Positions 1-40,734 of a stretch of DNA of 40,734 nucleotides are shown here, piece after piece; positions within the stretch are counted from its first letter, which is position 1, and every line of letters starts with the position of its first letter. This DNA comes from Bacteroidaceae bacterium (GTDB taxonomy: Bacteria > Bacteroidota > Bacteroidia > Bacteroidales > Bacteroidaceae), in the NCBI GenBank assembly GCA_017940565.1, contig JAGAYH010000022.1, positions 1 to 40,734 of the forward strand, in the 5' to 3' direction. The notes beneath the pieces are model-generated. The model made no database searches. It saw only the letters and a list, made by a program, of their open reading frames with translations, and was not told the origin of the DNA. Both the position numbers and the translations under genes were made by a program.

Positions 1-7
1 TGAGAGG

Positions 8-63
8 CCACTTTCGACTATCGTTGCACTACTTTTGCCCTGTTGGGGCTACTTTCGACTGTC
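8..63. repeat. Possible 21-bp-type phased repeat at left edge
   Basis: Three related sites follow one another: CCACTTTCGACTATC from 8, CTACTTTTGCCCTGT from 29 and CTACTTTCGACTGTC from 49. The first step is 21 bp and the second is 20 bp. The layout resembles the 15+6 bp arrays elsewhere in the window (for example 12328-12384), but the core differs and one step is off by a base. It may be a divergent member of the family or an unrelated repeat. The window edge cuts the left side. Confidence 0.4.
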
Positions 64-103
64 GCATGCATAGGAAGGCTTAGTGAAAAATCACTCTAAT
101 ATC

Positions 104-133
104 TTGTCGTGTAACAAAATATTTATAACTTTG
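104..133 (+). promoter_or_regulatory. Bacteroidota-type promoter for the LRR protein
   Basis: A -33 TTG at 104-106 and a -7 box TAACTTTG at 126-133 are separated by 19 bp, matching the Bacteroidota TTTG/TAnnTTTG arrangement. The gene starts 79 bp downstream, giving a leader of about 70 nt. Confidence 0.6.
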
Positions 134-212
134 CAAGCATAAGTCAACAATATATGTCAAAATAGTCTTAAAGGGACATAGCTGTGATATAAACAATTAA
201 AAGAATAGAATT

Positions 213-2378
213 ATGAGGAAACTATTTATTTTATCGGTGCTTTGCCTGCTGTGCATGACCCCTGTCCGGGCCGATGTGGTGCTCGATGCCACCAATTTCC
301 CCGACCCTGTATTTCGTATATATGTTTCTGGGCTGACTGGCGTGAATGTGGGCAGTACCATCTCTGATGCAAAACTCGCAAATGTAAAAGAGATTAGGGT
401 AGCAGAATCGGGTATCACGTCGCTGAAAGGCGTTGAGTATTTTACTAATCTGACTCTGTTGAGTTGCAGTAATAATCAATTAACCTCACTTGACGTGACA
501 CAGAATTCCTTGCTCAAAAATTTATATTGTAGCGAAAACCAATTGACTACGCTCGATGTGTCGCAGAATACAAAATTGGAAAATCTGCAGTGCTTCAACA
601 ATAACCTGACTTCGCTCGATGTGACGAAGAATACATTGCTTATTTATTTTAGGTGTGAAAATAACATTCTCACTTCTCTCGATGTGTCGAAAAACGTTAA
701 GCTTACAAATTTATTATGTGATGGTAATCGGCTGACCGCGCTCGATGTGTCAAGAAACACAGAGCTGGGACTATTAAAATGCCTGAATAATTCTATCTCC
801 TCACTTGATGTGTCAAATAATACCAAGCTTCGTTATCTAGATTGTAGCAATAATGAACTTACATCGCTTGATGTGACAAAAAATACAAAGCTGGAAAGTT
901 TACTATGCAATAATAATCAACTGACCTCGCTGGATGTGACAAAAAACCCAAAGCTCGCTTTTTTCAGTTGCGGTTATAATAAACTCAAATCGCTTGATGT
1001 GTCCAAGAATACCTTGCTTGCGTATTTATATTGTTATGGTAACCAATTAACTTCCCTTGATGTCTCAGAGAACACAGCGATGAAACAATTACGTTGTGCC
1101 TATAATCAGATAGGCTATCTTGCGCTGCGTGACATGACAGAGTTAGAGGAATTGTTATGCTCTGATAACAAAATCGCCCAGCTAAATCTGTTAAACAATA
1201 CGAAGCTAAAAACTATTGAGTGTCATGGAAACTGCCTGACCTATCTTAATCTCGACAACTGTCCGATAGAAACCAAAAGTATTTATGGCCAGTCATCCAC
1301 TCGCCGGTTCCAGATTATGAGCAACGGCAGCAACGAGAACGACTGCTGGGCGCTCTACGTGGGCACAAGCGACGCCTCGCGGATAAAAGACCTGAAGATA
1401 GACGGCGTGGAGACAGAGCCGGAGATGCTTACCAAGGACCCAGGCTGGATGGTAGTGTCGAACGACCGGAAGAAGATACCGCTGAAGGTGACGTATAAAA
1501 TCTACACCGGCAACGAGGCGGCAGGGTGGATGGTCGTCACGGTGAACTACGATGTGAAAAAATATGGCGTGTATGTCGACGGCAAGGAACTCACGTCGCT
1601 CAACTTCTACGACATCCCGGGCCTGAAGTCAGGCACGGCCTACCTGAAGGATGAGCCTGAAGGCATCGGCTGGAGCGGCTACCTGCCCACGCTGGCGCTC
1701 AGCGATGCCAAGATAGAAGGCGAGGAGGGCATACGCAACGAGCAGGCATACTATCTGAAGATTATCGTCAAGGGCGACAACGAAGTGACGGCCACCGACT
1801 ACAACGCCTTCGCCAACAACACGGCCGGCGTGGAGACCGTCTTCTCCGGCGGCGGCACGGTGCGCTTCACCGCCACAGGCGACCGCTGGAACGGCATCTA
1901 TGCCATCGACTCCCGCATGACGCTGAAAGAGGGGACGACCGTCATGGCCAAGGGCGACGGCTACGGCTACTTCGACGACAACAGCACGCTCGTCATGCAG
2001 GAAAACTCCAAGCTGATAGCCTATGGCAACCAGTATCCGAGCGTAGAGTTGCCATTGGCCGATCAGCGCAAGTGGGACGCCAACATCGGGGTGCGCTATC
2101 CCGAGGGCGCCTACATCGGCGACCGCTTTCATGTCTTCTACGCCGGCACGACGAAGGACGTTCAGAAAGACTGGGTGCTGATAGGTCCGGAGGGCGCCAC
2201 GCTGCCGGCCGACCTGCAGGGTAATCCGGCCGACGTGAACAAGGACGGCACGGTCGATAGCGCCGACATCGTGGCGGTAATCAAAGAAATGCCCGATGGC
2301 GACAAGAAAGCCGACGTGAACAACGACGGCGTCATCGACTCGGCCGACATCGTGGCCGTCATCAAGGCAATGAAGTAG
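213..2378 (+). CDS. Secreted leucine-rich-repeat protein with C-terminal dockerin-type repeats
   Basis: This 721-residue exported protein has a signal peptide at residues 1-20 (ending PVRA). Residues 90-341 are twelve consecutive 21-residue leucine-rich repeats of the pattern LTSLDVTKNTKLE-x-L-x-C-xx-NQ; the last two are degenerate. A region of about 330 residues without a recognised fold follows. The last 49 residues hold two dockerin/EF-hand-like loops, DVNKDGTVDSADI and DVNNDGVIDSADI, each with the Asp/Asn spacing of a calcium loop. LRRs of this kind usually mediate binding to proteins or surfaces. Dockerin-like tails are common on exported Prevotella proteins and need not imply a cellulosome. 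The LRR part is AT-rich and its codons differ from the GC-rich second half, so the gene looks mosaic. The ligand is unknown. A terminator-like hairpin follows. Confidence 0.85.
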   Translation: MRKLFILSVLCLLCMTPVRADVVLDATNFPDPVFRIYVSGLTGVNVGSTISDAKLANVKEIRVAESGITSLKGVEYFTNLTLLSCSNNQLTSLDVTQNSLLKNLYCSENQLTTLDVSQNTKLENLQCFNNNLTSLDVTKNTLLIYFRCENNILTSLDVSKNVKLTNLLCDGNRLTALDVSRNTELGLLKCLNNSISSLDVSNNTKLRYLDCSNNELTSLDVTKNTKLESLLCNNNQLTSLDVTKNPKLAFFSCGYNKLKSLDVSKNTLLAYLYCYGNQLTSLDVSENTAMKQLRCAYNQIGYLALRDMTELEELLCSDNKIAQLNLLNNTKLKTIECHGNCLTYLNLDNCPIETKSIYGQSSTRRFQIMSNGSNENDCWALYVGTSDASRIKDLKIDGVETEPEMLTKDPGWMVVSNDRKKIPLKVTYKIYTGNEAAGWMVVTVNYDVKKYGVYVDGKELTSLNFYDIPGLKSGTAYLKDEPEGIGWSGYLPTLALSDAKIEGEEGIRNEQAYYLKIIVKGDNEVTATDYNAFANNTAGVETVFSGGGTVRFTATGDRWNGIYAIDSRMTLKEGTTVMAKGDGYGYFDDNSTLVMQENSKLIAYGNQYPSVELPLADQRKWDANIGVRYPEGAYIGDRFHVFYAGTTKDVQKDWVLIGPEGATLPADLQGNPADVNKDGTVDSADIVAVIKEMPDGDKKADVNNDGVIDSADIVAVIKAMK

Positions 2379-2421
2379 AGATAGAGGGTATAGAAATTAA
2401 GAGATACTATAGAAATAAACC

Positions 2422-2452
2422 AGGCTGCGCTTCATAATTTGAAGCGCAGCCT
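2422..2452 (+). terminator. Rho-independent terminator-like hairpin
   Basis: A 12-bp perfect stem (AGGCTGCGCTTC with GAAGCGCAGCCT) encloses a 7-nt loop and is followed by a T/G-rich stretch. It lies 43 bp after the LRR gene stop and before prmC. Confidence 0.6.
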
Positions 2453-2483
2453 TGGTCGTTGTTTGGGGTTTTAGTAATTTCGC

Positions 2484-3362
2484 ATGATAAAACGCGTGCC
2501 TATGTCATATACAGAAGGAGACAACGTGATATTCCGTATCCGGGAGGCCATCCGTGCGGCCTACGACGACGGCAGTGAAGCCTTGGCCGTGGCGCGCGAG
2601 GTGGCAGCCGCCTTCGGCATCAGTTACGTGCAGGCCTTTGCCGGTACGGCGCGACCGTTGACCGATGAAGAAGAAACGCGGCTGTCGCTAATGGTGGCGC
2701 GTCTGCGTGAGGGCTGGCCGGTGCAGTATGTGACGGGCCGTGCCTGGTTCATGGACCATGAGTACAGCGTATGTCCCGGCGTGCTGATTCCCCGTCCCGA
2801 GACGGAAGATGTGGCCTGTGCCGCAGCCGAGGCTCTGAAAGGCACAGTTGCCCCCCGTGTAGTGGACGTGGGTACCGGCAGCGGCTGCATTGCCATCAGC
2901 CTGAAACTGGCGTCGGACGATGCGCAGGTGACGGGTGTGGACATTTCCCCCGAAGCCCTCGCCGTGGCGCGTCACAATGCCAAGCGCCTCGGGGCCGATG
3001 TCCCCGTGGTGTGGGGCGACGTGACGAAGCCCGAGACCATGCCGGCCGGGCCGTTTGACCTTGTGGTAAGCAACCCGCCCTATGTGCGCCGGTCGGAGCG
3101 CGGGGCCATGGCCGTGAGGGTAAAGGACCACGAGCCGGAGGTGGCCCTCTTTGTGCCCGACGGCGATGCGCTGGTGTTTTACCAAGCCCTGGCCGCCTAC
3201 GGACAGCGCGTATTGCCGCCAGGAGGCCGTCTGGTGGTGGAAATCAACAGTGCCCTGGGGAGGGAGACGGCGGCCGTGTTCAAGGCAAGCGGTTACCGCG
3301 AGGTGACGGTATTGAAGGACAGATACGACAAAGACAGGGTGATACGATGCCTAAAAGTGTGA
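2484..3362 (+). CDS. prmC: Peptide chain release factor N5-glutamine methyltransferase PrmC (HemK)
   Basis: PrmC methylates the glutamine of the GGQ motif in release factors RF1 and RF2, using S-adenosylmethionine, in the cytoplasm. An N-terminal helical substrate domain (about residues 1-95) precedes a Rossmann methyltransferase domain with the SAM-binding motif VDVGTGSGCIAI at 127-138, an acidic GVDIS strand, and the family signature NPPY at 197-200. The length of 292 is normal. A second in-frame ATG at 2502 (MSYTEGDN) may be the true start, because a weak -7-like TAATTTCG sits at 2475-2482. The 3' end overlaps recX by 16 bp, and recX overlaps comF, so the three genes are co-transcribed. 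This cluster is common in Bacteroidetes. Confidence 0.95.
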   Translation: MIKRVPMSYTEGDNVIFRIREAIRAAYDDGSEALAVAREVAAAFGISYVQAFAGTARPLTDEEETRLSLMVARLREGWPVQYVTGRAWFMDHEYSVCPGVLIPRPETEDVACAAAEALKGTVAPRVVDVGTGSGCIAISLKLASDDAQVTGVDISPEALAVARHNAKRLGADVPVVWGDVTKPETMPAGPFDLVVSNPPYVRRSERGAMAVRVKDHEPEVALFVPDGDALVFYQALAAYGQRVLPPGGRLVVEINSALGRETAAVFKASGYREVTVLKDRYDKDRVIRCLKV

Positions 3363-3853
3363 AGATACCCAGCGTGGCCGAAGCTACCCGCAAACTGGCC
3401 GCCCGCTGCGCCGTGAGCGAGCAGGCGCCCGACGACCTGGTGCGCAAGATGCGCTCCTGGGGCATGTCGGAGCCCGATGCGGCCGCTGTGATGGAGCAGT
3501 TGGTTAAGAACGGTTTTGTGAACGAGGCGCGCTATGTGCAGGCTTACGTGAGCGACAAATTGCAGTACGCCCGCTGGGGGCGCTTGAAGATAGCCCAGGG
3601 CTTGCATCAGAAGGGCCTGCCCCCCGCACTGGTGCAGGACGCTTTGGCCGGAATAGACGAAGCGGCCTATGCGGCAACCCTCCGCCAACTGTTGCAAAAG
3701 CAGTGGCCGGCCGTCCGGGGGCGCAATCTGTATGAGCGGCGCGCCAAGCTGGTGCGGTTCGCTGTGGGGAGGGGCTTTGAGCAACATCTGATATTTGATT
3801 GTCTCGACACCATGCCGGGGCTGGGCGGAGATGGGGATGATGAACTGGATTGA
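3347..3853 (+). CDS. recX: Regulatory protein RecX
   Basis: This 168-residue helical protein of the RecX family modulates RecA filaments. Supporting features are the RecX-type three-helix segments, including MRSWGMSEPDAAAVMEQL followed by GFVNEARYVQAYV near residues 37-70, the YARWGRLKIAQGL segment, and the second helical set ending with an RGFEQHLIF-like helix. Its start lies 16 bp inside prmC and its end overlaps the start of comF, so translation is probably coupled. No recA is in the window; in Bacteroidetes recX is often distant from recA. Confidence 0.85.
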   Translation: MPKSVKIPSVAEATRKLAARCAVSEQAPDDLVRKMRSWGMSEPDAAAVMEQLVKNGFVNEARYVQAYVSDKLQYARWGRLKIAQGLHQKGLPPALVQDALAGIDEAAYAATLRQLLQKQWPAVRGRNLYERRAKLVRFAVGRGFEQHLIFDCLDTMPGLGGDGDDELD

Positions 3854-4583
3854 ACGTTTGGCAACCGACGTGCGCGAGCTGCTCTTCCCGCGTCCGTGTC
3901 TGGTCTGCGGCGCCACGTTGGGCCTGCAGGAGCAAGTGGTGTGCAACCGCTGCCTGTCGCAGCTGCCCTACACCCGTTACCGCGGTTTGCCCGAAAATCC
4001 TGTGCATCGCCTGTTCTATCCCGACACTGCTGTGCAGCGAGCCAACGCCTGGATGTTTTACCATCAGGGCAGTGACACGGCCCATGTGGTCCATGCCCTG
4101 AAATACCTCGGCCGGCGCGAAGTAGGCCGGACGATGGGCCGGCTCATGGCCTGCGACGTGAAGCCCACCGGCTTTTTCGACGGGGTAGATGCCCTGGTAC
4201 CCGTGCCCCTGTCCCGCCCCCGGCAGCGGCGCAGGGGATACAACCAGAGCGAAGCGCTGGCCTCCGGCATCGCCGAAGTGACCGGACTGCCGCTGTGGCC
4301 CGAAGTGGTGGAGCGCACGGTGGACAACCCCACGCAGACCCGTCTCTCGGTCGAGGAACGGCGTCAGAACGTGGAGGGCATTTTCCGTCTGTGCGATGCC
4401 GGTAAAATCAGGGGCAGGCACTTGTTGCTGGTGGACGATGTGGTGACGACGGGCGCCACGCTGGCCTCGTGCATGGCGGCGCTGTCGGTGGCCGGCGGCG
4501 TGCGTTTCAGCGTGCTGTGTATGGCTGTGGCCGCTTCGGCGGCCTGCACGCCCGACGGGTTGGCCATAGATCTGGATGTATGA
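3831..4583 (+). CDS. comF: ComF family amidophosphoribosyltransferase-like protein
   Basis: The protein has an N-terminal zinc-ribbon with CLVC and CNRC pairs, followed by a type I phosphoribosyltransferase domain. That domain has the conserved R-x-RRRGYNQ segment, and the PRPP loop is LLLVDDVVTTGAT. ComF proteins are linked to DNA uptake in competent bacteria, but in Bacteroidetes their role is not established. The start is chosen at ATG 3831 (MGMMNWIERL), with nearby ATGs at 3837 and 3840. The in-frame ATG at 3795 would overlap recX more and adds a non-conserved extension. The gene is the last of the prmC-recX-comF operon and faces the convergent phosphoesterase. Confidence 0.88.
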   Translation: MGMMNWIERLATDVRELLFPRPCLVCGATLGLQEQVVCNRCLSQLPYTRYRGLPENPVHRLFYPDTAVQRANAWMFYHQGSDTAHVVHALKYLGRREVGRTMGRLMACDVKPTGFFDGVDALVPVPLSRPRQRRRGYNQSEALASGIAEVTGLPLWPEVVERTVDNPTQTRLSVEERRQNVEGIFRLCDAGKIRGRHLLLVDDVVTTGATLASCMAALSVAGGVRFSVLCMAVAASAACTPDGLAIDLDV

Positions 4584-4587
4584 ATAA

Positions 4588-4644
4588 TGAAAACGCGGTT
4601 AGACGAGACTAACTACGTTTTCGTTTGAACTAAATCCGTTTTCG
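4588..4644. repeat. 21-bp phased palindromic-site array (element A)
   Basis: Three 15-bp sites occur at 4588-4602 (TGAAAACGCGGTTAG, inverted), 4609-4623 (CTAACTACGTTTTCG) and 4630-4644 (CTAAATCCGTTTTCG), separated by 6-bp spacers so each step is 21 bp. The array exactly fills the gap between the convergent 3' ends of comF and the phosphoesterase. Confidence 0.8.
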
Positions 4645-4646
4645 TT

Positions 4647-6440
4647 TCAGTGCTGATGGATTTTTTTGCCTTTTTGAATGACAATGCCGCGGCTATGGTG
4701 GCCGGCCGGCCTTCCCTGCAGGTCGTAGGCGACGGCGGCCTGTGGCTGCTGCCGGTTGGCGACGCTCCGGATGCCGGACAGGTCGTCAGACGTCTGCTGC
4801 TGCTCCATGTCGAGCGAGAAGGGGTGTGGCCGTCGGATGCTTTGTACATACTGGTTCCCGAAGGAGTCGGTCAGGCGCACGGTGATGGGGTTGTCGGCTG
4901 TATTGGCCTGCACTTTGAAGAGGTGGGACACCTTGCAGGAAGTGAAGGTAGAGGTGTAGGAACCGTTTTGGAAGACGCGGGGCACGTCGTAGCAGATGGT
5001 GTGGTAGGGGTCTTCGCCGTAGATGCGCGTAACGGTGCGGCGCTTGCTGCCTTCGTAAACGAAAATTCTCCAGTCGGTGTCGTAGGCGAAGACGTTGATG
5101 AGTACCGTGTTTTTTGCAAAGTCGCGATAGACGGTTCGTGAGGGGTAGACCTCGAGCATCTTCTTCACGCTGTCGTTGGTTTCAAAGTAGTCCTTTACCG
5201 TGTTCATGTCATAGATGCGCATTTGCAGGTCGCCGTTTTGTTCAATCGACTTGTATTTCCATTGCAGGCGGTCGCCCTCGACGTTCCAAAGTGAATAGCC
5301 GCCGGGCGAGCCGTCGCGGCATACGTGGCGGTTGGTGCAGTAGCCTGTCCACCACCAGGAGGCGCAGATGGCGGCGATGTTGTGCTCCATGATGTTTTTG
5401 TAGCCTGTGGGGTGGGCGTGGTAGTTGTAATGGGTGTGTCCGCTGACGATGTGGACATTGCTGAATTCTTTCAACATGTCGCAAAGTGTCTTGCTGTTGT
5501 CGTCGGCGAGGTTGGCAGTGGCGGTGAAAGGCGATGCCGTCTCCAGTTTCCATACGGGAACGTGGAGGGCGACGATGAGGGGTGCCTCCTTGTCTTCCAC
5601 CAGTGCCAGGTCGCGCCGCAGCCAGTCGAGCTGCTCGGGCGTGAAGCGGGCGGAGTAGTTGCGGCTGCCCACGATGCCCTTGGCATAGTTGCCGCCGGTG
5701 TCTTCGTTGAGGTAATAGACGTCGTCAAGTACGACATAGTGGACGCGTCCGAGGTTGAACGAATAGTAGTTCGGGCACACGATGTTGCGCCATGGGGCGG
5801 AGGAGAGGAAGTCGCAGTCATCGCCGGCCGGCGTGGCGCCGTCGTTGTCGTGGTTGCCGATGACGGGCCAGAGGGTCATGGGGTAGCCGTACTCTTTGCA
5901 GGTGTTCATGAAGTCGTTGAGGTTGTAGTTGCGGCTGTACCAGTAGTTGTCCCATGTCAGGTCGCCCAGAATCATCGAATAAATCTTCCCCTTGCCGGCC
6001 TGCTGCTTTTCGGCTTTCAGGCATTCGATGTAGCCTTCCTTGAATTGCTTGAGGTCGCGGGTACGGTTGGCCAGATGGGAGTCGGCTCCGAGAATGAGCG
6101 TGTAGTTGTCGTTGTCTGCCTTGTTGAGCGTGAAATTGTGTGTTTCATTCGACTTGACGTTGGCGTAAAGCAACTTCTGCCAGAATTGGGGTTGGAAACC
6201 GTCTGTCAGGGTCGGCTCGTAGCCTCGCGGCAGGCTGTAGAATACGTAGCCGTTGCGCTTTTGTGACTGCAGGGCATAGTAGCCTGATTCGTTGGTCACG
6301 GTGACCGAGTCGCCGTCGCTCACGACGACGCCCTCTACACCGATGCCCTTGCAGCGGACGTAGCCGCTGATGTTTTGGGCCAGGACGCTGGCTGCCGTTG
6401 AAAGCAGAATGATTGATAGTAGTAAGTACCTGTGTTTCAT
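4647..6440 (-). CDS. Secreted calcineurin-like metallophosphoesterase
   Basis: This 597-residue exported phosphoesterase has a signal peptide at residues 1-21 (cleavage after VLA-Q). A beta-sandwich N-terminal domain (MetallophosN type, about 22-100) comes first, then the calcineurin-like core, then a C-terminal beta domain (MetallophosC type, from about 400). Metal ligands of the core are visible: D120-x-H122, D160 in GDLTWD, N196-H197-D198, H293 in ALHVP, and H335-x-H337 in SGHTH. The set is complete, so the enzyme should be active as a dinuclear phosphomonoesterase or phosphodiesterase in the periplasm or outside. The substrate cannot be told. It lies 127 bp downstream of the FMN-binding protein gene on the same strand, with a 21-bp repeat array between them. 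Confidence 0.88.
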   Translation of the reverse strand: MKHRYLLLSIILLSTAASVLAQNISGYVRCKGIGVEGVVVSDGDSVTVTNESGYYALQSQKRNGYVFYSLPRGYEPTLTDGFQPQFWQKLLYANVKSNETHNFTLNKADNDNYTLILGADSHLANRTRDLKQFKEGYIECLKAEKQQAGKGKIYSMILGDLTWDNYWYSRNYNLNDFMNTCKEYGYPMTLWPVIGNHDNDGATPAGDDCDFLSSAPWRNIVCPNYYSFNLGRVHYVVLDDVYYLNEDTGGNYAKGIVGSRNYSARFTPEQLDWLRRDLALVEDKEAPLIVALHVPVWKLETASPFTATANLADDNSKTLCDMLKEFSNVHIVSGHTHYNYHAHPTGYKNIMEHNIAAICASWWWTGYCTNRHVCRDGSPGGYSLWNVEGDRLQWKYKSIEQNGDLQMRIYDMNTVKDYFETNDSVKKMLEVYPSRTVYRDFAKNTVLINVFAYDTDWRIFVYEGSKRRTVTRIYGEDPYHTICYDVPRVFQNGSYTSTFTSCKVSHLFKVQANTADNPITVRLTDSFGNQYVQSIRRPHPFSLDMEQQQTSDDLSGIRSVANRQQPQAAVAYDLQGRPAGHHSRGIVIQKGKKIHQH

Positions 6441-6482
6441 GCTACCTTATAATGAATTTTTAAAAAATGGTTATTGATGATT

Positions 6483-6545
6483 CTATGTCCGATATGTTTT
6501 TTCCTATGTCCGATATAGTGAAGACTAAATGGGACATAGTCCGGC
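6483..6545. repeat. 21-bp phased palindromic-site array (element B)
   Basis: Sites at 6483-6497 (CTATGTCCGATATGT), 6504-6518 (CTATGTCCGATATAG) and 6525-6539 (CTAAATGGGACATAG) are separated by 6-bp spacers, so each step is exactly 21 bp. The array lies between the FMN-binding protein gene and the phosphoesterase start, upstream of the latter, so it could affect the phosphoesterase's expression. Confidence 0.8.
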
Positions 6546-6567
6546 CGACGGTTGTGGCTGCTGCCGG

Positions 6568-7035
6568 CTACTTGGAGAGCTTGGCGGCTGTGGCGTTGAC
6601 CGTCTTGATGACGGCGTCGCTGCTGAAGGTGGCGCCGCTGACGGCATCGGGCTTGAAGTGTGCGGCCTCGCGCAGGGTCTTGCCGTTCCAGGCTTTGAGC
6701 AACGGTTTGACGTAAACGAAGAATTCGGGGCTTTCCTGATTCTTTGCCGCTACGATGTTGCTGATTTTTCCCGTCTTGTCCACGGCAATGAACAGTGGGG
6801 TGGGGCCCATGTAGCCGCGGATGTTTTTGCCGTAAGGGTAGGTGCTGTAGACGGTCACTCCGTTTTTGAGTGTCCATGTGGCGGCATCGGCCGCTTTGAA
6901 GGACTGGCCTTTGTAGCCGAGCATCTTCACATAGGCCGACGTGAGTTTTGGGGCAGACGTACCTGCCGGGCTCTGTGCCATGAGGGCGGCCGGCAAGAGC
7001 AGGAACATTGAAATGTGCAGTACTTTTCGCTTCAT
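6568..7035 (-). CDS. Exported FMN-binding domain protein
   Basis: This small 155-residue protein has a signal peptide (residues 1-20, cleavage at LMA-Q) followed by a single FMN-binding domain of the NqrC/RnfG type. The flavinylation-like motif SGAT is at residues 133-136 (PDAVSGATFSSDAV), where the threonine is the usual attachment point for FMN through a phosphoester bond. The role is probably extracytoplasmic electron transfer. No ApbE flavin transferase is visible nearby. The start is placed at 7035 (MKRKVLHI); upstream in-frame codons run into the promoter at 7063-7070. Confidence 0.85.
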   Translation of the reverse strand: MKRKVLHISMFLLLPAALMAQSPAGTSAPKLTSAYVKMLGYKGQSFKAADAATWTLKNGVTVYSTYPYGKNIRGYMGPTPLFIAVDKTGKISNIVAAKNQESPEFFVYVKPLLKAWNGKTLREAAHFKPDAVSGATFSSDAVIKTVNATAAKLSK

Positions 7036-7062
7036 TTTTTCTGTCGGAGAATAATTATGGCG

Positions 7063-7070
7063 CAAAGGTA
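7063..7070 (-). promoter_or_regulatory. -7 promoter box for the FMN-binding protein gene
   Basis: TACCTTTG on the minus strand fits TAnnTTTG and lies 27 bp upstream of the chosen start codon. No convincing -33 element was seen. Confidence 0.5.
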
Positions 7071-7114
7071 CGAAAAACTCGTTCACTAAACGGTGGAAGT
7101 CGCTGTCTTTTTAC

Positions 7115-7122
7115 TAACTTTG
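7115..7122 (+). promoter_or_regulatory. -7 promoter box for the PurF-like gene
   Basis: TAACTTTG fits TAnnTTTG and lies 25 bp before the ATG at 7148. The -33 region is not clear. It is divergent from the promoter at 7063-7070. Confidence 0.5.
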
Positions 7123-7147
7123 CACTACATTTTGAATATACGATTAT

Positions 7148-8554
7148 ATGGGAGGATTCTTCGGCGTGGTCTCCAGGACCAAATGCATCAACGACCTGTT
7201 CTATGGCACCGACTACAACAGCCATCTGGGCACCAAGCGTGCGGGCATGGCCACCTATAGCAAGGAACAGGGTTTTGTCAGGGCCATTCACAATATAGAA
7301 AGCAGTTACTTCCGCAATAAGTTCGACGGTGAACTCAACGAGTTCGAGGGAACGAGTGGCATAGGCGTGATAAGCGACAATGACTCGCAGCCCATCATCG
7401 TCAGAAGCCATCTGGGCCGTTTTGCCCTGGTGACAGTGGCCAAGATAGCCAACTTGGACGAACTGGAGCACAAGTTGCTGGACGAAGGCGAACACTTTTC
7501 GGAGCAAGGCACGGCGGGCATCAACCCCACGGAAGTGGTGGCCCTGCTGATCAGCCGCGGCAAGACGTTTGCCGACGGCATACGCAATGTGTATGAGAAT
7601 GTGAAAGGCTCCTGCTCCATGCTGCTGCTGACCACCGACGGCATCATTGCCGCCCGCGACCGCTGGGGGCGCACCCCCATCATCCTGGCTCGCAAGGAAG
7701 GGGCCTGGGCGGCTACCAGCGAATCGTGTAATCTGCCTAATCTGGATTACGAAACCGTGCGCGACCTCGGACCGGGCGAAGCGGTGCGCATACGTCCCGA
7801 AGGCGTGGAACAAATCCTGGCTCCGGGCAAGGAAATGCAGATATGCTCTTTCTTGTGGGTTTACTATGGTTTCCCCAACTCGACCTACGAAGGCAAAAAT
7901 GTGGAAAAAGTGCGCTACGACTGCGGCCTGGAGATGGGCAAGGACGACCACGAGGAGGTGGACAGCATCTGCGGCATCCCCGACAGCGGTGTAGGCGTGG
8001 CCCTGGGCTATGCCGAGAGCAAGGGCGTGCCATACCACCGCGCCATTACCAAATACACGCCGACGTGGCCCCGCAGTTTCATGCCCGCCACGCCCGACCG
8101 CCGCTTCCTGGTGGCCAAGATGAAACTGATTCCCAACCGTGCCATGCTTGAAGGCAAGCGGCTGATGTTCTGCGACGACTCCATTGTGCGCGGCACCCAA
8201 CTGCGCGACAACGTGAAGGTGCTCTTCGAATACGGAGCCAAGGAGGTGCACATCCGCATCAGCTGTCCGCCGCTGGTTTACCCCTGCGAATACATCGGTT
8301 TTACCAGTTCGCGCTCCTCAATGGAACTTATTACCCGCCGAATCATCCAAGACCTGGAGGGCGATGAGAACAAAAACCTCAAAGCCTATGCCACGACGGG
8401 CTCGCCCGAATACAAGCGCATGGTGGAGGAAATAAGAAAGCGTCTCGGACTGACTTCGCTGCGCTTCAATACCATAGAAACGCTCGTGAAAGCCATAGGC
8501 CTGCCGAAAGAACAGGTGTGCACCCACTGTTTCGACGGTAGCAGCCACTTCTAA
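7148..8554 (+). CDS. Amidophosphoribosyltransferase-family (PurF-like) protein lacking the catalytic N-terminal Cys
   Basis: This 468-residue protein has the full PurF layout: an N-terminal Ntn-hydrolase glutaminase-like domain, then a type I phosphoribosyltransferase domain with the PRPP loop FCDDSIVRGT at residues 341-350. PurF makes 5-phosphoribosylamine from PRPP and glutamine in the first step of purine synthesis. Here the protein begins MGGFFGVVS, whereas glutamine-dependent PurF begins with Met-Cys-Gly and uses that Cys as the nucleophile. As read, it cannot hydrolyse glutamine in the standard way. Related proteins starting MGGFFG and ending CTHCFDGSSHF are, from memory, widespread in Bacteroidetes and usually annotated as PurF. 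It may use ammonia or have another PRPP-linked role. It has its own -7 box. Confidence 0.85.
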   Translation: MGGFFGVVSRTKCINDLFYGTDYNSHLGTKRAGMATYSKEQGFVRAIHNIESSYFRNKFDGELNEFEGTSGIGVISDNDSQPIIVRSHLGRFALVTVAKIANLDELEHKLLDEGEHFSEQGTAGINPTEVVALLISRGKTFADGIRNVYENVKGSCSMLLLTTDGIIAARDRWGRTPIILARKEGAWAATSESCNLPNLDYETVRDLGPGEAVRIRPEGVEQILAPGKEMQICSFLWVYYGFPNSTYEGKNVEKVRYDCGLEMGKDDHEEVDSICGIPDSGVGVALGYAESKGVPYHRAITKYTPTWPRSFMPATPDRRFLVAKMKLIPNRAMLEGKRLMFCDDSIVRGTQLRDNVKVLFEYGAKEVHIRISCPPLVYPCEYIGFTSSRSSMELITRRIIQDLEGDENKNLKAYATTGSPEYKRMVEEIRKRLGLTSLRFNTIETLVKAIGLPKEQVCTHCFDGSSHF

Positions 8555-8629
8555 ACAAGCCGTATCCCCTGAGGGAGGCAACCTCTGTGTCGCTCCCCTC
8601 ATTTGTTTTATAACAGAATAAAAAGTAAC

Positions 8630-10168
8630 ATGACGATGAGACAGATTTTGATGTCCTGCATTCTTGTGCTTGCACTGCTGCCGGCTGCCACGTCTGCCGG
8701 TAAGGCAAAAACCAAGACAATAACGCTCACGAAAGAGCAGCTGATGGACAAAATCAAAGGTGCATGGGCCGGGCAAACCATCGGATGCACCTATGGCGGT
8801 CCCGTGGAGTTTGTGTATCGGGCCAGTATCATTCCCGACAGCGTGAAACTGAAATGGAACGAACACGGCATTAAGGGTTATTTCGACATTATTACGGGCC
8901 TGTACGACGACGTCTATATGGACCTTACCTTTGTCGATGTCTTCGAAAAATACGGTTTGGACGCTCCGGTCGATTCCTTTGCTATGGCTTTCGCCCGTGC
9001 CCCGTACAATCTGTGGCATGCCAATCAGGCCGCACGTTACAACATACAAACCCGTAAGATCATGCCTCCCGCAAGCGGACATTGGCTGAACAACCCTCAT
9101 GCCGACTGTATAGACTTCCAAATAGAGAGCGATTTTGCCGGTATTATGTCACCGGCTATGCCGCAGGCCGCTTGTGGGTTTGCAGACAAGATTGGTCACA
9201 TTATGAATTACGGCGACGGATATTATGGTGGTGTTTACGTGGCTACGATGTACGCTTTGGCCTTCGTTTACGATGATATAGAGACCATCGTGACCGAAGC
9301 GGTGAAATCGCTGCCGGAACAAAGCAACTACCGCAAATGCATTGAGGACGTCGTACGCTGGTATCACGAAAACCCAACAGACTGGAAACGCACGTGGGAC
9401 CTTTGCGAAACTTACCATGCCAATGACAGGGGTTGCCCCGAGGGCGTTGAGGACGCGCTTGACATTGATGCTTCTCTCAACGGAGCCTATGTGGTGATGG
9501 GCCTGCTCTACGGTCAAGGCGACTACGGCCGTACTTTGGAAATCAGCACCCGTTGCGGCCAGGATGCCGACTGCAATCCTTCGACTGCGGCTGGTGTACT
9601 CTCTGCCATGATAGGTTATTCCAACATTCCCGAATATTGGGTGGCTCCGCTGCGGGAAGTGGAGGACCGTCCCTTCCGTTACACCGACATTTCGGTCAAT
9701 CGTGCCACGCAAATGAGTTTCAATCAGGCCCTCCAAGTCATTCAACGCAACGGTGGCCGTGTTAAGGGCAACAAAGTGAAGATAAAAGTACAGCCGCCCC
9801 AGCCTGTGCCCTATGAAAAGAGTTTCGAGAATTTGCGTGTGGATGCCGTGGAGAATTTTCCACAGGTCATCTGCCTTGCCGAGAGTCCTGCCATTCTCAA
9901 ATTCAATGGCGTCGGCGTTGCCTTGCGCGGTTGGCTGAAGAATGCCCCACGTGACTACATCGGCAAGGTGCAAGTGACCATCGACGGCAATGCCGAGACC
10001 ATGATACTGCCTGCCCGTTACCACGACCGCGCTCATGAAAATGTCTATTGGAACTACCAGTTGCCTTCAGGCCGTCACACGATGAAGATAGAGTGGCTCA
10101 ACCCTGTTGAAGGTACAGATGTAGAGATACACCGTGCCGTTTACTATACGGAAGATTCTACTCACTGA
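8630..10168 (+). CDS. Exported ADP-ribosylglycohydrolase family protein
   Basis: This protein of about 512 residues has a signal peptide (MTMRQILM to SAG) and a DraG/ADP-ribosylglycohydrolase fold. Motifs seen are KGAWAGQTIGCTYGGP near the start of the domain, YDD at residues 92-94 and the metal motif CGQDADCNPS with D312 and D314. The family uses two metal ions to cleave ADP-ribose from proteins or small molecules. The last 120 residues or so are a separate beta-rich segment. Exported members are common in Bacteroidetes, and their substrate may be a glycoside rather than ADP-ribose (inference). ATG 8636 is an alternative start. The stop codon overlaps the next start by one base (TGATG), so the next gene is co-translated. 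Confidence 0.85.
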   Translation: MTMRQILMSCILVLALLPAATSAGKAKTKTITLTKEQLMDKIKGAWAGQTIGCTYGGPVEFVYRASIIPDSVKLKWNEHGIKGYFDIITGLYDDVYMDLTFVDVFEKYGLDAPVDSFAMAFARAPYNLWHANQAARYNIQTRKIMPPASGHWLNNPHADCIDFQIESDFAGIMSPAMPQAACGFADKIGHIMNYGDGYYGGVYVATMYALAFVYDDIETIVTEAVKSLPEQSNYRKCIEDVVRWYHENPTDWKRTWDLCETYHANDRGCPEGVEDALDIDASLNGAYVVMGLLYGQGDYGRTLEISTRCGQDADCNPSTAAGVLSAMIGYSNIPEYWVAPLREVEDRPFRYTDISVNRATQMSFNQALQVIQRNGGRVKGNKVKIKVQPPQPVPYEKSFENLRVDAVENFPQVICLAESPAILKFNGVGVALRGWLKNAPRDYIGKVQVTIDGNAETMILPARYHDRAHENVYWNYQLPSGRHTMKIEWLNPVEGTDVEIHRAVYYTEDSTH

Positions 10169-11247
10169 TGCTACGCTTTATTTACATACTTCTTGCGCTG
10201 TCGTTGTGCGTCACAGGTGCCACGGCGCAAAAGCCAAAGAAGCTCCGTGAGAAGATCAAGGAGCATGTGGCGCAAAAATATGAGCAGATGCGCCCCAAAC
10301 TGGACAGCCTGGCTGAACGTGGCAAGGTTATGCAAGGCAAGGTGGACAGCGTGCTCGACATCAAGGAAGCCAAACTGAGTTTTGACCCCAACTATATCCG
10401 TCGCCCGAAAGAGAAATGGATGTTCAAAGGACGCTTCAATGCGTTTGGTGCACACCTTGAATCACGTGGAAAAGCTCTCGGCGGTGAGGACACGCGGCTT
10501 GAATTGAACTCAAACATGAAGAGCACCTTCAATTTGGGCGTGTGCTACCGCGGAATCGCCATCGGTCTGGGGGTTAACCCCGGTTACTTGCTTGGATTGG
10601 AGTCGGATTTGGAAATCAATCTCAATTCCTACAGCAACCGTTACGGCTACGACCTCATTTTCCAGTCGGCCCGCACTTACAAAGGTACAGCTACCCATGG
10701 CGAAACCACCTATAAGCTTGAAAAAGGCCTGGTAAAGCAAAACATGCTTACGGCTACCGCCTATTACGTGTTCAACTACAAACGTTTCTCCTACCCGGCT
10801 GCTTTCAGCCAAACCTATGAACAGGTGCACAGTTGCGGCTCTTGGCTGGCCGGGGCTTCCTTCCTTGCCGGCAATGTCTATGCTCCCCGGGGCACAGGTG
10901 AGGTAAATACACCTTCCACTCGCATTTCCTTCGGCACGATTGGCCTGGGCGGAGGCTATGCCTACAATCTGGTGACGAAGAAACGCTGGTTGTTCCACCT
11001 TTCGTCAATGCCTACTATTGCCATATTGAGCCATAACCATATTAAGTATGGCGGCGAGCGTGAGAACATGGCCTACCGTTTCCCCGACATCATCGTTACC
11101 GGCCGCGGAGCCGTTATCCACAATTTCGACCGTTACTTTGCCGGTGGCACCTTTGTGGTCAACACCACTGTGCTGGGCGACCGCGACAAGGTGGAGATGC
11201 GTTACACCAAGTGGCAGGCCCATCTCATCTTCGGTATCCGCTTGTAA
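10168..11247 (+). CDS. DUF4421-type predicted outer-membrane protein
   Basis: This 359-residue protein has a signal peptide (residues 1-20, ending GATA), a charged helical segment (about 24-70), and then alternating aromatic-rich strands such as SRYGYDLIF-like and YYVFNYKRFSYPAAF. It ends in the hydrophobic strand AHLIFGIRL, as expected for an outer-membrane beta-barrel. It resembles the DUF4421 family of Bacteroidetes, whose function is unknown. Its start overlaps the end of the ADP-ribosylglycohydrolase gene by one base, so the two form a translationally coupled pair; ribD follows after only 4 bp. Confidence 0.7.
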   Translation: MLRFIYILLALSLCVTGATAQKPKKLREKIKEHVAQKYEQMRPKLDSLAERGKVMQGKVDSVLDIKEAKLSFDPNYIRRPKEKWMFKGRFNAFGAHLESRGKALGGEDTRLELNSNMKSTFNLGVCYRGIAIGLGVNPGYLLGLESDLEINLNSYSNRYGYDLIFQSARTYKGTATHGETTYKLEKGLVKQNMLTATAYYVFNYKRFSYPAAFSQTYEQVHSCGSWLAGASFLAGNVYAPRGTGEVNTPSTRISFGTIGLGGGYAYNLVTKKRWLFHLSSMPTIAILSHNHIKYGGERENMAYRFPDIIVTGRGAVIHNFDRYFAGGTFVVNTTVLGDRDKVEMRYTKWQAHLIFGIRL

Positions 11248-11251
11248 TCTT

Positions 11252-12331
11252 ATGACCCCCCATTCCATGACCACCGACGAGCGCTGGATGGCGCGTTGTC
11301 TGCAACTGGCTCGTTGCGGATGCTGTGGCGCGCCTCCCAACCCCATGGTGGGGGCAGTCATCGTGTACCAGGACCGCATCATCGGTGAGGGCTATCATGT
11401 TAAGTGCGGCGAAGCCCATGCCGAGGTCAATGCCTTTGCAGCCGTCACCCATCCAGAGTGGCTCAAGGACAGCACCCTTTACGTCAGTCTCGAACCCTGT
11501 TCCCACTTTGGCCGCACACCGCCCTGTGCAGATTTGATAGTGCGGAAAGGCGTGCGCCGTGTCGTGGTGGGGTGCATTGACCCCTATTCTGAAGTGAGCG
11601 GCCGCGGCGTACGTCTGTTGCGCCAGGCCGGCATCGAGGTGGAGGTGGGCGTGCTCGAAAAGGAGTGTATGGAACTCAACCGCAAGTTTATTGTCAGCCA
11701 AACGCAGGGGCGTCCTTTCGTCACACTCAAATGGGCCGAGAGTGCCGACGGATTTATGGCACCGGAGGTTCTGCCGTCTCAAAACATCTTTATTTCCACC
11801 CCCCGCACCCTTATGCGTGCTCACCGCTTGCGCTCGGAGCATCAGGCCGTCATGATAGGCCGCCGGACGGCTCAGCTGGACAATCCTTCGCTCACCGTGC
11901 GCCGATGGAGTGGGCCGCAACCGCTGCGTGTGGTGCTCGACCGCGACGGCGTGCTTTCCCCATCGCTCCGCATCTTCGACGGCAAGGCGCCCACACTGGT
12001 GTGCGGTGGCCGAGACAACGGAGTGCGTCGTTCGCAAGCCGACTGTGACTATATCGGTCTGGACTACGGCCGGCCCGTTTTGCCGCAAGTGCTGGCCGAA
12101 CTGCAACGGCGCCGGGTGCAATCGCTGTTGGTCGAAGGCGGGCGCCAACTGCTGCAGTCGTTCATCGATGCCGGACTTTGGGACGAGGCCCATGTGGAAA
12201 TCGGCAATGCCCGTTTCGGCGGCGGACTGCCGGCTCCCGACATCAATCTCCCGCCCGTGACTGAAGAAATCCTCTGGGGACATACGGTGAAGCACTATCG
12301 CCGCACCGACGGGGTGCAGTCCGGCCGCTAA
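11252..12331 (+). CDS. ribD: Bifunctional riboflavin biosynthesis deaminase/reductase RibD
   Basis: RibD catalyses two steps of riboflavin synthesis: deamination of the pyrimidine from GTP, then NADPH-dependent reduction of its ribosyl group. The N-terminal deaminase has the zinc site H56-A-E58 plus C83 and C92 (PCSHFGRTPPC). The C-terminal reductase starts near residue 150 with GRPFVTLKWAESADG. At 359 residues it is full length. The start at 11252 (MTPHSMTTDERW) lies 4 bp after the DUF4421 gene; ATG 11267 is an alternative. The stop codon falls inside the first site of the 21-bp array at 12328-12384. No other riboflavin gene is in the window. Confidence 0.92.
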   Translation: MTPHSMTTDERWMARCLQLARCGCCGAPPNPMVGAVIVYQDRIIGEGYHVKCGEAHAEVNAFAAVTHPEWLKDSTLYVSLEPCSHFGRTPPCADLIVRKGVRRVVVGCIDPYSEVSGRGVRLLRQAGIEVEVGVLEKECMELNRKFIVSQTQGRPFVTLKWAESADGFMAPEVLPSQNIFISTPRTLMRAHRLRSEHQAVMIGRRTAQLDNPSLTVRRWSGPQPLRVVLDRDGVLSPSLRIFDGKAPTLVCGGRDNGVRRSQADCDYIGLDYGRPVLPQVLAELQRRRVQSLLVEGGRQLLQSFIDAGLWDEAHVEIGNARFGGGLPAPDINLPPVTEEILWGHTVKHYRRTDGVQSGR

Positions 12332-12384
12332 ATCCCATTTCGTCATCACTAAATCGGATATAGAGCGCTCTATATCCGATTTAG
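12328..12384. repeat. 21-bp phased array containing a perfect 36-bp palindrome (element C)
   Basis: Sites at 12328-12342 (CTAAATCCCATTTCG), 12349-12363 (CTAAATCGGATATAG) and 12370-12384 (CTATATCCGATTTAG) are spaced by 6 bp, so each step is 21 bp. The second and third sites and their spacer AGCGCT form a perfect 36-bp inverted repeat centred between 12366 and 12367. It is followed by a T-rich run and could also act as a terminator for ribD. Confidence 0.88.
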
Positions 12385-12494
12385 GTTTTAAAAAGCCGGC
12401 TCCGTAGCGGCCGCGAGGGTTTCATTCGCGTCGGAAGCCGTTTCCGGTAATCATATTCTGCCTTTTCTTCGGCTGGAATACGGACGGAAATGTG

Positions 12495-12502
12495 TATATT
12501 TG
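12495..12502 (+). promoter_or_regulatory. -7 promoter box for the ABM-domain gene
   Basis: TATATTTG fits TAnnTTTG and lies 32 bp before the ATG at 12535. Confidence 0.5.
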
Positions 12503-12534
12503 TAGCACGAAATGAACTATAAATAATTACAATC

Positions 12535-12819
12535 ATGATTAGACTGAATGCATTTTTTACAGCCAAGGACGATGCCGACCTGAACGAGCTGTTGAAACTG
12601 ACGACCGAACTGGTGGAAAAATCACGTCAGGACGAAGGCAACAAGGCCTACGACCTGTTTCAGAGCACAACCAATCCCCGCGTGTTCATGTTCTGCGAAA
12701 CGTGGGAAAACCAGGCTGTGCTCGACAAGCACTCTGCTGCGCCTCACTTCACCCGTCTGGTGCCTCAGATCGAAGCCCTTTCAACCGAGGGTATGTACCT
12801 CAACCGCTTCGAGTTCTGA
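12535..12819 (+). CDS. Antibiotic biosynthesis monooxygenase (ABM/YgiN-type) domain protein
   Basis: This 94-residue cytoplasmic protein forms a single ferredoxin-like ABM domain. It shows the family order: first strand MIRLNAFFTA, helix with LLKLTTELVEKSRQDEGNKAYDL, strand RVFMFCETWENQAVLDKH, the conserved H before FTRLVPQI, and a last strand ending YLNRFEF. Members act as cofactor-free quinol monooxygenases or related enzymes, usually as dimers. The exact substrate is not clear. It is monocistronic with its own promoter box and is convergent with the malY-type gene. Confidence 0.82.
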   Translation: MIRLNAFFTAKDDADLNELLKLTTELVEKSRQDEGNKAYDLFQSTTNPRVFMFCETWENQAVLDKHSAAPHFTRLVPQIEALSTEGMYLNRFEF

Positions 12820-12902
12820 ATTTTTTATCCCTACCGGACCAAACTCATCGGGCCTGCACTCTTGGAGAGAGCAGGCCCGATGGCGATATGGTATGATGAA
12901 TG

Positions 12903-14078
12903 TCAGCCCAAAGCGTTTTTTAGACGGTTGAGTGCCTCCTCGAGCACGCTGCGGGGGCAACCGACGTTGAGACGCATGAAGCCGTGGCCTTCGGCACCGA
13001 ACATCTCGCCGTCGTTCAAGGCCAGACGGGCACGGTCGATGAAAAGTTCGTTGAGGGCCTCGTGGGTCAGTCCGAGCTGGCGGCAGTCGAGCCACACCAG
13101 AAAAGAGGCTTGCGGCCGCAGCGGGCGAATCTGCGGCAGGTGTTCACGGCAGAATTGTTCCACAAACTCGACATTGCCTTCTATGTACGCAATAAGTTCC
13201 TTCCGCCACGCCTCGCCTTCGTCCGAAAAGGCCGCAACGGTGGCTATGGGAGCGAAAAGTGTGGGTGCATCCATCTCATTGGCCTCTAACCAGCCAAAAA
13301 AGCGTTTGCGCAGGCGCTCATCAGGCACTACGGCGAACGATGAGACCACACCGGCGATGTTGAACGTCTTGCTGGGCGCTCCGAAGGTGATGCTGCACGC
13401 GGCGGCTTCGTCACAGACCGAGGCGAAGGGGATGTGGCGCAGGCTCCAGAGCGCCATGTCGGCGTGGATTTCGTCTGAAATGACCAGAATGCCGCGCTCG
13501 TGGCAGAAACGGGCCAGACGTTCCAAAGTGGCGCGGTCCCAAAGGATGCCGGCGGGGTTGTGCGGGTTTGAGAGAATGAGCACTTTGCAGCGCTCGTCGG
13601 CCACACGGGCCAACTGGTCGAAGTCCATGCGGTAGTAGCCGTCGGTTTGTTCTACCAGCGGGTTCATCACGACCTCGCGGCCGTTACCCTCGGGCACTAA
13701 GCGGAAGGGATGATAAACGGGAGGCTGGATGATGATTTTGTCACCTGGCTGCGTGAATACATTGACGACCATGCCGATGCCTTTCACAATGCCCGGAATG
13801 TAAGCCAGCCATTCGCGTTGCACCTTCCAGCCGTGGCGGGCGCGTTGCCAGTCGATGACAGCCTGCCAGTAGGTTTCGGGCGTCACGGTGTAGCCCAGCA
13901 CGGGGTGTTCCAGGCGTTTGCGGAGTGCTTCCATAATGAAAGGCGGCGTGGCAAAGTCCATGTCGGCCACCCACAGGGGCAACAAGTCGCGACGGCCGAA
14001 GTAGTCGGGGAGCATCTCGTATTTCACGGTGCCCGTGGCACGGCGGTCGATGATTTGGTCAAAATTGTAATTTCCCAT
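12903..14078 (-). CDS. MalY/PatB-family PLP-dependent C-S lyase (cystathionine beta-lyase type)
   Basis: This 391-residue fold-type I PLP enzyme shows the MalY/PatB signature near the N-terminus (LPLWVADMDFATPP), the NPHNPAG segment, SDEIHADM, and the PLP lysine K237 in GAPSKTFNIAG. The family cleaves cystathionine or cysteine conjugates to a thiol, pyruvate and ammonia. It starts 10 bp after the GH95 gene stop on the same strand, so it is probably the third gene of that operon. A metabolic link between the two is not obvious. The product name is secure at family level, but the true substrate is not known. Confidence 0.88.
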   Translation of the reverse strand: MGNYNFDQIIDRRATGTVKYEMLPDYFGRRDLLPLWVADMDFATPPFIMEALRKRLEHPVLGYTVTPETYWQAVIDWQRARHGWKVQREWLAYIPGIVKGIGMVVNVFTQPGDKIIIQPPVYHPFRLVPEGNGREVVMNPLVEQTDGYYRMDFDQLARVADERCKVLILSNPHNPAGILWDRATLERLARFCHERGILVISDEIHADMALWSLRHIPFASVCDEAAACSITFGAPSKTFNIAGVVSSFAVVPDERLRKRFFGWLEANEMDAPTLFAPIATVAAFSDEGEAWRKELIAYIEGNVEFVEQFCREHLPQIRPLRPQASFLVWLDCRQLGLTHEALNELFIDRARLALNDGEMFGAEGHGFMRLNVGCPRSVLEEALNRLKNALG

Positions 14079-14088
14079 AGTATTCGTT

Positions 14089-16554
14089 TTATGTTGGAAT
14101 TATAGTATATGTTTTTCCGGCTTTTACCTTCAGGTCATATTCATACACCTTTTTAATATTAGGTTTCGGCAGTTCCTTGAGTTCCCGCGACAATTCGGGC
14201 TGTTTCACCATAGCCGGCTCGAGCAGGGGGTTGGGGCAGTCGCCTTGTGCTGGTTTCAGTCCTTTGAGCGGCACATAGGAGCGGAGACGGATGACGCCGT
14301 CGAGCGTGGCCTGCAGTTTGGCCTTCACCAGTCGCCCGTTTGCCCACTTCATGCCGATAATGCCGCCGCCACGTGTGCGAAGCCCCTTCACTTCGCCCGC
14401 TTGCCACGCCGAAGGAAGGGCTGGCAACAGATGGACGGCGCCGTCGTGGCTCTGCACCAACATTTCGGCAACGCCGGCGGTGTAGCCAAAGTTTCCGTCG
14501 ATTTGGAACGGCGGATGCGCATCGAAGAGATTGGGATAGGTACGTCCGTTGGGGTGCTCTTTGTACTTGCTGTCGTCTGGCAAGAGGTTGAGCATGTTGC
14601 TGATAATTTTGAAAGCATGGTCGCCGTCGAGCATGCGGGCCCAGAAATTAATCTTCCAACCCAGGCTCCAGCCCGTGGCCATGTCGCCCCTTTGTTGCAG
14701 CGTGGTGGCTGCGGCAGTGAAGAGTTCGGGGTGCCGGTAAGGCGACACTTGGTTCGAAGGATACAATCCGTAGAGGTGAGAGATATGCCGGTGCTGGTCT
14801 CTGGGGTCATCGGCGTCCTGCTGCCATTCCTGCAACTGTCCATAGCGTCCCACGCGCATCGGAGGCAGTTTGGCGACGGTTTCGGCCAGCCGTTGTTCAT
14901 AAGCAGCGTCCGGATGAAGCAGGTGAGTTGCCTTGTGTGTCGCCGTCAGCACATCAAACACAATTTGATTGTCCATCGTAGCGCCCGCTGTCAATGGTGT
15001 GCCTGTACCGCGCGGGCCGTGTTCGGGCGACACCGTAGGCACCGTGACCAGGTAACCTGTACGCGGGTCTGTCTGCAGGTAATCGAGTAAAAAGTCGGCC
15101 GCCCCTTTCAGTGTGGGATACATTTCCGCGAGGAAATTCCGGTCGCCTGTAAAGAGATAGTGCTGCCATATGTGTGTCGACAGCCACGCGCCGCCAGTGG
15201 GGAACATACCGGGTCCGGGGATATCCACGGGGCCGGCTATGCGCCACAAATCGGTGTTATGATGAGCCACCCAGCCGCCGCAGCCGTACAGTGTGCGAGC
15301 CGTCAAGGCGCCCGTCGTGCCCAGATCCTTCACCATAGCGAAGAGCGGCATTTGCGTCTCGCCCAGATTGGTCACGTCAGACGGCCAATAGTTCATTTCC
15401 GTATTGATATTGATGGTATACTTGCTGTCCCACGGCGCATTCAGCCGGTCATTCCACTTTCCCTGCAGTGTGGCAGGCTGTCCGCCGGGTTGTGACGCCG
15501 AGATGAGCAGGTAGCGGCCGAACTGGAACATCAGTGCCACGAGATCAAGGTCACCGGGATTCTTTTCAAAGGCAGCCACACGCCTGTCGGTCTCCAAACC
15601 AGAGTTTGCCGACTTCGGCAACACGAGCGAAACGCGGTTGAATTGGTCCTGGTATTTCTTCAGGTGAGCCTTCAGCAACTGCTTGTAGCTTTTGCCATGC
15701 AGCGAGGCCAACGTCTCCTTGTTCTTCTTGGCTGCATCGCCACTGACATCATGATAATTCACGAAATTGGTGGCGGCCACGACATAGAGCGTTGCCGTGG
15801 TGGCATCGCTGACGTGAAGCGACTCAAACTCGGTTTTCACGTTGCCGTCGGTCTCGACCAGCACTTTGCAATCGGCCTTCAGTCCTGCCGGAATGCCTTC
15901 TTGCTCAACTCCGTCGACGGTGGCCGAGAGCAGGTTCACCTGTCCGTTTCCACCCCTTGCTGTCGTCGCGACAATCTTCGAATGCAACTGACTGTTGAAG
16001 CCTACATCGAACGTCAGAGCGCCTTTCTTACCGGCTTTCAGTTGCACGACGATGACGTTGTCGGCCAGCGAGGCAAACACCGTGCGCTCATAGCGTACGC
16101 CATTATAATTATAAGAGGTCGTGGCAAGGGCTTTGCCAAGGTCCAGCTCGCGCCGATAGTCGCTCACATCCTTGTGGCCCAGCTCCAACGTCAGATTACC
16201 CAACGGCAGGTAACGCATGCCGTGAGGGCCAACGACGAAGTATTTGCCCGCCGTGTTGTGGGCAAACATTTCGTGACCGGCAAAGACGCTGTCACGTATC
16301 TCTTTCAGGTGAGCCAGAGCCGTTGCAGAGTTGTTGTGGTACGGTCCGCCCGACCAGAAGGTTTCTTCATTCAGTTGTATGACTTCGTGCCCGGTTCCAC
16401 CATAGACCATAGCGGCCAGATGGCTGTTTCCGACAGGCAAGGCTTCCAGCCAAGTCCGGGCCGGTCGGCTGTACCAAAGCTTGCTTTCTTGAGCCCACGA
16501 CAGACATACAGCCATTGTCAGGCCCAGAAACAAAAAGAATTGTCTCATTTTCAT
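14089..16554 (-). CDS. Exported glycoside hydrolase family 95 (alpha-L-fucosidase type)
   Basis: This 821-residue enzyme has a signal peptide (residues 1-21, ending SWA-Q), an N-terminal beta-sandwich beginning LWYSRPARTWLEALPVGN, a central (alpha/alpha)6 barrel and a C-terminal beta domain. GH95 catalytic residues by comparison with the family: N382 and N384 in ININTEMNYW, E511 in VSPEHG as the general acid, and D686 in IDGNFGYTAG. GH95 enzymes are inverting 1,2-alpha-L-fucosidases or alpha-L-galactosidases acting on mucin, milk or plant glycans. The start overlaps the upstream gene's stop by 4 bp (ATGA), so they are translationally coupled. No SusC/SusD pair adjoins it. Confidence 0.92.
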   Translation of the reverse strand: MKMRQFFLFLGLTMAVCLSWAQESKLWYSRPARTWLEALPVGNSHLAAMVYGGTGHEVIQLNEETFWSGGPYHNNSATALAHLKEIRDSVFAGHEMFAHNTAGKYFVVGPHGMRYLPLGNLTLELGHKDVSDYRRELDLGKALATTSYNYNGVRYERTVFASLADNVIVVQLKAGKKGALTFDVGFNSQLHSKIVATTARGGNGQVNLLSATVDGVEQEGIPAGLKADCKVLVETDGNVKTEFESLHVSDATTATLYVVAATNFVNYHDVSGDAAKKNKETLASLHGKSYKQLLKAHLKKYQDQFNRVSLVLPKSANSGLETDRRVAAFEKNPGDLDLVALMFQFGRYLLISASQPGGQPATLQGKWNDRLNAPWDSKYTININTEMNYWPSDVTNLGETQMPLFAMVKDLGTTGALTARTLYGCGGWVAHHNTDLWRIAGPVDIPGPGMFPTGGAWLSTHIWQHYLFTGDRNFLAEMYPTLKGAADFLLDYLQTDPRTGYLVTVPTVSPEHGPRGTGTPLTAGATMDNQIVFDVLTATHKATHLLHPDAAYEQRLAETVAKLPPMRVGRYGQLQEWQQDADDPRDQHRHISHLYGLYPSNQVSPYRHPELFTAAATTLQQRGDMATGWSLGWKINFWARMLDGDHAFKIISNMLNLLPDDSKYKEHPNGRTYPNLFDAHPPFQIDGNFGYTAGVAEMLVQSHDGAVHLLPALPSAWQAGEVKGLRTRGGGIIGMKWANGRLVKAKLQATLDGVIRLRSYVPLKGLKPAQGDCPNPLLEPAMVKQPELSRELKELPKPNIKKVYEYDLKVKAGKTYTIIPT

Positions 16555-18644
16555 TCTTTGATTTTATTATTATTATTATGTGTCAGTTCCCAATATGATG
16601 TGTTCATCTGCATCATGGCCAGTGTTCCCGTTATCCAACTCTGTATCCAGCCGGTCAGTGTACTGAGGTTGCCCCAGCCGGCATCGGAGTTGGAGGCCCA
16701 CCAGTTCCAGTCGCGGTAGTTGAAAGCACGGTACCACGCGCCGTCCACGTCGCGGCAGTCGGTGCTGTTGGCTTGGATGCGCACCAGAAAGTTTGCCAGA
16801 TTTTCCGCCATGCCTATTACGTCAGGGTCGCCTGTGGCCCGGGCGGCTTCGTTGAGTCCGAAGATGGCGAAGTTGGATGTATAGAGCATATCGGCCACGG
16901 GGTCGCCGTTCTTAAATATGAGCGGAGCCTCGCCACGCCCATATTGTGCGTTGCTCTTGGGGCCGCCGAAGTCGCCTTTTGACGGGTCGCCCAGTTCTTC
17001 ACGGATAGCGCCGCATGCCACTTGATTTACTTTCAGGTCAGCCAGGATGCGATAGAGCCACCCGCGGTGTTCTGCCGTCGGTGCTACGCGATAGAGCCAT
17101 GCCAGTGGCAGCACCATGCGTGCCCGCTCCTGTTGTATGCCATTGGTCCAGCGCCAGCCGGCGGGATAGGCTTTCATGGTTTGCGCTATGCCTTTTTCGC
17201 TCAAGGTAAGAAATTCTTCCTCGCCCGTCTGGGAGTAGAGCCAGAGATAGACGGCCCACATCCAGCTCTCGTAGTGTGGATGAGGATTGACCAGATGGCG
17301 TTCCTGATAGAAACTGCGCCCGTTCTTTTGAATATCGCGCTCTTCAAGCCGTGCTCCGCGGAATCCGTCGCGACTGGTGGTTTGGAAATTGGCGTCGATG
17401 GCGTCACGCAGTTTTTTGTTCCACCGCTTTTCGTTCATCAGATGGGCGGCCAACAGGGCACCCAACAGGAATCGGGCGTTGTCGTCGCCGTAATAGACGT
17501 CTTTGGTAAATCCTGGAAATCCCCATGAGATGAGTCCGTAGGAGGGGCTCAGCGTGTCGCTGCGCGGACCGGTTGTGGCTTGGGCCAGGGCGTAGTCTAT
17601 GAGTCGCGAGGCCACGCGGTCGTATTCCTTTTGTCCGAGCACTTTGGCCGCCAGGGCGAATGCCATGGCCGATTCGCCGTGTACGTCGGTGCGCAGCCAA
17701 TAGCGGTAGGCCTGTTTGCCATCGGCGTCGATGGCGGAGCCGTGTCCTTCGAGCACGCCGGCGCTACCGTCGCCGACAGGGGCATCGGCGGGTACGGCAG
17801 GACCGAGAGGGGGCTCGGTGCTCTGGTATTTGTCGAGATAGGCTGCTTTCCATGAGGGGTGTACAAGGAAATGGCCGCTGTAGAACCATTCAATGCCCTT
17901 CCTGACGGCATGCAGGCGGGCGGTGTCGGGCAGTGGCTCGTCTTTGCTGTAGGCCGGGCGTACGCGGCTGGGCCATGAATGGAACACGGTCTCGTGCCCT
18001 GTCAGTTGCGTGAGCATAGCTTCCCAGAACGTCTGCCACCTGTCTTCGGGCATGAGACGGAGTTTGGAGAAATCGCTCAGACAGGCTGTCGAGACGAAGA
18101 TGTTTTCCACCGGATGGTCCACCAGGGAATACACTCGCGTGTCGGTAAGCCCGAACACGGCGTCGTCGAAGCCCACCACGCGGGCCAACACCAGCAGCGG
18201 GCGCACGGTGTCGGCCTCAATGAAGCGGGCCCGGTTCACTGTAAGCAAGTCCATGGGCTTCAGACTGCCCATCGGCTCTTTCACCACAACGCGCTCCACT
18301 GTGGCTTCCCTCAGACGGGGCAGCGTGTCTGACAGGGCGGTGAAGTCGGCAAAGACGCGGAGACGTTTTTCCCGGATTAGGGAAATGTCCTGGTCTGTCA
18401 ATATCCGTGGCTGCCGCTGCCCGTCTGCCAGCAAGAGCACCGATGCCCCTTTGGGTGCCCGCGAGAGCACCTGCCTCACATTGCTGCCGCGCTTGAGGCG
18501 GAAGCCTTCACGCTCCAGCAGCGAAGCGAGGTCGTTGTCGTCTGCTGCCACGCACCACAGGGTGCGCTGTTTCTGTCGGGCCGGAGCATTGGTCGTGTAT
18601 GTCAGTGTGACCAGGATACCAAGAAGTAAAAAGAGTTGTTTCAT
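16551..18644 (-). CDS. Exported predicted six-hairpin glycosidase-like protein, family unassigned
   Basis: This 697-residue protein has a signal peptide (MKQLFLLLGILVTLTYTTNA). Residues of about 25-230 look like an alpha/beta domain reminiscent of ThuA/class I amidotransferase-like folds (for example GASVLLLADGQ and VVGFDDAVFGLTD). The rest has repeated aromatic helical hairpins (YRYWLRTDVHGESAMAFALAAKV, HPHYESWMWAVYLWLYSQ, WYRAFNYRDWNWWASNSDAGW) typical of an (alpha/alpha)6 barrel as in many glycosidases and polysaccharide lyases. I cannot place it in a numbered family. It is the first gene of the operon with GH95 and malY, which suggests it acts on the same fucosylated glycan. The start at 18644 was chosen because upstream in-frame codons run into the promoter at 18703-18710. 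Confidence 0.68.
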   Translation of the reverse strand: MKQLFLLLGILVTLTYTTNAPARQKQRTLWCVAADDNDLASLLEREGFRLKRGSNVRQVLSRAPKGASVLLLADGQRQPRILTDQDISLIREKRLRVFADFTALSDTLPRLREATVERVVVKEPMGSLKPMDLLTVNRARFIEADTVRPLLVLARVVGFDDAVFGLTDTRVYSLVDHPVENIFVSTACLSDFSKLRLMPEDRWQTFWEAMLTQLTGHETVFHSWPSRVRPAYSKDEPLPDTARLHAVRKGIEWFYSGHFLVHPSWKAAYLDKYQSTEPPLGPAVPADAPVGDGSAGVLEGHGSAIDADGKQAYRYWLRTDVHGESAMAFALAAKVLGQKEYDRVASRLIDYALAQATTGPRSDTLSPSYGLISWGFPGFTKDVYYGDDNARFLLGALLAAHLMNEKRWNKKLRDAIDANFQTTSRDGFRGARLEERDIQKNGRSFYQERHLVNPHPHYESWMWAVYLWLYSQTGEEEFLTLSEKGIAQTMKAYPAGWRWTNGIQQERARMVLPLAWLYRVAPTAEHRGWLYRILADLKVNQVACGAIREELGDPSKGDFGGPKSNAQYGRGEAPLIFKNGDPVADMLYTSNFAIFGLNEAARATGDPDVIGMAENLANFLVRIQANSTDCRDVDGAWYRAFNYRDWNWWASNSDAGWGNLSTLTGWIQSWITGTLAMMQMNTSYWELTHNNNNKIKE

Positions 18645-18702
18645 CCGTATGTTTTTTTTATTGCTACCGATTGCTATGTCTGACACGCGGGCATCGGTCA
18701 CA

Positions 18703-18710
18703 CAAAGTTA
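18703..18710 (-). promoter_or_regulatory. -7 promoter box for the GH95 operon
   Basis: TAACTTTG on the minus strand fits TAnnTTTG and lies 58 bp upstream of the chosen start at 18644. Confidence 0.5.
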
Positions 18711-18743
18711 CAATTTTCTGAACGGACGAGCCAGAAAAAATAC

Positions 18744-18821
18744 GTAAAAGACCGTTCGTCGGAACGAAAACGGAGTTGTTCCGGCCTAAATCGGATTTAG
18801 TGATGTCGAAAACGGAGTTAG
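18744..18821. repeat. 21-bp phased palindromic-site array (element D)
   Basis: Clear sites are at 18765-18779 (CGAAAACGGAGTTGT), 18786-18800 (CTAAATCGGATTTAG) and 18807-18821 (CGAAAACGGAGTTAG), with a degenerate one at 18744-18758. Every step is 21 bp with 6-bp spacers. The array lies between two divergent promoters, upstream of both the GH95 operon and the FAD oxidoreductase gene. Confidence 0.82.
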
Positions 18822-18864
18822 TGTTTTCATGCTTGGGATAAATCGGAAGAAAATCCCGGAAAAA

Positions 18865-18896
18865 TTTGTCCGGAAAGAAGATTTGGCTTAGATTTG
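18865..18896 (+). promoter_or_regulatory. Promoter for the FAD oxidoreductase gene
   Basis: A -33 TTTG at 18865-18868 and a -7 TAGATTTG at 18889-18896 are separated by 20 bp. The box position rules out an ATG at 18894 and supports the start at 18939. Confidence 0.6.
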
Positions 18897-18938
18897 CGGT
18901 CAAAAGGAAACAACAGAGTAGAATTTAGAAACAGAATT

Positions 18939-20507
18939 ATGATTATGCGAAGACTGATTACCTCTATGCTTCTGCTGGCCTTGGTGGTCACGGGCGCTGT
19001 GGCCGGGACGGCCCGTCAGGTGGACATCTGCATCTATGGCGGCACGTCGTCGGGCGTGATGGCGGCCTACACGGCCTGCAAGGCCGGCAAGACCGTGCTG
19101 CTCGTGGAGCCGACCGACCGCATCGGCGGACTGACCACGGGCGGGCTGGGAATGACCGACGTGGGAAATCCCTACATCATGAAGGGCTACACGCGTGGAT
19201 TTTATGAAAGTATCGGCAAGTACTACGGCACGGCTGACATGCACTTCACCTTCGAACCGAAGGTGGCGCTGATGCTGTTCCAACGCTATGTGGACGAGGC
19301 CGGTATAGACATACTCTACAATCACCGGCTGCACAAGGTGAAGAAGAAGGGCAACCGTATCGCAGGCATCGTGGTGGAGAACTCGACAAAGCCCCGGCGG
19401 AAGACCGATGTCAGGATCGAGGCCCGTGTCTTCCTGGACTGCAGTTACGAGGGCGACCTGATGGCCAAGGCCGGGGTGAGCTACACCACCGGACGCGAGG
19501 ACAACAGCCAGTATGGCGAGACGTGGAACGGGGCGCACATCTCTAAATACCACCAGTTTCCCGACGGCGTTGACCCCTATGTGAAACGGGGCGACCCCAA
19601 GAGCGGGCTACTCTATGGCATTCTGCCGGGAAGTCCCAAACAGACGGGCGAGGGCAACAAGGACATCCAGTCATATAACTTCCGTATCACGCTGACCAAC
19701 GACCCGGCCAATATGATTCCCATAACCATGCCCGAAAACTATGACCCGGCCCGCTATGAACTGCTCATAAGGCAGATAGAAAAACAGCCGTTTCTGGAGA
19801 AAGGACTGGACGATATCTTTGCCTGGAGCCTGATGCCGAACCATAAGACCGACATCAACAACCGCGGCGGCTTCTCTACCGATATGATAGGCGGCAGTTG
19901 GGATTACCCCGATGCCGACTACAAGCGGCGGGCCGAGATAGTGAAAGCCCACCTGGACTATACCAAGGGCCTGCTCTATTTTGTGGGGCACGACCCGCGC
20001 ATGCCGGAACACATCAGACGGGAAATACACCAGTGGGGTTATCCGAAAGACGAGTTTCTGACCAGCGACCACTTCACGCCCCAGCTCTACATACGCGAGA
20101 GCCGTCGCATGCTGGGCCGCTACGTCATGACCCAGGCCAACTGCGAGAGTCGGACGGACGTGGACGACGCCGTGGCCTGGGGTGCCTATAACATGGATTC
20201 GCACAACTGCGGGCGCTATGTGGTCAACGGCATGGTAAAGAACGAAGGCGACGTTCAAATCAGAATACCGAAACCCTACAAAGTGTCCTACCGTGCCATT
20301 ACGCCGAAGGAGACGGAGTGCAGCAATCTGATTGTGCCTGTCTGTCTGTCGGCTTCGCACATTGCCTACGGCTCCATACGCATGGAACCTGTCTTCATGG
20401 TCTTGGGACAGAGTGCCGCACTGGCAGCGTGCCAAGCCATAGACCGCCATGAAAACGTGGTGCAACGGGTGAATGCCGGCGAGGTTTACAACCAAATGGA
20501 CCAATAA
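18939..20507 (+). CDS. Exported FAD-dependent oxidoreductase (FAD_oxidored family)
   Basis: This protein of about 522 residues has a signal peptide (MIMRRLITS to AVAG) and, straight after it, a Rossmann FAD-binding motif in the form VDICIYGGTSSGVMAAY, followed by the conserved DRIGGLTTGGLGMTD. It matches the FAD-dependent oxidoreductase family often annotated as xanthan lyase-like in gut Bacteroidetes. Such exported proteins often sit with glycosidases, and this one is divergent from the GH95 operon across a shared control region. The substrate is unknown. The start at 18939 (or 18945) is preferred to the upstream in-frame ATG at 18894, which lies in the promoter. A strong hairpin follows. 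Confidence 0.85.
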   Translation: MIMRRLITSMLLLALVVTGAVAGTARQVDICIYGGTSSGVMAAYTACKAGKTVLLVEPTDRIGGLTTGGLGMTDVGNPYIMKGYTRGFYESIGKYYGTADMHFTFEPKVALMLFQRYVDEAGIDILYNHRLHKVKKKGNRIAGIVVENSTKPRRKTDVRIEARVFLDCSYEGDLMAKAGVSYTTGREDNSQYGETWNGAHISKYHQFPDGVDPYVKRGDPKSGLLYGILPGSPKQTGEGNKDIQSYNFRITLTNDPANMIPITMPENYDPARYELLIRQIEKQPFLEKGLDDIFAWSLMPNHKTDINNRGGFSTDMIGGSWDYPDADYKRRAEIVKAHLDYTKGLLYFVGHDPRMPEHIRREIHQWGYPKDEFLTSDHFTPQLYIRESRRMLGRYVMTQANCESRTDVDDAVAWGAYNMDSHNCGRYVVNGMVKNEGDVQIRIPKPYKVSYRAITPKETECSNLIVPVCLSASHIAYGSIRMEPVFMVLGQSAALAACQAIDRHENVVQRVNAGEVYNQMDQ

Positions 20508-20529
20508 GAATTTGTATGTATAATAAAAC

Positions 20530-20563
20530 AAGCGGGCGGCCCCGATGATTGGGCCGCCCGCTT
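20530..20563. terminator. Bidirectional rho-independent terminator
   Basis: A 13-bp GC-rich stem (AAGCGGGCGGCCC with GGGCCGCCCGCTT) has an 8-nt loop, with T-runs on both strands. It sits between the convergent FAD oxidoreductase and TrpB2 genes and can serve both. Confidence 0.85.
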
Positions 20564-20584
20564 TTATGTAAAGAAAAGCCTGTG

Positions 20585-21955
20585 TTAAGGCTGCAGAGCT
20601 TTCACTTCAGTCAGATACTTCTCCAGTTCGGCATCGCTGGGAATGTAGTCTGTCAGGTCGTTGGCCAGGTAGCGGTCGTAAGCGGCAAGGTCGATGAGCC
20701 CGTGTCCGCTGAGATTGAAGAGGAGCACTTGCTTCTTGCCTTCCACCTTGCACTTCAGGGCCTCGCGAACGGTGGCGGCAATGGCGTGGCAGCTTTCGGG
20801 AGCGGGGATGATACCTTCGCTCTTGGCAAAAAGGATACCGGCCTTGAAAGTTTCGGTCTGATCGATATCGACACCCTTGAGGAAACCGTCCTTGAGCAAC
20901 TGGCTCAGAATGACACCGGCACCATGGTAGCGCAGACCGCCGGCATGGATACTGGCAGGCTGGAACTTGTGGCCGAGGGTGAACATGGGCAGCAACGGGG
21001 TGTAGCCCGTTTCATCACCGAAGTCGTATTCGAACTTTCCGCGCGTCAGCTTGGGACAGCTGGCCGGCTCGGCGGCAATGAACTCGGTGTTTTTGCCGTC
21101 GAGAATGTTGTGGCGCATGAAGGGGTAGGCAATACCGCTGAAGTTAGAGCCTCCACCGAAACAAGCAATCACCTTGTCGGGGTATTCGCCGGCTATGGCC
21201 ATCTGTTTCTCGGCCTCCAGACCTATGACCGTCTGGTGCAGGCTCACGTGATTGAGCACGGAGCCGAGAGTGTACTTACAATTGGGTGTCTGCATGGCCA
21301 ACTCGATGGCTTCGCTGATGGCCGTGCCGAGCGAACCGTTGTTGCCCGGGTCAACAGTCAGGATGTCCTTGCCCGCACGGGTGGACATGGACGGGCTGGG
21401 GGTAACCTGTCCGCCGAAGACACGCATCATGGAACGGCGGTAGGGCTTCTGCTCATAACTGATTTTTACCATATAGACGGCAGCGTCGATGCCGAATTGG
21501 CTGCAGGCGTATGATAAGGCCGTGCCCCACTGTCCGGCACCCGTTTCGGTGGTGATGTTGGTCACGCCTTCTTCTTTACAATAATACACCTGAGGCAAGG
21601 CACTGTTGAGCTTGTGACTGCCTACAGGGCTTACGCTTTCGTTCTTGAAATAGATGTGAGCGGGCGTGTCGAGCGCCTTCTCCAAACCGTAAGCACGCAC
21701 CAGTGGTGTGCAGCGCCAAGTCTTATAACCCTCGCGTACAGGTTCTGGTATGTCTATCCAAGAATCGGTCTGGTTCAGTTCTTGGTCAGAACATGCCTTG
21801 CAAAAAATGGGATACAGGTCCTCCGACTTGAGGGGTTGCTTAGTGCCCGGATGCAGGAACGGCAGAGGCTTGTTAGGCATGTCGGCCTGAATGTTGTACC
21901 ACTGTGTGGGAATCTCGCTTTCCGGCAGGAGATACTTTTTGATTTTGTCGCTCAT
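20585..21955 (-). CDS. trpB: Tryptophan synthase beta chain, TrpB2 type
   Basis: This 456-residue fold-type II PLP enzyme makes tryptophan from indole and serine. The PLP lysine is K115 in VGSHKLNSA, and the phosphate-binding glycine loop is GGGSNFSG. The N-terminal extension (LPESEIPTQWYNIQADMP) and overall length mark it as the TrpB2 subgroup, which usually acts without the TrpA subunit and may salvage free indole. No other trp gene is close, in line with a stand-alone TrpB2. It has its own -7 box and shares the terminator at 20530-20563 with the convergent gene. Confidence 0.93.
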   Translation of the reverse strand: MSDKIKKYLLPESEIPTQWYNIQADMPNKPLPFLHPGTKQPLKSEDLYPIFCKACSDQELNQTDSWIDIPEPVREGYKTWRCTPLVRAYGLEKALDTPAHIYFKNESVSPVGSHKLNSALPQVYYCKEEGVTNITTETGAGQWGTALSYACSQFGIDAAVYMVKISYEQKPYRRSMMRVFGGQVTPSPSMSTRAGKDILTVDPGNNGSLGTAISEAIELAMQTPNCKYTLGSVLNHVSLHQTVIGLEAEKQMAIAGEYPDKVIACFGGGSNFSGIAYPFMRHNILDGKNTEFIAAEPASCPKLTRGKFEYDFGDETGYTPLLPMFTLGHKFQPASIHAGGLRYHGAGVILSQLLKDGFLKGVDIDQTETFKAGILFAKSEGIIPAPESCHAIAATVREALKCKVEGKKQVLLFNLSGHGLIDLAAYDRYLANDLTDYIPSDAELEKYLTEVKALQP

Positions 21956-21989
21956 ACGTTTAATGTTTATAATAACAACATAACGGGCG

Positions 21990-21997
21990 CAAAGTTA
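21990..21997 (-). promoter_or_regulatory. -7 promoter box for trpB2
   Basis: TAACTTTG on the minus strand fits TAnnTTTG and is 34 bp upstream of the ATG at 21955. Confidence 0.5.
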
Positions 21998-22200
21998 CAT
22001 CTTTTCTTGACGTTTTGTTGGCTTTGGGTCTAAAATCTTTACAAAACGGCAAAAAATTCACATTTTTTATTGCATTGCGGAACTAAATGTCTCCTGCAGT
22101 TTTAATATTGCTCGTTATTCTTCGACTTACTGAAAGTTATCGGCTGTTTTTCTTGGCCGTGTGAGAGAAAAATCGGAAATTTGCAATGAAAGTATTTATT

Positions 22201-22602
22201 ATGGCACACAAAGAACCTGATTACATCGGAAAGATTAAGATTGAAACGGCCGAGCGCATCTATCAGCAAGTGATGGAAGAATTGGCCGTGAAGAAACGCT
22301 ACACTGATCCTGGCCTGAAGGCATCGCAGCTGGTCAAGGAACTGAAGACAAATCCACAGTCGCTCTCAGCCGTGATGCAACGTTATATGGGAGGAAAGTT
22401 TAATGAAGTGGTCAACCGCTTCCGCGTGAAACGTGCTGCGCACATGCTTGTTAAAAAGCAATACAGCGATGTGGCTTGCGGAGACATCGGCATGATGTGC
22501 GGATTCTCTACCCGTCAGAGTTACTATATGGCCTTCAAACGCGAAATGGGAATGTCTCCAGCTAATTACCGTAAGGAAAAACAAATTAAAAACAAGAAAT
22601 AA
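22201..22602 (+). CDS. Small AraC-type helix-turn-helix regulator
   Basis: This protein of 133 residues (138 if translation starts at ATG 22186) carries little more than an AraC/XylS DNA-binding domain. It has two HTH motifs, around LKASQLVKELKTNPQSLSAVM and CGDIGMMCGFSTRQSYYMAFK, and the family ending MGMSPANYRK. No ligand-binding domain is present, so it may depend on a partner or act constitutively. It lies 4 bp upstream of the dipeptidyl-peptidase III gene and is probably co-transcribed with it. A weak -7-like GAAATTTG at 22176-22183 would favour the start at 22201. Confidence 0.8.
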   Translation: MAHKEPDYIGKIKIETAERIYQQVMEELAVKKRYTDPGLKASQLVKELKTNPQSLSAVMQRYMGGKFNEVVNRFRVKRAAHMLVKKQYSDVACGDIGMMCGFSTRQSYYMAFKREMGMSPANYRKEKQIKNKK

Positions 22603-22606
22603 TCGT

Positions 22607-24652
22607 ATGAAACTAAATGTATCTAAGCTCATGATGATTGGAGGATTGATGCTGACCGCCTGCCAGAGTGGTGTGACGGACGACTTCAAGTACACCGACG
22701 AGAAGTTTGCCGACATCCAGATGCTGCGCTATAAGGTGGAGGGCTTTGAACAACTCACACTGAACCAAAAGTTGCTGGTGTACTATCTGAACGAGGCCGC
22801 CCAGGCTGGACGCGACATTCTCTGGGACCAGAACGGAAAGTATAACTTGCGCATTCGTAAAATGTTGGAAACCGTCTATACCAGCGACCAGGTGTCGAAA
22901 GACGGTGACGACTGGAAAGGTTTTGAAGAGTATATAAAGCGCGTATGGTTCTCAAACGGCATTCACCATCACTACGGCTGTACCAAGTTCAAACCGGAGT
23001 TTTCCGAGCAATGGCTGCGCGACCAGCTGGCTCTGCTGAATTACAAGGAGGAGTTGCCGGCTGACTATGTCTCCACTGTTGAGGGCGAGACGTGGGAAGA
23101 GCTCATGCCTGTGATGTTCGACCCCAATATCATGCAGATGCGTGTCAATCAGAAAGACGGTGACGACCTGGTGCTCACTTCGGCCAGCAACTACTACGGC
23201 GAGGGCGTCACCCAAGCCGAGGCCGAGGCTTTCTATGAGAAAATGCGCGACGTAAACAATCCCGAACCCGTCATGTACGGTCTGAACAGCCGTCTGGTAA
23301 AGGAAAACGGTAAACTGGTCGAAAAGAAGTGGACTACAGAGGGCCTCTATGGACCTGCCCTGCAAAAGGTGGTCTATTGGTTGGAGAAAGCCAAACCCTA
23401 TGCCGATACCGAAGAGCAGAAGACAGTCATCGACAAACTCATCAAATACTATCAGACGGGTGATCTGAAGGACTTCGACGACTACTGCATTGCATGGGTG
23501 CAGGACACAAAGGGCACGGTGGACTTCACCAACGGTTTTACTGAAGTTTATGGCGACCCGTTGGGCATGAAGGCCAGTTGGGAGGCCATCACCAACTTCA
23601 AAGACCTGGAAGCTACAGCCCGTACAGAGAAATTGAGCGCCAATGCCCAGTGGTTTGAGGACAATTCGCCCGTTGACCCGCGTTTCAAGAAAGAAAAGTG
23701 CAAGGGCATCAGTGCCAAAGTGATTACGGCTGCCATGCTCGGCGGTGACCTCTATCCTTCCACCGCCATTGGCATCAACCTGCCCAACTCGAACTGGATC
23801 CGAAAGGAGTATGGCTCCAAGAGCGTGACCATAGGCAACCTGACCGATGCCTACAACAAGGCAGCACAGGGCAACGGCTTCGGTGAAGAGTTCGTCATCG
23901 ACCAGGCTACCCGCGACCTCATCAAGAAGTACGGCGATGCCTGCGACGACCTCCATACCGACCTGCACGAGTGTCTCGGTCATGGCAGCGGCAAGATGCT
24001 TCCAGGCATCAGCGACGACAGCCTGCGTGCCTACGGCTCCACCATTGAGGAAGGCCGGGCCGACCTCTTTGCGCTCTACTACCTGGGCGACCCCAAGCTG
24101 GTGGAACTCGGACTGCTGCCTGACATGGAGGCATACAAGTCGAATTACTACACATACATCATGAACGGCCTCATGACGCAGCTCGTGCGCATCAAGCCCG
24201 GTAACAACATTGAGGAAGCTCACATGCGCAACCGTTCCTTCGTGTCGCACTGGGCCTATGTCAACGGCAAGAAGGACAACGTCATTGAACTGGTGAAAAA
24301 GGATGGCAAGACCTATGTCAAGATTAACGACTATGCCAAACTGCGCGACCTCTTCAAGACACTGCTTGCCGAGGTGCAGCGCATCAAGAGCGAAGGCGAC
24401 TTCCTTGCTGCGCGTCAGCTGGTGGAGACTTACGGCGTGAAGGTTGACCCCACCATCCACAAAGAGGTGCTCGAGCGTTACGAAAAACTCAACATCAGTC
24501 CCTACAAGGGATTCATCAATCCCGTCTATGAACTCGTGACCGACAAGGACGGCAAACCTACCGACGTGAAGGTGACCTACACCGAGGGCTATGCTGAGCA
24601 AATGCTCCGCTACAGCCGCGACTATGCCACCTTGCCGCTCATCAACAACTAA
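22607..24652 (+). CDS. Dipeptidyl-peptidase III (M49) family lipoprotein
   Basis: This 681-residue zinc metallopeptidase removes dipeptides from the N-terminus of peptides. The signal sequence ends in a lipobox (LMLTACQSG) with C19 as the lipidation site, placing it at the membrane or cell surface. The M49 zinc motif HECLGH is at residues 454-459 and the second motif EEGRAD at 481-486 supplies the third ligand. DPP III from gut Bacteroides also has Cys in the HEC-LGH motif, from memory. The gene follows the AraC-type gene by 4 bp and precedes the AlkD-like gene by 4 bp, so all three look like one operon. Confidence 0.9.
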   Translation: MKLNVSKLMMIGGLMLTACQSGVTDDFKYTDEKFADIQMLRYKVEGFEQLTLNQKLLVYYLNEAAQAGRDILWDQNGKYNLRIRKMLETVYTSDQVSKDGDDWKGFEEYIKRVWFSNGIHHHYGCTKFKPEFSEQWLRDQLALLNYKEELPADYVSTVEGETWEELMPVMFDPNIMQMRVNQKDGDDLVLTSASNYYGEGVTQAEAEAFYEKMRDVNNPEPVMYGLNSRLVKENGKLVEKKWTTEGLYGPALQKVVYWLEKAKPYADTEEQKTVIDKLIKYYQTGDLKDFDDYCIAWVQDTKGTVDFTNGFTEVYGDPLGMKASWEAITNFKDLEATARTEKLSANAQWFEDNSPVDPRFKKEKCKGISAKVITAAMLGGDLYPSTAIGINLPNSNWIRKEYGSKSVTIGNLTDAYNKAAQGNGFGEEFVIDQATRDLIKKYGDACDDLHTDLHECLGHGSGKMLPGISDDSLRAYGSTIEEGRADLFALYYLGDPKLVELGLLPDMEAYKSNYYTYIMNGLMTQLVRIKPGNNIEEAHMRNRSFVSHWAYVNGKKDNVIELVKKDGKTYVKINDYAKLRDLFKTLLAEVQRIKSEGDFLAARQLVETYGVKVDPTIHKEVLERYEKLNISPYKGFINPVYELVTDKDGKPTDVKVTYTEGYAEQMLRYSRDYATLPLINN

Positions 24653-24656
24653 AGGT

Positions 24657-25274
24657 ATGACTCCGGAAATACAAGAACAACTGCGCAGCGTCAAACAGAC
24701 GTTGCGCAGTTTCATGAACGGCCCCGTGAGCCAGTCAATGCGCGAAAAAGGCCTCGGTTACAAGGTCATTTTCGGCGTGGAGTGGCCCCGGCTCATGGCG
24801 ATGGCGCAGGACTTGGGTAAGCATCATGACTTGGCCCAGGCATTGTGGAAAGAAGATATCCGCGAGTGTCGCCTGCTGGCCGGACTGGTGCAGCCTGTGG
24901 AATCATTCTACCCCGAAATAGCCGACATCTGGGTGGAGAGCATGCACTATCCCGAGGAGGCGCAATACACTGTGCTCTCGCTCATGCAGTACCTGCCCTA
25001 TGCTTCCGACAAGGCCTTCCAGTGGGTGGCCTCGCCCGACACCATGCAGCAACTCTGCGGATGGCTCATCCTGGGACGCCTCTTCATGAAGGGCGGGCCG
25101 TTGCGCCAGCAGTCGGAGGACGAGTTCATCGATCAGGCCGAGGCAGCTCTGGCAACCGACAATGCTGCCGTGCGCCAGGCTGTCCGCAATGCCGTGATGA
25201 AATATGCCCTCATCGGTGACCGCGAGCAACACCGCGTGGGGCGGCTGCTTGCCTTGATGGAGCAAACGTCCTGA
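24657..25274 (+). CDS. DNA alkylation repair (AlkD-like) HEAT-repeat protein
   Basis: This 205-residue all-helical cytoplasmic protein resembles the AlkD family of DNA glycosylases, which remove alkylated purines without base flipping. Segments such as SQSMREKGLGYKVIFGVEWPRL, LAQALWKEDIRECRLLAGLVQP and IADIWVESMHYPEEAQYTVLSLM match the HEAT-like repeats of the family. Key catalytic residues cannot be confirmed by eye. It is the last gene of the AraC-DPP III operon. A second, different AlkD-like gene lies at 28602-29279. Confidence 0.75.
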   Translation: MTPEIQEQLRSVKQTLRSFMNGPVSQSMREKGLGYKVIFGVEWPRLMAMAQDLGKHHDLAQALWKEDIRECRLLAGLVQPVESFYPEIADIWVESMHYPEEAQYTVLSLMQYLPYASDKAFQWVASPDTMQQLCGWLILGRLFMKGGPLRQQSEDEFIDQAEAALATDNAAVRQAVRNAVMKYALIGDREQHRVGRLLALMEQTS

Positions 25275-25304
25275 ACGTGGACACGCGGAGACGCCTCTGA
25301 ATTA

Positions 25305-25340
25305 CTAAATCGCATATAGAAACGACTAACTCCATGCCAC
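25305..25340. repeat. 21-bp phased palindromic-site array (element E)
   Basis: Two sites, 25305-25319 (CTAAATCGCATATAG) and 25326-25340 (CTAACTCCATGCCAC, degenerate), are 21 bp apart with a 6-bp spacer. They lie between the convergent AlkD-like gene and groEL. Confidence 0.6.
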
Positions 25341-25396
25341 CGGGGTCGTCAAGTCGCCCCACGTTTTTTCCCGACATCCTTGCAAACCAATAAAAA

Positions 25397-25420
25397 CCGG
25401 CTGCAGAAGACTGCAGCCGG
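25397..25420 (-). terminator. Rho-independent terminator of groES-groEL
   Basis: A 10-bp stem CCGGCTGCAG/CTGCAGCCGG has a 4-nt loop and is followed on the minus strand by TTTTTATT. It lies 29 bp after the groEL stop. Confidence 0.8.
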
Positions 25421-25448
25421 CAATGAAAATATAAAATGGATGAGAAAA

Positions 25449-27089
<1,641 letters not shown>

Positions 27090-27098
27090 TTAGGGGTT

Positions 27099-27371
27099 TT
27101 ACTTAATGATGGCTACCACGTCGCTCTGACGCATAACCAGATATTTTTCTCCGTCATATTCGATTTCAGTGCCTGCATACTTGCCATAGAGCACGGTGTC
27201 GCCGGCTTTCAAAATCATGGGTTCGTCTTTCTTGCCTTCACCTACGGCCACAACGGTGCCCTGGAGAGGTTTTTCTTTGGCGGTGTCGGGGATGATGATG
27301 CCGCCCACTGTCTTTTCTTCGGCGGGAGCCGGAGTAATCAGCACTCTGTCTGCTAATGGTTGAATGTTCAT
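27099..27371 (-). CDS. groES: Co-chaperonin GroES
   Basis: This is the 90-residue lid subunit of the chaperonin. It begins [12 protein letters not shown] and carries the mobile loop around [18 protein letters not shown] and the [20 protein letters not shown] segment. It is the first gene of the groES-groEL operon. No CIRCE repeat or clear TAnnTTTG box was found in the 120 bp upstream, so its regulation cannot be read from the sequence. Confidence 0.98.
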
Positions 27372-27491
27372 AATTACGTATTATTTTTATGTTTTACTTT
27401 TTTGTTCGTTATTGAACGCATCATGAAGTAAGCAAAAAGCGTGCCAATACATCCTCGTGGTGTCTTCCGGGTAGTAAAAAGTGCGTTTTTG

Positions 27492-28577
27492 TCAGTTGCC
27501 CGCCGGCGAGGACAGGCTGGGCAAGAAGATGCCTCCTGGTCCTTTTTTGCGGTGGAAGAGGTATGGCTCGGCGGAGAAGCGTCCGGCAGGCTGTCCCTTG
27601 GCATCGTAGTAGGGCCCGGACAACACATTGGTGTGACGGTCGGCGTCGAACTCGGAGTGAACGGCTTCCTGAGGATTGACGCGCATGCCGTCGGGCAGCT
27701 CGAGCATGCGGTAGAGCACGCTGCCTTTTTGGAAGGCCACGAGGCCGGGTTGTGTGGTGTCGCTGACACGGTATATGGGGGTGTTGATCTGAACTCCCAC
27801 GTAGTCGGAGTCGCACCATTCTTTATCAATGACCAGATAGCCGTTCTCAATGTGATGGTCTAGAATAAGCGCATCGGCTGTTTTCGTCGGTCTCAGTTTG
27901 GGCTGGCGGTCAGAGCGGAACGTGGTCAGCGTGTCGGTGTCCATCCACGACGGCAGGCGCAGATGGAGCGTCATGTGCCGTTGGGGGCCGTTGAAGTTGA
28001 ACCAAAGAATGTATCGGTCGTTGAACCATGGTGAACTGGTGACACACTGCAGTTGCAGGTCCAGTGAAGGCGTCACGATGTGGGCTTTGCTGCGGATGGG
28101 GTAATTCACATAGAGGTGGTCGCCACTGGTGGTGTAGATGTTTTCCTGCAGGTTGAGCAGGGTGCTTGTGGCTTTGGGGTCGTCCTCTTGGCAGAGGGTG
28201 TTGACCAGCATGTGTTCGGCGGCACTGCTGTAGCGCCCGTCGCCCGTGAGCCGGGCCAGACGGTAGCAGAGTTCCACGAACTGGCTGGTTGATTTCACAT
28301 TGCCTCCGTTTATGCCTTCCAGTGAAGCTTTGCTCATGGCCTTTTCCCACTGTTTGGTGAGCGAGGGCACGCGCCTGAGGTCTTTTGTATCCAGAAAAAG
28401 GGGTTCGGGCTGGAGTTCGGGCCGTTGTTCCTTGGCATATTTCATTTGGTCACGCCAGAAGAAACCTTCTATCTCCACACTGTCGGCGGGTACAGACTGG
28501 AGCGGAAACGATTGGGCTGTGGCTGTGGCGGCCGGCCAGAGGACGGCCGCTATGAGGAAACGAAACAAGGTGCGCAT
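27492..28577 (-). CDS. Shortened GH127-like (DUF1680 beta-L-arabinofuranosidase-like) exported protein
   Basis: This 361-residue protein has a signal peptide (ending ATATA-Q). It starts with SVEIEGFFWRDQMKYA, like the first helix of GH127. It then has a stretch that matches the second half of the barrel (LYRLARLTGD-like, QENIYTTSGDHLYVNYPI) and the C-terminal beta-sandwich (LHLRLPSWMDTD, NGYLVIDKEWCDSDYVGV). Typical GH127 proteins are about 600-650 residues, so much of the catalytic barrel is missing, although the reading frame is open and clean. The cysteine/glutamate active site of GH127 is not evident. It could be a non-catalytic or binding derivative. It lies 24 bp after the second AlkD-like gene and upstream of groES. 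Confidence 0.62.
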   Translation of the reverse strand: MRTLFRFLIAAVLWPAATATAQSFPLQSVPADSVEIEGFFWRDQMKYAKEQRPELQPEPLFLDTKDLRRVPSLTKQWEKAMSKASLEGINGGNVKSTSQFVELCYRLARLTGDGRYSSAAEHMLVNTLCQEDDPKATSTLLNLQENIYTTSGDHLYVNYPIRSKAHIVTPSLDLQLQCVTSSPWFNDRYILWFNFNGPQRHMTLHLRLPSWMDTDTLTTFRSDRQPKLRPTKTADALILDHHIENGYLVIDKEWCDSDYVGVQINTPIYRVSDTTQPGLVAFQKGSVLYRMLELPDGMRVNPQEAVHSEFDADRHTNVLSGPYYDAKGQPAGRFSAEPYLFHRKKGPGGIFLPSLSSPAGN

Positions 28578-28601
28578 GGGTTGGTGGGTTACTATGTCTG
28601 T

Positions 28602-29279
28602 TTATTCCACAATTTCTTTCAGAGCCTCGCGCAGGGGTTGTGTCAGCCGGGGTGAGGCGAGCATGGCGTTGACGAGGTGTGCCAGTTCTTCCTTCGGCCG
28701 TGAGGTCTGCATCAGGGCTTTGTGGGTGCGTTGCGGATTGTTGAGGAAGGCGGCGGTGTAGCCTTTCACCAGTGCCTCTTCCGCAGGCTCCGAGTGGGGG
28801 CGCACGGTGTCGTAGAGTTCCAGGGTTGCGCCCAGCAGGTCCCCCGTCATGTAGTGGTCGAGCAGCATCATGATGGCGAATCGTTGTGTGAGGGGCTTTT
28901 CGGACGGGAGCATTCTGCTCACAAACTGCAGGGTTTCGTCGGGCTGCCTCACGGCGAAAAGGCAGGCCAGGGCGGTGGCGTCGCACAGTGGCGTGCTGTC
29001 GATTCCGCTGACAAAGCGCTGCAGCCATTCGAAAGTTTTCTTGTCGGCTTTGGCGGCACTGCCGTAGAGTTCGGCTTGCAGCAGCCGTTCTTCATATGAT
29101 GTGCCCATACTGTCGGCCAGCGGTTGCCAGTCGCTGCGCCGGCTCCACTCGCGCCCCAGTTCGGCCAAGGCCATCAGGGGCACGCCGTAGGCATTGCTCA
29201 CGCCGGCCTGCCGCAATTTTTCGAGCAGTGATGCGTCGCTGTGCGTGGATAACCACTCTTTTAAATCAAAATCTTCCAT
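28602..29279 (-). CDS. DNA alkylation repair (AlkD-like) HEAT-repeat protein, second copy
   Basis: This 225-residue helical protein matches the AlkD/DNA alkylation repair family pattern. It shows YEERLLQAELYGSAAKADKKTF, the segment with SGIDSTPLCDATAL in the place of the family's nWxxCD motif, RFAIMMLLDHYMTGDLLG, and ALVKGYTAAFLNNPQRTHKAL. The usual tryptophan of the nWxxCD region is replaced here by a TPLCD sequence, so activity is uncertain. It differs strongly from the AlkD-like protein at 24657-25274. It begins an operon with the GH127-like gene and has its own divergent promoter facing the rubrerythrin gene. Confidence 0.65.
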   Translation of the reverse strand: MEDFDLKEWLSTHSDASLLEKLRQAGVSNAYGVPLMALAELGREWSRRSDWQPLADSMGTSYEERLLQAELYGSAAKADKKTFEWLQRFVSGIDSTPLCDATALACLFAVRQPDETLQFVSRMLPSEKPLTQRFAIMMLLDHYMTGDLLGATLELYDTVRPHSEPAEEALVKGYTAAFLNNPQRTHKALMQTSRPKEELAHLVNAMLASPRLTQPLREALKEIVE

Positions 29280-29294
29280 TCGGACACAAAATTA

Positions 29295-29302
29295 CAAATA
29301 TA
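29295..29302 (-). promoter_or_regulatory. -7 promoter box for the second AlkD-like gene
   Basis: TATATTTG on the minus strand fits TAnnTTTG and is 15 bp upstream of the ATG at 29279. It is only 6 bp from the divergent box at 29309-29316. Confidence 0.45.
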
Positions 29303-29308
29303 TTTTCG

Positions 29309-29316
29309 TACCTTTG
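29309..29316 (+). promoter_or_regulatory. -7 promoter box for the reverse rubrerythrin gene
   Basis: TACCTTTG fits TAnnTTTG and is 31 bp upstream of the ATG at 29348. The two divergent promoters overlap in this 68-bp gap. Confidence 0.55.
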
Positions 29317-29347
29317 TAATTGACTTATTCAATAAATATCAATTAAG

Positions 29348-29902
29348 ATGAAAAAGAAGTTCATTTGCACCGTATGTGGTTACATTCACGAAGGTGACAC
29401 GGCACCTGAGAAGTGCCCCAAGTGCGGCGTCCCTGCCAGCAAGTTTAAGGAATACGTGGAAAGCGGTGCTGCCCAGACATTCGCCTCCGAGCACGTCATT
29501 GGTATTGCCAAGGGCGTCGATGCCGAGGTGGTGGAAGGCCTTCAGGCCCATGCCAAGGGCGAGTGCACCGAAGTGGGCATGTATCTGGCCATGGCGCGCC
29601 AGGCCGACCGCGAGGGCTATCCCGAGGTGGCCGATGCATTCCGCCGCTACGCCTACGAAGAGGCCGACCATGCCAGCCGTTTCATGGAGATGCTGGGCGA
29701 CTGCGTGTGGGACACCAAGAAGAACCTTGAGGCCCGTATCGCTGCCGAGGTTGGTGCTTGTGAAGAGAAGACCCAGATTGCCAAGCGTGCCAAAGCACTC
29801 GGCCTGGATGCCATCCACGACACCGTGCACGAGATGGCCCGCGACGAGGCCCGCCATGCAGGTGGCTTCAAAGGGCTCTACGACCGTTTGTTCGGCAAGT
29901 AA
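29348..29902 (+). CDS. Reverse rubrerythrin (rubredoxin-like N-terminus plus ferritin-like diiron domain)
   Basis: This 184-residue peroxidase-type protein protects against peroxide and oxygen in anaerobes. The rubredoxin-type FeS4 site is at the N-terminus (C7, C10, C23, C26 in CTVCGY and CPKCG). The four-helix diiron domain follows, with E/ExxH motifs [36 protein letters not shown] and [10 protein letters not shown]. The order of rubredoxin then ferritin domain is the reverse of classical rubrerythrin. It has its own promoter and terminator and is probably monocistronic. Confidence 0.93.
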
Positions 29903-29931
29903 TAGACGGGTTCCTCTCCTTATTCTATAAT

Positions 29932-29964
29932 AGGGCCACGTAAGGTTTTAGCCTTCGTGGCCCT
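29932..29964 (+). terminator. Rho-independent terminator of the rubrerythrin gene
   Basis: A 9-bp stem AGGGCCACG/CGTGGCCCT extends through a 1-nt bulge into AAGG/CCTT with a TTTTAG loop, and a GTTTGGTTT run follows. Confidence 0.78.
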
Positions 29965-30132
29965 GTTTGGTTTGCATTCGTTCCGGTGGTGACAGATTGT
30001 GCCCGGAGCTGTCGGAGTCATCAGAATAATCGGATTGTTCGGAAAAAACGCCAAAAATGTCAAAATTTTTCACCGTTTTTCCGGTCGTTTTATAATTTGT
30101 TGATTTCCATATGAGTTCAAATGTTGCGAAAC

Positions 30133-30210
30133 AGAAACGGCGTTTCAAAATTTTGAGGCGCCGTTTCTGCCGTTTGAAACGCCGCTTTTGAGCTCTCAAA
30201 TCGGGCCTCT
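30133..30210. repeat. 21-bp phased array, GC-rich subtype (element G)
   Basis: Four 15-bp sites occur at 30133, 30154, 30175 and 30196 (AGAAACGGCGTTTCA, TGAGGCGCCGTTTCT, TGAAACGCCGCTTTT, TCAAATCGGGCCTCT). All steps are 21 bp with 6-bp spacers. Sites share AAA near positions 3-5 and TTT near 11-13 around a CG centre. A 50-bp core is closely similar to element H at 37040-37117. Confidence 0.82.
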
Positions 30211-30294
30211 TTGCGGGAAATGTCAAATATTTTTTGAAATTAGACCGGCTACGCCGGTAGTGGGCAAGATGTCTTGATGAGCGTAGAAAAAGTA

Positions 30295-30317
30295 AGCGGC
30301 ACCCATGAGATGCCGCT
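30295..30317 (-). terminator. Rho-independent terminator of the FAS1 lipoprotein gene
   Basis: A 7-bp stem AGCGGCA/TGCCGCT with a 9-nt loop is followed on the minus strand by the T-run TACTTTTTC. It lies 33 bp after the stop codon. Confidence 0.65.
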
Positions 30318-30349
30318 ATAGGTAAGATAAAATGAAAAGGGTCATTCTT

Positions 30350-32425
30350 TTACCAGATGTCTTCGGCTTCCACGCCGCTGTAAACCCATTTGGGCACAAT
30401 CTCCATGTAGTCAAGGGCGAGGCCGTTGGTGGTGACGCCTTCGAGCAGGGTTTTCACACGGATGTAGTAAGTCTTTTGCTGTTCCAGTTTGCCGGTGTAG
30501 ATGATGCGCCGGATGGCGTTTCTGGTGCCGGTGGCGGAGCGCAGGGGCTGCGTCATGGCGTTGCCGTAGGAGTTGACGGCGAACTGGTTGGGGCCTTTCA
30601 TGTAGCCGCGGTTGCGCATGTGCTTGTCGTTCTCGAGATTAATCTCCACGTCTTTCTCGTCGGGCACCCATCCGATGTTGGGATCGCTGGTTGACATGCG
30701 GAAGTCGAGCGGCAGGCCGAGAGCCTGGAGGTTGTCGGGATTGGTGCCGAAGTAGAGCTGTCCCATGATACGGTCGGACTGGTTGGTCATGCCGAAGCGA
30801 ATTTCATAGGTGCCGTCGAAGGGCACGGGCAGGAGTTTGAAGGTGAAGTCCACCAGGCCGCTGATGAGGAGTTCGTCGCCCTGGAAGTCGCGCCAGCCCT
30901 CGTAACTGTGCTCCGACATCTGGTTGATGTAGGTCACTTCGGTCTCGTCGGAGAACCAGAAGTCGGTGACGTAGCCACGCGGGATGTTGTGGTTGGCGTT
31001 GATGGTGTAGGAGACGCTGCGGATGTCGTTGGTCATGAGCTCGCGCATGGTGGCCATGGCGTTGAATCGGATGCGCTCGTTGAGCACCTTGTTGGGCACG
31101 TCCTGGTCGTAGAGCAGGATGCCGCCGATGATGTGGTAGTAGCCGTTGAGGGCGTTGTTGGTGTATTGGCCGTTGCCGGTGAACACTTCGATGCCTTCGC
31201 GGTCGCAGGAGAGTTCCTTGAAAGTGCCGCGGAAAGCGGTGTCGTAGGTGCTGTGGCGGTTGATGCTCATGCGGCCGTCCTTAGCCGAGTGGGTAATTTT
31301 GAACATGCGGCGGAATTTGCCGTAAGTCTCATAGTATTCCCAAATGTCGAGCGTGAGCTGGTTGGGCCGTTTGGGCGAGTACCCCAGTTCATTATAGTGG
31401 TAAACAAGGTTGTTGAAGGGCACGCGGAAGTTGAGCAGATGGTACGACACAAACTGGTTGACAGCGTTGTAGGGACTGGTGTAGTCGTCGCTGGTAGCGT
31501 CGGTGTAAACCTCCTTGCAGCGTTGTTCGATGATGGGGAAGATTTCGTCCCAGTTCTTTAACTTGCCGTTCTCCACTTGCAGCTCGGGCAGGTTCCACTC
31601 GGCGCAGTAAACGCTGTCCGGCTCGACGAAAGCGGTGTAGCCGTAGTAGCGGTGGGCGGGATTAGGCTTTTTCCACTGCCACGACTGGCCTTTCTTGGGC
31701 TGCAGGTAGCCTTCGGGCAGCAGTTCGTAGGCTTCGTCGCGGTAGAGCAGCATGGAGTCGGCCCAGCCGGTCATTTCAAGCAGGTGGGAGAATATGAGCA
31801 GGTTGGGCGTTTCGGCTATCAGGGCCGACAAGGAGGCGGTGGAGGGGGAGAGCACGCGGTTGACGGCGTGAATCACACCGTTTGACACCTCGATGTCGCT
31901 GCGGGTGATGCGCGATGAGTTGTTGAGGACAACGGCCAAGTGTCCGCCCTCGATGGTGTCGAAGTCGAGGATGATGTGGCGGTCGTTGAAGGTGGTCCAT
32001 TCGATGGCTCCGCTGACGAACTGGGTGCTCAGGAGGGGCTGTCCGTCGCCGTGGTCGATGAGACAGTTCAGCACGATGGTGTTGGCCACTTCCTGGCTCA
32101 TGGTGTCAATCTCGTAGGGCCGGTGGTCGTAGACGGAGTCGAGAAACAGGCGGACGGCCTGGTTCGTGGGAGCAAAGCAAGTGTAGTTGCCGCGCGTGGA
32201 CAAGAGTTTGTCCAGTGTGCTCTTCTGACGCTGCGACACTTGGGCTCTTTTCAGTATTTGGTAAAAGTCGCTGAAGGTGGTGTCGGACTCCAAAAACTGA
32301 GACATGGTCAAGCCTGTGAATGTGAACAGGTTGCTCTCGTCAATCTTGTCTTCGCACGAGGTGGTGGCGGTCGAGAGCATGGCGGCTAATGCGATAGCCA
32401 AGGGGATGCAAAGTTTTTTTATCAT
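30350..32425 (-). CDS. Fasciclin (FAS1)-domain lipoprotein
   Basis: This 691-residue lipoprotein has a lipobox ending in C24 (STATTSCEDK), so it is anchored in a membrane, likely the outer membrane. The N-terminal part (about 40-195) has FAS1 features: FSDFYQILKRAQVS, the segment YTCFAPTNQAVRLFLDS, and SNGVIHAVNRVLSPS. A second, less clear FAS1-like part follows near 200-450 (SALIAETPNLLIFSHLLEMTGW to NGYYHIIGGILLY), and the C-terminal region is beta-rich. FAS1 lipoproteins in Bacteroidetes are often encoded near SusC/SusD pairs and thought to bind glycans or proteins. No such pair adjoins it here, so its partner is unknown. Confidence 0.82.
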   Translation of the reverse strand: MIKKLCIPLAIALAAMLSTATTSCEDKIDESNLFTFTGLTMSQFLESDTTFSDFYQILKRAQVSQRQKSTLDKLLSTRGNYTCFAPTNQAVRLFLDSVYDHRPYEIDTMSQEVANTIVLNCLIDHGDGQPLLSTQFVSGAIEWTTFNDRHIILDFDTIEGGHLAVVLNNSSRITRSDIEVSNGVIHAVNRVLSPSTASLSALIAETPNLLIFSHLLEMTGWADSMLLYRDEAYELLPEGYLQPKKGQSWQWKKPNPAHRYYGYTAFVEPDSVYCAEWNLPELQVENGKLKNWDEIFPIIEQRCKEVYTDATSDDYTSPYNAVNQFVSYHLLNFRVPFNNLVYHYNELGYSPKRPNQLTLDIWEYYETYGKFRRMFKITHSAKDGRMSINRHSTYDTAFRGTFKELSCDREGIEVFTGNGQYTNNALNGYYHIIGGILLYDQDVPNKVLNERIRFNAMATMRELMTNDIRSVSYTINANHNIPRGYVTDFWFSDETEVTYINQMSEHSYEGWRDFQGDELLISGLVDFTFKLLPVPFDGTYEIRFGMTNQSDRIMGQLYFGTNPDNLQALGLPLDFRMSTSDPNIGWVPDEKDVEINLENDKHMRNRGYMKGPNQFAVNSYGNAMTQPLRSATGTRNAIRRIIYTGKLEQQKTYYIRVKTLLEGVTTNGLALDYMEIVPKWVYSGVEAEDIW

Positions 32426-32475
32426 CGTTGCTGCACTTCGTTGGTGGTTCTACGACTCTTTATGATAAGCGACCT

Positions 32476-32483
32476 CAAAAGTA
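32476..32483 (-). promoter_or_regulatory. -7 promoter box for the FAS1 lipoprotein gene
   Basis: TACTTTTG on the minus strand fits TAnnTTTG and is 50 bp upstream of the ATG at 32425. The region beyond is AT-rich with runs of T and A. Confidence 0.45.
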
Positions 32484-32692
32484 CAAAGTTTTTTTTAGAA
32501 ACGGAGTTTTTTTACTTGAAAAAACACGTTTCCTATGAAATTTTTTTTTTGCGATGTTCTTCTTTGCTTAAAACCTTTGTTCTTGGGAGATTGTGTGAAG
32601 TGCCCGAGGTTATTGGCCTGAGGTGCTAAATCCATTGCGCAAATTTGAAAATATTGGACAAAAGCGGTGCGGTCTGCGGGGCGTGGTCGGGA

Positions 32693-33775
32693 CTAGTGGA
32701 TGATGACCATGGTGGCACCGAAGCCGTACTCGCGGAACGAGGCGTCCTGACTGGTGCATGACTTGTATTTCAGTTGCAGTTCGCGTAGCACGGCATTGCG
32801 CAGGGTGCCCTGTCCCTTGCCGTGGATGAAAATGAGTTTTTTGCCTTTGTGGTTGCGGTGCTCTTCCATCTTCTTCCGGAATACGTCGAGCTGGTATTCC
32901 AGAATGTCGGCCGGTGTCATGCCGCGTGTGGTGTCGAGCAGTTCGGCGGCGTGGAGGTCAATCACTTCCGGCTCGTCCTGCCGCGAGGGCTTCTTGGCAA
33001 TGGCGTGGATGTGGGGGCGGGCGGTGTCGTCTTCCTTGTCGTGACTGCCCATCAGGGCTTCGCGCAGGTCGCCGGCGTTGGCGAAGACCTGATGTTCCGG
33101 ACGGTCGTTGCGCACGAAGTGCCATGTGAGCACGCGTTCGTTGAAGAAGTCGTTGGGGGCGAAGGTGTGGAGTTTGTAGAACTTGGTCAGGTCGGGGCGC
33201 AACTCAACGCTGAGTGCCGGTTTCAGCCGGAAGGTGCGTTCCTCCTTATAAGCCGTCAGTTGCAGGCACACGTGCTGCAGGTCGTTGAGCACCTCGCGCC
33301 CGACTGTTTCCACGTACACTTTTGTGTTTGGCTCGGCCGTGCCGTGCTGGCGCACCATCCAGTTGCTGCCCTCGCCGCTGAGGTAAAGGTAGTCGAGACA
33401 GTAGTTGCTGTCGTTCACCAGATAGACTTCAAATTCCGTTTGACTCAGTGCTTCGATGGTTACTGGCACGAAGCAGAGGCATACGTTGAGGGCGTCGCCG
33501 CCGGTGCGCTCGGCGCTGAGGAAGGGTCTCTGCGGTTGAGGCTCTTCCTTCGGCCGGGTTTCGGCGGTCTTGGCCGGTTGGGGCCGGGGGGCTTCGCGTT
33601 TTGGGGGCGTAGCGGCCGGTGAGCCCTGTTCTTCCACTACCATGCATTCGCTGATGCGCACGGGGATGTCGAAACCGTCGGCGTCCTGCACCAGCACGAT
33701 GCCTTTGTCTTGGAATCCGGTGACCACGCCACCGCCTATCTCGTTGAGAAAACGAACCTTATCGCCTATTTTCAT
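32693..33775 (-). CDS. DUF2027/Smr domain protein
   Basis: This 360-residue cytoplasmic protein has an N-terminal small beta domain with MKIGDKVRFLNEIGGGVVTG (DUF2027 type), a proline- and glutamate-rich linker (about 55-90), a beta-rich middle domain, and a C-terminal Smr domain. The Smr motifs are DLH at residues 273-275 and HGKGQGTLR near 320-328, the same nucleic-acid-binding or nuclease signature as in MutS2. The family is common in Bacteroidetes and lacks the MutS ATPase part. A role in RNA or DNA cleavage, or in ribosome rescue, is possible by analogy but not shown. It has its own -7 box. Confidence 0.85.
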   Translation of the reverse strand: MKIGDKVRFLNEIGGGVVTGFQDKGIVLVQDADGFDIPVRISECMVVEEQGSPAATPPKREAPRPQPAKTAETRPKEEPQPQRPFLSAERTGGDALNVCLCFVPVTIEALSQTEFEVYLVNDSNYCLDYLYLSGEGSNWMVRQHGTAEPNTKVYVETVGREVLNDLQHVCLQLTAYKEERTFRLKPALSVELRPDLTKFYKLHTFAPNDFFNERVLTWHFVRNDRPEHQVFANAGDLREALMGSHDKEDDTARPHIHAIAKKPSRQDEPEVIDLHAAELLDTTRGMTPADILEYQLDVFRKKMEEHRNHKGKKLIFIHGKGQGTLRNAVLRELQLKYKSCTSQDASFREYGFGATMVIIH

Positions 33776-33798
33776 CGTTTCATTCGGTTTTTACACTG

Positions 33799-33806
33799 CA
33801 AAATTA
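33799..33806 (-). promoter_or_regulatory. -7 promoter box for the Smr gene
   Basis: TAATTTTG on the minus strand fits TAnnTTTG and lies 23 bp upstream of the ATG at 33775. Confidence 0.5.
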
Positions 33807-33903
33807 CGAATAAACGGCCGCAGAACAAGGAAAGCGGTGGGGTTTTCTTGCCTTTGCCCCTGCCGTGGGGCGGGAAGAAATCCGGATAGCCATTCCCTCG
33901 CGC

Positions 33904-33981
33904 CGAAAACGGCGTTGGTTTTGTCTAAATCGGATTTGGTCGCGCCGAAAACGGATTTAGTTGCGCCCACGACCGTAAAAC
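33904..33981. repeat. 21-bp phased palindromic-site array (element F)
   Basis: Sites at 33904-33918 (CGAAAACGGCGTTGG), 33925-33939 (CTAAATCGGATTTGG) and 33946-33960 (CGAAAACGGATTTAG) have 6-bp spacers. A degenerate fourth site (CCACGACCGTAAAAC) is at 33967-33981. All steps are 21 bp. The array lies upstream of both the Smr gene and rpoD. Confidence 0.82.
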
Positions 33982-34090
33982 TTGGCAAGAATTGACTCCG
34001 TGGGTTGCCAAAATGGGCCATAGATGGGTGCCGGGATGAAATGATTTTAATTTTTTCTGTTCAGAAAGCCCGAAAAAGGTGGTTCCCGGA

Positions 34091-34121
34091 TTGAAAATTG
34101 AAAAATAAATTTGTAATTTTG
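34091..34121 (+). promoter_or_regulatory. Promoter for rpoD
   Basis: A -33 TTG at 34091-34093 and a -7 TAATTTTG at 34114-34121 are 20 bp apart. This is the form recognised by the same primary sigma factor, so autoregulation by ordinary housekeeping transcription is likely. The start codon at 34172 is 50 bp downstream. Confidence 0.6.
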
Positions 34122-34171
34122 CATCTCGCGCCCGTGTGTACTGGCGCGAAAAGGCAAATAAACGAAGTTAT

Positions 34172-35029
34172 ATGCGTCAACTTAAAATCAACAAAAGTAT
34201 TACAAACCGTCAGAGCGCCGCTCTCGACAAGTACCTGGTGGAAATAGGCCGCGAGGAACTCATTACGACCGACCAGGAAGTGGAGCTCGCCCAGCGCATC
34301 CACAAAGGCGACCAGAAAGCCCTCGACAAACTGACGAAGGCCAACCTGCGCTTTGTGGTCAGTGTGGCCAAGCAGTATCAGAACCAGGGACTCGCTCTGA
34401 ACGATTTGATTGACGAAGGTAACGTGGGATTGATCAAAGCCGCCCAGAAGTTTGACGAAACGCGAGGCTTCAAATTCATCTCCTATGCCGTGTGGTGGAT
34501 ACGCCAGAGCATTCTGCAGGCCATTTCGGAACAGAGCCGTATTGTCCGGATGCCGCTGAATCAAGTGGGATTCCAAAGTAAGTTGAGTAAGGCAAGAGTG
34601 GATTTTGAACAGAAGTACCAGCGTCGTCCTTCAGTACAGGAGCTGGCCGAACTGATGGAAGTTCCCGAAGACAAGATTGCCGAGGCCATGGGTGCCAACG
34701 GCAAGAAAGTGAGTGTGGACGCCCCCTTCCAAAACGACGAGTCGAGCGCCATGATTGACGTGATGACCGACGAAGACGCCCCCACCACCGACAACAGCAT
34801 GGAGCAGGAATCGCTCTCGAACGACCTGGAAGCCGCCTTGAGCCTCTTGTCGGACCGCGAACAGGTGGTGCTGAAGATGCTCTTCGGCATCGGTCACCCC
34901 GAAATGACCGCCGAGGAAGTGGCCAATTCGCTCAACCTGACCCGTGAACGCGTGCGCCAGATTAAGGAGCGCGCCTTGAAACGGTTGCGCGAGAATGAAT
35001 CCATCGACATGCTTAAGAAGTATTTCTAA
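34172..35029 (+). CDS. rpoD: Primary RNA polymerase sigma factor (RpoD/SigA, Bacteroidetes short form)
   Basis: This 285-residue sigma-70 factor lacks the long region 1.1, as is normal for the Bacteroidetes primary sigma. Region 1.2 is near residues 13-45, region 2 contains DLIDEGNVGLIKAAQKFDETRG and FKFISYAVWWIRQSI, region 3 follows, and region 4 has the HTH with MTAEEVANSLNLTRERVRQIK. It directs transcription from the TTTG/TAnnTTTG promoters seen across this window. The start at 34172 (MRQLKINKSITNRQS) is preferred to the in-frame ATG at 34136, because the promoter -7 box ends at 34121 and 34136 would give almost no leader. Confidence 0.95.
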   Translation: MRQLKINKSITNRQSAALDKYLVEIGREELITTDQEVELAQRIHKGDQKALDKLTKANLRFVVSVAKQYQNQGLALNDLIDEGNVGLIKAAQKFDETRGFKFISYAVWWIRQSILQAISEQSRIVRMPLNQVGFQSKLSKARVDFEQKYQRRPSVQELAELMEVPEDKIAEAMGANGKKVSVDAPFQNDESSAMIDVMTDEDAPTTDNSMEQESLSNDLEAALSLLSDREQVVLKMLFGIGHPEMTAEEVANSLNLTRERVRQIKERALKRLRENESIDMLKKYF

Positions 35030-35076
35030 TCCGCCCACGCATCGTCCGAACCACATTTTTTGAGGAAAGAATAAGC

Positions 35077-35107
35077 AAAGCCTGTGACCACTGCGGTCGC
35101 AGGCTTT
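35077..35107 (+). terminator. Rho-independent terminator of rpoD
   Basis: A 13-bp stem (AAAGCCTGTGACC with GGTCGCAGGCTTT, including one G-T pair) has a 5-nt loop and is followed by a run of six T. It lies 48 bp after the rpoD stop. Confidence 0.85.
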
Positions 35108-35146
35108 TTTCTTGCCCTCTTTCGCACGTACACCGTAATAAAAGTG

Positions 35147-35154
35147 TACTTTTG
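35147..35154 (+). promoter_or_regulatory. -7 promoter box for queA
   Basis: TACTTTTG fits TAnnTTTG and ends 25 bp before ATG 35179. It overlaps the in-frame ATG at 35152, which excludes that codon as a start. Confidence 0.55.
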
Positions 35155-35178
35155 CAGTCGCAAAACAAACATGCTGCC

Positions 35179-36399
35179 ATGACGTGCGACCCCAGACATA
35201 TCCGCATTGACGACTACGACTACACGTTGCCCGAGGAGCGTATAGCGCGCTACCCCGTGCCCGGCCGCGACGGCTCGAAACTGCTCGTTTACCGCCAGGG
35301 CGAAGTGTTCCACCGTCCCTTCACCGACTTGCCCGAACTGTTGCCGGCCGACAGCCTGATGGTGTTCAATAACACCAAGGTCATACAGGCCCGTCTCCAC
35401 TTCCGCAAGGACACAGGCGCGCTCATCGAAATATTCTGTCTCGAACCCCACTTGCCGCGCGAATACCAGCAAAACTTCGACAGCCGCGGCCAGTGCGAAT
35501 GGGTCTGTCTGGTGGGCAACCGCAAGAAGTGGAAACAGGGAGCGTTGGAACGCGTCATCTCCCGTGACGGCGGCGACGTGACGCTACGTGCCGAAATCGT
35601 GGGACCGCTGCAGTCGGGCGAAGTGGTACGTTTCACGTGGGATAACCCGACGCTGAGTTTCGCCGAAGTGCTCGAAGCCGTGGGCGAACTGCCCATACCG
35701 CCCTACCTGAACCGCGACACCGAGGAACAGGACAAGGAAACCTACCAGACCGTTTACTCAAAAATCGAGGGCAGTGTGGCTGCCCCGACGGCCGGACTTC
35801 ACTTCACCGAACGAGTCTTTGAGGCATTACGGCAGCGTGGCATCGTTTGCGATGAAATCACCCTCCACGTCGGCGCCGGTACCTTCCGTCCCGTGAAGAG
35901 TGAGGAAATGGCAGGCCATGAGATGCATTCGGAATATATCTACGTCACCCGCGACAGCCTGCAGCGCCTCATTGACTTCCAAGGCCGCTGCACTGCCGTC
36001 GGCACCACCTCGGTGCGCACTCTGGAGTCCTTATATTATATAGGTATAAAACTTCTGCACCAGCCCGACCTCACCGAGGACCAGCTCCATGTGGACCAGT
36101 GGGAACCCTACGACACCGCCGCTCTCCCTACTACCTGCGAAGCCCTCAAGGCCATCGTCGGCTGGCTCGACCGCAACCGCCTCAGCGCGCTCCACACTTC
36201 CACGCAGATTATCATCGCCCCGGGCTACACATATCACGTCGTAGAGCGCATGGTCACCAATTTCCACATGCCCAAGAGCACCCTCCTGCTCCTTGTCTCC
36301 GCCTTCATCGGCAACGACTGGCGCCGCGCCTACGACTACGCCCTCAGCCACGGCTTCCGCTTCCTCAGCTACGGCGACAGCTCCCTGCTCATGCCATAA
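35179..36399 (+). CDS. queA: S-adenosylmethionine:tRNA ribosyltransferase-isomerase QueA
   Basis: QueA transfers and isomerises the ribosyl part of SAM onto 7-aminomethyl-7-deazaguanine in tRNA, giving epoxyqueuosine at wobble position 34. The 406-residue protein (start MTCDPRHIRIDDYDY) shows PEERIARYP, KLLVYRQGE, LMVFNNTKVIQARL, and the signature YQTVYSKIEGSVAAPTAGLHFTE. It has the HVGAGTFRPV and GYTYHVVERMVTNFHMPKSTLL segments. The length matches the longer Bacteroidetes QueA type. ATG 35179 is preferred because an in-frame ATG at 35152 overlaps the -7 promoter box. The Nudix gene follows after 31 bp. Confidence 0.95.
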   Translation: MTCDPRHIRIDDYDYTLPEERIARYPVPGRDGSKLLVYRQGEVFHRPFTDLPELLPADSLMVFNNTKVIQARLHFRKDTGALIEIFCLEPHLPREYQQNFDSRGQCEWVCLVGNRKKWKQGALERVISRDGGDVTLRAEIVGPLQSGEVVRFTWDNPTLSFAEVLEAVGELPIPPYLNRDTEEQDKETYQTVYSKIEGSVAAPTAGLHFTERVFEALRQRGIVCDEITLHVGAGTFRPVKSEEMAGHEMHSEYIYVTRDSLQRLIDFQGRCTAVGTTSVRTLESLYYIGIKLLHQPDLTEDQLHVDQWEPYDTAALPTTCEALKAIVGWLDRNRLSALHTSTQIIIAPGYTYHVVERMVTNFHMPKSTLLLLVSAFIGNDWRRAYDYALSHGFRFLSYGDSSLLMP

Positions 36400-36430
36400 T
36401 TCGCAACATTCATTCTTACCTCTTCATACT

Positions 36431-36949
36431 ATGATCGATTCCCTTGACGATATGCTCCCGCTGGTGGACGAGGCGGGCCATGTGACGGGCGCGGCCACGC
36501 GGCGCGAGTGCCACGGCGGCAGCCGGTGGCTTCATCCGGTGGTTCACCTGCATGTGTTCAATGCTGCGGGCGATGTGTATCTGCAGAAGCGGCCGGACTG
36601 GAAGGACATTCAGCCGGGCAAGTGGGACACGGCCTGCGGCGGCCATGTGGACTTGGGCGAGAGTGTGGAACAGGCCCTGCGGCGTGAGGTCAGGGAGGAG
36701 TTGGGCATCACGGACTACGAGCCGCGGCGTATTGCCCAATACGTCTATGATTCACGGCGTGAGCGCGAACTGGTCTTCGTCCACACGGCTGTTTACGACC
36801 AACCCATCCACCCCGATGCCACCGAGTTGGCCGGAGGCCGTTTTTGGTCGCGCACCGAAATCGCCGAAAACATCGGCCGGGGCGTCTTCACCCCCAATTT
36901 TGAAAGTGAATGGCGCGACATAGTCTTGCCCGCGGTGGATAAGCCATAA
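36431..36949 (+). CDS. Nudix hydrolase
   Basis: This protein of about 172 residues carries the Nudix box G-HVDLG-E-SVEQALR-REVREELGI, which binds the metal and hydrolyses nucleoside diphosphate-linked substrates. The N-terminal part (MLPLVDEAGHVTGAATRRECHGGSRWLHPVVHLHVFN) and the overall order resemble the Nudix subgroup related to isopentenyl diphosphate isomerase. Those extra isomerase residues cannot be confirmed, so a housekeeping pyrophosphatase is the safer reading. The start at 36431 is chosen because the upstream in-frame part is the translation of the queA end in another frame. It follows queA by 31 bp and may be co-transcribed. Confidence 0.88.
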   Translation: MIDSLDDMLPLVDEAGHVTGAATRRECHGGSRWLHPVVHLHVFNAAGDVYLQKRPDWKDIQPGKWDTACGGHVDLGESVEQALRREVREELGITDYEPRRIAQYVYDSRRERELVFVHTAVYDQPIHPDATELAGGRFWSRTEIAENIGRGVFTPNFESEWRDIVLPAVDKP

Positions 36950-37039
36950 GACGGAGCTCTCCGGTAAGGTGGGCTCCGCCGGTTTAATTGTTAAGAGTGT
37001 TAATGGCGTGCCCGTTTCCGATTTAACATTTTGGAGAGC

Positions 37040-37117
37040 AGAGGTGGGATTTCGGGGCGCAAAAGCGGCGTTTCAAAATTTTGAAACGGCGTTTCTGCAG
37101 GCTGAAACGGCGCTTCT
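37040..37117. repeat. 21-bp phased array, GC-rich subtype (element H)
   Basis: Sites begin at 37040 (AGAGGTGGGATTTCG), 37061 (AAAAGCGGCGTTTCA), 37082 (TGAAACGGCGTTTCT) and 37103 (TGAAACGGCGCTTCT). Steps are 21 bp with 6-bp spacers. About 42 of 50 bases from 37066 match element G from 30138. Confidence 0.85.
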
Positions 37118-37302
37118 TTTTTCGGGTTTCCAGACTATATGAATATCAGTCGTTTGGAAATTGTTAATATGAGGCTCGTGCTTTGGTGCTTTAATTGCGA
37201 ATTTCGTAATCATAAAGATTGGCTGGGCCGGACAGCCGGCCTGACTTGGACTTGGAACTTGTTTTTGTGGGTTGGGAGAGGGCCTATCGTAAAAACTATT
37301 TG

Positions 37303-37310
37303 TATTTTTG
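37303..37310 (+). promoter_or_regulatory. -7 promoter box for the phosphodiesterase gene
   Basis: TATTTTTG fits TAnnTTTG and lies 51 bp before the ATG at 37362. Confidence 0.5.
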
Positions 37311-37361
37311 CATGAAGGAATGCGTATGGATTGTGTAACTCTAAATATTAAATAAGGTATA

Positions 37362-38270
37362 ATGAAACGTATGATGATGTTGTTGGTCCTGGCGGTGCCG
37401 TTTGTGGTGGGCGGGGCCAAGATGAAGTTGCCGAAGAAGGCGCCGAAGCATATTGTGATGGTGGGCTTCGACGGCATGAGCGCACAGGGTGTGCGCGAGT
37501 CGGACGGGATGCCGTTTTACAAGTCGATGATGCGCCGCGGGGCGTACACGCTGAAGCGGCGTAGTGTGTTGCCGTCGTCGAGTGCGTGCAACTGGGCGTC
37601 GCTCTACATGGCGGCCGGTCCGGAGCAGCACGGCTATAACAAGTGGAACAGCCGGAAGCCGGATTTTCCGAGCGACACGCTGACGGAGCACGGATTCTTC
37701 CCCGACATTTATTATCTTATCAAGAAAGCGTATCCAGAGGCCAAAATCGGTCATTTCTACGAGTGGTCGGGCATACACTATGTGGTGGACACGTTGTGTG
37801 TGAGCCGGGACATGCAGTTTAATCATAAGGATGAGAAAAGCATGCAGGCGGTGCTGGACTATATTGTCAAGGAGCAGCCGATGATGACGAGCATTATTTT
37901 CGATTGTCCCGACCATCCCGGACACGACACGGGCTGGATGTCGTCGGAGTATATGGAAGCGCTGACGGAGATGGACGGTGTGCTGAAACGTATCTACGAA
38001 GCCGTGGAGCGTGCCGGCATGGCAGACGAGACCTTGTTCGTGCTGACGGCCGACCATGGCGGCAAGGACAAGGGTCACGGCGGCATATCGATGGAAGAGA
38101 TGGAGACCTGCCTGGTCTTCTGCGGCAAAGGTGTGCGCCCCGGAACGGTGATTACGGAAACATCGAACGTGACCGATGTGCCGGCCACGCTGGCCCATAT
38201 GTTGGGCCTGCAACGTCCACATGCCTGGATCGGGCGTCCGCTGCCGTCGGTGGTGGGTCGCAAGAAATGA
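37362..38270 (+). CDS. Exported type I phosphodiesterase/nucleotide pyrophosphatase family protein
   Basis: This 302-residue alkaline-phosphatase-superfamily enzyme has a short signal peptide (MKRMMMLLVLAVPFVVGGA). Metal-binding features are VGFDGMS near residue 32, DCPDHPGHDTGW with the D-xxx-H pair, and TADHGGKDKGHGG with the DH and H ligands. The nucleophile should be a Ser or Thr near SVLPSSSACNWASL, where several serines occur. Members cleave phosphodiesters such as nucleotide sugars or lipid head groups. The substrate is not clear. It is monocistronic with its own -7 box. Confidence 0.87.
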   Translation: MKRMMMLLVLAVPFVVGGAKMKLPKKAPKHIVMVGFDGMSAQGVRESDGMPFYKSMMRRGAYTLKRRSVLPSSSACNWASLYMAAGPEQHGYNKWNSRKPDFPSDTLTEHGFFPDIYYLIKKAYPEAKIGHFYEWSGIHYVVDTLCVSRDMQFNHKDEKSMQAVLDYIVKEQPMMTSIIFDCPDHPGHDTGWMSSEYMEALTEMDGVLKRIYEAVERAGMADETLFVLTADHGGKDKGHGGISMEEMETCLVFCGKGVRPGTVITETSNVTDVPATLAHMLGLQRPHAWIGRPLPSVVGRKK

Positions 38271-38320
38271 TAGGCTGAAGACGTCATTAAGGGTTATATC
38301 GGCCCCTTGTCAGTAATAAA

Positions 38321-38328
38321 TATATTTG
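38321..38328 (+). promoter_or_regulatory. Putative -7 promoter box for the ECF leader
   Basis: TATATTTG fits TAnnTTTG. A transcript from here would have a leader of about 205 nt before the ECF sigma gene, including two inverted repeats. No -33 element was convincing. Confidence 0.35.
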
Positions 38329-38336
38329 CCACGAAG

Positions 38337-38432
38337 ATGGACAGCATAAGAACGTCATTCGTGGAAATGAGCACATCTGTAAATTTGAGACGGGCGAGGA
38401 TGGGAACGGCACATCCTCGCCCGAACCGATAG
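38337..38432 (+). CDS. Possible 31-residue leader peptide
   Basis: A short open frame starts at ATG 38337, a few bases after the putative start of transcription, and ends at TAG 38430-38432. It encodes MDSIRTSFVEM then a basic tail with RARMGTAHPRP, the tail being the reading of the hairpin at 38392-38422. It could be chance or a leader peptide whose translation affects the hairpin. No homologue can be judged here. Confidence 0.2.
   Translation: MDSIRTSFVEMSTSVNLRRARMGTAHPRPNR
38392..38422 (+). promoter_or_regulatory. Strong hairpin in the ECF leader
   Basis: An 11-bp perfect stem GGGCGAGGATG/CATCCTCGCCC has a 9-nt loop and no T-run after it. A weaker inverted repeat CCACGAA/TTCGTGG lies at 38329-38364. 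It may be a regulatory RNA structure, or a terminator-like element for the gene upstream. Confidence 0.45.
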
Positions 38433-38540
38433 GTCAGGATGCCCTAAAAAAGATGCCATGAAACTGAAAAAAAGAGTTTGAAATAAAAAAAATCGCGTTT
38501 CCGCTTTACATTTTCTTCGTCTGAACTGTATTAAAAGCGT

Positions 38541-39032
38541 ATGACACGAAAAGATGTTGAAAGTCTGTTCAAGACACACTACACCGAGATGTATCATCTG
38601 GCGCTCACGCTGCTCTTCGACGAGGCCGAGAGCAAGGATGTGGTGAGCGAGGTGTTCGTCAGTCTGCTCAGTGGCCGCACCTTCGTGAGAGCAGACAAAG
38701 CGAGAGCCTTCCTGTTGGCGAGTGTGCGCCACCGCTGCCTGAACGTGTTGCAGCACAAGCAGGTGAAAGAACGCTTTGCGCGCCTGCTCACCGACGCCAG
38801 CGATACGCCTGTCAGTGACGATACGGTAGAGGAGCAAATGCAGGTGGAAGAACTGGTGCAGTACCTGCATGACAGCCTGCCGCCAATGAGCCGGGAGGTC
38901 TTCCGCCTGCGCTATCTGCAGGAGATGACCTGTCAGGAAGTGGCCGAGGCGCTGAATGTCAGCCGCCAGACCGTCCACACCCACCTGAAGCAGACATTGG
39001 AGAAAATCAAAGCGTATTTTAATTCAAACTAA
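38541..39032 (+). CDS. ECF-type RNA polymerase sigma factor (FecI-like)
   Basis: This 163-residue sigma-70 family protein has region 2 at about residues 5-70 (FKTHYTEMYHLALTLLFDEAESKDVVSEVFVSLL) and region 4 near 110-160 with the HTH MTCQEVAEALNVSRQTVHTHLK. Regions 1 and 3 are absent, as in all ECF factors. It precedes a membrane anti-sigma gene by 8 bp and a TonB-dependent receptor gene, the usual cassette in which the receptor senses a substrate and releases the sigma factor to boost receptor transcription. The leader upstream is long and structured. Confidence 0.92.
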   Translation: MTRKDVESLFKTHYTEMYHLALTLLFDEAESKDVVSEVFVSLLSGRTFVRADKARAFLLASVRHRCLNVLQHKQVKERFARLLTDASDTPVSDDTVEEQMQVEELVQYLHDSLPPMSREVFRLRYLQEMTCQEVAEALNVSRQTVHTHLKQTLEKIKAYFNSN

Positions 39033-39040
39033 AAAGCGAT

Positions 39041-39766
39041 ATGATGACAGAAGAACAGCGTATAGAGTGGCTTCTGGAATTGCAGGAGCACCCGGAACAA
39101 CTGACCGATGAGCAGTTGCAGCAGATACTCGCTGACGACGAGATGCGCCAGCTTGTAGAGCAGCTCGCTTTCACTAAACGAGCTATCAAGCAGAGCCAAC
39201 TGACGAACGACACCCCTGATGTAGATAACGAATGGGAGCAGTTTGCAGCTTCCCATGCCGAGGAACTGGACGCCCTCGACCGTTCGGCAGGGCTCGGCGA
39301 CGCATGCCAGAGCGAGCATGAGACCTCCGCCAAGCCCTTGATGATAAAACGTCTGTTCTCACATAGCAAGATAGCCGCCTCCTTCATCGGTGTGCTCTTG
39401 GCATCGGGCATTGCCTTTGCCACTATCCAGATAGTGCGTAACATCAAAACTTCCAAACCACAAACTGTCAAGACCGAGCAGGTTGCGACCGTTAGTCCGG
39501 CCGCATCTCTGCCAACCGACACTATCAAGGCAGACACCATCCCGTCTGAGCCTTGCGTCTTCAACAATGTGCCGCTTGAATCCATGCTCACGACGATTGC
39601 TGCTGCCCATGGCGTACAGGTGAAGTTTGAGAATGATGCGGTTCGCGAACTTCGTTTCCATTTCGTTTGGAAGCGTGAAGACAGCCTTGCCCGCGTAGTA
39701 GAGAAGCTGAATACTTTTGAGGCCGTGAATATCGCCCAAGAAGACAAAAAACTGGTGGTAAGATGA
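39041..39766 (+). CDS. Membrane anti-sigma factor with C-terminal STN-like (DUF4974-type) domain
   Basis: This 241-residue protein has an acidic, helical cytoplasmic part (1-105) that should bind the ECF sigma factor, one transmembrane segment at about 111-132 (IAASFIGVLLASGIAFATIQIV), a short Thr/Ser/Pro linker (about 133-170), and a C-terminal domain at about 171-241 (FNNVPLESMLTTIAAAHGVQVKF to NIAQEDKKLVV) of the DUF4974/STN kind. The usual FecR beta domain between membrane and DUF4974 seems to be missing. The stop overlaps the receptor start by 4 bp (ATGA), so the two are translationally coupled. Confidence 0.82.
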   Translation: MMTEEQRIEWLLELQEHPEQLTDEQLQQILADDEMRQLVEQLAFTKRAIKQSQLTNDTPDVDNEWEQFAASHAEELDALDRSAGLGDACQSEHETSAKPLMIKRLFSHSKIAASFIGVLLASGIAFATIQIVRNIKTSKPQTVKTEQVATVSPAASLPTDTIKADTIPSEPCVFNNVPLESMLTTIAAAHGVQVKFENDAVRELRFHFVWKREDSLARVVEKLNTFEAVNIAQEDKKLVVR

Positions 39767-40734
39767 GACGCGCACGCTATCTGTTAACGCTCGTGGCCTG
39801 TATCTTTCTCGGAGCCACTGCGACCTATGCCCAGCGTATCAGTCGTACATATAATGATGTGTCACTCAGCGAAGCCCTGCTGGGGTTGAACAACGAGCAG
39901 ACGGAATACGTCATCAACTTCCTCTATAACGAGCTGGAGGACTTCCGCATCACTACCACCGTCAGCCGTAAGACACTGCCCGACGCCATCCGGCAGATGA
40001 TTGGATTCTACCCCGTCCACATGACCGTGAAACCCGACGACCGCGAAATCTACGTGGAGTGCATCCACAAGACCGACCGCCGCCTGACGGGTACTGTCAA
40101 CGATGAACAGGGACGTCCCATGGCCTATGCCAACGTGGCCGTCCTCAATCCGGCCGACTCCACACTGCTTGGCGGCGGAGTCAGCAACGAAAGCGGCTAT
40201 TTTGCCATTCCCTACGGGCAGCCCACCGTCCTTGCCCGTATCTCCTACGTTGGATACAAGACCATATACAAACTGTGCAACCAGTCCGAAGTAGGAACCA
40301 TTCGCATGCAGCCTGAAAGCATCAGGCTAAAGGGCGTGCAGGTGACTGGCGAGCGCATCGTCTCAGGTACGGAAAACGGGCACCTCGTCTATAAGATGCC
40401 GATGCTGCTGCAACTGTATCCTGCCGACAATGCCTATGACGCGCTGACCAGCATCCCCGGTGTGAGCGAGTCGGACGGCACCATCATGTTCTCCGGCCAG
40501 GCCGTGACGCTCATCATCAACGGCAAACCTACCACGCTGAGTGCCGACAAGGTGGTGGAGCGGCTGCGCCAGATGCCCGCCGCCATGCTGGCCAAGGCCG
40601 AGGTGATGCCGTCGGCTCCGGCGAAATACCATGTGAGGGGCATGGCCATCAATATCGTGACAAAGGACTTCGCAGGAACGAACCAACTCTCAGGACAACT
40701 GATGGGCGGCTGGCAGCAGAATAAATACGGCACA
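39763..40734 (+). CDS. SusC-like TonB-dependent receptor, N-terminal part (cut by window edge)
   Basis: The first 324 codons of an outer-membrane receptor are present; the frame is open to the last base. A signal peptide (MRRARYLLTL to TYA-Q) is followed by an STN-like domain (about 25-105; SLSEALLGLNNEQTEYVINF), a carboxypeptidase-regulatory-like beta domain (about 108-195; LTGTVNDEQGRPMAYANVAV), then the plug domain (about 200-300; VSESDGTIMFSG, VTLIINGKPTTLSADKVVERL). The beta-barrel would lie beyond the window. It is probably the sensed and regulated target of the ECF pair. Its substrate is unknown. Confidence 0.88.
   Translation, partial: MRRARYLLTLVACIFLGATATYAQRISRTYNDVSLSEALLGLNNEQTEYVINFLYNELEDFRITTTVSRKTLPDAIRQMIGFYPVHMTVKPDDREIYVECIHKTDRRLTGTVNDEQGRPMAYANVAVLNPADSTLLGGGVSNESGYFAIPYGQPTVLARISYVGYKTIYKLCNQSEVGTIRMQPESIRLKGVQVTGERIVSGTENGHLVYKMPMLLQLYPADNAYDALTSIPGVSESDGTIMFSGQAVTLIINGKPTTLSADKVVERLRQMPAAMLAKAEVMPSAPAKYHVRGMAINIVTKDFAGTNQLSGQLMGGWQQNKYGT

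Follow-up and report, generated by a model that had tools for sequence, protein, structure and literature searches.

Arrays in the window

The window, that is, the whole analysed stretch of 40,734 nt, includes 20 genes whose Pfam families proved ordinary (among them GroEL-type chaperonin, sigma-70, RibD and rubrerythrin; for one gene there was no family). In eight of its intergenic gaps, the initial annotation described arrays of near-palindromic 15-bp sites, about 25 in all, at an exact 21-bp step. The described sequence does stand in 21-bp register at all eight places, but an objective site model called arrays at only seven, with 22 called units. The end units proposed at 18744, 30196 and 33967 score below 0, and the array proposed at 25305–25340 reduces to one class-1 site between convergent genes (25305..25319; score 18.1; nhmmer E 0.02–0.04), since the partner at 25326 scores −6.6.

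Units fall into two classes in one common register, class 1 (CnAAnnCSGnnTTnG) and class 2 (nGAARCGSCGYTTCn, with a G+C-rich centre), each unit being given the class of the better-scoring of two site models, which leaves no separate category for units of intermediate type. The frame first proposed, nnAAAnCSGnTTTnn, holds for class 1 but not for the arrays starting at 30133 and 37040, which are wholly or mostly class 2 and have another core.

Class-1 arrays of three units lie at 4588..4644, almost filling a 63-bp gap between convergent genes, with units 1 and 2 inverted (stem-loop; fold z −1.5); at 6483..6539, a CTATGTC variant that precedes the minus-strand gene 4647–6440 by 42 bp; at 12328..12384, overlapping the stop codon of the RibD-like gene, with units 2 and 3 forming a perfect inverted repeat; at 18765..18821 (plus strand), a canonical array in a divergent gap; and at 33904..33960 (plus strand), flanked by a divergent DUF2027/Smr gene and a sigma-70 gene. 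A convergent gap holds a three-unit class-2 array at 30133..30189, whose units 1 and 2 make a 36-bp inverted repeat (fold z −4.3). At 37040..37117 the site model called a mixed array of four units (class 1222). In the sister genome G015, the gap orthologous to 33904..33960 contains a three-unit array, class 2 according to a relaxed caller, and a class-2 array (L153:3173) adjoins the orthologue of the gene upstream of 37040..37117.

Layout and spacing

We found ~95 arrays within 20 stretches (389 kb) of the genome under study (G000, 63% complete); these stretches were picked around exact class-1 sites, so array densities lean upward, and 28 of the 95 arrays hold such a site. Genome-wide, the exact class-1 pattern CTAAATCNGATTTAG has 36 copies in G000 and its reversal none. 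Neither freely varying steps nor equal density inside genes, the two signs of a chance or coding-driven origin named in the initial annotation, was observed. Pairs of 15-bp sites lay 21 bp (116 pairs) or 42 bp (55 pairs) apart, other steps up to 42 bp being single cases (16, 20 and 41), and 4 of 95 arrays fell inside called genes, which make up 83–92% of each stretch by our hexamer-based calling. A third-order Markov control contained no site pairs at 21 or 42 bp, and a second control run contained one pair at any distance. These controls, with the near absence from genes, rule out chance or coding origin.

Three units are the commonest array size (53 of 63 arrays), and the earlier description of sites on one helix face, with strict spacing and poorly conserved spacers, was borne out. 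Across 28 aligned class-1 arrays, the outer and inner C/G positions of the unit are highly informative, the variable 6-bp spacers are near random and carry little information, and conservation falls sharply beyond 59 bp, with only weak columns outside (≤0.74 bit). Neighbouring DNA does take indels (orthologous gaps lacking arrays show 21 gap openings to 428 substitutions), so the exact spacing points to selection. This bears on one alternative that we judge unlikely, namely a family of REP-, MITE- or Rickettsia-palindromic-element-like repeats copying into tolerated intergenic DNA and expanding separately in each species. Near-random spacers with exact spacing are unlike fresh copies, and the ends are not conserved: a check for MITE terminal repeats found no conserved ends in the 41 bp on either side of the 28 class-1 arrays.

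Placement relative to genes and promoters

Arrays had been thought indifferent to gene layout, a view that our counts contradict: they are rare in short gaps and frequent in long, promoter-bearing ones, where they mostly lie upstream of the −7 box. Only 5 of 129 gaps shorter than 120 bp hold an array, all five convergent, compared with 47 of 54 gaps of at least 300 bp (25 of 32 among gaps without the seed motif, counted separately). Most long gaps bear arrays in three of the four gene orientations, as a repeat family filling tolerated DNA might. The TAnnTTTG promoter (−7) box occurs in 80 of 99 array-to-start segments in G000 (6.7 expected) and in 59 of 71 in G015 (6.3 expected).

The distance from array to box is phased at 10.4–10.5 bp in G000 (n = 81, R 0.27, p 0.003) and, with similar phase, in G015 (n = 58, R 0.39, p 0.00014; n = 30, p 0.0024 for contigs without orthologous array gaps), these p values being for a single period after an earlier scan of 33. 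Distances from array to gene stop were unphased (p 0.27 and 0.17), as were array-to-box distances at 10.5 bp in the congener G005 (n = 10, p 0.52). A first impression that the phasing proves contact with RNA polymerase was weakened by an A-tract control and is not claimed here: A4/T4 tracts in array-less gaps are also phased to the −7 box (R 0.41 and 0.30). Lone unphased sites lean toward the same phase (p 0.065 and 0.016), and in the same segments arrays show weaker phasing to start codons (p 0.004), TTTTT (0.004), AAAAA (0.04) and TTGC (0.0003). Given such generic phasing of A-tracts and words, the array phasing may be a property of curved promoter DNA rather than of binding at the arrays.

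Intrinsic curvature from phased A-tracts upstream of promoters, without a dedicated binding protein, could itself account for the arrays, an explanation we regard as improbable. It would fit the 10.5-bp phasing between A4/T4 tracts and the −7 box, seen whether or not arrays are present, and the AA and TT of the units, which average one per 10.5 bp. For curvature, however, the highly informative C/G positions and a private core would be superfluous, and neither the G+C-rich class-2 centre nor the usual restriction to three units would be expected.

Folding at gene ends

Class-2 arrays lie nearer 3′ ends than class-1 arrays (in codirectional gaps, a median of 38.5 bp past the upstream stop, n = 10) and often fold as hairpins, strongly so in the five tested (z −2.9 to −6.6). 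Convergent class-1 arrays give fold z of −1.5, −7.2 and −4.8, and in one convergent case (L008 17071 versus L161, by eye) the two species differ by paired changes. These features would suit RNA hairpins acting as terminators or stabilisers of mRNA ends, but as a general account we find this very unlikely. Among six promoter-side class-1 arrays, three fold (z −2.1, −2.5 and −4.4), whereas the other three do no better than shuffles (1.0, −0.1 and −0.7), and 18 class-1 arrays sit in divergent gaps, where no terminator is needed. Three weak terminator-like calls (5–6 pairs) touch arrays in the window, where total calls are near the shuffle mean. At unit position 1 (the second base), 13–14% of pairs are complementary across the spacer; the 44–93% at the other positions is what like half-sites would give. 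The position-1 value and the three non-folding promoter-side arrays rule out RNA or cruciform structure as the general role of class 1; class 2 and convergent arrays may have such a role.

Private motifs at conserved places

Exact class 1, with its 36 copies in G000, is present in none of 18 congeners, and the class-2 core is found in G000 (143 copies) and sister G015 (125) but in 0–3 copies in the 17 others. Congener G005 has arrays of its own, TTCCn7GGAA, likewise at a 21-bp step. Besides G015, the sampled congeners were covered for 10–180 kb each, and G001 and G003 by motif search. The pattern matched 48 genome stretches and eight viral contigs; among these matches only L029 has a strong three-unit array, L027, L060, L068, L080 and a few others having one weak partner. 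L029 was considered as a phage or mobile carrier and set aside, being 99% identical to G000:C41 over 4,399 bases and hence the same species or a misbinned contig.

While the motifs are private, their places are shared. Sister G015 has an array in 17 of 18 orthologous gaps where G000 has one; 17 gaps have arrays in both, one in G000 only, two in G015 only and nine in neither after one nearly identical pair was dropped (Fisher p 3.5e-5 for co-occurrence with that pair included). Array positions differ by a median of 22 bp between orthologous gaps, compared with 66 bp under random placement (p 0.0023; the nearest pair was used in the two-array gaps L005 7178, L020 1817 and L023 6145). Nine of 12 G000 class-1 arrays are mainly class 2 in the orthologous G015 gap, a comparison in which 20 of the 40 G015 stretches had also served to train the class-2 model.

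Motifs private to species (class 1, class 2 and the G005 arrays) would be expected of separately expanding repeats, whereas persistence at orthologous positions with the motif changed would not. Arrays are also gained or lost as blocks: L212 has, just a few bases past a stop codon, a class-2 array that is missing from G000, and two G000 genes with a linker array (L017 10396 and L018 7878) are 15 and 28 codons longer than their G015 orthologues. Such changes, in frame even inside genes, are repeat-like and leave a mobile-repeat origin a modest share of probability.

Private motifs in high copy number, with hairpin pairs near gene ends, also recall marks by which a species labels its own DNA, for instance DNA uptake sequences, which likewise have dialects that differ between relatives. 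We think this most unlikely: to our knowledge, uptake sequences do not typically come in phased multi-unit arrays, lie upstream of promoters or stay almost wholly out of genes, and we know of no phased arrays among those of Neisseriaceae. The Neisseriaceae sequences, a genome-wide short mark with species dialects (PMC3630211), have the dialects in common with our arrays.

Relation to known systems

There were no Rfam matches above gathering score in the window, and titles and abstract openings in the open-licence PMC literature on repeats, operators, nucleoid proteins and uptake sequences describe no such layout, in keeping with the earlier view that no named family fits. REP/BIME elements (cf. 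PMC3733652) resemble the arrays in being intergenic, short, palindromic and of high copy number, with some of them located at 3′ ends. The arrays differ in their 15-bp units, exact 21-bp step, usual number of three and mostly promoter-upstream placement, and the 28 aligned class-1 arrays show no conserved GTAG/CGTC-type tag, either within them or next to them. The BrickBuilt minisatellite MITE of Porphyromonas gingivalis, also of Bacteroidales, is similarly intergenic, restricted in host range and built on a tandem unit near two helical turns, with 23-nt units without spacers, a leader and tail, and 19 copies in ATCC 33277 (PMC4596501). Our arrays, in contrast, have a 21-bp step with variable 6-bp spacers, a sharp drop in conservation outside 59 bp and neither leader nor tail, and they number ~95 in 389 kb. 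They are not CRISPR-like, as units differ from one another and spacers are 6 bp.

Lambdoid phage triple operators consist of three palindromic dimer sites with short spacers that are filled cooperatively, one or two such operators per phage; the arrays have the same three-site layout but number many per chromosome. ArgR boxes are palindromes bound by an oligomer, with centres 21 bp apart, but occur as two boxes at few operators; the spacing is common to both and the consensus differs.

Arrays as putative operator clusters

We somewhat favour the explanation that the arrays are operator clusters for a putative DNA-binding protein that forms oligomers and has a target drifting from one species to another. 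As in operator clusters, dyad sites stand in a fixed helical register upstream of promoters, with a phase common to A-tracts generally. We infer the existence and type of the protein, its cooperative binding and any effect on transcription. Each 15-bp palindromic unit would be a dimer site, with AA/TT contacts about one helical turn apart, much as for a helix-turn-helix dimer, and three dimers exactly two turns apart on one DNA face could bind side by side as one oligomer. Most of the long intergenic regions covered have their arrays upstream of the core promoter; given this position in phase with local A-tracts, the bound candidate protein would probably act upstream of promoters, either as an architectural factor or as a global regulator. 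Versions that form hairpins at 3′ ends may be co-opted gene-end structures. The target word differs at many loci shared by G000 and G015, as expected if specificity drifted and sites followed. Against operators count the repeat-like block gain and loss, an array-to-box distance of 20 to ~290 bp (two beyond), which is wide for a classical activator, and an array orientation relative to gene direction of 17 to 10 (raw count).

A bolder form of the operator-cluster explanation, which we hold only tentatively, is that a putative genus-wide global protein uses three-dimer arrays to mark most long promoter regions and that its word is rewritten between sisters, hundreds of operators (by extrapolation) changing in place with unit number, phase and position largely kept. 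Within a genus, bacterial global regulators usually keep a stable motif. If the bolder form is true, a bacterial regulator and its sites would be co-evolving on a genome scale, perhaps under pressure from an antagonist reading the same word. A layout that is conserved, with a word private to a species or sister pair and differing at the same loci between sisters, offers a natural series for how a regulator changes jointly with its many sites, or how a regulatory role arises in short repeats, and points to a very frequent promoter-upstream component in bacteria with Bacteroidetes-type promoters. No cognate protein was found; a reading by eye of the short genes that follow arrays in three species picked out as candidates HU, HU-like, MraZ-like and GntR-like proteins and sigma factors, amid many enzymes.

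Unit anatomy and 21-bp step

The 63%-complete assembly of the genome under study (G000; 56 contigs totalling 1.79 Mb) contains 36 exact copies of CTAAATCNGATTTAG and none of its reversed pattern. Our sample of this genome comprised 389 kb, namely the window and 20 stretches (348 kb) picked around exact class-1 sites, and includes 28 of the 36 such sites. Under a symmetric 15-mer model, site pairs in this sample were spaced 21 bp apart 116 times, 42 bp 55 times and 63 bp twice, with no more than one or two pairs at any other spacing up to 130 bp and none in a Markov control. Three units made up 53 of 63 arrays, two units seven and four units three. The initial annotation had described eight window loci in 21-bp register; the sequence stated for each is in place at all eight, and the 15-bp site model recovers seven as arrays, the exception at 25305 having a single good unit.

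Class 1 (CnAAnnCSGnnTTnG) and class 2 (nGAARCGSCGYTTCn) share the 21-bp register, and 94 arrays in the G000 sample were divided into pure class 1 (60), pure class 2 (20) and mixed (14). Within the window, the array at 30133 is class 2 and that at 37040 is class 2 with one class-1 unit. Alignment of 28 class-1 arrays gave the consensus A-CGAAAACGGAGTTGG-N6-CTAAATCSGATTTAG-N5A-CGAAAACGGAGTTRG-T, with little information in the spacers and a steep fall in conservation beyond the 59 aligned positions, where a few columns reach 0.4–0.74 bit. The full palindrome of the central unit is a consequence of seed choice; the outer units are asymmetric and mostly share one orientation. CGAAAAC-kind half-sites (second base G) are rarely paired together (7 of 185 units). 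Bases at unit position 1 are complementary in 29% of cases inside a unit and in 14% across the spacer, and class 1 therefore does not generally form a stem-loop. Pairs of class-2 units often combine into a 36-bp inverted repeat that has AAATTT or a similar spacer at its centre.

Placement relative to genes and promoters

A relaxed caller found 95 arrays in the G000 sample and none in controls; in the sister species (G015), 505 kb yielded 79. Arrays occupied 47 of 54 G000 gaps of at least 300 bp (25 of 32 after excluding seed-motif gaps) and 5 of 129 gaps below 120 bp, all five convergent; long gaps carried an array in 40 of 71 cases in G015 and 8 of 26 in the congener G005. Scaling the 67 seed-free arrays in 389 kb and adding the 36 with the seed extrapolates to ~340 arrays for the assembled 1.79 Mb. 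The median distance to the upstream stop was 38.5 bp for class 2 (n = 10) versus 101.5 bp for class 1 (n = 30). Four of the 95 arrays lay within called genes. Those at L017:10396–10452 and L018:7878–7934 stand in linkers inside called open frames, the linkers being shorter in the sister orthologues; inside other called open frames, L011:14998–15054 lies at a junction where some congeners have two separate genes, and L022:5036–5092 lies where the gene start is probably misplaced.

TAnnTTTG, which we take to be the Bacteroidetes -7 box, occurred between array and start codon in 80 of 99 segments in G000 (6.7 expected from shuffles), 59 of 71 in G015 (6.3 expected) and 14 of 15 in G005 (4.1 expected), and thus most arrays are positioned upstream of promoters. 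The distance from array end to box was phased at 10.4–10.5 bp in both G000 (n = 81, P = 0.003) and G015 (n = 58, P = 0.00014), these P values being for a single period after an initial look that scanned 33; the phases were 2.3 and 3.2 bp, respectively. Among all periods from 5 to 40, 10.4 ranked first in each genome, and jittered distances reached the pooled phasing value in none of 20,000 random trials. Other results count against phasing that is particular to the arrays: A4/T4 tracts upstream of the box showed 10.5-bp phasing in promoter gaps of both genomes with or without arrays, and lone sites leaned in the same direction as arrays. Phasing relative to arrays was weaker for start codons, T5, A5 and TTGC words, of which start codons and TTGC words are themselves tied to the box. 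No phasing was found for array-to-gene-stop distances, for divergent box-to-box distances across arrays (n = 31, P = 0.49; barely phased when arrays were absent, n = 19, P = 0.05) or, at 10.5 bp, for array-to-box distances in G005 (n = 10, P = 0.52). We conclude that the arrays lie on the same helix face as promoter-upstream A-tracts, and do not extend this to contact with RNA polymerase.

Arrays in other congeners

The exact class-1 site was absent from all 18 congeners, and one copy, standing alone, was found in one other family member. The strict class-2 core occurred 143 times in G000, 125 times in G015 and 0–3 times in 17 others. In G005, TTCCn7GGAA formed 173 pairs phased at 21 bp; the remaining 18 genomes of the genus had no such pair. 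Further words form arrays at 21 or 22 bp in congeners such as G004, G007, G010 and G014, in small numbers that are inflated in G007 and G011 by simple 7-bp repeats; sampled stretches of G002, G006, G009 and G018 had almost no arrays at 21–22 bp.

Tandem arrays of 22 bp with other words were seen at L174:9934, L174:18132 and L178:15429 (G014) and at L180:13059 and L182:19636 (G010), and at L117:10722 and L119:11397 (G004) each 22-bp unit consists of a 16-bp palindrome and 6 further bp. G018, where 21-bp arrays are rare, carries 43-bp tandem arrays (~2 × 21.5 bp), each of different sequence (L090:7876–8031, L128:15233–15396, L130:18369–18725 and L131:88–264). Many 7-bp tandem repeats (for example, GAGTTAG and ATTGACC), one ~250 bp long, are present in L096, L133–L135 and L123 from G007 and G011.

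Conservation and turnover between sister species

Proteins of G000 and G015 have a median identity of 86.6% (82 orthologues). Among 30 orthologous gaps of at least 60 bp, 18 held an array in both species, nine in neither, two in G015 only and one in G000 only (Fisher P = 3.5e-5). Position and class were compared in 17 shared-array gaps after exclusion of the nearly identical pair L023/L155. Array-to-gene-edge distances differed by a median of 22 bp, versus 66 under random placement (P = 0.0023), and in alignments the letters differ while phase and often unit number are preserved. When the nearest pair per gap was taken, the 12 G000 arrays purely of class 1 had mostly class-2 counterparts in nine cases and were still class 1 in three; in two of these gaps G015 carries an additional array, of the other class. 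Some arrays appear as blocks, one of them in G015 soon after a stop codon, and the two G000 genes with a linker array exceed their sister genes by 15 and 28 codons at that place, which argues against pure in-place change.

Compared with L023 and L225, the G015 contig L155 shows patches of near-100% identity to G000 within 85–91% identity, which suggests recent exchange; arrays are nearly identical in both near-identical patches seen, and class differs in two diverged patches.

Interpretation and relation to known repeats

Selection on the arrays as DNA bound by a putative protein is favoured by the fixed step with unconstrained spacers, the usual count of three units, the conservation of position and the location upstream of promoters. 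The private words and block-wise turnover favour an origin of new arrays in repeat dynamics. The two readings are compatible, since arrays could be seeded as repeats and later retained as operators. The arrays lack the features tested for REP, BrickBuilt and CRISPR, and their properties had no counterpart among titles and abstract openings of the literature searched; we place them as a new family under the broad heading of interspersed intergenic palindromic repeats or operator clusters. A MITE may still fit, although no conserved ends stood in the 41 bp flanking 28 class-1 arrays on each side. Rfam gave no match across the window. The gene that carries 63-bp coding repeats at window positions 447–1081, presumably leucine-rich-repeat-like, ends in two further 63-bp repeats (2229–2372) that are in our reading dockerin-like.
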